Source: Amanita rubescens
Lineage: Eukaryota > Basidiomycota > Agaricomycetes > Agaricales > Amanitaceae
NCBI GenBank assembly: GCA_015039365.1
Contig: WION01000036.1
Location: 186,001 to 250,000 of the forward strand
Direction: 5' to 3'
Length of the DNA stretch: 64,000 nt
Shown here: piece by piece, positions 1 to 64,000 of the stretch
Position numbering within the stretch: the first letter of the stretch is position 1
Layout of the letters: each line of letters opens with the position of its first letter
The notes under the pieces: model-generated
The model's database searches: none
The model's input: only the letters and a program-made list of their open reading frames with translations
Told to the model about the DNA's origin: nothing
Program-made: the position numbers and the translations under genes

Positions 1-1067
1 AGGAGAGAGATTTCAGGTCACGTACGGGCTCTGCGAGACCATGGTGGAGGTGGTCCCCTTGATATGGGTAATACTGCTGCGGTGCTTGCAGTCGTGGTGC
101 TGCCGCTATTAGGAATAGCCATTGTGTCTTGAAGTCTGAATCACGTTCTTAAGTACAGGTGCGATACTATTTAACCAGACACTCACGCGAGCTCTTGATT
201 GACGGGCTTAATGGCGGGTAGTAATGAAACTCGAAGGGCTTCTTTGATACGGTTGGGTTTCGAAGATTATGGCTGTCATTTTATACCTATGACCGTTGTT
301 ATATGACTTACCGTATGTCCCAATGGATCACTGTAATCCATCGTGAAGAGTCGTGAAGAGTCGTGGTCACGACCGATCGTCAACATGCATAAGACGGTAT
401 CGGGAGCAAGGATACTGTGAGACCTTGTGGGTCCCTCTTAACACTTGAGAAGGAACATGACGGCAGGCGTCAAGCTACTATCATGGGTTAAAATTCGTGA
501 CTGGTTTTTGCACCCCTGTAAAAATTAGCCTATCTACTAGTATCCCTTCCTTGGCTTTCGTATTCGCTCACCTCGCGAACGTCCCGTGTCCTCGTCTTAG
601 TCTTCTCTCGCTTTATTTCGTTGGACTTGGATTCGGGTGCGCGTTCCATGCTGTGCTATGTAAGCCGTGTCCTGTGGCCGCATCTTTTGTTTCTCGGTAC
701 CTCGACACATCGTGGACCACGGAGTCTAGACTTCATATTTCAGAATCATTCCACACAGGACCACGGAGTCTAGACCTCATGATCACAATATGACCATGAC
801 ATCCTTCCAAGTCCGACTTGATATCGATCTGCCCTAAATTGATTAGTTGAAGTTAAAGTTAGTCACGAATATAGTCACAGTTGTATACGACTCATGACAG
901 TTTTTTTTATCATCTATATAGTCATCATGTACAGATGATGAGCGCGTACAACACATTGCACAAAATATGTTCATCCGTCAACTAATGGCTGACTGACGAC
1001 CATCTGACTCGCTGTCTGGCACAGGCGCCAGTCGTGACGCGTACCGCGGTAACGCGGGCTTATGTAA
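1..1067. other. No gene recognised
   Basis: No reading frame here looks like a real protein. An 18-bp direct repeat (GGACCACGGAGTCTAGAC) occurs at 714-731 and 758-775, and a GTCGTGAAGA unit is repeated near 343-362. The 3' end is the upstream region of the broken APH-like gene, whose first ATG is at 1068. Confidence 0.6.
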
Positions 1068-1096
1068 ATGCTGAGTTCAATTATGCTCAACGCTCA

Positions 1097-1212
1097 CAGA
1101 CTCCTACCCAGTCTCACGGAGCAGTCTTGACGTTATGTAAGACGTTTGCTCCAGGGAAACGTCTTACATAACATCGTCAAGACAGCTCCACGTGAGACTG
1201 GGTAGGAGTCTG
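1097..1212. mobile_element. 116-bp perfect-hairpin MITE
   Basis: The two arms (CAGACTCCTACCCAG... and its complement) pair over almost the whole element, with a loop near 1148-1157. It is flanked by identical 9-bp copies of CAACGCTCA at 1088-1096 and 1213-1221, a clean target-site duplication. A 9-bp duplication is typical of Mutator-like transposases, so this is probably a non-autonomous Mutator-type MITE; the class is inferred from TSD length only. It lies inside the coding start of the APH-like gene. Confidence 0.85.
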
Positions 1213-1796
1213 CAACGCTCAGATCATACCCGAAGGCGATTCATTCTTTTTTTCGAATTGGGACGGCCCAGATGAACTGCCAAGCCCAGACGAAGTCAGG
1301 GAGCACTATGATGTCCTGGACCGCCGCCGTGCCGTTGTAGTTCGCTTCATTCACCTTGACCTCATTGTCAAATATGGCCCTCATATTAGAGCCGCTGAAG
1401 GACAGGCCCTGTGGATTATCGAGCATTTTACCGATGTACAAGCTCCCACTGTATATGGCTGGTTCCAAGATGGAGATGAGATGTTTCTTTACATGAGCCT
1501 GGTGGACGGAGTCACTTTAGAGCGACGATGGCCAGAAATGTCCAAGGAGGAAAAAGTCGACGTTTCTCGCCAGCTGCAACATATGTTAGCGTCCATGCAC
1601 GCTCTTCCGTGTAACGAAACCTATATTGGTTCGTCACGGTCCCCATTTGAATCGGTCACACTCACAGAATTTTCTAGGATCCCTTGGACGCACTCCGTGC
1701 CATGATGGGTTACTCATGAATTTCCCAGGTCATCGAGGTCCTTTTTCTTCGTCCAAGGAATTCCATGATTTTTTCATGACTATTAATTCGTTGCAT

Positions 1797-4362
1797 CAGG
1801 AAAAACCCCAAACCCTAATTCGGCTTAATCGGATATAATCCAGATAATCCTATATAATAGACTTTAATGCATCTAATCCTACTTAAAGCAATGTAATATG
1901 ATATAACACTTGTTAACGAAATGTAATCTATCTAATAGTTGTCTAATGCCACATTGAAATCTCGTAAGTTTTGTAACAAGATCTGACGCTAACCATTAAG
2001 ACGGTATCAGACACAATGTACATGTATGTCACAATAACCATGAGTCGTGAGCACTGTGGCTCGTCGTGATCCAGCACGAATTGCCGTGAATGGCGGTGAA
2101 CAGCAGTGATAATGATCTATTGCAGCGTGGAGGGACTGTGAAGAGGCGAGCGGCCGGCAAGGGAGGCATCGTGAGATCTTTTGGGAAAATAGTACGTATC
2201 AGAAAAGGAATCCGCTGCAGATGCGCGCGCAGGGGCAGATATAGATATACACTGATAAGACATGGGGCGGATGGAGGGCGCAAACGGGGACGTTGTCGGG
2301 GGCGGGCCCGGGCAGAGAACGACAAAGGGAAAACGAGGCAAGATAGGGCAGGTTGTGGTTGTGGTTGTGGTCGGCGGCACCGCGGGGCTGGCTACGAGGG
2401 AAGTGAAGAAATTGGTTCAGCCTTTTATCTTCAGATCTGCTGCTTTTCGTTCTTTGGACACCATGTCCTCGCTCGTCACAGTTGGGAGTGTTTCACCAGG
2501 TGTTCTCCGCTGACAACACTCTCTTGGACGGGGATTGTTCTTAACGTTCAACTTGACAAAGAGAAAGTGGATTTTGGACTTGTATACCATGGCTGTCGTG
2601 CCACCAAAATGCGAACGTGTGGCGGATTCGATGCCTTGCGCTCTCTTTGCGATGCTCTCCATGGCTGGCCATTGGTCAATAAAATGTTAGGTTGATAATG
2701 ACAATGCAACTCACGAGCGCCCGAGTCAAACACCAAAGCATCATAAATGAGACTATCGCAGACTCAGATGGTAAAGATGGCCCGGATCGTTTATTAACGA
2801 GATAAACCGAGGGAGACAATGGTTGGATCTTGGTATTGACCACAGGCGAATGTAATGGTGGAGGTGGCTGACCTGGTCTTGTGGTGTTGGTATTAACAGG
2901 TGATGTTGATCCAGGTGTAGCGGACGACGTGTGTGATGGGCCAGGGACCATATCTTGTCGGTGAACGAGGATATACTTGAGCTAGATGCAAAATCAGAAT
3001 CAATCAAACAAAGTGTTAGGAAGAAATTTTCAACTTATGCAGAGGCGAGTGTGGCATGGCGGATTGTAAAAAGATGGCTATGAGAGGAAGGAAGTGCTGC
3101 TTGAACTTGGTTCAACACAGTGGTGGCAGACCAGAGCACATCGAAACTGAGAGAGCAGGGAGGGGCAGAGCGAGTACTACGCCGAGTAGAGGAGCGTTGA
3201 GCGTGAGCGCTTGAGCAGAAACGCCAAGTCCATTGTTTATCTGTATTTGTGACATGTTGAACTTACCTTCCACACCACGATGAGTCTGACGCTCGCCATT
3301 GCCCCCAGCATCCAACACCCCTAGCCAAGTGCAGACTACCGTCATCGCCCTCCGTCCACCTCAAAGCGTTTCCGCCAGACCCTGGCTGATCTGGCTCAAA
3401 TCGGTTCATTTTTTCTCGCTTCCTCCCTGGTCTTCGCTCTCTCTCTCTTGCGTGCGCCCAGCCTTCCCAGTGGTTCTCAGTCTCTCCTGCATGTGTGTAT
3501 TTGCTCACCCCCACCATCCTTCATTTGTTGTGAGGTACGTGATCCTTCGCTATTCACTTCCCTTGCTCAAGCCCTTTTCCCAACTGCCTGCACCTCCAAC
3601 GAGGTGCGCCCAGCCTTCCTGGCTCTTACTCTCTCGCATGCACGAGCATTCACTCGTCCCCACCATTCTGCATCTGTTATGAGGTACGTGAACCTTCCCT
3701 ACTCTCTTCCCTCACTCACGCCCTCTCCCCATCTACCTGCACCTCCAACGAGGTGCACCCAGCCTTCCTGACTCTCACCCTCACACGCACGCGCATTCAC
3801 TTGCCCTGCATCCGTTATGAGGTACGTGAGCCTTCGCTACTCTCTTCTCTCACTCACGCCCTTTCCCCAACTGCCCACACCTCCAACAAGGTGCGCCTAG
3901 CCTTCCTGGGTCTCACTCTCTCGCACACACGTGCATTCTTTCACCCTCACCATCCTGCATCTATTATGACGTATGTCACAGTGAGCCTTCACTCCTCTCA
4001 CTCTCTCACGTGCGGGCACATTTGCTCTCTGCATCTGTTGTGAGCTATTGCACACAACCCTTTGCCACCTCTCTTCTCTCACTCGTGCTTGTTCCCCAAC
4101 TGTAAGCTACATGCCAATGTACTAGTATAAACACTTTAATGATATCTGATTTGTTTCTACTGTAATGTCTGAACCTGGATCTGGTTGTCTAATATACAAA
4201 AAAATGTGTCCAATTACATCTAATTGCATCTAACTAAAGAGGCCTATAATTTGGGGCAAAATAATTCTAATCTAATCCTCTCTAATGTAGGAACTGTTAA
4301 TTACACGTAATTAGATCTAACTGAATCCAATTAAACCTAATTAACAGTTTGGCTTTTTCCTG
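1797..4362. mobile_element. Non-autonomous 2.6-kb TIR element
   Basis: The ends are imperfect terminal inverted repeats beginning CAGGAAAAA; the match weakens but continues for roughly 30-45 nt. Both subterminal zones (about 1810-1960 and 4230-4345) are rich in short TAATC/CTAAT words, as expected for transposase-binding subterminal repeats. The interior holds no transposase that I recognise. A GC-rich segment (2090-2700) and a tandem repeat (3450-4060) fill it. The target duplication is unclear; at most AT (2 bp) can be read. The element splits the APH-like gene. Confidence 0.65.
3450..4060. repeat. Tandem repeat, unit about 138-149 bp
   Basis: A pyrimidine-rich unit carrying GAGGTACGTGA recurs at 3532, 3681 and 3819, with a diverged copy near 3968 (GACGTATGTCA) and a partial copy near 4040. 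The spacings are 149, 138 and about 149 bp. Long frames across it are a by-product of the repeat. Confidence 0.8.
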
Positions 4363-4663
4363 ATGACTGCCAGGGTCCTGTGAGTTTGCTACACTCACTC
4401 GACGTGGGTTGCCGGACAACCTGCCAATCGTGTTCACTCATAGCGACCTTCACTTCGGCAACATCCTCGTATCGCCAACGGGCAGTAAAGTTATTGCCAT
4501 TATTGACTGGGAGGCGTCTGGATTTTATCCAACCTATTGGGAGTGGGCAAAACTTAAGTGGTTGGAAGGAAGACGGGGGTCGTTCTTTATCGACGAAATA
4601 CTGCGACCTCACATGGATGTTTGGAAGTACTGGATAGAGTGGCTGCGTTTTGCCGGCCTTTAG

Positions 4664-5606
4664 GTATTTTCTACCTACACGGCGACTGTTCCAAGACTCT
4701 TTGTTATATCCGGGCTGTGATAAAAAATCACAGGTCAACTCCGAACATTAACATCGGCACTGGCATTGACGAATAGATCGTCTACTATGCCCGACTCGGG
4801 CGAGCATGAGTTCATGCTCATTTCGACGTTGCCGACACTATGAAGGTTATACCATCGAACTACTGCCTCGTTGGGCACTGTTCTGGGATGTCAGGAGCCT
4901 CTTCAGCCGGCTCCTCATCGTCCACGACTTCAGTGTGCCGTTCCGAGCAACTTTCCTAGCCTTCAATATTGGGATGATAGTTCGGGTCTGAACAAGGGAA
5001 GGAGAACTCATCCGCTCTCTGAATCTCAAAGCCCTCGGATCCAAGTTCAGGTGAGCGTATGTTCACGCTCGCGCCCATTTCTTTCCTGACAACGGTTACT
5101 AGAGCCTGTCAACAAGATATGGACTCGGTCGTCTTATAAGGCGGTCCCTTTGAAGCACGACGAACAAATTCGTCGCAAACGAGGGAGCGTCTACTACTCA
5201 TACACTCCCAAATACAGGCAGCAGCTCTCGCTAATTCATACAAGCATGATGTAACTTAAGGGAGGGGACTCCGGTCGTGCGCAAGCTGCGGTGAAGGTGG
5301 AACTGTCGGAAGGCAGTAATGAATCTGAGCGAGCTACATCACCGCCCGCAACCTTCAATCAGTTCCGAGTTCGTACCAGTTGATTGATATAAGGACGTCC
5401 AGTTGCGCCATAGCTATGGTTTTTTTGTCGATTTGTTGGACAGCTCATGCGCTCATTATGTAAATCGGAAGACAATAAATACGGCGAACGAGTCTGTTTA
5501 TACCACAACAGCCAGTGCATTTGTTGTTTGCGAGGCAGATTCTGGCTCCGAAACCGCACAACTGTAAACCTCTGATTCCACGACAACCCTCTTCGCCCGT
5601 AACGCC
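4664..5606. other. No gene recognised
   Basis: Only short, unconvincing frames occur. The last part should hold the promoter and leader of the kinase-like gene starting at 5607. Confidence 0.5.
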
Positions 5607-6413
5607 ATGGGAGACACTGTCTATGACATCAAACTGCTCCAGGCCAGCGTCGACCCTTTAGACGAAAGCCACTTTCGCATTCTGATCGATGGTAAATTCG
5701 TCAAATATCTAACCATCGATGCGGAATTGTATAGTGCCGACGATATGTGCTTCGAGCCCTCCTTAATCTCCATCTTACCTCCTCTTCCGCCTGGTGACTG
5801 GAATACCGGCCGTATATCTCGGAATTGCGCAGATGGCCGTCCCCACTTTTCCGAGGTCACGAAAGTCGAACTCCCAAGTATCTCACACCTCTGGCATCCC
5901 CTCCAAATCGACCACCTAGACCTTCACATGGGACGTAAACTTCGGTCCAATGTTTACGAAGCCAGCACTCCCCAGTTTGACCTACCCATCGTAGTCAAAT
6001 TTGCTCGATTCCCTTGGGAAATACCTTACCTCGATTCCGAAACTTCTGCATACCAATGGATCCAAAACCACCAAATCGGCCCCCAGTTTCTCGGGCACTT
6101 AACCGAGGAAGGTCGAGTTATTGGCTTCGCGATGGAGCGTATCACTAGCTTCCGGCACGCTACGCCAGAGGATTTGGCTCTGTGTCAGCAGGCGCTGTCG
6201 AAATTACACCGGTTGAGCATCAAACATGGCGACATCAACAAACATAATTTTCTTATCCACGACAATCAAGCGGCCCTGATTGATTTTGATTGCGCATTGC
6301 AGTGCAACAATACGAAAGTGCTGGAAGAGGAGTTTCGAGAGCTAGAGAAAGAGTTGAGTGACATGTCGGGAAGAGGGGGTCGGGTGGTCGAGAGCAGCTC
6401 AGGGTATGTCTAG
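5607..6413 (+). CDS. Small kinase-like protein (fungal orphan kinase family)
   Basis: A single open frame of 268 codons with the start in a strong context (GCCATGG). Residues about 100-235 show a reduced protein-kinase/APH fold: an N-lobe VVKFARFPWE strand, a catalytic loop with HGDINKHNF and a metal-binding DFD (LIDFDCAL). These match the HGDxxxxN and DFD pattern of small fungal kinase-like proteins; the substrate is unknown. It follows the broken APH-like gene and precedes FunK1 on the same strand. A good donor (GTATGT at 6404) and acceptor (CAG ending 6442) could remove the stop at 6411 and extend the C terminus by about 50 residues, so the 3' end is uncertain. Confidence 0.75.
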   Translation: MGDTVYDIKLLQASVDPLDESHFRILIDGKFVKYLTIDAELYSADDMCFEPSLISILPPLPPGDWNTGRISRNCADGRPHFSEVTKVELPSISHLWHPLQIDHLDLHMGRKLRSNVYEASTPQFDLPIVVKFARFPWEIPYLDSETSAYQWIQNHQIGPQFLGHLTEEGRVIGFAMERITSFRHATPEDLALCQQALSKLHRLSIKHGDINKHNFLIHDNQAALIDFDCALQCNNTKVLEEEFRELEKELSDMSGRGGRVVESSSGYV

Positions 6414-7674
6414 TATGACTGACCGGATTGGATTGTATGCAGGAATTACAGAGTGATCATGGCCAACGTTCATCGTGAAACTGCCGTTCTAATTCTACCA
6501 AATACCTTATCGCAAAGCCCATCTATAGTCTCCACCACATGCCTTCTATCACAGGCGCCTCCAGCGGGTTCTCGCACGTAGTTTCATACTGTTTCTTGCT
6601 ATCGATGTCTTCCAAACGTCGCCATCTTTCGTTCACATCGACAGATCTATTTAACGAAGTCGGTCTTCCGCCTCGTTAATCTTCTAACATGTCCGTTCCG
6701 GGTTCATTTTCACAGCTACCGACATGACCACCTCTGCCTTTCACAACCACCATCTACTACCTGCGAAGCACTTCGCCGCTATTCGCTATTTTCCACAACC
6801 GGCGTGTGCGAGGATGCAACCCGAGATGGTATAAAGCGTGGAGCTTTTATGTTCGCGGCGATCGCAACCTTCGGTGTTTGATGTTACCAATACGCGCGCC
6901 CTTTCCCCCCTCCAGCACGGGGATTCCAGGTTCTGTTGCTATACAAAACGTGCTTCTGGATTTTGACGGGTCATCTTACCTTCATTCTGAGGTTCGGAAC
7001 GAGCTCGCAGGGCCATGAGCGGTCAGACCTGAAAACCAGCATGGTTCGAGAACGCTATAGGGTACTATGATCCCATATTCTTGTACATGGAATAAGGGGA
7101 CTTGAACTGAAATTTGATAGCGTTTCGATAATATTCACGTTGAATCATGGTCACCGCCGACCGGTCAGTGCTTCTATCCGAAGTGAAAAACTCGTTTCCC
7201 GAGTCAACTAGCCACTGGTCACTCATCACATTGGCTCCCAAATACCTTGTTCGAGAAGAAAAAAGTTTTTCTTTCAAGTCATTGGACCAACATTTCAAAG
7301 TCCGTGTAACAGCAATGTTTTGATTTTTGGACACGGCCGCAAATGAGTTGATGGCATATTATTTGGTCTTGTTGATCCATCGTTCATTCAGTCGCGTGTC
7401 GCTGTCATACTCGCGCCACTCGTACATATCGTCATTAGTTCAGACATCGAGAATCATCCACGTAAGTTGGCTCAGTTACCTCACATTAATGCGTCTACAT
7501 TGATGATAGATTGGATGAAAAATAAAGCCGAGTCATAGTACTTGGCTCTTGCCGTACACGAACACGAGGTTATTGCGGCCTCCGACCCTATCGATAATCA
7601 ATTAATCCAGATTCAAATTCCGCATTCTAAACTATAAATTGTCTGGTTACGGGTCAGTCGTCTGCGCTATCGCC
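6414..7674. other. No gene recognised
   Basis: Only short frames without family features (for example 6806-7018). The possible last exon of the upstream kinase-like gene lies at 6443-6590. The 3' part is the upstream region of FunK1. Confidence 0.5.
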
Positions 7675-10600
7675 ATGGCTTACAGTCAGTCTAACCGAAC
7701 TCACTCGGACACACCAGTCGTATTCCATAGAAATAGCAAGTCCGCTCTGAAGATGCCAGAGAAGGTGGAGGACGTGGTGGATGCAATAGCGGTCGAGCTT
7801 GCTGGATCTGTGCGAACTTGCGAGACCGCCTCCTTTCTCAAAACCTTTCTTCACGTTCCCGATGCCACCCTCGAATCCATCTTTGCTAGCGTCAAAACTG
7901 CAGGACGTTATTCAGCCACTGGACAGCGTTGGTCGGATTTTCCAACCGAGAAAGGCGCGAAGGAATCATCGTTCTATAAGCCATTTGTAATGGCAGCTGA
8001 GGCGATTCGCTCTGCCGTTCCGGGTGAAAAGAATGATTTGCAAGGGCAATGGCACGACCGACATGACAAATCACCGGCATCAAGCGAGGAGTCAGCCAAG
8101 GCCCGCCCCGATTGCCTTTTTGTGTCCAGGCCCGATGCAGTCATGAAATTAGAAGCCGAGGTTCGCGCGTTGGAACAGAAAGTGAAGCAGTTACCTGATC
8201 AACCATTGAACGAACCGAACGTTGCCAAGGAAAATTTGGTATGACATGTTACTCGTTTGACGCTTTGTGACCAATCGATAGCTTAGGAAGGACAGCAGAG
8301 TGTTTGGTGGCGCCAGATTCATATACCAGTCGAAATAAAGCCAACCAATACCAACCAAATGTTCGATGTCGGTATGCGTCAAGCCTGCAGTTACCTTCGT
8401 CTTGTTCTCAGGGAACAGTTGGATCGTCGCTTCGGCATCGCCCTCCTACTATGCAAGGACGAGCTCACGGTATTGTTCAACGATAGGTCGGGTCTCTTTT
8501 ACACGAAAGACTCGATCAACATACACGCGGATCCCCGGAAATTTGTTCAAGTCATCGCTGCGTTTTCCATTTTGAGGCCTTGTCAGATCGGCTGGGACCC
8601 TCGAATGAAAGTATATGACCCCGAAAGCGGCGATACTCGCGTCTCATATCATGTTGGCGACGAGACGCGATTTTTCAAACCGAACTTGGCCAAAACCCAC
8701 TGGGAAATAGATATTCCGTCGGATGTGAAAGGAAAACGCGAGAAGGTCATCACTCTCGCTGCCCTATCCATCAGTCGTTCCGAGGTCATGTGCGGGCGAG
8801 CGACGTTAGTTTGGGAAGTCATACGAAAAGCAACGCCCTTTGATACCAATGAGGTCAGACAACTACAAGCTGTTATCCTTTTTATACTCGCACTCATCTA
8901 CGCTAGATCTTCGTGCTCAAGCGCTATTGGCGCCCGTATCAACAAGCCAAAAACGGTGAAGATGTACTGCCGAGCTTCATGCCGGAGGGCGAAAGATATC
9001 GTCAAGTTCCTTTATGGGGAGATCGTATCTACTCTGACGAAGATATACCGGCCGCGGACGGGAAAGATGACTCCACACTGGAGCATATTCGCTGTGGTGT
9101 CGAGCTGGGCTCTTCAACTCCCGAAATGCGTTCTCGAAAACGGGCGCGTTCGGATGGCGAAGTTGTGGAGTACATGCCGGTGACCATGGATCCATGCGCA
9201 AAACCTTTTCTCTATGTTAAGGAGAAAAACTTGGTATCTCGAGTCCATACGCAAATTATACATACATATACGGGCTGGCCGCTCCGACATTTCAAGGATC
9301 TAAATGAACTGCTCCGAGTTATCCGTGACATTGTCAGCGGTAAGCCATTCAATAGCTACTATTCGCTTGAACTTTTTAACGAGTTGAATTTGTAAGAACA
9401 TAAGCATTTGTACTACGAAGGTCTCGTACTCCATCGCGATATCAGCATTGAGAATATCATAATCACGTCTCGAAACGATGAGACAGTGGGACGGCTCATT
9501 GACTTGGATCATGCGAAAGTAGTCGACTCATCGACAAGAAGGATGATGTCTAACGCCAATCCCCAGACGATTCGACACTGGAAGAGTAGTCTTTCCGGCG
9601 ATCATTACTTTATCGATTATGAAGTGATAGAGAAACTCCTGACGTACTTCCCTGAGATGAAAAGAACTGAAGCTGAACCTTATATAATGGCCGTTGTGGG
9701 CTTCTGGACGGAGCATTTCGGCCTAAAGATGGATCATGAAATAAAACTCAGTGAAATAGGCTGGCACCACCAGGTATGCAGGAAATCGATGTGATTTCTC
9801 CCGATTATTTAGCAGTTGCTAGGTCAAGGATTCTCCTGCTTTTTCTACGCATGAGCCAAGGGAAGGCCATCAAACAGTATGTTTCTTGCCTTCTATGTGC
9901 GTGGCCTGTGTAAAACTCCATCAGGGAACTCTGCCTTTCATCAGTGTCGAGACCTTGAACGGGAGGCCAATTTATGAACTTCCGAACGACCACCATGAAG
10001 AATGGTGTTGCGACGCTGTTCATGACATTGAATCCCTTTTTTGGGTCTTGGCATACATTTGCTTGGTTCGCGAAGGCCCGGGGGTAAATATGCTCCGCAG
10101 GGACCTACTGAAAAACAACGCTGAGGGGGACAGATTAGAAGGTCTTCTCCATTCTTATTTCGATTCACCTGACCGCCGCGATATTCGCGATTGTAAAAGA
10201 GGTTTTTTCGACGATCGCACGCTAATGGGCACCGATATTCTAGCCAATTTCGATGATTATTTCGAACCTCTTAAAAACACGATGGATAAATGGTGGCGCA
10301 TTCTGGTCCTCGCTTATAAGTATCGCAAGTTCGAATATTACACCATTCATGATCAAGTCATTCACATCCTCAATGAGGCAATCGAAAATTTGTCGAACTA
10401 TCGACCGACTCATGTCCTTAAAACGAAGGATGAGATAAAGAGAAGGCAAGATCTTCGCAAAGAACGCGTAAAGTGGTTCGAGGCGAAGAACAACGAAACG
10501 ATTACTGAAACTTCCGGCGACCGGGAAACGACGTTGGCTTTGGAGTTTTCACCCCAGCGACCCATCCGTGTTTCCGTTGTCGACCGTACTCAACCACCTA

Positions 10601-10680
10601 CAGACCCTGGTTCTCCATCTCCGAATCCTAAGAAGCAAAAGTTGGAAGACATACCAAGCTTGGGGAATATGGTTAGATAA
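7675..10680 (+). CDS. FunK1-type protein kinase
   Basis: Six exons can be joined in frame: 7675-8238, 8287-8853, 8907-9339, 9397-9773, 9823-9876 and 9925-10680, giving about 916 residues. All introns are GT-AG and 48-57 nt. The start ATG 7675 has an excellent context (GCCATGG). The middle of the protein carries the FunK1 N-lobe region, including an LTVLFNDRSGLFY stretch. The catalytic loop is LVLHRDISIENI and the metal-binding motif is LIDLD rather than DFG. GTLPFISVE and a DDIESLFW-like stretch (HDIESLFWVL) follow as the usual activation and C-lobe landmarks. The tail is lysine- and proline-rich. FunK1 kinases are expanded in mushroom-forming fungi; their targets are mostly unknown. No frame breaks were seen, so the gene looks functional. 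Confidence 0.9.
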
Positions 10681-11094
10681 GTTGCGCTACTGTATTACGC
10701 TCACATGTAACATTGGATTTACATCCTTCGAGGCGAATCATAGTGTTTGAATAATTATACACCCAGGGTGATAAACTCTTGAATCTCCGTATATGTACTG
10801 TAATACTTTCGGATTTACCACTACGTTAGATAGACGACAATGTAAGATAAAGCGATTGTACGCTCGTTATACGTTTAATGTTTCTCGTCTGAGACGGTGC
10901 TCACCGGGAGAAGCCCACTGACACACTACTCCTCATGCAATGGCCACGAACTTAATATCCATCCAAATCAGAAGTACAAAGAAATTTTATTGGCTAGGCG
11001 TTATGGATCCGTCGCCGAGTGGGATAAATCCCACCAACGGACCCTGTGCATCATGTATGTTAAGTAAATAATAATCTCGTCCTCCTTTTTTAAT
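10681..11094. other. Convergent 3' intergenic region
   Basis: Lies between the FunK1 stop (10680, +) and the BiP stop (11095, -). It should hold both polyadenylation regions. No further gene is seen. Confidence 0.6.
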
Positions 11095-13568
<2,474 letters not shown>

Positions 13569-13717
13569 CGTGGAAGTGGTGAAAAAGTTGGGCGCGATTG
13601 ACTTGCCTTTTATTTCGTCAAGTGACGTGTCATCGTACGTGGTATCACGTGTCGTCCACAATACGAACAAATAAATACGCACCGCCTACTAGTACCCCGC
13701 GCATATACTCGCCATAA
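13569..13717. promoter_or_regulatory. Divergent promoter BiP/LSM6 with ACGTG cluster
   Basis: The 149 bp between the two start codons contains TGACGTG (13623-13629), TACGTGG (13636-13642) and the palindrome CACGTG (13646-13651) within 30 bp. TGACGTG resembles the unfolded-protein-response element bound by bZIP factors of the Hac1/XBP1/ATF6 type, which fits BiP as a target. An AT-rich AATAAATA stretch (about 13669-13676) lies closer to LSM6. Function is inferred. Confidence 0.5.
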
Positions 13718-14108
13718 ATGAACGATTCTTCTCCTCCGCCTCCACCAGACGACTTGTCCCTGCCACCACAGCCACCACCAACGGGCTCTCCCACTGAGTT
13801 TTTAAAAAATGTGGTTGGAAAACAAGTCATTGTGAGACTCAATTCGGGAGTAGATTATCGCGGTGCGCGCACTAGTGAGAGCTGTGGCATAGAGCGAGCG
13901 CTGACGAGGGGTACAGGCGTGCTGTCGTGTTTAGATGGGTACATGAATATCGCGCTCGAGCAGACTGAGGAACATGTCAATGGAAGAGTAACGAATCATT
14001 ACGGTGATGCGTTTATTCGCGGCAACAACGGTGGGTGTCTTGTTAAAACAGCGAGTCGTGGGCTGATTGAATTTAGTGCTGTATATTTCTGCGGCGGAAG
14101 CGATATAG
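13718..14108 (+). CDS. LSM6: U6 snRNA-associated Sm-like protein LSm6
   Basis: Three exons (13718-13862, 13917-14030, 14077-14108) give 96 residues. After a proline-rich N-terminal tail of about 22 residues, the Sm1 motif (LNSGVDYRGVLSCLDGYMN) and Sm2 motif (FIRGNNVLYIS) are nearly the textbook LSm6 sequence. LSm6 is part of the LSm2-8 ring on U6 snRNA (splicing) and of the LSm1-7 ring (mRNA decay). The introns are 54 and 46 nt. The proline-rich extension is longer than in many homologues. The stop codon is only 33 nt from the next gene's ATG on the same strand. Confidence 0.96.
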
Positions 14109-14141
14109 CATATTATAGTGTAGTAAGATTATGTACATTTG

Positions 14142-14810
14142 ATGGCGACTCTAACTTCGGTCCTTCATCCTGATCACGGTTTTCATCCGATAACGACCAC
14201 AACTCTTCAGATTCCCGCAAAATTTGAGCAATGCACCGTGCATCTCGTCTATAAACTCCCGCCACTCGTGTTTGTGGACAAGTACGAGCTCACGAACCAT
14301 CATGAGTCGTACAGTTTTGATTTCTGGGGAACATCCAACCTCGAGTACCCAGTGTTTGCAGTAGAACAGTCAGATTCTATTCTCCTGGTCAACGTCAAGC
14401 AAGGCGCTAAAGTCAGCGTCCCGCTGCATCTGCGGTACGGGAAACCTGGTGATGGATTCGACGAGACGAGGCTGAGTTGGCCAGCTGGATTTTTAGCTTG
14501 TCCGGTGTCTGGTGAGTCCGCCTGCTCAGTCGTGGCAATACGATTTATCTTACGTGGCCCAGTCGAGGGCCAGCCCCCCTCAAACTTGCCAGAGCAGGTT
14601 GCAGAGCTCTTCAAGCAGCCAGTCTCTCTCGTTTCAGTAGCACCAACCAGCAATGAGACAGAACACATTCTGCGTGTTCCAGTTGGACGTCCAGGTGACC
14701 TCGCATTCGTCGAATTCGGCACCGTTCTCAGCATCTTTTTGTTGTTTTGGTATCTCATCCGTGTCGTAAAAAGGGTCGCAGTACGTCTCAACTCGCGCAA
14801 AACCGAGTAG
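14142..14810 (+). CDS. PIGX: PIG-X/PBN1 family subunit of GPI mannosyltransferase I
   Basis: The frame opens at ATG 14142. A probable 51-nt intron (14512-14562; GTGAGT...CAG) leaves the frame unchanged whether or not it is removed; removing it gives 205 residues. The protein has a lumenal beta-rich region with the family signature VPLHLRYGKPG and one C-terminal membrane segment (FGTVLSIFLLFWYLIRVV) followed by basic residues. PIG-X/Pbn1 proteins stabilise the first mannosyltransferase of GPI-anchor synthesis in the ER membrane. The gene lies 33 nt after LSM6 and converges on the Maf gene with a 12-nt gap. Confidence 0.75.
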   Translation: MATLTSVLHPDHGFHPITTTTLQIPAKFEQCTVHLVYKLPPLVFVDKYELTNHHESYSFDFWGTSNLEYPVFAVEQSDSILLVNVKQGAKVSVPLHLRYGKPGDGFDETRLSWPAGFLACPVSGESACSVVAIRFILRGPVEGQPPSNLPEQVAELFKQPVSLVSVAPTSNETEHILRVPVGRPGDLAFVEFGTVLSIFLLFWYLIRVVKRVAVRLNSRKTE

Positions 14811-14822
14811 CTATCTATTACA

Positions 14823-15800
14823 TTACTCTTCCAAAAAGTCCGGGTCTTCCTCCATGAGTAGTTCTAGAAACTTTAAAAAAGAAGCAGCTGGAAATCCTAC
14901 AACGTTATTGTAATCTCCATCTATTTTACCGACGAGCACACTGCCGAGTCCCTGCATAATGTCAGTAATTATCGTAGTGCATGGTCAGACGCGCACCTGT
15001 ATGGCGAAACCGCCAGCGCGGTCGATACCTTCCTGACTTTCGACGTAAGCCTCGATGAGATGTTTCGGATTATCCGGAAAATGGACGAGCGTTCTCTCTT
15101 CAATCGACCGTGTGCGATATCCGGGTGAGGTGAGTATAGGGTAGGCTGAGGGAATATGAGCACGATACGCAGTCTCCTAGAGAGAGTACTCACCCACTGT
15201 AACCCCTGTAACCACCTCGCATACATTTCCATTCAAATCTAGCAGCATGCGCAAGTTGTCCGCCTTGTCAGTGGGCTTCTCTAGCAGCTCTTGTTTCGCG
15301 TCTGGCGTTTCCTTGCGCAGAGTGGATGCTTGAGGTTGAGTAAGGACAACCGTGTCGGCTGGATTTTGTCTAGCACAAATCAAATCAAATTTTAAGAGAG
15401 AGAGGGCGTACCGGCAATAACGAGATCAGGTGCGTTATTCGGGTCATCTTTCTTAACAATAATCAGGAGCGAGTATGGAGTGGTCTATATGATTGAGACA
15501 TACCACCATACGTTCATAAACTTCGACAGCCTTGTGCAACGCAGTCGCAACAGGATACTCATGTATATCCTCAAATTCGCTCAGCGGAAGGTTTTCTTCA
15601 AATGTCGAAGGTACGATATCCGGCTGTAGGCCCTAGTAAAGTTGAAGCCGACTAAAGCGTTCCCTTGTCTGAGAGAAACACACGATGGCGCGGAGGATTT
15701 CTTTCCTTCTTGGACTGTTTGAGGCGAGGACGATGCGTTTGTCTTTGAGTTTTTGAATGATGGGGATGGATAAGGCGTGCGGGAGGATGTGGTTCGGCAT
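14823..15800 (-). CDS. Maf-like nucleotide pyrophosphatase
   Basis: Six exons (15800-15684, 15632-15504, 15451-15412, 15358-15194, 15145-14997, 14951-14823) give 242 residues. The N-terminal motif LASNSPRRKEIL matches the substrate-binding S-x-S-P-R-R of Maf proteins. DLVIAADTVV carries the conserved acidic residue, and SQEGIDRAGGFAIQG is the C-terminal signature. Maf proteins hydrolyse non-canonical or modified nucleoside triphosphates and so clean the nucleotide pool. The introns are 45-53 nt. The start ATG is 62 nt from the Crinkler header start on the other strand, so the promoters must overlap. Confidence 0.92.
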
Positions 15801-15862
15801 TGTGGTGGGTCACGCGAGCTAGTTCACTCACGATTCCAATCCAAGTCACCATCCAAACAACC

Positions 15863-16274
15863 ATGCTTACCACTCCAGATCTCCGGCTTAAATGTCTCAT
15901 AGAAGACGAAGTTACTGTCTTTCCAGTTGACGTGGCGTGCAATGACGAGGTTAGCGATTTGAAGAAATTGATACAAAAGGAGCGAGCACAGGATAGTTTA
16001 AAGGATGTTGGTCCTTACCCTCTAGAATTGTGGAAGGTGAGCGCCATCGACGAGTCGCTATGTGAAATGACATTGCTTTTCTCAGCCCAGGGACTCCAAC
16101 CCCATCGCCGCCAAGGCCGACACCCTCGCTAAACGTATCAGGGACCTGGGACCTGATTTTTCAAAATTTGCAGATAAATTAGACCCCTCGGAAATCGTCT
16201 TCAGTATCTTTACAAAGCAACCTCGCAGAGAATACATCCACATAATTGTAAAGGTCTCGCGTACCAGCGAGTAA
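15863..16274 (+). CDS. Crinkler-type N-terminal header protein or first exons of the Crinkler gene
   Basis: Two exons (15863-16036 and 16086-16274; intron 49 nt) encode 120 residues. The sequence has the ubiquitin-like Crinkler header pattern: a short strand L-x-C-L-I, then VTVFPVDV, SDLKKLIQ and LELWK. Later come a KRIRDLGPDFSKF helix and YIHIIVKV, the position where headers normally pass into the next domain. In fungi this header is usually fused to an NTPase/nuclease body, and such a body starts 266 bp downstream. The stop TAA at 16272 overlaps a possible donor (GTAAGA at 16271), so the two may be one gene. Free-standing headers also occur. Role: likely part of the host's own Crinkler toolkit, of unproven function. 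Confidence 0.7.
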
Positions 16275-16539
16275 GAGTGAATCTTCCAGCTGAGCGTTGC
16301 TGACAAGATTCTGCCCTTCTGCCCACCACTTTCAATCTTGTCACGATTTCGAATCCTACGCCATGCATCCCTACCGTCCGTTTACCTTCTTCACATTCTA
16401 TTTCCGCCTCCTGCCGCATTTTCCTCCTCATCTACTCACTCATTTCTCTTCATCGTCCATTTCCCCTCTTTCCGATCCCGACCCTTTCTCTCCGTTCGTT
16501 ATCTTCCGCGTCCAATCTCCTTTAGGTGGCAACGAAAAA

Positions 16540-19034
16540 ATGAGCTTTACTCCATCCAACTCCACTGCTAATATTAATGAGGAGATCGGAGAAGAGCTCA
16601 AGTCGCTTCAACCGGCAGTCGAGGCGTTTCTGAAAAATCCTGAGTTGCCCATCTGGGCTCCTCCGCAGCACACTATGCCAGACATACATAAATTTATTAC
16701 GGAGCTTCGAATATCAACCTATCCCAATGGCAAACCAAGTCTTTTACTTCATGGTCTCGATAAGTGCGATGGCAAGAAAATTCAAGGGGTGTTTGAGGGT
16801 GCTACACCCCTGTATGTAGTTGTAACTTCTCCAAACTTTCTTTCACGCACAATTGCAGGTGTATCTGCAACACATCTGGATTGGGTAAAACCCGGCGCAT
16901 CATGGAAGCCCTCACGAAATATTGGGGTTTCTATCTTGTTGCAACTCCGGATGCGAATGGCGTTGGCATTCGAGATTTGCACGACGCCTTAGAGTTAGTC
17001 ACTCGTTATCGGGAATGGGTCCCCGACCTTAGAGCACTCGCTTCCGAGAAACGTACTAATCAGAACAGTATAAACAATCAAATTGCATATAGGGCCTTTC
17101 GGAGAGTCCTGGCTGCGCGGATAGTGGTTTTCGAGCTTTTCCTACAGGTTGCAACCCAGATTGATGGGGCCTTGCAGGCGAAGCATAAGCGTATCTGGTT
17201 GTCGTTCCAGTTGTTCGACCAACTAAACCCTCAGGGCGGAGGCTCGCACCCATTTATCCAGATCATCAATAAGCTTCGTAACGCCTCGGATGACGCTCTC
17301 GATGCATTGGTTAATCGCCTTGATGTCATTATTAAGAAATATTTCCCTCACTCCCGGCCCATTTTGGGGCTCGACGAAGCGCAGTGGGCTGCCAGATCAT
17401 ATCCCTGTTCCGGCATGTCATCCTCCAACTCCGGAGCATTTCGATCAATAATCCACGAAATGGTTAGAGCCTTCACCAATGCACCGGTCAAGATCGTTGT
17501 ATCAGGTACCGGTGTGTCGCTCGCAGACCTAGAGGATAGCGTAGCCTCTGGAGTCGGGAAATCTACTCATAAAGTCAAAGTGTTTCATGAGCTTGGGATG
17601 TTCGACACCTGGCCGAAACTGAAGCTATTCCTTGAACGCTATGTCCCGGCTTCCATTTTAAACACCCCTTCATGGCGTTGCCTTCAGAAGCGGATGCAAG
17701 AATACCTTCGGGGTCGGTGAGTTAGAGCCGTCGTTTTTGACTGTGCAAGTCTCATTGGCAATAGATATCGCTTCACTGTATCCTTTCTGGAGCTCTTCCT
17801 GATGAATGGCCTGCAATCGCCACACAAATTATTGAATAAATATCAGGAACAGCATATCACTTGTCCCCCAGGCGATACTGGTCTCCCCTTTACTTCGGAT
17901 GAACCTGACCTTCGCATTAAGGTTGAATTGAAGGGTTTCGATTGGGAGAGGCTCCGGTTAAGTTCGCTTTTGTCGTTTGACTTCTGGTTCCTCTCTCTGA
18001 CATTGAGCAGATTCGATCGCAACTCAGGAAACGGTCAGGATTGTGCGATCCCACTTGATTAAAGGGGAATCTCCGCACTACGGGCCCGTTACTGCCAAAC
18101 TTGTCGAATATGGGATAGCTCGTCTTCGTGAGGAAAATAGTTGAACCACTCGCATTTCTATCGGCAATACAGTGGTTCGAGGCTCATGACATCACAAAAC
18201 TGTCTACAGACATACGACTACGAGCTGGTGATGGGAATTCACGTGGATATGCTTTCGAGAATGCAATGGTCCTTTACTTGCTCCGAGGGTTGGGAACTCC
18301 AGTTTTTCTCAACACGATTTTCCACTTTCACCCCGAATCCACTCCTTCATGGGTAGATGAAAAGGCTCAGATTCAAGTTGTTGCACGTCTCGGTGGCAAC
18401 TATATACCTGTGAACATTATGGGAGAAGCTCCACAAAACCCAGGTCCTTGCATTGTCCATTATGCAGAAACTATCGATGACGTTATAAACTGGATTGAAA
18501 CTCTCGATCCTGCCCCGGCAATACTTATTTCAAGCAATTTATTTGGCCCGGATGTTTTATTAAAGGTCAAGTTATGGTCAGAATCAACAGCTAAACCTAG
18601 GATTGTCATTGTGATGGCCCAACTCAAGTCCTACACCCGTGGTAACAAAGCAACCCTAGATGCGCAGACGCTTAGCAAAGCTCTTACTTCTCTGCATCCA
18701 GAGCACTGGTTCAAGCAATTGGTGCGTCAGTTAGTTTGGTCACTTTCTTTGGCTCATTAGGACTCTTGTGGTAGCCACTCCAACAACGTCAGAAACTCAT
18801 CAATACTATGATGTCCTCCGTGTTGTAGCCGGCTCCCCATTGACTCCCGATTTCGGGTCAGAAGCAAATTCTGTCACACAGGCCATTAGTAGGTTTGACT
18901 CAAGTGACGCACTATCATGGATCAACCTAGAGCCATTTCTCCAATTTTTTGGGTTGGAAGGTGAGGCTTTGAATGTGCTCAAACTGATGGAGAGTGCGCT
19001 TGCCCGCAAGCGAAAAGCGAGTGAGATGAGCTAA
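16540..19034 (+). CDS. Crinkler body: P-loop NTPase plus REase-like domain, with apparent frameshifts
   Basis: Exons 16540-16811, 16859-17716, 17765-17956 and from 18039 onward join well. The leading part (INEEIGEELKSLQPAVEAFL) is helical. The Walker A is NTSGLGKT and the Walker B is ILGLDEAQWA. The C-terminal part has a restriction-endonuclease-like core with AFENAMVLYLLR and an A-Q-L-K-S strand. This is the NTPase/nuclease body of fungal Crinkler-family proteins. At 18134-18137 one A appears to be missing: adding a base to the A4 run would join LREE to IVEPLAF. The last segment (about 18722-18840) again changes frame relative to family expectation. The gene may therefore be a young pseudogene or carry assembly errors. 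A CT-rich tract just upstream of 16540 looks promoter-like, favouring a separate transcript. Confidence 0.7.
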
Positions 19035-20061
19035 TGGAGCCTATCAACTCCCTGTATTAAACATGTATGACCAGACTAATTCAAAAAAACGAGCCTTCCA
19101 TTGATGTATTGTTATCTCCCAAGAACACAGTATTCCGAGGCCAAAGTGAAGCAGGCGATATTGCGCACAAGGACACGTCGTATGCGATAGGGATAGCAAT
19201 AAAATTAAGGGTAATAGCGTTGTCGACTGGGCGGGTAAAAGCTAGGACGGATAGTCGGTGACTGCGGAGGCCGACATGATCGTAGGATTGACGTCGTCAT
19301 CGAGACGCCCAGAAAAGGGAGAGGATGACATGGACAATTGGCAACATCAGGGATGTATGCGTCATGCAAAGTGAGGCTCGAGGGCACACACGCGGGCAAG
19401 CAACAGACGTGAGCTGAGACAAGGACATGCGACACCAGTCATGCTTCAGGTGATGCGCAGCAAATAACAGAATAGGTAGGGCTCGTGGACAAGTGTGTGT
19501 GTTAGCTAAGACCAGGACGCGAAATGCACAGGCGCAGTAACGATTGACGGTATCAGAGCGCCAGAAAGAGACGAAGCAAAGAGCGACGTTTCCGATCCGA
19601 GTCAATGTGCGCTACGAGCTCTTCGAAAGGTGTCATCAGCAGTCGGCAAGATGACAAGTGCGTGTGTTAGCAGGACCCTGGAATATCAGCACAAAGGTTA
19701 GCGACGAAAATTGCCCGTTTTTGGACCTTCCTGTCCGCACCTGTTTTGGGTCCTCGAGGAAAGTTTTGTCCGAATTTTCCCCGGCCACCACCACTGTGGC
19801 GGCCCAAATGTGTCCGCACCCATGACCTGGCGGCCTCCATAGCCTACATAGTACATGGTCGTAGAGGTAGATAACAGCACGCGTTGATGTGAATGGTTGG
19901 TCCTGCCAGAGTCGTACTATGGGCTAGTACCGGCCTTGAGCTTGATCTGTAGGTGACGGAGACGTAATGAGGTCTCGACGCCAACACAAAAGCTGGTGTG
20001 GTCCGGAGGTTTTTGCTGTGCGCGTATAAAAAAATAATTATGTATGGTAAAATATCGTCTC
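19035..20061. other. No gene recognised
   Basis: Several short frames on both strands lack family features. The 19000-19100 zone is the 3' flank of the Crinkler body, and the right end is the 3' flank of the Uds1 pseudogene. Confidence 0.5.
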
Positions 20062-22698
20062 TTATCTCTTCAGTTCGTTCATCAACGCCAGTCTTTGCGA
20101 CTGTTCAGACATCCGCATCGCGTTCACCTCCGTCTCCGCTGCCAACAGCTGGTTCCGACACTCGGCTAGCTGTACCTCCAATTGCTTACGGATTTTGTCA
20201 GGTCCGCCAGCTACCTCCTCGGCAAGTGTTCAGCGTACGTGCACTGAGCGTGTTGTTGGCATCTGTGAGCTGCCGCAACGTCTCAGCCTGCTCCGCCGCG
20301 TATGCTTCAAATTCCTGCTTCTCCTCTTCGAGATGATCTGCGGCATCCTGTGGGAACTGCATTTCTTCCTGTCTGCACGCATGCACATCTCAGCCTACGT
20401 GGCGATCAAAACGTCACAAAAGACTCACATTTGCATCATCCTCGTCATCAATGCGGCATTCCTCTCTTCCAACGTCTTCACTTGCTTCTGGTACGTTTCA
20501 AGTGAGTTTGTTCCATCCAGCGCAAGCCTTTGAGCCCTATCCGCATTCTGCCTCAGCATATCGTGCACTTGCGCGAATCGAATCAGTCTCTCAATCAACG
20601 AGCGATCATCTGCAATCAATGCCTGCACTCTTGCAGCAAATGCTTCGAAAGTGAACGGTCCACCTGCCCCTTCGGCATGTGACGAGCCAGCCCGTGCAGA
20701 CTCGCATAGCGTCTTCAGGGATCGCACGTCCAGATCTGCAATAGATTTCGCCCCGGACGAGACATTTCCAATAGGCGATCCCGTACGGAACTTGGCAGCC
20801 CGAACCGCTGGAGAAGGGAGGATATTCCACAGAAGCAAGAGGATGGACGTAACTTTAGCAACGTTTACGTCAAGAGGAACGTTGATCTCTACCGGAGGTA
20901 GAGGAGCAGGTGGCTGCGCAGGAGATTCAGTAAGACGCCTGTTGAGTTCAAGCGCCGTCGTATCCCGAGCTCTCCTGGCCTCCTCTAGTTCCATCTGTAA
21001 GGCTTCCCGCTTGTTTCGGACGTCGTTTTCCAGTCGTCGTCGCAGTAACGTCCCACTCTTCTTCGGCTTGTGCATGCATTTCCAGCTTGCTATGGACCTT
21101 TTGCAGATGGGAACCAATAGCTTGCACTAGTCCCGGCAGCGACGAATCCCTGGAGAAGAACGCAATCTCATGTGCCTGCATGAGCTCATCCACGGCAGCG
21201 AGCCCATCCTCCAGCTCCTGGCCTGCTGCCCGCAAAATCTCCAATCTTCTTCTTTCTGCCTCTCCAGCTCTTCCTGTAGCCTAGCCAGGTCCTCCATCTT
21301 TTCATCCTGCGCTGCAGCTCGCTCTCTTTCCTACTGTTCTCGTTCGTCTGACCAAGCTCTGCCTTTTTTTCTATCTCCTCCGACAAAGCTTGCATTGTCT
21401 CTTCCTTTTTTTCCTCCAGTTCCCTCCGACTTTTCTCCTTCTCCTCAGACAAAGCATTCACCAGTTGTTTTATCTCCTCTTCTTTCTGCCGCTCCTCCAG
21501 TCGTATTCGTTCCTCTTTCTATTGATTCCTGTAGTCAAGATGCTGCTGCTCGAGACTCTCCAACTTGGGCAACTCCCGCTCCAAAGCAGAAATGGTTTCC
21601 TCGGCACTTTGCAGCTCCAACGTCATCGTCGTCTCTACCTCTTGCTTTTTCCAAACGCAAGACAGACAACTCTCGTTGTAGCTCGGCTTGCTTCTTGCCC
21701 GCAGCTGTCAAAGCCTCGGTTTCCGCCTTTAGCTTCTCCTCTAGAGTAGTTATTTCTGATGCAGCAGCATCTGGCGTCCTCGCTCGTTTCGGAATGATCG
21801 CATCGACATGTCCTGCAAACAAGTGTGCTCCGTCGAAACGAGTAGAGGTCGAAGCGGCCGACATCACTGATCTCGATGGGGATAGGGAAGGTGTACCGTT
21901 TTGGATGGGAGAGTTGTAACCAGAGTCGCAACACTCTGTTTTGGCGCCAACTTTTTCTCCATGTTCCGCACTGAGAGGCTGAGGACGCTCGCACGGTGCT
22001 CCATCAAGCGTCTATGCACCTCGTTGGCTCTGTGCGAGACACGCAGGAGTTCGGCTTGAGCAGTATCAACCCGCTTGTTTGTCGCTTCTAGTTGGTCCTC
22101 GGATTGCTTAGATACACTCTTGTTGGACGAGTTCATCTTGACCAGTGACTTTTCAGCATCCCGTATTTTGGTCTCTAGAGCAAGCTTCTTGGTTGTTGCA
22201 CTAAGGCGGGATTGCAGAACATGATGCTCCTGTAATAACCTAACTGTTAAATATAACACGGAGATGGTTGAATGATTATAAATCCCTACGAGCCTTTTCC
22301 GAGGTAAGAATATCGTATTCCCGGCTATCGACCAGCAGACTGATAATCAACTCATCGCGAGTATTGAGTAACGTTGATGATCGTTTCCAATCTGGCCTCA
22401 AGTCTACAACCTTGGGCACAGACTTTCTCGACAATAAACGGCTTAGGCCTATATGAGGCGACGATGATGGCGTTATGGTGGGTGAACTAGTCCGAGTGCC
22501 ATTCTGCTTTCCAGAGGTTGAAGAAACACTGGAGGTCAAACTCCTCGTACGGGTGCTTTCGGCTGCGATTTTTGCTTCTTTACCAGAACCAGAGCGGGGG
22601 TTACTGAGGCGGGAGGATAAGCCCGGGCTTATCAGAGGCGGGTATCCCAGTCGCAAGCGCTGACCTAATACACCGACAATGCGCTTTAGAACTTCCAT
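20062..22698 (-). pseudogene. Uds1 (up-regulated during septation) coiled-coil protein, decayed
   Basis: Read on the minus strand, the first exon (about 22698-22290) is serine-rich and ends in the Uds1-domain start DELIISLLVDSREYDIL. A 46-nt intron (22244-22289) leads to LQEHHVLQSRLSATTKKLAL, the heart of the Uds1 domain. Long coiled coil follows to a stop at 20062-20064. The frame is broken repeatedly: a missing base in the run at 21939-21942, an extra base at 21646-21650, an in-frame TAG at 21519-21521, and shifts near 21321-21335, 21245-21258, 21040-21065 and 20215-20245. Each repaired side reads as good coiled coil, so this was one gene. One real intron (about 60 nt, near 20381-20430) remains. 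Uds1 proteins are linked to septation in yeasts. The N-terminal ATG overlaps HUS1 exon 1 and may not be genuine. Confidence 0.75.
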
Positions 22699-23786
22699 TG
22701 ACGACGTTCAGACTTTCTTCAGTAAGAACCCAGTCTCGCTCGCACAGGTTAATTCTATGGGCAGAAATCGTACAGTCTGTAGAAAAAATACAAAAAAAAT
22801 GTATCATCAAGTTGACCGAAGAAGATATACATATCATTTGCAATAGCGAGACGAACGAAGGGGGTCTTCAAGTATGGTCGTGCGTCTCTTTTATTATATC
22901 GTAGTGTGCATCTCACTTGGTTTAGTAAAGTCAAGGTAGACTCCCTGTTCAGCAACTATCGTATCCAATCCAACTCAGAGAACACCATCACCCTGACACT
23001 CGCGCCCGAGGCGCTTCTTGTCGCGTTACGTTCCGCAGCGGCGCCTTCAACATCGTCCACGTCTGGCTATGAGTTGGAAGAGGTCGTCATGAAACTAGCC
23101 AAAAAGAACGATCAGGCGGTGCTGTCCTTTGAGATAGCAGGTCTGTCCCGTGCAGGTCGCAGGATGCGCGTTACCCACGATGTGAGAATCGAAGTTATGA
23201 AACCTGCAGAGGTACAAAAGCTTGAAGAACCGAGGGTGCCAGAGCCGGACGTTCGTGGACTATATGCGCGTCTTTTTGGGTTGTCACTGATTCAGCATAG
23301 GTTCATGTACTTTTGCCGCCGCTGAATAAACTGAGAACAATCGTAGAACGACTGCGGCCGATGGCGAACGTCCTCGCGTTTCGCGCCAACAATAATAAGA
23401 AGCTGCAACTTTCAATTTTCACCGAGAGCGTCAAGGTGGAGACGGATTGGAACAATTGCGTGAATCCGAGAAGTGTGTACCGTGTTGTCGTGCTCGTACC
23501 TTATTCAAGGCTGCCATAGTGCCGCACCAGGAAGATCGTGACCCAGATCAGATATATGAAGTGTGCATCTCGTTGAAGGGTTTCTCCAAGTTTTTGAACA
23601 GCTATGTCGTATCCACAACGACCATTGCTTGTACGGCTATTATTGTTATATGGGCGAACTGGGCTAATTAAGTTCTTTATAGGTCTTTGCCATCACTATT
23701 GCATAATTCTCTACGTTTATATTGGGGACGTTGCAGATGCTGGGGGCGTCCTCACGTTTTATATACCAGCTATGATTAGCGAGTAG
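22679..23786 (+). CDS. HUS1: Checkpoint clamp subunit Hus1
   Basis: Six exons (22679-22721, 22765-22879, 22926-23250, 23301-23472, 23520-23630, 23683-23786) give 289 residues, the normal length. The start MRFRTSIDD and the following FFKIVQSVEKIQKKC match the Hus1 N terminus. VTHDVRIEVM and EEPRVPEPDV match the central linker of the two PCNA-like folds. ILYVYIGDVADAGGVLTFYI is the fungal C-terminal pattern. Hus1 forms the 9-1-1 ring with Rad9 and Rad1, loaded at damaged DNA to activate the checkpoint. The introns are 43-52 nt. The first exon overlaps the 5' end of the Uds1 pseudogene on the other strand. The 3' end converges on ERV2 with an 81-nt gap. Confidence 0.93.
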
Positions 23787-23867
23787 TACAGCGTTAGCGA
23801 CATTCCTGAAAGTTGTAAAGCCTAATACGTTAATATAATATAAATCATCCAAGTCCAGTGCAGTTCG

Positions 23868-24795
23868 TCAACCACCTTTAATCATCTCAACGCCCGTGTC
23901 CCTGTCTACACTTGGCAAGTGTTCTAGGTCCATTGGATCGCTCCCGTTAGCCGTATTCCTCGACGTCTGTTTTTCCTTTGGATCATCACCACATCCACAA
24001 TCGTACTCTGCATCGAGGTTCGCGCAGTCAAACCATGGTTTACCTAGCCTTTGGTTCACTTCGTTGTGAACCGAGCAGAGCCAAAGTGCAGCAGAGCGTC
24101 TGGAAGAGGTCTGTGGTGGGTATTTCTTCAGCAGAGCTTGGAATTCGGCCGCACATTCGCCGCAGGGATACAGCCGAGAAAGAAGGTGGAAGTAGGATGA
24201 GAGGGCCGTACGTTCGTCTGGCGTTGGGTGCTACCGAATAAGTGAGTGGCATGCCTCAGAAACAAGTGATGGTATATTAAACCTCTGGAAAACGGAGTGT
24301 CATTGTGTGGCTGTGGAGAAGGTTATGTTCCGGTGGAATGGTATTCGCTAGAAGGACGTACAGCAGTTTCCATGTTGCGCGTCCCAGCGCTGCTCTGCAA
24401 TCAAGAGAATTAATGAATCGTTACAAGCTAGTGAGAAGCGATTGTACTTCGCGGTCGCATTTCCAAGCTTGGACATGATAACCCCACCGTGAACGCTCGA
24501 CTCGCTGCTCATCCCGCTGAAATTGTCTGGTTTGGATTTGAGTGTCGGAGCGGCGGTATAGCCGTGGACTGTCTGGATGGATCCGTTGTGCCAAACGCCC
24601 TCTACGCCGCCCTCGCCGAACAGTTGTCCTGTCCATGGATCGATGTAAGCGCGTGCTGGTGGGTGGAGGAAGGCAACCATGGATAGCAGGCCCTGTCCTG
24701 CTGTTGAAACAGTACTTTAGAACGAAAGAAACAACACGTACGAGCACAGCTACGACGAGCAAAAATGACTTTGCGAAGCGGGAGATGATGACCAT
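23868..24795 (-). CDS. ERV2: ER FAD-linked sulfhydryl oxidase Erv2
   Basis: Five exons (24795-24738, 24700-24448, 24394-24362, 24310-24283, 24230-23868) give about 244 residues; the first splice is the least certain. An N-terminal hydrophobic segment (FAKSFLLVVAVLV) acts as signal or anchor. The catalytic core shows WKLLHTMTLRFPE, the CxxC redox motif YPCGECAAEF, and FAD-binding LWLCSVHNEVN followed by FDC. The C-terminal YDCGCG is the Cys-Gly-Cys shuttle motif typical of yeast Erv2, which favours the ER enzyme over mitochondrial Erv1. It makes disulfides using oxygen and passes them to protein disulfide isomerase. It is divergent from the asparaginyl-tRNA synthetase, 116 bp apart. Confidence 0.92.
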
Positions 24796-24911
24796 CCTCG
24801 AGGCAGAGTATGAGTGTGTGAAGTGTGAATGAAAATCAAGTCGCGTCTGATAAGATAAGATAAAAAAATCTCTTGACTCATTCTCCAACTTGTTTTCAGA
24901 CTTCCATCGCC
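24796..24911. promoter_or_regulatory. Bidirectional promoter ERV2/AsnRS with GATA sites
   Basis: The 116 bp between the two ATGs contains overlapping GATA words (TGATAAGATAAGATA, about 24848-24862). GATA factors in fungi often control nitrogen or iron genes; a role here is only suggested by the motif. Confidence 0.4.
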
Positions 24912-26814
24912 ATGGCCACCGTGTACATCGATGAGCTATCTGGCACCGACACCGCAGGCCTGGGCACCCTAGAATCACCTTACCAGTCGTTGGGACATGC
25001 GATCTTTGCTAGCCCTGATGATGCCAAGTATCTCGTGCGCAAGGACGCGGGTGGCGAATATGCGGAACCGACCCAGTCATCCCTGAAAAAGGCAAAGAAA
25101 ACAGCAGATGGATTAGAAAAGAAGAAGAAGAAGGCGGAAGAGCTCAAGGAGAGAGAGTTGGCCAAGGACACCGAAGAGAAAGAGAAACGAGAGAAATTAT
25201 TGGAAGAAAGCAAGAAAATCGTGCTCGTGGAGGATGACACTTTACCGCAGGCTAAGAGGGTGTGCTCTTCGTATTCTCTCGTGCTTACCGTGACCGACAG
25301 TCGGTTAGGCCAAGATTTCTCAGCTAGCCGAGTACAGATCCCAGCGCGTCAGGGTGTTCGGCTGGGTCCATCGTCTGCGTGATCAGAAAGGGATTATATT
25401 CATCGTTCTTAGAGATGGTACTGGATTCCTCCAAGCCTTACTTTCCGGAAAGCCCGTTTGTTCTTTCCTTATCATCCCTATCGTCGCGCCTGATAACGAG
25501 ATAGGCACAAACCTACGAGGCGCTGACGCTCACTATTGAAACGTCCGTCGAGCTTGTAGGCTCTCTCCAACCCGTCCCCGAAGGCAAGACAGCACCTGGT
25601 GGGCACGAGCTTGTCGTCGACTACTGGCGCGTCTTGGGCGGTGCACCAGGCGCCGAAGAAGCATTTACTAACCGACTCAATGAGGTGTGTTGTGGCGAGT
25701 CGCTGCTGATCGCCTGCTCATTTGCGTGTAGAAATCCGACCCGTCCATTCTTGCGGATTTGCGACACCTCGTTCTCCGCGGCGAGACCGCTTCTTCTGTC
25801 CTGCGACTGCGGTCTCACCTCCTATCTGCTTTCCGCACCACCTATGCTTCCCACAACCTGCTCGAAGTCACTCCACCATGCCTCGTTCAAACTCAAGTCG
25901 AGGGCGGAGCGACATTATTCAAGCTAGACTACTACGGACAATCCGCCTTCCTTACACAAAGTTCCCAATTATACCTAGAGACCTGTCTCCCTGCGCTCGG
26001 CGACGTCTTCTGCGTTCAAGAAAGTTTTAGAGCGGAGAACAGCCATACCAGGCGTCACCTTTCGGAATATACCCATCTCGAGGCTGAGGTAGGATTCATT
26101 ACCTTCCCCGAATTGTTGGAACACATAGAGACCATTATCTGCGAGACCGTCGACATTCTCCTCGCCGATCCTGTCTCCTCCTCTCTCATTCGTACTTTGA
26201 ACCCCAACTTTGTCGCTCCAACGCGGCCTTTTATGCGCATTTCGTACGTCGAGGCGATTCAATGGCTTAACCAACATGGAATCGAGAGGCCCGAAGAGGA
26301 TGACGCAGGTAACGTTATCAAGGGCGAAAACGGCGAACCGGTCATGGTCGAGCACAAGGTCGGCGATGACATTGCAGAGGCTGCGGAAAGGCAAATGACG
26401 GACGTCATCGGAAAACCGGTGTTCTTGTACGGGTTCCCAAAGGAGTTGAAGTCGTTCTATATGAAGAGCATGCCTCGCGGCAAGTTTTCGCTTACCGACG
26501 GCGTTGTAGACGGTGATGATGGCGCGGACGGAAGAGTTTTCACCGAATCATGCGACTTACTTATGCCCAACGTCGGCGAGATTGTCGGTGGATCGATGAG
26601 GATTTCCGATATAAACGAGTTACTCGAGGGGTACAAGCGAGAAGGCATTGACCCTGCACCATATTACTGGTTTACGGATTTGCGCAAGTACGGAACTTGC
26701 GAGCATGGTGGGTATGGTTTAGGTGTAGAGAGATTTTTGGCATGGTTGGGCAATAGGTATACAGTTAGGGAGTGTTCGTTATATCCAAGGTGGCCAGGGA
26801 AGGCAACGCCATAG
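24912..26814 (+). CDS. DED81: Asparaginyl-tRNA synthetase, cytoplasmic
   Basis: Four exons (24912-25259, 25309-25455, 25505-25684, 25732-26814) give 585 residues. The N-terminal extension is lysine-rich coiled coil (residues about 55-110). Then come the OB-fold anticodon-binding domain (VRVFGWVHRLRDQKG) and the class II catalytic core. Motif 2 is FRAENSHTRRHLSEYTHLEA and motif 3 is YGLGVERFLAWLG. The enzyme charges tRNA-Asn with asparagine in the cytosol and is essential. The start ATG follows CATCGCC, a good fungal context. All introns are 47-49 nt. Confidence 0.96.
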
Positions 26815-27289
26815 GTGCTGGTGGAGTTCATTGGTTTGCCTTGTCTTTCTAATTAGAGTTCCATCATGATTCATGAAAACTGCAGACTCAAGCCCTGCTA
26901 AATTGCTAATTAGCTTGGGAGACTATTGGAGTGTCCCAAGCCAAACTAGCATGTAGTGTCTCCAGACTCCTATTCAAGTTGAATAAATTATAGATAACAA
27001 TAAATATTCAAAGAAAATCTCTTGCTAGCTATATGTATGACATTCAACATGTTTCATGTTTATATGTGTGATCACTTATATACTATCAGGAAAATTCTGG
27101 TTTGGCTTATGCACTTTGGGAGCTTAAAATGTCTTTCCTGCCTTAGTGATAAAAATGGCTAAGACCATCTAAGACACTAAGTGCATTAAGGTCATTGCCA
27201 TTTACCTAAGTCTAAGTCCTTTTTGTCAAGTCCAAGATAAGGCCATTGACACAGTACTTTGCAGTCCACCCCCCACTGTTCCTTGAGGA
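26815..27289. other. AT-rich intergenic stretch
   Basis: No coding frame is recognisable between the AsnRS stop and the palindrome. Short words such as CTAAGAC recur near 27160-27240, consistent with old repeat sequence. Confidence 0.5.
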
Positions 27290-27625
27290 ATTCATGGAAT
27301 CTACATCAGCAAATTGGGGAAAAATCTGACCTCATCTGATTGCATCTGACACTGCTGGAACACTGGCTGTCCGATTGTCTGATTGTCTAACCAGCACTGG
27401 AACACTAATTGTCTGACAGCCTGATTGTCTGACATTGTCTGACAACATCTGACACCTCATCTGGCACTTGTCAGACGTTGTCAGATGATGTCAGACAATC
27501 AGGCTGTCAGACAATTAGTGTTCCAGTGCTGGTTAGACAATCAGACAATCAGACAGCCAGTGTTCCAGCAGTGTCAGATGCAATCAGATTTTTCCCCAAT
27601 TTCCTGATGTATGGAATTGTGCAGA
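27290..27625. repeat. Long palindrome with CAGACAATCAGAC arms
   Basis: Left arm (about 27311-27443) and right arm (about 27470-27602) are nearly exact reverse complements, both beginning AAATTGGGGAAAAATCTGA when read inward. The pairing fades outward to about 27290 and 27625. The arms are built from CTGATTGTCTGA words. Related words occur near 32940-33080 and 56930-57180, so it belongs to a dispersed family. It probably is a MITE or the remnant of an inverted insertion; no clear target duplication was found. Confidence 0.8.
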
Positions 27626-27768
27626 ATAACATTCTACTTTTAACAAATAATGGTATACAACACCCCCTACTACATATATTGATTATGTAATTTTAGATGT
27701 TTTCATTAAAGGGAATATACTGGGACTAATAACAAATAGGTTTCAGTTATCATAACAATGATGCAACT

Positions 27769-29698
27769 TCAGCTTACCGTTGTCTTTGAACCCAAGCGAA
27801 GGTGGAAAGTGGCTCGATTTACCTTTAGTATTGGCATTTGCTGATGTTGAAACCTTAACAGGTGAACCAGACAGAAGTCCCGCAGGCACTTGTGAGCGCA
27901 CTGGAGAGCTAGATGCTGGTGAAGCACATAATTAGCTAAAGTCATCCAATTAGAGAACATTTACCACTTGAACTCGACGCAAAATTGTAGTTGGCACCTG
28001 CTCCATCCCTCCGGGTTGTTAGAATCAAAGAACCGGACTCTAATAGGCACACAAATTCGTCGGTTTCGAAAACTGTTCCGATGTAGGCGAGAAGCCGTTG
28101 AATCTCGCCTCCAAATGGCAGTAAAAGAACCTGGCGAATCTAGTGAGAGACGCCACGTGTCAACTGGGGTAGCATCCGAACGATATTTGTTTTACCTTGT
28201 GACCAGGGTTAATCGTACTGTCGGCTGGTACACTCAATTGCGATTCAACGATAAGTCCCGTCGTCAAGAAAACAGCATTCTTTCCAAATTTATTATTTTC
28301 GCCCGAGAAGCAGATCTTACCCCCTTCATTTACGACCAAGTTGGGAGAGGTGTGTGATGGATTAAGGAAGGGTAAGCTTCACAGCTGCCGCCAATTGTCT
28401 AATAAATAATCATCATTAGCTAGGTCGACATACATAGCAATGGGCCACCCTACTCTTTACATGCAGATCCCCCCACAATTTTGAGAACTGTTTGTTCATA
28501 TCCCAATGCAACATTCGAGCTGGGTTCAGGTCGTGGTTGACCATACCTGACAAACTGAATTACATCCGTATTCCTAGTATTATTGATATGTAGTGAGCAT
28601 GTATGGATATCATACACCGTTTATCTTGATATGTATTGATGCTTACCTGAGCTTCGGTAGCGTTTTATGGTCGTCACGTAATAGTGGGTCAATCAACTCT
28701 TCATCTAAGATAAAGGGGTTCATTTGTATATCCTTGTTTCGTTTAATGCCAGAGTCGACAATTTCTGGAAGTGAACCCAAATATAAAGGGGTGTTATGTT
28801 TTGAACCCACCTTCGTCGGTGTCTTTGTTGGCGTTCTGGATTTGAGTGAATGAGTACTGTGCATCCCTTCAGAATGATTGACACCATCCGACAAGCCATC
28901 AATGTCAGAATCAAAGAATCTGCGCATGGTGTTATGGTCAGAGTCAGATAAAGTGATGCAGGTTTGCAAGCGCAAAAATTTACGTTTCAAAGTCATTAGT
29001 GACGTTAGAAGTCGAGGACTTATCGCACAGGTTGTCTTTTGAACAGCGAGCAGTCTGAGTATGAGCAGTAAGCGCTGAATCTCTAAAATGCCCACAACTT
29101 TAGTACATGTATGATAGATGAAGTAAATTCCACATATGCATGAAGTGACCACATATTCGGCTTCTTTACCTTGAGAAGAAAGGGATCGTCAGACATTTTG
29201 AGTACTGTGTCAGTCTCGCCAATGTTTCCTGGAACGGCCTGTTCAGGATTATCAACAATGGGAGGGATGCTTTCATCGTCACTAGAAATTCGGACAGTCT
29301 TCTTTTTCTTAGACTTCACGGTCTCCAAAAGCCTTAGGACAGATGTTATTAGTGATTGATGGATGATGTACAAAAATGAACATACGGTTGTTCATTGTCA
29401 GATTCGACAATCTCATTCTGGTGTGCTTTATCGAGTAGGTTTTCTTGACCATCACTCAAACTGAGGACGAAAATGTGATCGACAGATATTCCGTGAAAGT
29501 TAATTGTTGAAATCACAACGCAAGATGAAAAGGGACATACGAGGTCATGTCATCAATGACATCGCTTGATTTCTTTGCTTTGACTCCTTGTTTTCTCTTA
29601 GCAGGAGCGATTCAATAGAGAGTTACACAAAAGTTGGGTGGAGGAGCAGAAGGCCGTTAGACGTGTGTAAGGAAACGTGCCGCAATAACCGACGCCAT
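27769..29698 (-). CDS. Hypothetical multi-exon protein
   Basis: A chain of exons can be followed on the minus strand from an ATG at 29698 towards about 27770. Well-supported pieces encode an acidic, Ser/Thr-rich stretch with SKKKKTVRISSDDESIPP (about 29330-29280), a segment with FFDSDIDGLSDGVNHSEG (about 28918-28870), YGQPRPEPSSNVALGYEQ after a splice near 28540, and LLPFGGEIQRLLAYIGTVF (about 28115-28060). Several introns have good GTAAG/GTATG donors and CAG/TAG ends. I do not recognise the family. Not every junction stays in frame (for example near 28400-28450), so it may be partly decayed. It is divergent from the broken gene at 30428. Confidence 0.45.
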
Positions 29699-30427
29699 GT
29701 TAAGAGAATGAGATGGTGGCGATGCCGTCAGGCGATGAAAGGCATTGGAGCGATCAGGTGAAACATTTTTGAGTGGAATTAAATTGACCGCACATGGAAG
29801 TGCAATGTTTGTAAGATTGATTCGTCAGCCCGTGCGCATTTTCGGTTGGATTAATGTTCAGGAACGATTGCTTCGCAATAAGCATGTATTGAGTACTAAT
29901 CTAGAGCATGAATTTGAAAATATCGGAAAATGGACAAGCAGACGGTGTTCTGTATGAGTGCCGCTAACGCCCCCACTTCCTAGCGCCGATCCTGTGGAGT
30001 AGCTTGCAAATGAGACAAACTAAATTTCATAGCACAAAAACTGACCGGATAGACTTGATTAGCCCATTGGCTCAAGCCAGGTCAATCTAGGAGCGATTGT
30101 GTTGCAGGAGAAAGAGAAGCCAACATGGTTTGGAGCATACAACAAACAGAGCTCCGCTCATTGCTGTGCCCGTCGCAAGATTCATTATCCCACAGACGTA
30201 CTCAATAATCGCGGATAACTAGCGGCGTTGACAGTCTTTTATGTCCGTGTCATCATAGGACACCTGCAAGCACTGATCCGAGGTTTGCAGCACGTGGATA
30301 GGTGAAGGCTCATCCTTGTATCGGTCAATTCCGAGTGATGGCCGGGGTTCGCTCCTATATAATTATATTACAGTCTGAAGAGTTGTCGCATACAAGTTTT
30401 TCGTGATAACAGCCAGGGACAACGAAG
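29699..30427. other. Divergent intergenic region
   Basis: Lies between the start of the minus-strand hypothetical gene and the start of the + strand decayed gene. A 70-codon frame at 29745-29957 has no supporting features. Confidence 0.45.
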
Positions 30428-31376
30428 ATGTACGGCAAATATGACTTGGAAGGAGCTGGTATGTTCAACATATAAACATTAAGTTACTTAACTAAAGCAT
30501 TATCGATGTACTAACAGCCAACCGACTCGAGAACATTGCAGGAGAAAGACATGTCATCGCCAATTCTGGGATACAGCTATCATGCTGCACCAAGGCATGG
30601 TTACTTTCATTAAAACATTAAAGAACAGTGCTGATGGTGTATTTACCAGGCATCGGACTGGCCAAATGGCTACAGGATTGTCGAGATGACGAAAACAACG
30701 AAGCAACTTGTGTTTGCAGATGTAGCCACTAAAGATCAAATGCCTGTCACAAACGATGTAAACGAAGTCGTTGCGCACATTCAGGGCATCATTTGGCGAC
30801 ACGATCTTCCTCCTTTTAGAAACCAGACGATGTAAGTGCAAAGTTTTGGCACGAATATGTTAATAACAAGGGTCATGTCAGAAGTATTGGCCGAGCGAAG
30901 TACCTGCGTCAAAGTGTATCGCTAACAGGGTTGGGTACACCAACATTTGATAATGCCTTGAAAGGGATATTGGACATATTCTTTTTTTGGATGTCATGTT
31001 CCTCGCGACAAACTCAAGCTGTGCTTATGCATCAATACCTACGGCGAGTTCACCAGTTTCGATTCCTCGAACCAATACTTCTCATCCATTAAAGACTGCA
31101 GTCCGATGGAGAAACATATACCGTTTGGAAGAGACATCAATCCATACGGTATTCTATCAGGCATTGAAAACACAGGTTACATTCATGTCACCGACAACTT
31201 AGTTAACTATTATGAGCAATCTACATTGGAGATGGGCGAGATGAAGTGAGTACTCAAGTATAAGAAAAAGCAAAGTACAAATGATCTTGTAGATATATGG
31301 AAATATCTCCTGTTCGCTTCCAAAATGGTGATATTGTTGAAGCTCAAGTCATGTTCACATTGGTTTCATTGCCCGG
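30428..31376 (+). pseudogene. Hypothetical protein, frame-broken and 3'-truncated
   Basis: Starts ATG 30428 (MYGKYDLEGAG) with a donor at 30459. Later segments read as good protein: GYRIVEMTKTTKQLVFADVA followed by IIWRHDLPPFRNQTM, an intron, then GRAKYLRQSVSLTGLGTPTF. After a T-run (about 30980-30988) the frame shifts to PFGRDINPYGILSGIENTGY, and after another intron (ending near 31292) comes VRFQNGDIVEAQ. The coding stops at about 31376, where unrelated sequence begins. The pieces look like an uncharacterised agaricomycete family; function unknown. Confidence 0.5.
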
Positions 31377-31505
31377 TGTAACGAGCCGGTTCTGGCTACG
31401 TTGGAACCGAACACCGAAGTGCACTGCATTCCGAGTCTCGGCATCACATCACGCATCACGGAAGCTTCCGAAGTCAAACCTTCGAGCCGACGACCTTCAG
31501 CAACA
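31377..31505. repeat. Fragment related to LTR elements A and B
   Basis: Short perfect hairpins (CGGTTC...GAACCG, CGGAAGCTTCCG) and wording similar to 42361-42400 of element A suggest a fragment of the same family. It truncates the decayed gene on its left and abuts the 2.3-kb element on its right. Confidence 0.45.
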
Positions 31506-33787
31506 CTTTACCCTCCCCCACATGTCCTTGTGGACTCCCGGACTCCTCAGGACTCCTCAGGACTCCCTGTAGACTCCTGATAAATTGACATAAAATGCCA
31601 GGAGTGGACAAGGACTCCTTGTGGACTCCTTGTTCACTCCCTGTTCACTCCTCATTGACTGCAAAAAAGCGAAAAATGCCAGGAGTCATCCCACAAGGAG
31701 TGGACCAGGAGTCCCTGTGGAGTCCTGCTCACTCCTGGTTCAAAGCAAAAAAGTAGCAAGTAAAAATTGCAAGGACTGGACAGGAGTCCCTGTGGAGTCC
31801 TGCTCACTCCCTGCTCATTTGTCATTACTGTAACGGCAACATAAATCTGTTGCACTACAATGCTGTGACATAACAGTGAATCTAAATAACTACAAACCAT
31901 TTAAAAACATCATCTGTGCCAATCAATACCAACACCATCACCACCACTATCATCATCACCATCCACCTGTGGCCCACTTTTTTCCTGCTCTGATTGTTTG
32001 TTGATGTAGTATGCAGGAACCAGTTAAAATTGCTGCTAATCATCCTTTTCAGTATTTGCTCATAACCACCTAGTAAGGCATTCAATGTTCACATGCCTGT
32101 GTATTGAAGGCACACATGTAACTGAGTCACATCTTCATGGAAACTTAATCCATCAGGATTCCTACTCATTCCCAGCCATTCCTATTGCATCCTATGTAAG
32201 TAGACTGACATCACCAGTACTTTACACTCATGTGCAATTTCATGCTGCTTTCCAAATTTCAGATGGGCATGCATGTTGTTTGGCAATGTTTATACTTGCA
32301 ATAAAAACCTGAAAATTCATATGATCCAGGTCATATAGGACTTATTGTAAAACCAAATAATCCCAAGTACTTGAAATATTTGCAAAAGACCTTTTCAGAT
32401 GTGAGTGTGAGGAAATTGTAAAGTCTGAAAATAATCTTGAAAATGTCCCATGTGATCAAGGACATGCAAGAATTATGATGCCAAACTAAATAAGCTAAAA
32501 TGTGAATGCAAAAAGTCTGTTTGTCTTTTGGTTTTGCCACTCCATGTGTGACCACCTGCAAAGTCAATTTGGGAGGGGTGTCTGGTGATGATCAAGTTTG
32601 GTCAGTTTTAGGAAGTTGGGGTTGCTGGTGGTTATGAGTGACTGGAAGTGCTGGAAGTCAGTTGCAGTGACTTGTGCAATGGTTCAGAGTAGCATCAGAA
32701 AACATGCCAAAAATCTGACATCTGATGGTGTCTGATTCCTGATTACCTGACTGGTGCTGGGACACTTGGAGGGTATGGGATGCAAAGCAGCAAATCCAAG
32801 GCCCATTCTTCCTGATCATCTTTGTTATGTGCATGGTGTTTGTACATGGAAATTGCTGCCATCTTAAAGTTGTGTTACAAAACATCACAGGGCTCAGCTC
32901 TTATTAGATGGAGCCTCATTTCATTCAGCCTTGGAACTGGTTGTTTGATTGTCTGACAATCAGATGTCATCAGTTAATATCAGACAACAGACAACCAGTG
33001 TTTCAGACACTGTCAGACCATCACCATCAGACAACCAGTGTTCCAGCACAAGTCAGGCAATCAGAAAATCAGATCAGGTTCAAAAGACTGGTGTTCAAAA
33101 CAGTACTTTGCAAGTATCTTGAGTTTGGCAGCATTTGTCACTGCAATTCTTGCACAGATGTGATCACATGATTTTTTTTGATTTTTTTGATTTTTTTCAA
33201 AGCTATGTTTGAAAATGTATTTTGTGAATATCTCATGTTTGACTTTATTTGGCATTATGATTGTTGCATATTCTGAATCACAAAAGCTAGGTGCATCTTT
33301 TTTGTCACAGTCACATATTACATAATGTCACACTTCTATAAAAGGAAATTTTCAATTTTGTTATATTTTTATCTTATCTTATCTAGGCCATCATATTACT
33401 TAAGCTGCCTATCATCTATCTATCTATCTAATCTTATCTCCACTGCCCCCCCTTTTCCCGAGGGGGTGCTGGGGGATATGTGCCAGATGCCCCCTCCTTA
33501 TATACCTGTGGGCCTGCACACAGACCAACTGGTCATGTCACATGACCACATAAACAGGAATGAAACAAGAGTCCTTACACTCCTTGTGGACTCCTCATAC
33601 AGGGAGTCCAGAGGAGTCCTGGGAGTCTACAGGGAGTCTACCGGGAGTCCCAGCTCACTCCTGGTACATTTTGGCTGGGATGAGGGGTCTTCCAGGGAGG
33701 TGGGAGTCCCTCTGGAGTCCTGGGAATTCCCAGGAGTGAGCCAGGAGTCCTCAGGAGTCCACAAGGAATGCGTGGGGGAGGGTAAAG
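31506..33787. mobile_element. Non-autonomous element with C-rich TIR and GGAGTC arrays
   Basis: The ends are inverted copies of CTTTACCCTCCCCCAC followed by arrays of GGAGTCC-type words (31530-31820 and 33560-33770). The interior is AT-rich and has no transposase. It includes a CAGACAATCAGAC zone (32940-33080) and a TATC microsatellite (about 33413-33435). Its interior resembles, in inverted orientation, the element at 55629-58098 (compare about 32300-32560 with 57600-57800). The target duplication is not clear. Confidence 0.6.
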
Positions 33788-34284
33788 ACCTCCAACTCTG
33801 CCACCTGCAGAATGTATGAATATGTACCCTAGGTTGCTATGCGTTTCATACCCACTCTCCCTGCCAGGAGTTGCAGTCACCACCATCCCCATCCCCTACC
33901 TCCATTGCCTTGGCTAACACTGGGCAAGCACTTGGAGCCTGTGGGATGTGGGTGCAGTAGGGAACTGCAGCTGTGGAGACTGCAAAACTGTGGCTCATGT
34001 GCTATGTCTGGACCATGGACCAAAAAATCTGAAAAAATCAAAAAAGGGACCAGGCCTATAAAGGCCTGCCCTACATCCAATTATTAATCTATTCCAGTCA
34101 AAGTTCTTTTTTTATGCCATTCTTTGTAAAAAATCAAGTAAAAATACAAAAAATATTCTGTAAATGTTTGTAGGCAAAATTTCCATTCAGAAAAAAAAGT
34201 ATAGCATCATCCAGTTGATTCCCTTGTTTGTACATTCCTATATTTGCATATTAGCCTGTGGAATACAATAATAAAATAAGTTTC
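33788..34284. other. No gene recognised
   Basis: AT-rich sequence between the 2.3-kb element and the stop codon of the broken exonuclease-type gene; probably its 3' flank. Confidence 0.45.
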
Positions 34285-34703
34285 TTACCCAAACTGACAT
34301 TGTGATCTTCTTCCTGATCCTGGACAGTCACTGCCATCATGGCCAGCATCTTCACACACCCTGCACTTTCTCTTTGCCCTATGACTTGTTCCAGTTACAA
34401 ATGTAGTAGAGGTGATGCCAGATGCTACATGGGATCTTTTTGATTTCTTTCTGCTTCCAGATGGACGAAGCAAGTTCAATGCATCTGTTGCATTCCCATG
34501 ATGGCCAGACAAAGAGCCAGTATCACCCATTGAAAGCATTGAAAGCATTGAAGAACTGGATGCTACTGGTTCACTATCAATATCCATTATACTTTCATCA
34601 CTTGGGGTTGGTGTGCTCTGATGACTGCAACCAATATCCAGAACCATCATATCTTGAGACTCTGCTGCTGTTGCAGAGGTAGTTGTAGATACATTATGGA
34701 TTT
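34285..34703 (-). pseudogene. C-terminal piece of the interrupted transposon exonuclease gene
   Basis: The minus-strand frame from 34703 to the stop at 34285 continues the frame broken at 51037 on the other side of the Copia element. It encodes an acidic Ser-rich stretch and ends with a CCHC-like zinc knuckle (CRVCEDAGHDGSDC). When the Copia element and one GATTT copy are removed, the codons ...PAIEI and HNVSTTT... join exactly. This is the last of three pieces of one gene; the others are at 51037-51365 and 60928-64000. Confidence 0.85.
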
Positions 34704-35110
34704 TGACGAAGAAGACAGGTCTACGCGAGAGCATGTCCACAGCATGAGCAGGTGCAATAGCTTACCTATTGCGATATGATCTTAGCACTACCCTTCGGCG
34801 TAGTAGTGATAGTAAGAGGAAGAGAATGGATTGTCCTATTCTACGATACAGGACAGGTTTATATACTAAGAGAGAACAAATATGTATCTACATATGTGTA
34901 AGTGTATAGTATAGATGGGAAGATATGGCGTGCTAAGCACACCATAAGATGTGATCATGAGTCTATCATGATGTCACCATGATATCATAATGAAGTCATT
35001 ATGATGTCATCTCTATGTCATACATAAAGGATGACGTGAGCGATATGAGTAACATTGATTGTAGTCAATCAGTAGTTAATCATTCTATAAATATAATTCT
35101 ATATTTAACA
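34704..35110 (-). repeat. 3' LTR of the Copia element
   Basis: 407 bp, apparently identical to 50630-51036. Begins TGACGAAG and ends TTTAACA on the + strand. Flanked outside by GATTT. Confidence 0.95.
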
Positions 35111-35132
35111 CACCCCTTCGCTTAGATATCCT

Positions 35133-37455
35133 TTATTTAAAGTCTATGATGTTCTCATCATAGAAGGGATCTATATCCGATTCTTGTTGATCAATAAGAC
35201 CATCAAGAAGTTCCATCAACTTCTTGTGTGATAGACGATCAATACCATCTAATTCAAGATTTTGCCAATCAAGAATTAATTTCGTCAAATCACGAATTTC
35301 CTCAGTCTCTAATTTATCTGGTCTTTTGATTAATGCATTTGTAGAAGTCGGATATTCTTCTAAGGAAAGTCCCAATCGTTCTCTAAAGAATTTGACCTTT
35401 TCAAAGGATAAATTCTTAGTCATGAGATCCGCATTCTGCTCGTTGGTTGGTATGTATTCGAGGACTACTTTTTTAGTCTCGATCAACTTGCGAACGAAAT
35501 GATAACGAATATCAATATGTTTAGAACGATGTTCTTGTGCAGGATTTTGTGCCCAAAATATAGCGCCTTGGTTATCTACGCTAAGTAAGATGCTTTTAAT
35601 GGGTGCACCTATTTCGTAAAATAGATTTTCAACCCATGCAATCTGTCTTGCAGCATCTGATAAAGATATGTATTCTGCTTCAGTCGAAGACAGAGCTACA
35701 GTCTTTTGTTTTCTACTTGTCCAAGCTACCGCACCACCAGCTAACATTAAAACATAACCGTTTATAGATCGTCGTGTATTACGATCAGCGGCCCAGTCAG
35801 CATCAGCGTAGGCTCTAAATTTATTATTGCCTTTGGCGCTATAAACGATTTTTACGTTTAAGGTATGAGCAATGTATTTGACTATATACAAAGCCTTTTG
35901 AATGTGTTCTTGGGACGGATTTGATGAAAATTGGGACATCAAAATTACTGCATAGATTATATCAGGCCTAGTTCCTAAGGCGAGATATAGAAGGGATCCT
36001 ATTATCTGTTGATAATAAGAACGTTCCTGTGGTGTGCATTCTCCTTCATTCTTTATAGGAGCATACCCAGCAGGTAACGGTGTGCGTACAGACTTGCAAT
36101 CTTCAAGTCCAAATCGCTTAACAACCTTCAAGGCATAAGGACCTTGATCTATGACTAAGAATCCTAAATCACGGTTGTAATTGACTTGGATTCGTAAATA
36201 CTCTTTGATCTTTCCAAGATCACGACATTCCCACATCTCCATAAATTTCTTTTTAATGGATACGATGGTGGAATCGTCATTTCCCATAAAGAGTATATCA
36301 TCGACATACAATATGCATATCGTGATAGTATTCTTGCCTTTACGAACGTAAACGCCAGAATCAGACAAGCATCGCTCGAAATGCAACGATTTCAACGATT
36401 TATCAGCTTGTTTATTCCAGGCATATGATGCCTGTTTCAATCCATATATGGCTTTCCTCAGCCTATATACTTTAGATTCTTGTCCTTTTACAACGAAACC
36501 TTCTGGCTGGGCCATGTAAATATCTTCATCAAGATCGCCATATAAGAAGGCAGTTTTTACATCTAGGGCTTGTATATCCCAGTTTTCAAGCACTGATGTG
36601 GCCAGAAGTATTCGGATTGTTTCATATCTCGCTACAGGCGAGAATGTTTCGTCGTAATCTAATCCGGGACGTTGACTAAAACCTTTAGCTACGACACGAG
36701 CTTTTTTGCGTCCATCGGTTTTTAAGTCGAAAACCCAACGACATCTGATTAGGTTTCGTCCTTTTGGAAGATCAACTAACTCCCAAATATCTCTAGATTG
36801 AAGAGATTTAAATTCGTCATCCATTGCAATCTTCCATTGTTTATACAATTGAGGATTACTGGAGTGCATTTTAGATATATCTCTATAGTCATATGGAATA
36901 TTATCCACAAGGGGGACAGCCGCTTTTAGAAGAAAATGAAGGAATTCATTTCCAGATTCATTAATCATTTGGTTTAAATGATCATGTTCTGCAGATTTTA
37001 ATTCAGACTTTAAAGCGAAGATTTCTTTGAGTAGAGAGGCAGATTCATTCATTCTATCAGGGTTCCTGTCTGCTGACGGTGGATCCTGAGTCGAAGAACT
37101 CGGAGTTTTATCTTTTAACTGTTCTCGTAAAGCATCTCGCTTTTGTTGAATTTCCGCTTCTATCTGTGCAGGAGTTTTATCTCCATACGCGTTGTCTCTT
37201 TGTACCCTTGGGACTGGAAAACGACCAGAACGGCGAGGACCTATTTGTACAGAGGGTGGACCAGGATCAGATATGATCGGTGGAGGAGGTCTAGGTCTCT
37301 GAGCAAATTCTCTAAAACGATCTCTTTGACGTTGTTCAAATTGATCAAATTCTCGATCCGTCATAAATGGGTTTTCTATTTCATCTCGATCTCTTTGATT
37401 CAAAGAGAAGGGATTATCTTCATCCATAGGACTACGCGGCGAAGGTGGCCTAGAT
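35133..37455 (-). CDS. Copia Pol, C-terminal part: reverse transcriptase and RNase H
   Basis: The frame reads from the insertion point of element A to the stop at 35133. It contains the Copia RT landmarks: WVFDLKTDGRKKARVVAKGF, TFSPVARYETIR, DVKTAFLYGDLDEDIYM and the catalytic YVDDILFMG. The RNase H part has AYADADWA, STEAEYISL and KHIDIRYHFVR. It is the downstream part of the single pol ORF starting at 49179: the codons on both sides of element A join in frame (PYVS to RPPSP). Translation of an intact Pol is impossible while element A is present. Confidence 0.95.
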
Positions 37456-37751
37456 TGTAAGGTAGCTACAAGAGCTGCCTGAAGCCCTATGGATATTCAT
37501 GATGTTGGAGATCCAGAGGATCTCCAAGCCTGAAGACTGGGGAGTTGTGGACAACTCCCATAGATATACTGTATATAGTTGAAGTCACGCGTGACTGTAT
37601 ATTCACGCATTGACACATTACATAATCATCCTATACTTTACCCACCTGCGCTACATAGCACGTCTCAAGAATATATCTTGGTCCAGTGCACACTGTTGGC
37701 GCAACGGGTGTTTGTATAAGGAATAACCACTATCATCTTAACCACTTTACA
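37456..37751 (+). repeat. 5' LTR of element A
   Basis: 296 bp, apparently identical to 45363-45658. It contains perfect hairpins such as GGGAGTTGT/ACAACTCCC. CTTTTTTGCAC follows directly inside; it does not look like a usual tRNA primer-binding site. Confidence 0.95.
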
Positions 37752-37876
37752 CTTTTTTGCACTACCCTGTGCAGACGTGCCTCATAGCTTTCAAACTTGA
37801 AAGCTGAACATCAAATATATTCAAGATCAACACCCACTCGTTCTACACCCACATAGAGCGAACCCGAATCACCCTA

Positions 37877-40800
37877 ATGGCCCCAGGAGGCTCCAAGAAG
37901 CCTCCACTGGATATCCCGAGGGAAACGAACCCTCGGGAAAGTTTGAATCTCGCAATTGAGGAAACCTCCTCATTGCTCCTTCCCGAGAAGGAGAGGAGGT
38001 ATCGTTCCTCACGAAAACGAATGAAAACTAAGTACTACGAGCTTGAGGCTCGTAGTGAGCAAATACGCAATGAAGTTCAGTTGAACTTCAGCTCAACATT
38101 GTCTCGTGAACTGGAAATAATATCCAGTACCCTTAAGAGCTGGCGGAAAGTCTTCCCCGCTCATAAACGAGAACATTATCTTCAGTGTTCTCAACTCATA
38201 TCCGATCACGCAACTGAGTTTGACATGTTCGTCGCGACATACTTGAAGTCTCACTTCAGACTCAATGAGCATTCACGCGTCGTTCAACTCAACTTCCGCA
38301 ACGCGTACCTATGCTTGCATAATGGTTCTTATGCCTCGGACACGTTACCCAAGCCATTCCTGAAGCTTGCTGAAATCTGGGATTCACGTGTACGCATTCA
38401 GCTCACTCACGACCTTACCCACTCGGATAGCCAACCTCCGACTCAAGACCCCGGTAACAAGCTGTCACCACTATTGGCAACCGCCGAGACAACGAGGAAG
38501 AGTCCCGGAGTCATCTCAAAGACGACTGTAGACAAGCGAGAACGCGTCCGAAGTGCGTCAACGCCAACACGTCCTGTCTCAACTCCGAGTAGGACCACCC
38601 TTCTCCCTATGGAGGACAAGCCCCGTCCTTCAACCGTTCCACGCAAACACGACTCTCCACGAGTCAAGTACGATGCTGGAAAGAGAGACTCGGCCCTTGA
38701 GTCTCCAGATACCCCGAGACGAGTTCAAGTCACTCGTACTCAAGAGCGTCCGAGCTCGTTGAAGCCGGACCTCACTCCCGCATCTCGTGAACTCCAAAGG
38801 AATTCACCGAGTAAGCCCAACGAGCCAGCAATAGCTCGTGGTTTAGATTCACGAGGGAAACTTCCCTCGGAATCGTCTAAGAAGACGGAATTGTCCGTCT
38901 CTCATACACCGTCTCGGAAATCCAATACGCGTGATAAGCGTATACCGCCGCCAATGTTGGAACCCTCCGTGTTTGTCCGGAAACTTCCAGACAAAAGTAC
39001 GAGAGTTGTCGGATCTTCGTCAAAGTATCAAGTTGTCGCCGCCGTCGCACGTTGTGCTCCTATCCCTCGCGCTGAGTCCAAATCGAAGTCTCGAATTGGA
39101 TATAAGTTGGTTAGCACGAAGGAACAAGAGAGCGCAGTCAAATATGCACCTTCAACCGAGACAGCCCTCTCGCTGTCTGAATCTTTGCCCGTCACCTCTA
39201 TACGGGCCAATCCTTCAGCTCAGCTCAAACATGAGCTAACCCTCGCGCCTTCGTGGCTTCCTAAACGATGCGATCGTGTCGTCACCACAAAGTCAGCAAT
39301 CAGCGAACCTCCCGCTGTACGAGAGGTAGTTCAACTCGAACAAATTATAGAAGTAGAGGGGAGCTCACCCTTACTTCCCGAAATCTCAAATGAGCACATA
39401 CCCGCGCGCTCGCCTGATGCTCTTGGATTCGTGAGCGCGCCCGGCTATATTTCTTCCTTTGCTGGTGAAATGGGGGAGAAACGGCAAGTTTGCGATGCCA
39501 TTGTCAGTATACAGAATGTCGAAAGTGAGGAAGTATCCTCACTGGTCCCGGAAGACTCCACGTCGCTAGTCCCCTCTTCTGTTGCCTCTACTGTTCCCGC
39601 ATTCCCAACTGCACCTGCTCACGCACCTTCAAACGGACTTATACTACCACCCTTTGAGGTGGTATCAGTATTACGATGTAGCCTAAACATCGTTAGTATA
39701 CACAATAACGAAGATGAGGAAGTTTCCTCACCTGCTCTCCCTGCACGTAACATGCCTACTCGTCAATCTCCAGATGAGGCTTCACCACCGGCTGAGGTGG
39801 TATCGAGACGATGCAGCCTGAACATTGTCAATATATACGACAACGTAGACGAGGAAGTCCGATCCTCACCTGTCCCTCCTACTCGTGGTACTTCTCGTCG
39901 GTCTCCCAAGGTTACAACACCTATTGAGGTGTTACCGAGACAACGTAACTATGACATTGTCAGTACACATCGAGGAAGTGAGGAAGCCTCCTCAACTGAT
40001 GACGTGGCAGTCCCTACACTGTCAGCTCCCAATCCCATCATCCTTCCCGTCCTCTCTGTTCAAGCCGAACCCTCTGGTGAACCCGCAGACGAGGATGAAT
40101 CATCTGCTAAGGTGGTATCACAACAATATGATCCAAACGTCGTTAGCAGCTCAAAGCCATCAAGAGTGAGTAAAGTATACTCACCGTACCCTAGGACCGC
40201 TCGTAAGCAGTCCGAACTCTTGAAAACTCCTTCCGAAGTGTCGGAAGGAAGACCACGTGTGAAAGCCGTGGTACACGTTCAGGAGCGTACAGTTCGATGC
40301 TCCTCTATCCTCAACGACTCCGTTTGTCGGATCCCGAAGGTTCTACCTAGCAGAACAGTTGCTACTGTGTCCAAATCGAAGTCTCGAATTGGAGACACAG
40401 CGGTCAGTACAAGAAAGCTAGCAAGTCGGACAGAATACATGCCCTTTGCCAAGGAAACTTCCTTGGTGCCAAAACCTTCGCCAGTCTCCCCTACACCGGC
40501 CATCCCCTCTTCACAGCTCCAAAATGAGCTAATCCGTTCACCTCCTCGTGTTTCTAAACGACGTGAGGTTCACGTTACGAACAAGAAACTGGTAGTGAGT
40601 AAAGTCACTCACCAAAAGAATGAAGTCCGTTCTAGAGTCCCTGAGCCAGCCTTAAACGTGCGGGCTGGTAAGAATTTACTCGCTCCCTCTGCGAGAAAGC
40701 CGCAACAGCTCAAAAGAACTGTTGAAGTCGAGAGGAACGCACCTGCGCCTCTCGAAACGTCAAAAGAGAGCATAATCGAACGCTCTACGTCAATTCCTGG

Positions 40801-42361
40801 ACCTTCTAACATACGGGTCCAATCTTCTTTACTTTCAATCGAATTGGGGGAGAAACGGCGGATCTACGACACCACCGTCGTTAATATACAGCACATAAGT
40901 GAGGAAATGTCCTCACCTAATGCCTTGGTAGCGTCCATGCTATCCGTCCCTGCTCCCGCTACCTCTTCCGTCCAAGCAGAGGCTCCTCGTCACCCACTAG
41001 ACGAGGACAGGCCACCTATTGAGGCAGTATCTAGACAACATGGCCTAAATGTTGTCAATGACAGAACAACAGTGAGTAAGGTATACTCACGGAACTCCCA
41101 GACTGTTCGAAGGCAGTCTAACCCCAACAACTATCCTTCTGAAGTTTCAGAAGGAAGGCATTTAGCGAGCGCTGCAGCGTACGTTCAAGAACGCAGACGT
41201 AGACGTTCACTCGATTGTGACGAAACCATTCGTCGTATCCATAAGGGTCCACCGGACAAGACAAACGAGTCCGCATCCCAACGACTGAGCCTATTCGTCG
41301 TTAGGAGAGAAATAGACTTGAGCATGAGTGCATGCTCACCCGAAGATTCCGAACCCCCTCCGGTACAACCCGAGGCTGCTCCTCAGCACTTCAACATCCC
41401 GAGAGCCACTGAGCTCTCTATTCCCTGTTCGAAACCGGTTCTGCGCCGTCCTGAGCCCATACTGGGAATCTCCCATGTTGAAATCTCGGAAAATCGTGCG
41501 GAAAGACTCCCGGAGTCCGTCAACGTCGAGGAACGTGTTGAAGACACCCCTCAAGACCCATACGCCGTCAACAACGAGGAAAGGAATGTTAACCTGCACT
41601 CACCTAGTCCCCGTGTGGCTGTCTCGTCACCCTACCCTTCAATTCTTGTCCATCCCGTGCAGGCTTATCCAATCCTCCAGCTGAAAAGCATCGCGCTTCA
41701 GCTGGATCAGCCTTTCATGCGGTCGAACGTTGGGCCCGACTGTCTCGATTCATCCCGACAGCAAGTGCTAGACGTCGTCAGTGGAACAGTTGGAGTGAGC
41801 ATCAACCCGCACTCACCTGTACCAAGCGCGGTCCCCACGTCGTTCTTCTCATCGACGTCCACCAGTGCTCTACTGTCCCTTCCAACGACCCAGTTGAGTA
41901 GCGCTTTGCGCCAACTGGTTGGATCTTCAACACAGTCGAGTGACTTGCCCTCTCAATCCCGACGATATCCCTGTGATGTCGTCAGTCAGTCATTCAACCC
42001 GAGCGCCGCTGCGTACTCACCTCAACCCGCAATGGCGCTCACACTGCCGATACTCCAAGCTGTAGCTTTCGACCTTGACTGTAGTCTTGGCATGTCGTTG
42101 AGAATGACGCGGGTCCTCAGTGTCATTACCTTCTGCGCAATCCACAATCGCGAGGCTGAAGAGACGGAGTACACAATCATCCACGAGGATGACAAGACTC
42201 CCACTTCAGCCCCTCCTTATGCCTACGTTGACGCCAAGGCCGCAGCGAACGCGCCACCCTCGCTTCCGCCCAAACCTTCGTGGTGGGCGGAAACTCCTGA
42301 TTCCACGAGCGTCGAACATATTTGGCGCACCCGCTATAAGCCGTCCAACGTAGCGGTGTAA
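37877..42361 (+). CDS. 1494-codon ORF of element A, no recognised domain
   Basis: Opens at ATG 37877, 125 nt inside the 5' LTR, and stays open to TAA 42359. Residues about 1-175 are the only globular-looking part (for example REHYLQCSQLISDHATEFDM) and could be a diverged Gag; this is a guess. The rest is Ser/Pro/Arg/Val-rich and made of diverged repeats with a core like SLNIVSIHNNEDEEVSSP, and two copies of a module around AAAYVQERRRRRS...KGPPDK. No protease, RT or integrase motif is present. The DNA is full of short perfect hairpins, and the antisense of each IV(S/N)...SP core reads as a canonical fungal intron. Whether the protein is made is unknown. Confidence 0.6.
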   Translation: MAPGGSKKPPLDIPRETNPRESLNLAIEETSSLLLPEKERRYRSSRKRMKTKYYELEARSEQIRNEVQLNFSSTLSRELEIISSTLKSWRKVFPAHKREHYLQCSQLISDHATEFDMFVATYLKSHFRLNEHSRVVQLNFRNAYLCLHNGSYASDTLPKPFLKLAEIWDSRVRIQLTHDLTHSDSQPPTQDPGNKLSPLLATAETTRKSPGVISKTTVDKRERVRSASTPTRPVSTPSRTTLLPMEDKPRPSTVPRKHDSPRVKYDAGKRDSALESPDTPRRVQVTRTQERPSSLKPDLTPASRELQRNSPSKPNEPAIARGLDSRGKLPSESSKKTELSVSHTPSRKSNTRDKRIPPPMLEPSVFVRKLPDKSTRVVGSSSKYQVVAAVARCAPIPRAESKSKSRIGYKLVSTKEQESAVKYAPSTETALSLSESLPVTSIRANPSAQLKHELTLAPSWLPKRCDRVVTTKSAISEPPAVREVVQLEQIIEVEGSSPLLPEISNEHIPARSPDALGFVSAPGYISSFAGEMGEKRQVCDAIVSIQNVESEEVSSLVPEDSTSLVPSSVASTVPAFPTAPAHAPSNGLILPPFEVVSVLRCSLNIVSIHNNEDEEVSSPALPARNMPTRQSPDEASPPAEVVSRRCSLNIVNIYDNVDEEVRSSPVPPTRGTSRRSPKVTTPIEVLPRQRNYDIVSTHRGSEEASSTDDVAVPTLSAPNPIILPVLSVQAEPSGEPADEDESSAKVVSQQYDPNVVSSSKPSRVSKVYSPYPRTARKQSELLKTPSEVSEGRPRVKAVVHVQERTVRCSSILNDSVCRIPKVLPSRTVATVSKSKSRIGDTAVSTRKLASRTEYMPFAKETSLVPKPSPVSPTPAIPSSQLQNELIRSPPRVSKRREVHVTNKKLVVSKVTHQKNEVRSRVPEPALNVRAGKNLLAPSARKPQQLKRTVEVERNAPAPLETSKESIIERSTSIPGPSNIRVQSSLLSIELGEKRRIYDTTVVNIQHISEEMSSPNALVASMLSVPAPATSSVQAEAPRHPLDEDRPPIEAVSRQHGLNVVNDRTTVSKVYSRNSQTVRRQSNPNNYPSEVSEGRHLASAAAYVQERRRRRSLDCDETIRRIHKGPPDKTNESASQRLSLFVVRREIDLSMSACSPEDSEPPPVQPEAAPQHFNIPRATELSIPCSKPVLRRPEPILGISHVEISENRAERLPESVNVEERVEDTPQDPYAVNNEERNVNLHSPSPRVAVSSPYPSILVHPVQAYPILQLKSIALQLDQPFMRSNVGPDCLDSSRQQVLDVVSGTVGVSINPHSPVPSAVPTSFFSSTSTSALLSLPTTQLSSALRQLVGSSTQSSDLPSQSRRYPCDVVSQSFNPSAAAYSPQPAMALTLPILQAVAFDLDCSLGMSLRMTRVLSVITFCAIHNREAEETEYTIIHEDDKTPTSAPPYAYVDAKAAANAPPSLPPKPSWWAETPDSTSVEHIWRTRYKPSNVAV
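39683..39731 (-). other. Antisense intron-like unit (example in element A)
   Basis: Read on the minus strand, this 49-nt unit has donor CAG|GTGAGG, the perfect branch-point box TACTAAC (39692-39698) and acceptor TTTAG. Similar units are at 39818-39869, 41045-41090, 41291-41339, 41768-41816 and 42711-42753. All are 43-52 nt, the same size as the introns of the host genes here. Confidence 0.6.
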
Positions 42362-45351
42362 CGTATCGATTCCGGCTATGCTGGAACCGATACTGAAACC
42401 CTTCCGACATCCGGACTCGGACCTCCGACACCTCGGACCCCCAACCTCGGCATCGGATATGTCTCGGACCGAGTAGCGCACATAGTACACGAGGTACACA
42501 GTATATATTATGTCGTAGTTAGTTCGGATATACATCTTCTTCTCCCCCGCACTGCGCATCTACGTTCCGAGAGTCAACGAGTGCGACCGAGCTCGGACGA
42601 GCACCTTTCGGTGCTGCCGAACTCGCCGGCCGCATCGCATCTCGGAGGCTGCACCCCAAGTCAGCCTCTCTTGCGTTGTTTCAGCGGTTAACTCGAGACG
42701 ACTGGATTGCCTAGTTGTCAATAAAACGAATGTGATGGGTGAACATCACTCACATCTACGCTGGGCGGAAACGATACCGCCCAACTTAACAATGATCTTC
42801 GTACTCGGAAATGAACCTGGTCCCGAGGCTAAAGCAACGAACGAATTGGGTCACTCCCTAACCCACGAGCGTCGCGCGGAATCTCCGCATTGTCAATATT
42901 CTCGGTCTCCTTCGTTGTTGGCTTCACCGTGACTCCGAGTCCCCCAAATCTGTAAATCTGTAAATTATGAAGATATCCATCAATAAAACGACTAAATCCG
43001 AGTTGTAAACATACAACTCACCTAATTAATCAACTTAATCATTTACGACCACGGAGACTCATCTCCGAACATTTAATTTTACTCCTCTTCTCTTGAAGGG
43101 GAAAGGACTCGGCGAGTCAAACGCGATTCGCCTTAAAAATAATAAATCAACCGAGAGTTAAATCAAACTCTCTGAAAACATACGGAAGACTCGCCATTAG
43201 GTCTTCCAACCGTTCATTGGACATTCGCGTACTCGGGAATACCGTATCTAGCATGTCCCGCAGTTAATAAAAGTACAGGAAAACGAAAGGAAGAAGGCTT
43301 ACCGGCTGGTAGTCTCTATCCCTTTCTCCTGCACTCGTGACCCCTTATTGCTCGATTTACGCATGGTTCACAAACGAGAGGTCGACGCAAAGTCCTAACC
43401 TCGAGGCTGACATATCGTCCAAGCCTTGAAAATGCTTCTGAGGGCCAGTATTAGTCCTCCCTTCTAATCCATCTACCTGAGAAGCCACGCCAACGTCATT
43501 GAGCTGTCAATACGAGGATGGAAAGCCGGAAGATGAGACTTACCTAGTCTCGAAAGTATCCCGCTCCCGTCTCCCTCTTAATTTCGTCGGCCGTTCGACC
43601 GAATGATGGATAAAAGACAATGCTATGCCAACGTCGTCAGTAACTCAACATCACCATAGTAGGATTACCTACTATGCTTGTACCCTCGGGAAACTATCCC
43701 GAGAATCTCAACTTCTCCACCGAAAAAAAAAAAAAAAAAAAAAGAATTCTGGGGGAAGAGACTCGCGACGAGTCTAAGTCGATTCTTGTAATCTCCAATA
43801 GCGCCGGAGAGTATCAAGGAACTCTCTAAAATGCACAAAGGACACTCTTCTGAGTTCTTCACATTGATACGAGACAGCTGTGAGAAGCATTAGCGAGAAA
43901 AACGGAAGAAGTAGATGAGGAAGGACTTACCCATCCAAAGTCCTCACCCCTTTCCCGTCTTGCCCGCTCCCATCCGTCCTCGGCGTCCAGTTGGCTAGTT
44001 CTCCATCGAAGACAACACACAGGCTGTTGCTGGGCCCATTCCGTCCCTGTCGAAACGCATGAGGGACCAAACCCTCGTGAAATAGCCAGTATGCACACCT
44101 ATAGGCAGAAATCAGACACCGCGTCGACAGGAAAGATACCTGGAACTCACCCGGCATCCAGACCACCCCCAATTCTCCCCAGAACACGTTCTGTGGGGGA
44201 GAACTCATCCAACTATTCGCAATTGAGTAGCACACGAGGTCGCCTACACGCTGCCTCATCCCCTTCTCCTATCCGCGGCACGCCATTGCATGGAAGTCAT
44301 CCAGCCCCTAATGTGAGTGTCACCGTCAGTCAATGGTGCCAGAGCCAAGAAGAGAAGAAGACGAGGAACTCACCTCGTCCTCATACCTGCCACATACGAT
44401 CGCTCCGTCCCTCTCTTCCTCGTCCTTCCCTTCCTTGTCCTTCCGTCTTCTCCACCGCGAAGGAGTCTAAATGGCTCTTGTAGCCGTTATCGCAACGTTT
44501 GATGAGCTCCAGTCGATAGGAGCTCCCCTTCTCATCGTTATCGCTGGACACCCCTAGCGATTGACGCGCGCATCACATGACCACCGACCTTCCAAATCTG
44601 GAAAGCACGTCGAAATCTCGACGCGTGCAAGCCCGTCTAATTTAGTGAGGCTCGGACCTTGCTCAGGCAGCTGGATGCTGCCAGAAGTACATGTTGGGAA
44701 GCTCCCAACACCCCCTCAACCTTGTGCTGAAGTACAGCACGCTACGACCATGAAGGCCCAGGCAACCTTCCTCATTCGGAAGTCACACCGACACCAACAC
44801 GTTCAGCTTCAAACGTTCTTATCAACCCCCACTTCGATCTCTGGACTTCAAAATCACCACGAGCAAGTCCATCACCGCGTCTCTACGCATGTTGAGCTCC
44901 GCTTCTACCACCCAAGAGCACCGCTGCCGCCTCCCTCGAATCCTGGTTGGTCACACACACGTCACGAACTTCCAAACTGGGAAGGAACGTCGAATTTTGA
45001 CGCGCACCCTCGTCAAACGTTCAGAAGACTGGTTCTCGCTCACGCCGCGTCGGAAATGTTCGCTTTCAGAAGGAACAAACACCTATCACTACTCTACACC
45101 TCCGAGGATAGAAGAAGTAAATTACTGCGACGATTTACCGTCTCTCCACGGAAAATGGTGCCCCAAGTTGAATTTTGCACGGAAATCTCTTCTCCCCTCA
45201 GTTCTACCTTCGCCCCGTACCTTGTGGCGAGTGGGGGAGGATGTGAGGGCTATACAATCTCCTTGGGGAATTTTCTCAAGATGAATCAACGTCCTCAAGC
45301 CCAAATTTCGTTCACATCTGCATTTTCAATTGAAGATCACTACATGATCTT
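42362..45351 (+). other. 3' untranslated region of element A
   Basis: Three kilobases without a recognisable gene. The hairpin pattern continues (for example AGCACC/GGTGCT near 42605), and antisense introns continue too (42711-42753, with others near 43270, 43510, 43640, 43900, 44100 and 44330). An A21 run lies at 43723-43743. Two diverged copies of a module with a CGTCGA/TCGACG-type hairpin occur near 44570-44640 and 44950-45030; relatives are in element B near 60000-60260. A 268-codon frame at 44561-45367 runs into the LTR and is not supported as a gene. Confidence 0.6.
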
Positions 45352-45362
45352 GTGGGGGAGAG
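45352..45362 (+). promoter_or_regulatory. Polypurine tract of element A
   Basis: GTGGGGGAGAG immediately before the 3' LTR, the position of the plus-strand primer. The same string precedes the 3' LTR of element B. Confidence 0.8.
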
Positions 45363-45658
45363 TGTAAGGTAGCTACAAGAGCTGCCTGAAGCCCTATGGA
45401 TATTCATGATGTTGGAGATCCAGAGGATCTCCAAGCCTGAAGACTGGGGAGTTGTGGACAACTCCCATAGATATACTGTATATAGTTGAAGTCACGCGTG
45501 ACTGTATATTCACGCATTGACACATTACATAATCATCCTATACTTTACCCACCTGCGCTACATAGCACGTCTCAAGAATATATCTTGGTCCAGTGCACAC
45601 TGTTGGCGCAACGGGTGTTTGTATAAGGAATAACCACTATCATCTTAACCACTTTACA
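45363..45658 (+). repeat. 3' LTR of element A
   Basis: 296 bp matching 37456-37751 with no difference noticed, followed by the target copy TAGAT. Confidence 0.95.
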
Positions 45659-48600
45659 TAGATACATATGGTATCAGTGTTATAGGCCTAGAAGGAACAG
45701 GAGTCTCCTCTTTTATTTGTGGAGAGGGAGTACGTCTAAAGGGTTCAGGAGTTTTACGTTTTTTAAACATATCACTCATTTGACGTTTGAATTGATCTCG
45801 TAAACGAGACTGTTTATCAATTCCTTGACCCTTTTTCCAATCATCGCGTTGTCTACGATAATTGTCACGTCTTTCTTGTTCTCTTTCTTCCCTTTGCCTT
45901 TGGATATCATCTTCCAAAAAAATCTCTTCGACGATTGGCAAATTCATCACCATCATCATCATCGTTTGAATCATCAGAAGGGTCTGACTGCTGTCGATCA
46001 GGAGATGCACCCCTTCGATCCAAACTTGGTGAGCGTCTATGGCTCGGAGAACGTCTACGGTTCTCTGGGAGTAAGTTATCTAGATCCAAATTTTGTGGAG
46101 GGCGGTTAGGTTCCTCTTGAGGAATCGCCTCCCAGATCGGACCAAGATCTTCAGTAATTATATCTGCAGTCTTTCCTTTGCGCGGAAACCTGTTTTCAAA
46201 GAATGTAGCCTGGGAGGATATGACCAGTGTGTTTGTCGACGTCATGAACCTATAGCCTTTGGTTCCTGATTCATATCCTACAAAAGTGCATAAAACGGAT
46301 TTTTCGGACAGCTTATCCGGTCTCCGTTGATCAGGGATAAATACCCAGGCTTCACATCCAAATACTCGAAAGTATGATACGTCTGGTTTTTTGTTAAGAA
46401 GATTTTCCAGAGGGGTCTTCCATTTAGTCCGTTTTAGGGGAGTGCGGTTGTACACATGCACAGCCGTTCTGAATGAGAACTCCCACCAAGATTTCGGACA
46501 TCCTGCGTCTAATCGCATAGCCTCAGCTTTGTCTGACAAAGTCTGATTCATGCGTTCAACGCGACCATTTTGTTGTGGGGTGTAAGGAGCTGTCTGTTGA
46601 TGTTTAATTCCTTTGGATTTAAGGAATTCTTCAAAGGCTTTATTTACAAATTCCCCCCCTCGATCAGAACGGAGGTGAGAAATAGGTTGTTTAGGATCTA
46701 CAAACTCATTATACCATCCGGTAAAATATTCTAGAGTTTGATCTTTGGTTTTTAATAAACCAATCCACGTATACGAGGTGAAATCGTCAACGATAACACC
46801 AATATATTTGTATTTGTGGTAAGATATGGCCGGTACGGTCATGAGATCCATATGGAGTAACTCAAAGGGATGAGTAGCTCTCTTTGAAGACAGTTTATAA
46901 GGTTTTGCCTTCATTTTGCCTTTTAGACAACCTTCACAACGTAGTTTTCCTTCTGGAAGTGTAACTTCTTTCCATCCATTGACATTTAACGGTATCTTTG
47001 AAAAGACTTCGTTAGATGGATGACCAAAACGTTTATGCCAGGTCTCGTAGTCTAATAGTTTTTCTATAGACTCTGCGTTTGGTTTCTTTATCGGTCTTCC
47101 AAGAATTAATTTAGAATTCCTGTTGGCTAAGCCAGGACCGGAAACCAGTGTAGGATTCATTATAATAATCCTACCTCGAGCGTAAACTAATGTATCATCG
47201 GGCACAAGATAATGTCCTTCGATACATGTTCTACCCGAGTCTGTAAAGGAAAAGACTACCATCTTTTCATCTTGTTTACAAGTTAATCCTTGTCGGATCA
47301 ATCTGCCGTTTGAAATCAAGCGTGCAGTTGCCCGTGGCATATAAAGGACAGGGAAGAGCTTTACGAGTGTTGTTTCTCCTGTGGATAACTTGTGTTCAAG
47401 AATAACTGTGCCAAGTCCCTCAAGACGATCTAAACCATTAGCAGTTTTAACACTGTGGTTTTCATTTGCAGGAAATTCTCTGTATTCAGAGAAGTCTTTC
47501 CTACTAAAGGTAAAGTGATCGGATGCACCGGAGTCACACATCCATAGCGTATCTCCAGTACGTTTCTCAACACATTCCGGACAGGGACATGTTGGATGTA
47601 CTTTATCCTTAAATTTTCTTTTATTGACCGCTAAACATGTAAAAGGTTTCTTAAACATGTTACCAATATTATATGATCGTTCGATCATATTTGCATTATA
47701 AATGGCAGTATCACACGACTTATCTCTTACGAGGCAGGTTTCGTCTAAATTTTCTTTATAATTTATACTATCATATAGTACAGATTGTTCAAAGAAGGAA
47801 TTTATAGTACGACGATGATGTCCCAGTTTAGGGAACACCATTTTCATCGCTGCCTCTATAAAGAGAAAGTTAGCCATTTCCAGTTTCTTAATGGTTTCAT
47901 ACCATTGTTCGCCGTTATCTTCATAGTAATAATCGTCATAATATAGTTCAGCTTCCTGATCTATATCCATATTTTTATAATCGATATCGTCTGACGATAT
48001 CCCCATTCCTCGGTTCGATTTATAGGACTCAAAGTCCTGTTCGTCCTTTTCTCTTTGTTTGCCTTTGCTAGAGCCGGCAAATGGCTCAGTGATGTCATAA
48101 GGCCCAATACGGGCGACGGTATGTGCAGAACTCATAGTATGTTCTGCGGCTTTGGCAGCCTTCTTCTCGGCTGCATCTGCCTTTCGGCGTTCTCGGTTCC
48201 TCTCCCAGTTAGGACCACGTGTTTGGCCCTCAACTTTACCCGGCCAATTTTGATTTGCCGGAGGAGCAGTAGGAGCCGGTGTCTGAGCGCCTTGTGGAGG
48301 CCTAGAATAAGGCCTCCCCCCACGTCCACGACCTGCTCCGCGGCCACGTCCACGAGCACGTCCTTGTCCTCGACCACGTACTTGTTGCCATGGTTGCTGC
48401 TGTTGTTGCGACGTATTAGCCGTCGCGGCAGATTCAGGGTGCCTTCGGCGCCACTCATTCTGGATTAAGGGAAGTATCCCTTGGATCGTAAGATCCGATG
48501 GTTCTGTTGTGGCAAGAACCACAGCAGCAAAGTTGTCCCAATGACGGGGGACAGCTGAAAGTACAATCATTGCCTGTACATTTGCAGGCAATGTAATTCC

Positions 48601-49179
48601 GCTTGATGCTAAGCGGTTTATGATGGCGAGGAGGTCGTTTAAGGATTGTGTGGGATCCTTTTTATCTTGGAATTTCCAATTTATTGCTAATTGGAAATCA
48701 TTATATATACCGGCAGACGTTGTCACACCGTATTGTTCTGCTAAGTTCTGCCATAGAACTCGAGCAGAAACTACATGTTCGTTGATCTGCTGTATAGTAG
48801 CAGTACACTTCATGTTTATGGATCCGAGGATGCGATCATCCTCGACGACCCAATCATCATAGGCCTTTTTGATAGCCTCTGCATCATCAATCATTTGTTG
48901 AGTGATGGCGGGTTGTGCGGGTTGTGCCGGTATCGCCGCTTCAGTTTCCGTTTCCGGAACTGCTGCTGTTGCTGGAACAGCTGGAATAAAGGCTTGAACC
49001 CCTGTATCCAGATAGAATTGTTCCAACGGCGTTATTCGTCTTGGACGAACATAATCAGTTTTTAGGTACCGATATAAACCTTTAGTTTGTAATAGGAAAC
49101 GCATCATGCGTTCCCATTCTTTATAGTTAGTTCCATTCAAAACGGGAATGGAACTAGGAATCGTCAAGTCGTTAGACAT
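45659..49179 (-). CDS. Copia Gag-protease-integrase (N-terminal part of Gag-Pol)
   Basis: Starts ATG 49179 (MSNDLTIPSSIPVLNG). Gag residues about 1-300 include YKEWERMMRFLLQT and an Arg/Gly-rich tail instead of a clear zinc knuckle. The protease active site is LWMCDSGASDHF. The integrase shows a zinc-binding HKRFGHPS...CEGCLKGK, then DLMTVPA, VIVDDFTSYTW and the LRSDRGGEFVNKAFEEFL core, and a C-terminal Copia-type VFGCEAWVF. A frame break at the A7 run (45916-45922) ends the main frame early; with six A's the frame would continue (FLEDDIQRQREE) to the insertion point of element A. The two pol halves were one ORF of about 1950 residues. Confidence 0.93.
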
Positions 49180-49180
49180 G

Positions 49181-49732
49181 TTAGACGAGGAAGGCGGAGG
49201 TGATGATTATGATATAGGCGGTTAAAAGACGCCAAAAGAAACGGAAGTTTCTTTGATTTTCGAGGTTTTCGACCTCTTGGTTATCTCTTTCGAGATTACG
49301 GCGTGTACGCCTATTTGCTATGTGTTGGGCTACTGAAGTGCCCCTGGGTGGAATCCAAAGATCTAAGGTGGGCGGAACACCTTCTTCGATAGCTGCTTGT
49401 CGACGACGATGTATTATTTCGTCTTGCAAGGTGCGACCATTTCTAAGTCGAGCAGCTAGGAAGTGATCTCTTCGATCGTGAACTGTAACAGGTCCACGAG
49501 TTGTAACACCGAATCTGGTGTCAGGGTTGACAATACGAACTATTGTCCTAGAATAGGACGAAGATGGAATTGGTGCCGGTGTATCAATAAAAGTTCGATC
49601 CCCTAAGATTAAGGGAAACGGTGGGATTGGAGCGTCGTAAGAAGGAGGTAATCTCCGGGCAGGAGGAAACGATTCTCCTTCGGCTTCGTAAACTGGTAGC
49701 GGAGTACTAGTTTCGGAATCCAGTTTTCTTTC
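49181..49732 (-). CDS. Extra ORF upstream of Copia gag, with C-terminal membrane segment
   Basis: A 183-residue open stretch lies directly upstream of gag. Its stop and the gag ATG are separated by one base (TAA-C-ATG). There is no ATG near its start; instead it opens right after CTCTTTTAG (ending 49733), a good 3' splice site, so it is probably a second exon. The sequence is Pro-rich at first (PPARRLPPSYDAPIPPFP), then basic, and ends in a hydrophobic segment (FFWRLLTAYIIIITSAFLV). I know no standard Copia protein of this kind. It may be an N-terminal domain, a short envelope-like or membrane-targeting protein, or an upstream ORF controlling gag. Confidence 0.5.
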   Translation of the reverse strand, partial: ERKLDSETSTPLPVYEAEGESFPPARRLPPSYDAPIPPFPLILGDRTFIDTPAPIPSSSYSRTIVRIVNPDTRFGVTTRGPVTVHDRRDHFLAARLRNGRTLQDEIIHRRRQAAIEEGVPPTLDLWIPPRGTSVAQHIANRRTRRNLERDNQEVENLENQRNFRFFWRLLTAYIIIITSAFLV

Positions 49733-50629
49733 CTAAAAGAGAATTTAATGAGTTTAAAGCTTAATTAAAGCTAAAAGTCTAATTCGTCTTTATTAAGTTA
49801 CCAGGGTGCCATAGACTAGAATGTCAGACTATATAGAGTTCCTCGGTTATGAGTACAGTCCATATTCGGTTAAACCAACTGACCCTGAGTAACTTAGTTA
49901 CAAGCCAAGCTTAGATAAAGCTCAGATCCACATGTCCACTCGGTCTTGAAAGCTCGGATTATCCCTGAATGCTGTAAATGACATGCAAAGTCAATCGCTG
50001 GCTCAAGCGCTCTTGGGCGAACCACAGTTTTACCCGTTGCAATTGTAAATAGAAATAATGTCTGGTCCATAAACCCCCCAGACCATTATATAAGCATGAC
50101 CGGTAATCAATATGAAACTTCTAAATGGGATTATGGGATCACCATAGAGCCCAAACTTAGAATGATCCTAATGATCATTCCGATTAAAGGAGTCCCTAAG
50201 GGCACATCCTTAATAGACTGCGTGTACCACCCACAATGAGGTGTCAGCACATCCTTTATACTAGAAGTTTCTATATACGAGCCATATTGTATTATAAAGC
50301 CTCTAGGGGCTTATGATGTTATATCGTGCATGAATACCCCAGTCACATCACAGAGGGCAAGTATAACTCTGTGGGGGCCAACGTTGCCATGCCAGCATCG
50401 AGAAACATAGGAAGTACCCTTATCCCTGGGTGTCTAGGAGATCCCCCTAAAGCCCTAGGGTCCGGGCGCATGTCATTAGCGCATATGCCATATCAAGGAT
50501 TAGTTATATCAAGATGATAAGACCATATCAGGCTCGCTGCGATACTATACCAGTGGGACATCATGTCGGATGACGAGCAAGCGAGCGGCGATGTGGGTCC
50601 TGGCAATATCGACGGCGGGGCCCATAACC
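49733..50629 (-). other. Copia leader region
   Basis: About 900 bp between the 5' LTR and the extra ORF. It holds the probable primer-binding site next to the LTR and a candidate intron ending at 49733. Only a short unsupported frame is seen. Confidence 0.6.
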
Positions 50630-51036
50630 TGACGAAGAAGACAGGTCTACGCGAGAGCATGTCCACAGCATGAGCAGGTGCAATAGCTTACCTATTGCGA
50701 TATGATCTTAGCACTACCCTTCGGCGTAGTAGTGATAGTAAGAGGAAGAGAATGGATTGTCCTATTCTACGATACAGGACAGGTTTATATACTAAGAGAG
50801 AACAAATATGTATCTACATATGTGTAAGTGTATAGTATAGATGGGAAGATATGGCGTGCTAAGCACACCATAAGATGTGATCATGAGTCTATCATGATGT
50901 CACCATGATATCATAATGAAGTCATTATGATGTCATCTCTATGTCATACATAAAGGATGACGTGAGCGATATGAGTAACATTGATTGTAGTCAATCAGTA
51001 GTTAATCATTCTATAAATATAATTCTATATTTAACA
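50630..51036 (-). repeat. 5' LTR of the Copia element
   Basis: 407 bp, apparently identical to 34704-35110. Flanked outside by GATTT (51037-51041). Confidence 0.95.
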
Positions 51037-51365
51037 GATTTCAATAGCAGGTAACACCTTTGCATGGTGGCTATGAGATTGAATCCTTGTCTGATTGCGC
51101 TGACGCTGTGGTTGACTTGCAACCATTGGCTGCTGTGTCATCCTTCTTTCAGAAAACTTGGTATAATATGTTGACAGATGCTCAGGCAGTTTATAGAATA
51201 TTGTTTCACCATTGGCATGAGAAGACCACCAATATGCCATTTGCTGAAAATGTGGCTTGTTCTGGGTGCACCATGCACCTCCAGGCAGGATAGCTTTTGC
51301 AAAGAGATCAAATTCTCCCTTGGTATGAACTGGGGTTACACCAAACTTTGTCCTTTGTGCTTTAG
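51037..51365 (-). pseudogene. Middle piece of the interrupted transposon exonuclease gene
   Basis: The minus-strand frame between the two LTR insertions encodes KFGVTPVHTKGEFDLFAKAI, WWSSHANGETIFY and a Gln/Arg-rich stretch. On its upstream side it joins the 60928-64000 piece after removal of element B and one TTTAG (…AFLAK to AQRTKF). On its downstream side it joins 34703 after removal of the Copia element. Both joins are in frame, which proves a single ancestral ORF. Confidence 0.88.
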
Positions 51366-51550
51366 TGTAACGGGTATATTTCCGTTACAGGAAGTCAGAG
51401 ATAATATGTACAAACAATACAGTATATACTCGTGTTTGGCACTGTATATAGGCATCTTTACAACTACCTACTACACGAATATACAAGTTGATTCAGTGTA
51501 GTCCGGGTGTACACAAGATAACCAACACATAACGGATAATATCCGTTACA
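51366..51550 (+). repeat. 5' LTR of element B
   Basis: 185 bp. Compared with the 3' copy I see two substitutions (near 51487 and 51544). It starts with an internal inverted repeat (TGTAACGG near the start, CCGTTACA at both ends). Confidence 0.92.
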
Positions 51551-51748
51551 CTTTTTTACACTCTCGAAGTGTAGTAGGCCCTTTACAGGAGCCTTTTTAT
51601 CGATTACAAACACGAGTACAGTGTTGCAGCCCCGGCCGCGACACTCTAAGAAGTCTCCCGAGACTTCTAAACACCTAAACCAAGTCTACACACGTAGACT
51701 CTCAACCAGAACGCATAAAACACATTCCGAAATACCCGAGTATTCTTA

Positions 51749-52246
51749 ATGCTCGACGAGCCTCAATACACGAGGCTTTACACTCAACAAGCCTTTCAAG
51801 GCTCGTACAATCTGAAAGACCCTCCCAGGTCTCTGACACTTAAGTATCCAGGCCCTCATTGGGTCCCGGACAACTTGCGCGCAGCCTGGTGCGCAGCCGA
51901 AACACTTACGCGTTGCTTATCACGCGACACGTCAATCACCTACAAGTCCGCACGCCGAATGCTGGACTTGGTCTTACCTGACCAGCGCGACAATTGCGAG
52001 ATCGGAATTGAGCTCATGCTCAAAGCCGGATGGTTCACACCAGAACGAGAGCAGTCAAGCGCTCGTTCTTCCATCACTCAGAACCCATTGAAACAGGGTA
52101 CTCATGGATCACGCAAACGGGATAGCCCACGAGCCTCCCGTCTTTTAGATGACATGCTGGATGAGTTCATAAAACGCCAAGACGAGTTGAGATCCGAGTT
52201 AGCGAAGCGCGAGGAGCTCAAGTCCTCGTTACGTCCTGCCACCTGA
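51749..52246 (+). CDS. First ORF of element B, possibly Gag-like
   Basis: 165 residues from ATG 51749. It looks globular in the first half (HWVPDNLRAAWCAAETLTRC, LPDQRDNCEIGIELMLKAGW) and charged and helical at the end (DEFIKRQDELRSELAKREEL). The second ORF starts 5 nt after it in another phase, a layout that recalls gag/pol overlap. The Gag role is a guess from position; no zinc knuckle or major homology region is visible. Confidence 0.5.
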   Translation: MLDEPQYTRLYTQQAFQGSYNLKDPPRSLTLKYPGPHWVPDNLRAAWCAAETLTRCLSRDTSITYKSARRMLDLVLPDQRDNCEIGIELMLKAGWFTPEREQSSARSSITQNPLKQGTHGSRKRDSPRASRLLDDMLDEFIKRQDELRSELAKREELKSSLRPAT

Positions 52247-52251
52247 GTCCA

Positions 52252-55200
52252 ATGCCCGGCGCATCCGTTTTCATTCGAGAACAGCCTCAGAAGACTGTTC
52301 TAACCGAAGAGCAACAGAAAGGAAGCTCTTTCTCCGACTTGAAACCCGCGAAGCCAACGTTCTCTGACTCCTTTTCTGAACCGGGGAAGGTGATGGCTGA
52401 GAGATCGCCATTGAGTCCGTTACGGCCGTCCGTTCTCTCTGGGCCATTGCAGTCAAACCTCGGTGAAAGAACCCGTCCACGAGTGACGTCTGTGGCCAGT
52501 CTGAGAGTCTCAGCCACCGAGACTCAGAATTCAGCCGAACGAGTGCAATTGACTCGTTGTATGGCAGTTCTGAGCTCTGCAAAGCCGGACCACTTGCCTG
52601 CGCCTCAAGGACTTGAGTTGAGTGCTCCGAGATTCACCCGAGAGCCTCCTTCAGCTCGTAAATCCACTTTAACGAGTCATAACGCCCTCAAGTCGATTCC
52701 CGAGATGGATTCAGCCATCTCCTGGCCTTCACCAAGCCTTAGCGTGCGCGCAAAGGCTCAAGAACAGTCTATTGAGACCGTTCTAGATAGAGAATCCCCG
52801 AAAGGAAGTCCCCACATTGACTTAAAGCTGTTTGGCCCGGATGTCTCGGCTCCTGCGCCTTCCACGTGCGGAATTGCTCGAATGCCCGAGAGATCACCTG
52901 CTGGAAAGGGAGAAGTCAGCTTGGAGAAGCGAATGAGTGCAGTTAAGCACTCACCTGTAGCCGAAGCAGCCCCCACGCCGCCAAAGTCCATGCCCGTCTC
53001 GTATATACGGGCCCTGCCTGCCTCTTCTTCCAAGGATGGAGTTCCTCTATCCCCCCGGGTGATCCCAATGCAACGTACGCCTATCGGTGTCAACACGCGT
53101 CGAGTAGTAAACGATACGACTCACCGTCAGGATGAGACTCCTCGAGTCTTCCGAAAACCTTCTTCGCCGCGGTATGAAACGCCTTCTCCTGCGATTTCGG
53201 AACGACGCAACCTCAGTGTTGTAATGAGTACAACGCCAAAGTCGAGCAGCTGGCTCTCACCTTCGAGGAACGCAATCTCCACGTCGCGAAACTCTACGCC
53301 CGTTTCCTTTATTCCGCGGGCCCCTCCTGTCAATAAGCCCAACGACAGGATTGCTATGTCTCTCCAGATGGTTTCGACGCGGCGTGCGCCAAATATAGTC
53401 AATACGCGTCGCGTGGTGAAAGTAGATGCTCACCATCATGATGAGACTTGTTCGAGAGTCTCGTCAAAAGCCGTGAACCCGCGGATTGGTAAAACACCGA
53501 TTGCAGGTGTTGAAGGACGCTCCAACAAGCGCTCTAATGTCAATAGAGGGCCAGCTATCAAGCAAGCCCTGATGTCCTCCCTTTCATCCGAGATGGGGGA
53601 GAGACGACGGGTTCCTGACACCGTCGTCAGTAAGATAAAAGGAACAATGGAGGAAACACACTCACCTTTCGACAACGCAACCCTCTTGCTGCTCGAATCC
53701 GTGCAAACTTTCCCGATCTTGACGCCTTACAACCGTCCCTTTGTGGAGGGGATCGTATCATCCTCTTTCGAAGTTTCGACACCTGTCACATTGGGTGTTG
53801 TCAATAACGGACGTTTGGCAAGTATTGGCACTGACCAAGAGGTAAAGACTCTCACGAGAGTCTCATCGAAGACCACAGTTCCGCGGTCTGATAAACCACT
53901 CGCCGAATGTTCTAACCTTGAGGAAGGGTATGCCGTTGAGCAAGCCCTGGCTTTTTCTCATTCAACCGAAGTGGGGAAGGGACGGCAAGCCTGTAATGCT
54001 GCCGTTATCAACGAGCAGAAGGAGGAGGAAGCATCCTCACCCAGTGAAGTCCCGGTTGTTCCTGTACAATCGGTCTCCACTCCCGATGCCTCGTCCTTCA
54101 CTCCCGTGCGAGACGTACCTCTTCGTCTGTTTTCAGACAAATACATACCGCCTGTTGAGGAGTTATCTAGACGACATGATGTTAGTGTCGTCTGTAAGAC
54201 TTCGGAAGTGTGTTCATCACACTCACGTAGTCTCGAGACCACTCGAAAGCGGGCTATCGTTTCCACCGTTCCCTTTTCCGTTGAAGGGGAAGGGCAGCTC
54301 AAGAGAGCTGCTGCATATATTCAAGAGCGTATCAAACGTCGCTCTTCCGTGCCTGACGAGTTTCCTCGTTACGGTTCCAAAGGACCTCCCGATAAGCGTA
54401 TGGAGATTACATCAACAGCAATCGAGTCGCGACGTCTAGAAACAGATGTCATCAGAGCAAGGTTGGAGGCGAGAACAACGCTCACCTTGTCCCCATGTCG
54501 TACAAAGGGCGTCAAGCTCTCTCATTCATCGCCAGAGGCTACTCTTGAGTTGCCTGACTCGAGTCTTGGGACCTCGGTCACGGATGGTCGGGATTTGAAG
54601 CCACGACAGCTTGGACAAGCTGTCGAAGCAATCAGATGCTCTGACGAGTGTCTAAAGACTGAGGATTCAGTCTTGGAGGAGTCGGTCATAGCTCCTCGGG
54701 TTCTTAAGAACGAATGGGCTCCTGGGCCTGATGAAGGACAGCCTGTGTCTTGGAAAGTTGTCAGTAAAACTGAAATGAGGAGTGCATGTCTGCACTCACC
54801 TGTTACCTCAGCGGCCCTCACGCCGTTTGCTCTCTTGCCTGCCTTCCTGTCGCAGGCCCTTCCGTCCAGTCTGCTGAGTTCAGAACTCAGCGGTTTTCTT
54901 ACAAAGTCTTCTGGTGAAGGAGACTGCGAGTGGCGACATAATAAGGTCGCTAACTCACCGAACAATCCGGGTGTTGGAACGCAATCGCCCGAATCCAAGA
55001 TTAGAGTAGTAACGCTAGTCTCAAAGCCTTCGTTCAGCCTCAGCGTACACGCTAAGGCTCAAGAACAGCCTATTAAGGCCGTTCTGAATGTGACTTTTTT
55101 GTCGTCATCCAAGCGTTGCGAGAACCGCGAGTCTGCGAAACATTCCGTGGACAAGGTCAACATTAGAGCAGGGAAGGGTTTGGGTGCTGCTGAACGCTCA

Positions 55201-55628
55201 CCTTTTACCAACGCAGTCTCAACGCTGCGTAGATCCTTGCCTGTTCCCTCTCTACGGGCCCCTCATGCCCGTTATTTCAAAGATGGGGCTACTCCGTCCT
55301 TTCCGATGAATTCGACGCGACGCATGCTGGGAGTAGTCAATACGCGTCGAGTGGTGAGCGTAATGACTCACCTCAAACCTGAGACTCCCTCTCGAGTCTC
55401 TTGTGAAGTTGCTTCAACGCGGTCGGATAAAGCGCCATCCGCGGGTGCTCAAGGACGCTCCGATGAGCGTTCTAACAGTGCTGCAGGGCCTGCTGTTGAG
55501 CAAGCCCTTGTCCTTTCTTCTTTGAAAGAAGGGGAGGAACGGCGAGCCTGTGATGCCGTTATCAGTATACTAAGGAAGAATGAGGGAGAGTTTTCACCTG
55601 AGGCCTCGGTAGCCCGAGGTCTTTACTG
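52252..55628 (+). pseudogene. Second ORF of element B, 5' part, interrupted
   Basis: Open from ATG 52252 to the insertion at 55628. The protein is Ser/Pro/Arg-rich with diverged repeats like those of element A: RRVPDTVVSKIKG…SP, PNIVNTRRVVKVDA, and an AAAYIQERIKRRSS…KGPPDK module near 54310-54400. The reading frame continues exactly at 58099 after the 2.5-kb insertion (…ARGLY to WVAPTLPV), so the original ORF was about 1550 codons. Antisense intron-like units occur at 53081-53124, 53615-53665, 54167-54226 and 55327-55371. Confidence 0.6.
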
Positions 55629-58098
55629 TCCCCCCCCTATTCCGATCGGAGTCCGATCGGAGTCCGAGGAGTCCTATAGGAGTCACATCGGAATTTATTA
55701 CAAATAAGATTACATTAACATTACAAATTTTTTAACACTACATTTTTCAATCGGACTGGTATCGGATGAATAGGAAGCCTTCCGACGGACTCGAATAGGA
55801 CATAGGACTCTAATAGGACTATTCCTATAGGACTCCGACAATTCTGCGCTTTTTAATGTAGTCTTTGTAGTCTCATTTGTAATACTACCATTTGCCAAGA
55901 GTACTGTGTGACCGTGGGAAAATTTGGAAAAAAAAATGTGAAAAATGCAGAAAAATCATGTAATCAGACCAGTGTGTAAATGAACATGCCAAACAATGCC
56001 AAACTCAAGTTATTTGCAAAATACTGTTTTAAACGCTTCATGTTAAAAAATTGAATGGCTGCCAAAAATCTTGAAAAATCTGGAAAAATCATGCGATCAG
56101 ATTAGTGTGGAAATTAACATGCCAAACAATGCCAAACTCAAGATATTTGCAAAATACTGTTTTAAACACTTCATGTTGAAAAATTGAAAGGCTGCTAAAA
56201 ATCTTGAAAAATCTGGAAAAATCATGTGATCAAGATGGTGCAAGAATCATGCTCTAGAACAGAGCCAAACCCAAGATATTTGTAATTTATTCTTCAGATA
56301 TAATGGAGAGAAAATTGATAGGTTGCCAAAACATCTTGTGACTTTGTACAAGGGCCCCTGGTTATGTTGATAAGACAATTGAACCACTGGGGGTGTGGGG
56401 TCAGAGAAACTTCAAACATATTAGGTAAAACAATAGAATATCATAGTCTTAGGTTTGAGGCAATTCTGGAACAGAGCATGGACAACCGTAAAGTTATAGT
56501 ACTAGTAAAGGTGAGACTGACTGATATTGGCCTAGGCACTGTACTTAACTTCAAATTACTAATAGTACCTGTGATTGGAGGTAGCTGATAATGATCCAGA
56601 GTAGGGCACTCAGTGTGGCAGGTCACAGGTGCCAGATGTCACTGCCACTGTGATTGGAACTTGAAGTTGATACTAGCCTATTACATGTCACTGAGCCACC
56701 ATTCTGTTACTAATAGTATTGACTCCCACATTATGCATGCCTGATTAGTTTTGGAAGTGACAGACCCACTTATGTATCTCTACTTACTCATCATCAAATT
56801 ATCTATCATTGTCCACACTCTGTTCAATTTCTATCATCACTGTTCTCTTAGTATTTGAGTTAACCATTGCTGAGTTAACTTTGCCACCGTATGCTTCTAG
56901 TGTGGAAGCTTAGTACATCAGCTAACACAGCAAAAGTCTGATCACAGACTTGTCTGATGTTATCTGATGCTTAAGTGTCTCTCACTGCTGCTCAGATGGT
57001 TAGATAGTCTGAAGACAAGTCAGACAACTTATGAAACACTGTCTGTCAGACAGTCAGATAATCTGTGTGTCAGCATCTGTCAGTGCCTATTAGATAGTCA
57101 GACAACCAGACAATTAGTGTGTTAGCATCTGTCAGTGCCTGTCAGATAGTCAGACAGTCAGACAATTATTAATATGCTTCTAACAACCACAGCTCACTGT
57201 GCCATACCATCCGACCAAATAACCAAGAACTCATCTCCACCTGCTTTCACCCCTTGACTTCAATACATACATAATCACAAATCCCTCATATTTACATACC
57301 TATGACAAATTGACAATCATAGGTGATTGGTGGTGAGTCATTGGTTGTTGCTGGCAACAAACATGTGGGATTGTGGAACTAAAACTAGATCATCACTTCA
57401 ACTGGCACTCTGCACTGCACCTCCAGCAGCCACTGCCATCATGTGCATGTTGCCAATGTCCTTGACCTCAGCAGCTACTCACCACTCAAGTCACATTACT
57501 GAAACTGACTTTCACCACTGCCAGCCCTTTCTAACTGATCACACATACTACATTGACTCATCATCACCAGCCAGACACACCCAAATTGTGTTGGGTTCAA
57601 CTATGGCTTTGCAGGTGGTCACATGGAGTGGTGATACATTCCTTTACATTTACCTAGAATTTGGCTCAGATTTGTGTCCTAATTCTTGCATGACCTTGTG
57701 TGCGTTTTTCAAGATCACACTTGCATCTGAAAAGTATTTTGCAAATATGTCAAGTTTGCCATTGTTTGGTTTTATAATTCTTATATAACCTGGATCACAT
57801 GGATTTTCCGCATTTTTTCAGTATTTTTTTGAATTTATTCTGCAAGTTAAAGATACCTAATATAAATAAACATAAATAAACAATACCAAACATGGTTCCC
57901 TATTTTTAAGGATTTTGGATTTCTTTTGCAAGTTAAGATGCCTAATATAAACAAACATAAACAAACAAAGCCAAACATGTTTCCTACCATTTTACCTTTT
58001 TTTACATTTTATCAGAAAGTGATCAGAGTCCTATAGGAGTCCTATAGGAGTCCTAGGAGTCTGTCGGAGTCTAATCGGACTGGGGGGGGAGTGTAAAG
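55629..58098. mobile_element. 2.5-kb non-autonomous element inside element B
   Basis: It splits the element B ORF. TACTG at 55624-55628 and 58099-58103 fits a 5-bp target duplication that restores the frame. Both ends carry long C/G runs followed by GGAGTCC-type arrays in inverted orientation (55640-55700, 58025-58080). The interior is AT-rich, without the hairpins of element B, and includes a CAGACAATCAGAC zone (56930-57180). It resembles the element at 31506-33787. The exact ends are uncertain because the flanking CTTTAC/GTAAAG could also belong to the inverted repeats. Confidence 0.6.
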
Positions 58099-59361
58099 TA
58101 CTGGGTAGCCCCCACGTTACCCGTTTGCGCTTCCGCCCCATCACTCGTCATTCCCGTGCAAACTGCAAACCCTCGTCTGCCTACAGCGGAGCCCATGTCA
58201 CCTATTAATACGGTACCAAGACGATGTGATCTAGACATTGTCTGTGAGATGCTAATAGCGAGTGACAGATTGCACTCGCCAAGTTCCGAGACTGCCCAAA
58301 AGCAGTCTGTGCCTGCGGGCGCCCTTTCCAAAGACGGGAAAAGAACGTGGCTAGATAGAGCTGCCACGTACGTCAAAGAACGACTGAATGGTCGCTCTTC
58401 CGCATGCGACGAGTTCGAACGTTGCAGCCACAAGGGTCCACCTAACAAGTTCCGGGAATCCGAGACTGACGAAGAGATTCGACGTCGTAGGCTAATAGAC
58501 GTCGTAAATGAGTTGAAGGCGAGCGGGAAACCACGCTCACCTTGTGCTTGTCCCGAGAGCTCTAGGCTCTTCCGATCTCTGCCCAAGGATGGATCACCAC
58601 AGTGCAGCAGCCTGCCAATCCACAGCTGCAAAAAGATCTGTTTTACGGTCACGAATTTGTCGCCCGTCTTAGCCGTGCTACATGCGGCCCCTATGCTGCT
58701 CTGTTCATCTGAATCTGCCCCTTTACCACGTCTGCCCTCCGAGTCATCTGAATCTGCCCCTTTACCACGTCTGCCCTCCGAGTCTGCTGTTTCGCAGCAG
58801 ACTGTTCCTTCCAGTCGGTCGAGTCTTGAACTTGACGGACTTGTTACGAAGTCTTCGGATGATGAAGACTGTAAGCTACGGCCTTGTAAGGTTGTTAGCT
58901 CATCGAGTTTTCCGGGTGATGGAACGCACCCACCCGAAACTAAGACTGGCATGCTATTGCCAGTCTCGAAACCCGACGTAATTCGGGAATCTGCTTCTCG
59001 CATCCTGAGTATTGAACTTGAGTGGCGAGCGCATTTCAAGCCACCAAACGTTGCATTTGAGCCTGAACGACGCAATAGGAGCATTGTTAGCAAAACTGTT
59101 AGCTCAAGTGCTACGAAGCACTTACTATCAGCCAAGGCAGCGTTCGCGCCGCCTATTTCGCCATCTACGCGCTCACTGGGGATGTGTAACCCATGCATTG
59201 CGCGAGTTCTTAAGCCACCCGATTGGGCAGCTTTACGACGACTTATAAATGGAGTCGTTGGTATTTTCGAACTTAGACGAGGGTTGAGCTGCTCACGTAG
59301 TAACGCGCGCTTGGCCCCCATCTTCCGCTGTCTTCGCGCAGCTCTTGAGATCAGCTCTTAA
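58099..59361 (+). pseudogene. Second ORF of element B, 3' part
   Basis: Continues the frame cut at 55628 and stops at TAA 59359. It contains another copy of the shared module (AATYVKERLNGRSS…KGPPNK, about 58355-58455). A 39-bp exact tandem duplication (58705-58743, 58744-58782) repeats SSESAPLPRLPSE. The opposite strand is also open for 416 codons (59321-58071), which is unusual. No known domain. Confidence 0.6.
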
Positions 59362-60730
59362 GCTGGTCTGAGCCTGTAAATACTATGTGAATAAGACTCT
59401 ATTATGTTAATACATTTGAGTTGCTCGACAACTCACCTAATCTTAAGCCGCTGCAGACGGGATTCAAAACCCTGTCTATAATCCTGTTCGTGCTGTTTCA
59501 TACAGCTCCCTAGATCGGCTAGCAAGCTGATCTTAAGCCTTTCATTCGGAGGGGAAGGGACTCGGGACGAGTTGTTTCCGATTCGTTTCGGGGCCTAACA
59601 CAAGAGAGAGCACGATAGGCTCCCTCTGGAATCATTATAAGAACTCTCTTCCGAGTACTAGCCTTCGTCATCGTGTAGCAGATAGGAGAGGCCAAATGTC
59701 CAGACCTTGGTGATCCGAGGACCGGTCTTGAGTACCTGAGCCGTGCTCTTGTCTTCTTGAAGCGATAACAGTGTCGAGTTGAGCAACAAGCGCAGAAGTA
59801 GAAGACGAGGACTTACCTTATCCCCGCTGCTGCCCTCATGCAGCTGTTATTGCTCCCCTCGCCTCTCCTGGATCTCCGTGGTGCAATGAAGGATTTCAGA
59901 ACGGCTTTAAAGCCGTTCTCCATAGATCTCGTCGATGGAGATCTTCTCGTGGCATTATCGCTAAGGGCTGGCGATAAACGAAGTCTGATGCGTCCTAGGC
60001 ACGTGTCACATGACCGCGGCCTTCCGGCTCGCGCCCTTGAGCCGGTACTCATGCTCAACTAAATGGAGCGCGAAATGTGTTCGGATCTCTCTCTCTCACC
60101 CAAAGCATCTCATCTTTGTCTACATCCAACCGGGAAGCCATACTATCGCCCATTAGACCACGCGGCTACTTAGTTCGCACTAAGTTCAACTGGTCACAAC
60201 CATGACGACCTTCCTTAACAGGAAGGCACGTCTAATTTCGATGTGCCTGCTCGTCAAACACGGAGTAGGCCTTTGCTCCTCACGAACATAGTCAAATATG
60301 TTTGTTTCTGTAAGGGATAGACCCCCATGTCTATCCCTCAACCTCAAATAAAGAAGTGTGGGTTTTACGAGTCGTAGAAACCGCATTTTTTTTCAATTTT
60401 TTCAATATTCTCCCACTAAAACCTTCACCTTGAAGGTTTAACCTACTTTGATACACGTCCTTTGCACCCCGCAGGTGTGGTGGGTAGGGGAGAGTATGGG
60501 GAGCTGACCTCACCAGGACAGCTGCAAAATTGGCCTATCCCAAGGCCATTAAGTAACCAAGATCGCCTTCCAAGGAAGATCTAATATTCATTAAGAAAGA
60601 ATTTGGTCCGCCACCAAATTTTTTCTTTCTTCTCTGCTAGTGATTCACGTACACGTGAATCTGGTGGGGGAGGGATCAGGAGCATATTTTCATGCACCTT
60701 CACTTCGAACTTGAGACTGCAGGGCAGTCT
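59362..60730 (+). other. 3' untranslated region of element B
   Basis: No gene recognised. Hairpins are dense: AAACCTTCA/TGAAGGTTT at 60419-60439, GATTCACGT/ACGTGAATC at 60642-60661, and ACGGCTTT/AAAGCCGT near 59900. It shares modules with the 3' region of element A. Confidence 0.55.
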
Positions 60731-60742
60731 GGTGGGGGAGAG
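60731..60742 (+). promoter_or_regulatory. Polypurine tract of element B
   Basis: GGTGGGGGAGAG directly before the 3' LTR, the same sequence as in element A. Confidence 0.8.
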
Positions 60743-60927
60743 TGTAACGGGTATATTTCCGTTACAGGAAGTCAGAGATAATATGTACAAACAATACAGT
60801 ATATACTCGTGTTTGGCACTGTATATAGGCATCTTTACAACTACCTACTACACGAATATACAAGTCGATTCAGTGTAGTCCGGGTGTACACAAGATAACC
60901 AACACATAACGGATAATATCTGTTACA
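60743..60927 (+). repeat. 3' LTR of element B
   Basis: 185 bp, ends TGTTACA, followed by the TTTAG target copy. Confidence 0.92.
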
Positions 60928-63900
60928 TTTAGCAAGGAATGCATATACATCTTTCCAACTCCCATGAAGCCTTGAAAGGTGCAACTTTGTTGTGTATGGT
61001 TCAACCAATGTTTGTGTGTCAAGATCTCCTCCAAGAAAGTTGCAATTGATATGAGTCTCTGGAGGTATGCTCGTAATCCCAAACTGTTCTGCTGTAGGTC
61101 CAAAGTCCAATGGATCAGTATCAGATATCATAAGTGTAGATGCTGGTCTGCTAGTCCAGGGAATGTCTTCCCTTAGCTTGAAAATTTCATGATCAAGCCA
61201 TGGGTCATAATGTCCACCATATTGTACACCATATTTATTGGCAGACCCACAGTCTACATTGTGGCGATGGCGGAAATCAGCAATAAGAGCATCAGCTAAT
61301 GCTGGTGATGCATGCAAGGCTGCAAAATTGCGTCGTATAGGATTATGCACTGCCCCTTCTACTGAGTTTGTTCCCCTGATGCAATGATACAAATAGAGCC
61401 CATCCTTATCAACACCAATTTTCATATAAACTGACATGAAAGTAGGATCAGAAATCCACCCTTTCTGTACCTCAACTAAAACACTCTGTGCCTTCCTATG
61501 TGTTTCATCATTGAACAACTTTTGACCAGTAACAGTGCACTTGATGGATGCCCATGATTCAAAAAGCTCTTTCAACAGAATATACAGCACATCCTTCTGA
61601 GGTACAAAGCGTCGAACCCTCTTCCACAACCAAGCAGGAGATTTTGACTTGATTTTTTCCCATGATTCTCCCTTCTTTCTCAACACTGACTCAACTATAT
61701 CTCTATCATCCTTGTCAGGTACAAGCAAAGTATCACTGAATGCAGCTGCAAACTTGCAAAGAGCAGAATGTTTGTGTGAAATGGTTCTGCAGACTCTGTC
61801 AATGACATGAAAGCAATCAGCCAAGATGCGAGATGGAATTTCTCCAGTATTTTCCTGAATATATCCTGCTGGATTCTGAATCACAGATTCAATATTAGTT
61901 TCAATATCATCAGAATCAGAATCAGAGTCAGAGTCAGAGTCATCACATGCAAGATGTGAAGCAGAAAAAGTGCTACTCTCTGCACCATCTCCAGTATTGG
62001 CCACTATGTCCTGTGTTGGTCTTATTACACTCAGCTGACTGATATTCCTCTGCTCAGGAATTGAAAAAGTGACATCCAATGTCCCACTGTTATTACAACA
62101 AGTGTGGAGTGCACTAATGCTTACAACAACCATAAAAGTATCCTGACTCCCTTGGATATCCTTCAGGGATTGACGATGGCAGGCAATAACACAATTTGGT
62201 GCAAGCACTTCTGTGATTTTGATTAGTGCTCTGGTTTTTGTTGTAGAGACACCAATTGAAACTGGGTTTTTCTCCTGGCCAACTAATATGTCATATTTTC
62301 CAGGCTGTGCAACAATTTCACCATGTGCAACTTCATGTCTCTGCACATATAAGCTAACAAGCTGTCCAACTTGTGTTGCAGCTGACAAAGGTTGACCAAC
62401 TGTGTCACTATTTCTGAGGACATCAAAAATCTGAAGTGCAACATGTGCATCTAAGGCTGCATAGTGTTTCTGATCATCTGTTAGAGCAGACAGACTCCAT
62501 TCACTTGTCCTACATTCTTTTGATAGATAGCACCCCAATGTTGCTGCTGTAATCACATTCAGGGATGCATTTGCACTAGAGACTGCATTCTTCTCTGCTG
62601 CCAGCTTTCCAAGCTCAATAATACCAAGATATGTTCTTCCTTTCCTTGCAGGAAGGGTAAAATCAGGGAAATCTCGAGCCAATTTTGCCAAGTCAGCACC
62701 AACATTACGCCCAACCTTTATTATTTGAGTGGAATGGAGAATTGTTTTGAGAGAACTAGGCAATCTCTGTAGATGATAAACCTGTAACAAGTAGACAGCA
62801 GTTGATAATGCAATCTGAACCAATGCTGTCTTCTGAGGACCTGTGCCACTCAAGCCAGTTGTAAACTCCCACTCCATATCAAATCCAATGTGCAAAGTAC
62901 TTTTATCATTTTCCAACTGTTGCAAAATATTCAAACAAGCACTCTGTATTTCATGATGGCTTCCAAGAGTGTGGATTGAAACAGTGTCTGGCAGTGACAA
63001 TAGTGGTAGATCAGCAAATTGGTCAAGCTGCACAGGTGTAACATTTTCTCCCAGTGATGGCATGCAAGCAACAAATGTTCCAATACCCTGAGCTACAACA
63101 TCTGTGAATCCTAAAACAGGCTCAGGAAGACCATGTTGTTTGAGTGATACAATTATTGCCTCTAGTCCAGCACAAAGATGCACAAGTGATTTGGTAGGCA
63201 CAAATGCTTGATATCTAATTTGCTCCCACTCATTAACAACAGTAAAGAGTGCTGTGAACATTTGTGTGCCTTCCAATTTCATCATATATTTGGGCAATTT
63301 GAAACTGTGATCCCATTTCAAGATATGCCCAGACAGTGCAGACATACACTGATCCAAGATTGGGCGGATGTGTTCCATATAGTCCATATGAACATTTTTA
63401 ATGTACCACCTTGATGGAGAAAACCCACTATAACCAGATTGATCATGAAACCCAGAAAATGGTGTAAATGTTTTGACTGCAGAACCTATTCTCTCCATAT
63501 CATTAATGTGGGCTGTAATAATATGCAAGTATTTCAACTCTCTGAGATCATCCTCACGGACATGAAGCTCTTGTAAAATCTTTGACCATGCATTAGAACT
63601 AACCCGGTGTGCACTACTAGCACAAATGAGAGTCATCAAGGTTTTATCAATTCCACTCCGATGTGTTAAAAAGGCTGGAAATTCATCCACAAGGCTAGGA
63701 TCCAGCTGCTCCAAAATATCAGGGTCATACAGGTTAACTGTTCTCCCACAACCAGTTGGACAAGATGAATCAGTCTTTCTACAGCGAAAACGCTGAGTAA
63801 TAATATAATAACTGTCTTTCAGATCAACAACATGGTGTGCCACAGGATCACTGTTCCAACCCTTGATAGTTAGGGGATGATCTTTATCCTTGTAGTAGTG

Positions 63901-64000
63901 GCAGGTAGCATTTTGGCAAGTCAACTTCCTTCTATCCAACAGATGTGGTAACCACACAAATACTCTGGGATAATAGAGGGATTCTGGTGTTAAGCCCTCT
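60928..64000 (-). pseudogene. Transposon-type protein with DEDD 3'-5' exonuclease domain (N-terminal and main part)
   Basis: A single intronless minus-strand frame runs from the window edge (still open upstream of 63957) to the element B insertion. The first part is Cys-rich (LTCQNATCHYY; FRCRKTDSSCPTGCGR), like the zinc-binding N terminus of fungal transposon proteins. The middle is a WRN/RNase D-type exonuclease: HIGFDMEWEF (D-x-E), NVGADLAKLARDF, and YAALDAHVALQIF with Y and D of motif III. An acidic D/S-repeat follows (about 61905-61950). The C-terminal half has ADCFHVIDR and the conserved RGTNSVEGAVHNPIRRNF. The last pieces lie at 51037-51365 and 34285-34703. It was probably the transposase or replication protein of a DNA transposon; the class is uncertain. 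It is now inactivated. Confidence 0.75.

Follow-up and report, generated by a model that had tools for sequence, protein, structure and literature searches.

Retroelements are normally unable to retain introns. The closest described counterpart of the elements considered here is a group of long non-coding RNAs (lncRNAs) antisense to transposons in Blumeria hordei, for two of which the introns were confirmed by cloning (PMC10648671). The lncRNAs of this fungus have a mean of 2.3 exons, those with more than five being rare (<1.9%), and the portions of that paper covered here hold no report of intron conservation across transposon copies. In the plant LTR elements Retand, Grande and RIRE2, as in the retroviral HBZ, a protein-coding antisense gene is situated past the sense coding region and ahead of the 3' LTR, and some of the antisense ORFs of plant LTR elements occur in non-autonomous elements (PMC11963269, relevant parts). 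Mouse LINE-1 contains conserved antisense splice sites within an active retroelement, which cause exonization (PMC2176070, relevant parts). Antisense intron chains in LTR elements were not found described in open-licence titles and abstracts, and the term "antisense" has no occurrence in the accessible text of a study of Amanita transposons (PMC4122921).

Here we describe two LTR elements, A and B, in a window of 64,000 nt of Amanita rubescens DNA (assembly GCA_015039365.1, contig WION01000036.1, positions 186,001 to 250,000), the antisense strands of which carry chains of predicted introns. As in B. hordei, these are fungal transposons with splice sites, here predicted ones, antisense to the transposon genes, and the putative antisense RNA would likewise be non-coding. 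Unlike the B. hordei lncRNAs, the Amanita family shows codon-level constraint and 6-18 predicted units per sequence on the minus strand (0-3 on the plus strand), with minus exceeding plus in 31 of 31 family sequences examined, counts that are not independent because the sequences are related by descent and some, for instance the C93 and C321 ones, possibly come from duplicate contigs. The chain mostly extends from ~6.5 kb down to ~1.5 kb after the ORF start; it occupies the region ahead of the 3' LTR, like the antisense genes of Retand, Grande, RIRE2 and HBZ, but also spans the sense ORF, and a search for a conserved antisense frame found none. Compared with the LINE-1 sites, the units resemble whole short introns with branch boxes, arranged in chains.

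The signals are strand-specific, occur above chance and are constrained at the nucleotide level, not via the sense protein. We consider it probable that the family has retained genuine introns on its antisense strand, belonging to a long non-coding antisense RNA. If so, the introns would sit on the sole strand where reverse transcription cannot erase them, and 6-18 selected antisense intron signals per copy would show how a mobile element can own a spliced RNA.

Architecture of the elements

Element A is bounded by LTRs of 100% identity at 37456..37751 and 45363..45658 (both + strand), the 5' LTR starting with TG and ending with CA, and is flanked by the target-site duplication TAGAT (37451-37455 and 45659-45663). 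Directly 5' of the 3' LTR is the polypurine tract TGTGGGGGAGAG (45351..45362, + strand); the tract-LTR boundary word is present at 79 places genome-wide. The sense ORF (37877..42361, + strand; stop-to-stop 37808-42361, 1517 aa) has a Ser/Pro/Arg-rich composition. Element B has LTRs of 98% identity at 51366..51550 and 60743..60927 (both + strand), the target-site duplication TTTAG (51361-51365 and 60928-60932) and a polypurine tract adjoining the 3' LTR (60730-60742). Its sense ORF is in two parts, 52165..55707 (1180 aa) and 58075..59361 (428 aa), both on the + strand and separated by a later, AT-rich insertion with a 133-nt tandem repeat (55708..58074), which is outside the antisense chain. 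A distinct frame of 175 aa lies at 51719-52246.

Both elements therefore bear the hallmarks of LTR retrotransposons (paired LTRs, target-site duplications and a polypurine tract). A Pfam search with the sense frames of both elements, four in all, gave no domains and no reverse transcriptase, and the elements are classed as non-autonomous on this basis. They belong to a large A. rubescens LTR family with one long sense ORF each (~1,100-1,700 aa in unbroken copies), which probably relies on Ty3/Gypsy-like elements with the same polypurine tract as helpers. With its LTRs, target-site duplications and polypurine tract and no reverse transcriptase found, the family resembles LARD-like non-autonomous LTR elements, differing from them in retaining the long ORF.

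The polypurine tract beside the 3' LTR, the target-site duplications and the intact + strand ORF define the sense orientation, and confirm the orientation from which the original prediction had reasoned that antisense introns would survive retrotransposition. None of 309 junction probes for spliced antisense copies matched within 22 sequences, and a 1030-nt query of joined exons found no contiguous spliced copy in the genome. In blastn comparison of 3' regions, a block at 44950..45018 of A is conserved in L019, L024 and B, with related motif copies elsewhere. This block is a candidate control region of the putative antisense transcript, the start of which would most likely lie in this conserved stretch ahead of the 3' LTR, a promoter position guessed from conservation.

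Antisense intron-like units

Units were scanned as a GTRAG donor, a YTRAY branch box and a YAG acceptor within 40-70 nt, against a background of 200 first-order shuffles. Element A has 14 units on the minus strand (2.4±1.7 shuffled) and 0 on the plus strand (1.3 shuffled), and element B has 12 and 1 (2.6±1.5 and 2.2 shuffled, respectively). An equal density on the plus strand or in shuffled sequence, which would have spoken against the chains, was thus found in neither element. The ten clearest units of the original prediction were all recovered independently at the same coordinates, with GTGAG donors and TAG or CAG acceptors.

In A, seven minus-strand units lie within the sense ORF (39683-39731, 39818-39869, 40864-40916, 41045-41090, 41291-41339, 41768-41816 and 41971-42020). 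The others lie in the non-coding 3' region (42711-42753, 42958-43021, 43248-43302, 43878-43930, 44099-44150 and 44308-44373), where 43878-43930 has an alternative donor at 43947, giving a pair with a common acceptor; counting this donor, there are 7 units against 0.77 expected, bearing out the claim that the chain runs on into this region. In B, eight minus-strand units lie in the first part of the ORF (52901-52954, 53081-53124, 53615-53665, 53999-54040, 54167-54226, 54436-54485, 54743-54799 and 55327-55371). Two further minus-strand candidates (59111-59176 and 60232-60283) are weak singly, each part having 1 unit against 0.3 expected. The unit at 60232-60283 passes over an earlier CAG and so is left uncounted by stricter scans, which give a total of 11 for B and 0 for its 3' region. 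The remaining two (56741-56787 and 57139-57197) fall inside the 2.4-kb later insertion, at chance level (0.8±1.0 expected). Neither the Copia element of the window nor a Ty3/Gypsy-like element with a polypurine tract almost identical to that of the family gave an antisense chain in the scan.

The units have the sequence features of U2-type introns, namely a GT donor after exon AG, a RAGT continuation, a branch box and YAG. Positions left free by the scan, tallied over 100 non-redundant units from 8 sequences, agree with CAG|GTGAGT (exon -3 C 42%, -2 A 58%, -1 G 76%; intron +6 T 57%), and T-T-A/G precedes the branch box. A motif-free word count ranks two words highest for over-representation, and together they give the reverse complement of AG|GTGAGT (ACTCACC, 31 against 3.4 expected; CTCACCT, 34 against 4.9), and CTTACCT is also in excess (10 against 2.2). 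Compared by eye, unit lengths are like those of host introns: the BiP/HSP70 gene in the window has at least 8 introns of 40-52 nt, with donors GTGAGT or GTAAGT in 5/8 and, in the others, GTATGT or GTACGT, which are outside the scan pattern.

An alternative is that only U1 binding by the donors matters, blocking early antisense polyadenylation, with branch and acceptor secondary and little splicing. Donor words are the most over-represented and best conserved signal, and in total over 8 related copies antisense poly(A) signals number 6 against ~12.8 expected, the sense strand having 25 against ~26.5. However, the branch word TATTGAC is over-represented too (as GTCAATA, 20 against 2.2, ranking fifth behind two polypurine-tract words), and the serine codon at the branch box is constrained, so that we regard this explanation as improbable.

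The original prediction had also suggested introner-like modules amplified in antisense. A, L019 and L024 together have 43 units; with splice signals masked, self-overlap excluded and 50 controls, 38 of these, including all 14 of L024, had no likeness to another unit above controls, and unit lengths vary, with all residues mod 3 represented. The exceptions were a pair in A (score 19) and another in L019 (score 22), each exceeding all 50 controls, plus a marginal further unit of A. Introner-like amplification would account for at most a few units, and is very unlikely to explain the chain.

Constraint and conservation

The units could be a by-product of a repeated sense peptide motif, RR..x(D/N)VV(S/N)....SP, their intron look being accidental. 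The motif does recur, and 87 of 95 in-ORF donors (11 copies) are in one codon frame, but the two other frames account for 7 and 1, and most units are lost on synonymous-codon shuffling: 7 observed against 1.12±1.04 in the A ORF, 8 against 0.87±0.84 in the first part of the B ORF, and 7-11 against 0.7-1.4 each across 11 long ORFs. In L028, the observed 7 were matched by at least one of 200 shuffles; the Copia frames gave 0 and 0. Codon choice is extreme, the donor serine codon being TCA at 51/57 motif places (47/154 elsewhere) and the branch-box serine codon AGY at 23/25 (363/1698 elsewhere). Furthermore, the non-coding 3' regions of 10 sequences contain 38 minus-strand units (5.6 expected) and 0 plus-strand units (1.5 expected). 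The sense protein therefore does not explain the units; the peptide motif as sole cause is already contradicted, and we give the by-product explanation hardly any credence.

Strong introns usually signify mRNA genes, and an antisense protein gene of many short exons was accordingly considered. In a path search through candidate introns (11 sequences, 10 shuffles each), the best spliced antisense frame (389-602 nt) was inside the shuffle range in 8/11. Three sequences exceeded their shuffles, but at no common location: L023, with a frame of 647 nt containing one intron, and two with intronless frames, L028 (677 nt) and B (1286 nt, opposite the second part of the sense ORF). Across 8 pairs, 75-90% of 3' region indels have lengths not divisible by three, and 3-base periodicity is prominent in none of the windows (maximum chi-square 7.0, 12-20 windows per pair). 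Neither the 11 sequences nor the 3' region of the 8 pairs yielded an antisense reading frame that is conserved, in keeping with the earlier view that this is not a simple antisense protein gene, an explanation we find scarcely tenable.

Between A and L024, which belong to distant families, 4/6 donors are kept, compared with 12% of any 5-mers, 0/13 sense GTRAG and 1/11 other CTYAC words. Pooled over 10 pairs, donors are the best conserved signal, branch boxes are slightly above the whole ORF (identity 0.70 against 0.64), and acceptors are not better conserved (0.59 against 0.64). Conservation of 3' region donors is weak: 29/52 are preserved, when 43% of 5-mers in general are (p 0.09). One 3' unit alternates between GTGAGT and GTAAGT among families, with GT retained in 9/11 aligned sequences and replaced by GC in 2/11; another has lost GTRAG in 1/11.

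Possible function of the antisense introns

Whether a multi-intron antisense non-coding RNA evolved and was kept, at nucleotide level and against the overlapping sense ORF, as a functional component of the family, we judge to be evenly balanced. Selection would retain the introns for the benefit of RNA accumulation, because introns aid accumulation and only antisense ones survive passage through sense RNA. Introns increase mRNA accumulation in basidiomycetes, according to the parts of PMC3744415 covered here. The most likely role of the antisense RNA would be to regulate the element's own sense RNA.

Real introns might instead benefit the element by evasion, through avoidance of spliceosome stalling and SCANR-like RNAi or through reduced pairing with sense RNA. 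The donors are close to consensus, Argonaute- and RdRP-domain genes were found in the A. rubescens genome, and in Cryptococcus neoformans siRNA is fed by inefficiently spliced transposon RNA (PMC5851062, relevant parts). However, SCANR in Amanita is an assumption, hundreds of sense-RNA bases would remain available for pairing with an antisense RNA even after splicing, and the Copia element and Gypsy-like relative manage without such units; we consider evasion unlikely. A family keeping such introns under selection would make it testable whether intron-dependent accumulation or splicing-linked escape from RNAi shapes mushroom transposons, and the junctions listed here are directly checkable in RNA data.

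Hairpins

Short hairpins fill the family elements, and are common also to the Copia and Gypsy-like elements. Inverted repeats of 7 bp are enriched 7-14x in A, B, L019, L023 and L024, 5.6x in Copia and ~8x in L038 and L039, the last three lacking the chain. Hairpins are therefore a separate property, and were rejected as the source of the signals. Selection on the sense RNA was likewise rejected as their origin, G-U mismatches being about equally enriched in sense (1.8-3.5x) and antisense (2.1-2.9x) over five family sequences, as was multi-base template switching, for which 2121 clusters gave 10 cases and the controls 11.4. Donors lie in 6-bp stems at a fraction of 0.35, compared with 0.18 for the average base, and other CTYAC words are inside hairpins about as often as donors (33% against 35%).

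Elements A and B and their family

Element A (37456-45658, plus strand; LTR pair 100% identical, 5-bp TSD TAGAT) lies within a minus-strand Copia element with LTRs at 34704-35003 and 50630-50929; element B occupies 51366-60927, also on the plus strand (LTR pair 98% identical, 5-bp TSD TTTAG). The polypurine tract, read directly in the sequence, stands immediately 5' of the 3' LTR (TGTGGGGGAGAG in A, TGGTGGGGGAGAG in B). A carries a single long sense ORF of 1517 aa, and the sense ORF of B is in two parts (1180 + 428 aa) separated by a later insertion (55708-58074). This AT-rich insertion of 2.4 kb contains a 133-nt tandem repeat and, towards its ends, words resembling GTCCTATAGGAG; it could be a mobile element in its own right.

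A Pfam search of the A and B sense ORFs at E 1 gave zero matches. In the protein search, 7 of the 12 matching proteins are hypothetical proteins of Amanita rubescens, and four further relatives were found (P0007, P0009, P0010 and P0012). Queries with the A and B proteins find numerous related ORFs in the genome, with local identities of 34-99% among the best candidates, which alone were scored. This long-ORF family (~1,100-1,700 aa if unbroken), which lacks any known domain, occurs on contigs C289, C93, C321, C7, C252, C2, C121, C473, C331, C125 and others. An alignment of six family proteins has 59 invariant positions within the N-terminal 200 residues. The sense ORF is under weak constraint (dN/dS 0.53-0.71, 15 pairs) and its three codon positions have similar rates, a combination that fits an extra nucleotide-level constraint.

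Antisense intron-like units

Units, i.e. predicted antisense introns, were scanned as GTRAG + YTRAY + YAG within 40-70 nt; this simple pattern sets the counts, and GTATGT-type donors, which the host uses, escape it. Shuffle controls were first-order for A, B, the host part and nine distant loci, and second-order for 3' regions. The minus strand of A holds 14 units (2.4+-1.7 in shuffles) and that of B 12, two of them within the insertion (2.6+-1.5 in shuffles), against 0 and 1 on the plus strands, bearing out the claim that such signals are denser in antisense. All ten units listed in the original prediction were recovered at their exact coordinates by this independent scan. The host part of the window (1-34000) has 10 and 11 units on the two strands vs ~7 expected; neither strand of the larger Copia part has any.

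The bias extends through the family: A, B and 20 further loci (22 sequences in all, some incomplete) have 6-18 minus and 0-3 plus units, and nine more distant loci 6-15 minus (~2 expected) and 0-2 plus. Minus units exceed plus units in 31/31 sequences examined, which are non-independent tests because of common ancestry and some possibly duplicate contigs. In 13 copies the units lie mostly ~1.5 to ~6.5 kb past the open-frame start, with only 8 of 162 in its first 1.5 kb.

The same signals emerge from a motif-free count of all 7-mers in A, both parts of B, and the family loci L019 and L024. The top words, ACTCACC (31 observed vs 3.4 expected) and CTCACCT (34 vs 4.9), read as the donor AG|GTGAGT when reverse-complemented; ranks 3-4 are polypurine-tract words, and rank 5, GTCAATA (20 vs 2.2), likewise gives the branch box TATTGAC. 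At positions left free by the scan, 100 non-redundant units from 8 sequences favour CAG just upstream of the donor (42, 58 and 76%), T at +6 (57%) and TT(A/G) preceding the branch box; unit lengths are most often 46-53 nt, and the distance from branch point to acceptor end is most frequently 10 nt (24/100).

Sense protein and synonymous codons

Within the ORF, 87 of 95 donors (11 copies) fall in one codon frame, inside a recurring peptide motif, so it had to be tested whether the units are a side effect of this motif in the sense protein. They are not. Synonymous-codon shuffling, which keeps protein and codon usage unchanged, leaves 0.7-1.4 units in 11 long ORFs vs 7-11 observed, although for one of them, L028, at least one of 200 shuffles matched the observed 7. 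For B, part one has 8 units vs 0.87 and the short part two 1 vs 0.28; two Copia frames have 0 vs 0.2-0.4. The donor-forming SP serine is TCA in 51/57 motif places vs 47/154 elsewhere (p 4e-15), and the branch-box serine AGY in 23/25 vs 363/1698 elsewhere, homologous places of identical context being counted once and related places remaining in these counts. Moreover, the non-coding 3' regions of 10 sequences contain 38 minus units, where 5.6 are expected and none of 100 shuffles exceeds 13, but no plus unit; B's 3' region contributes none of the 38.

Conservation between copies

Between far families, in-ORF unit donors are better kept than other words: 6/7 for A-L019, 4/6 for A-L024 and 6/11 for L019-L024, compared with 27, 12 and 9% for any 5-mer, 5/14, 0/13 and 1/12 for sense-strand GTRAG words, and 3/12, 1/11 and 1/11 for other CTYAC words. 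Pooled identity over 10 pairs is 0.77 for donors, 0.70 for branch boxes, 0.59 for acceptors and 0.64 for the whole ORF; acceptors thus have no extra conservation. The suggested check on whether signal positions persist across copies thus gives a positive answer for in-ORF donors and a negative one for acceptors. The effect for 3'-region donors is weak (29/52 kept vs 43%, p 0.09). That donors alone matter is improbable, though slightly less so given the acceptor result. Three 3' blocks are common to A and several distant copies, and two overlap units: one has a GTGAGT or GTAAG(T/C) donor in 9/11 aligned sequences and GC in 2, the other GTGAG in 10/11.

Antisense coding and origin of the units

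The original view that this is no simple antisense protein gene is upheld. In 8/11 sequences the best spliced antisense reading frame is no better than 10 shuffles, and the three frames above shuffles lie at different places: one of 647 nt with a single intron in L023, and two intronless ones, of 677 nt in L028 and of 1286 nt in B, the last being antisense to B's second ORF part. Across 8 pairs of 3' regions, 75-90% of indels have lengths not divisible by three, and 3-base periodicity is prominent in none of the windows.

Amplification of introner-like modules in antisense, also proposed originally, is very unlikely. With signals masked, 38 of the 43 units of A, L019 and L024 are no more similar to another unit than controls are; the exceptions, two pairs (in A and in L019) and a further, marginal unit of A, indicate that slight local duplication took place.

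Proposed mechanism and known systems

The best-supported reading of these sequence patterns is a long antisense RNA that would contain many real introns and encode no protein. A retrotransposon can retain introns solely in antisense. Transcription would likely start in the region preceding the 3' LTR, which contains a ~70-base block common to A, L019, L024 and B, and the RNA would regulate the sense RNA. The minus strand of A's LTR (37456-37751) also contains CAG|GTGGGT, which could serve as the donor of the first exon if an antisense RNA began in the LTR. Intron removal sharply cuts mRNA accumulation in most tested Cryptococcus genes, and an added intron raised it in Schizophyllum (PMC3744415). 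Alternatively, efficient antisense splicing might be an escape from a splicing-linked RNAi route, such as that known in Cryptococcus (PMC5851062); the genome has Argonaute- and RdRP-domain genes. Piwi-domain (Argonaute) gene pieces are numerous on C124, C37, C104 and others, several being clustered on C124 and C37.

Related systems include validated spliced antisense transposon lncRNAs in Blumeria hordei, where lncRNAs overall average 2.3 exons and more than 5 are rare (PMC10648671). Some plant LTR elements have antisense protein genes (PMC11963269), and mouse LINE-1 has conserved splice sites on its antisense strand (PMC2176070). The Amanita chain differs from all three in its number of predicted introns, in the presence of units in every sequence examined, and in their codon-level constraint.

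Gypsy-like relatives and hairpins

The locus L039, a 5.7-kb contig-end piece with RVT_1 and RT_RNaseH (reverse transcriptase, RNase H), is presumably Ty3/Gypsy. It matches one family branch at 24/24 bases over the tract-LTR boundary and at 82-83% over a 66-nt LTR piece. L039 has no unit on either strand, and the related 8-kb locus L038, with an unrelated minus-strand ORF, has 1 minus and 4 plus; the chain is thus not general among such elements. Both are plausible helpers of the family. The polypurine tract plus LTR start, TGGGGGAGRRTGTAA, occurs at 79 places in the genome (2 for the reversed pattern), many outside the family loci examined; L038 and L039 are the only ones read outside the family.

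Short perfect inverted repeats fill LTR elements of three lineages (37456-45658, 51366-60927 and 34704-50929; L038 and L039), where 7-bp stems reach 5.6-14x expected vs 1.3 in host genes. For the sense strand, mean folding z ranges from -1.3 to -2.4 across parts of A, B and Copia; host genes have values of ~-0.2 to 0. Sense and antisense G-U mismatches show similar enrichment, suggesting that the cause acts at the DNA level or is strand-neutral. In hairpins of A and L009-L028, clusters of changes give no sign of template switching (10 vs 11.4 in controls). One-sided changes yield more antisense than sense G-U (2022 vs 1568; 1697 vs 1218), with a smaller excess also in most slid controls, and paired positions co-change above slid partners (811 vs 156-363; 673 vs 180-281).
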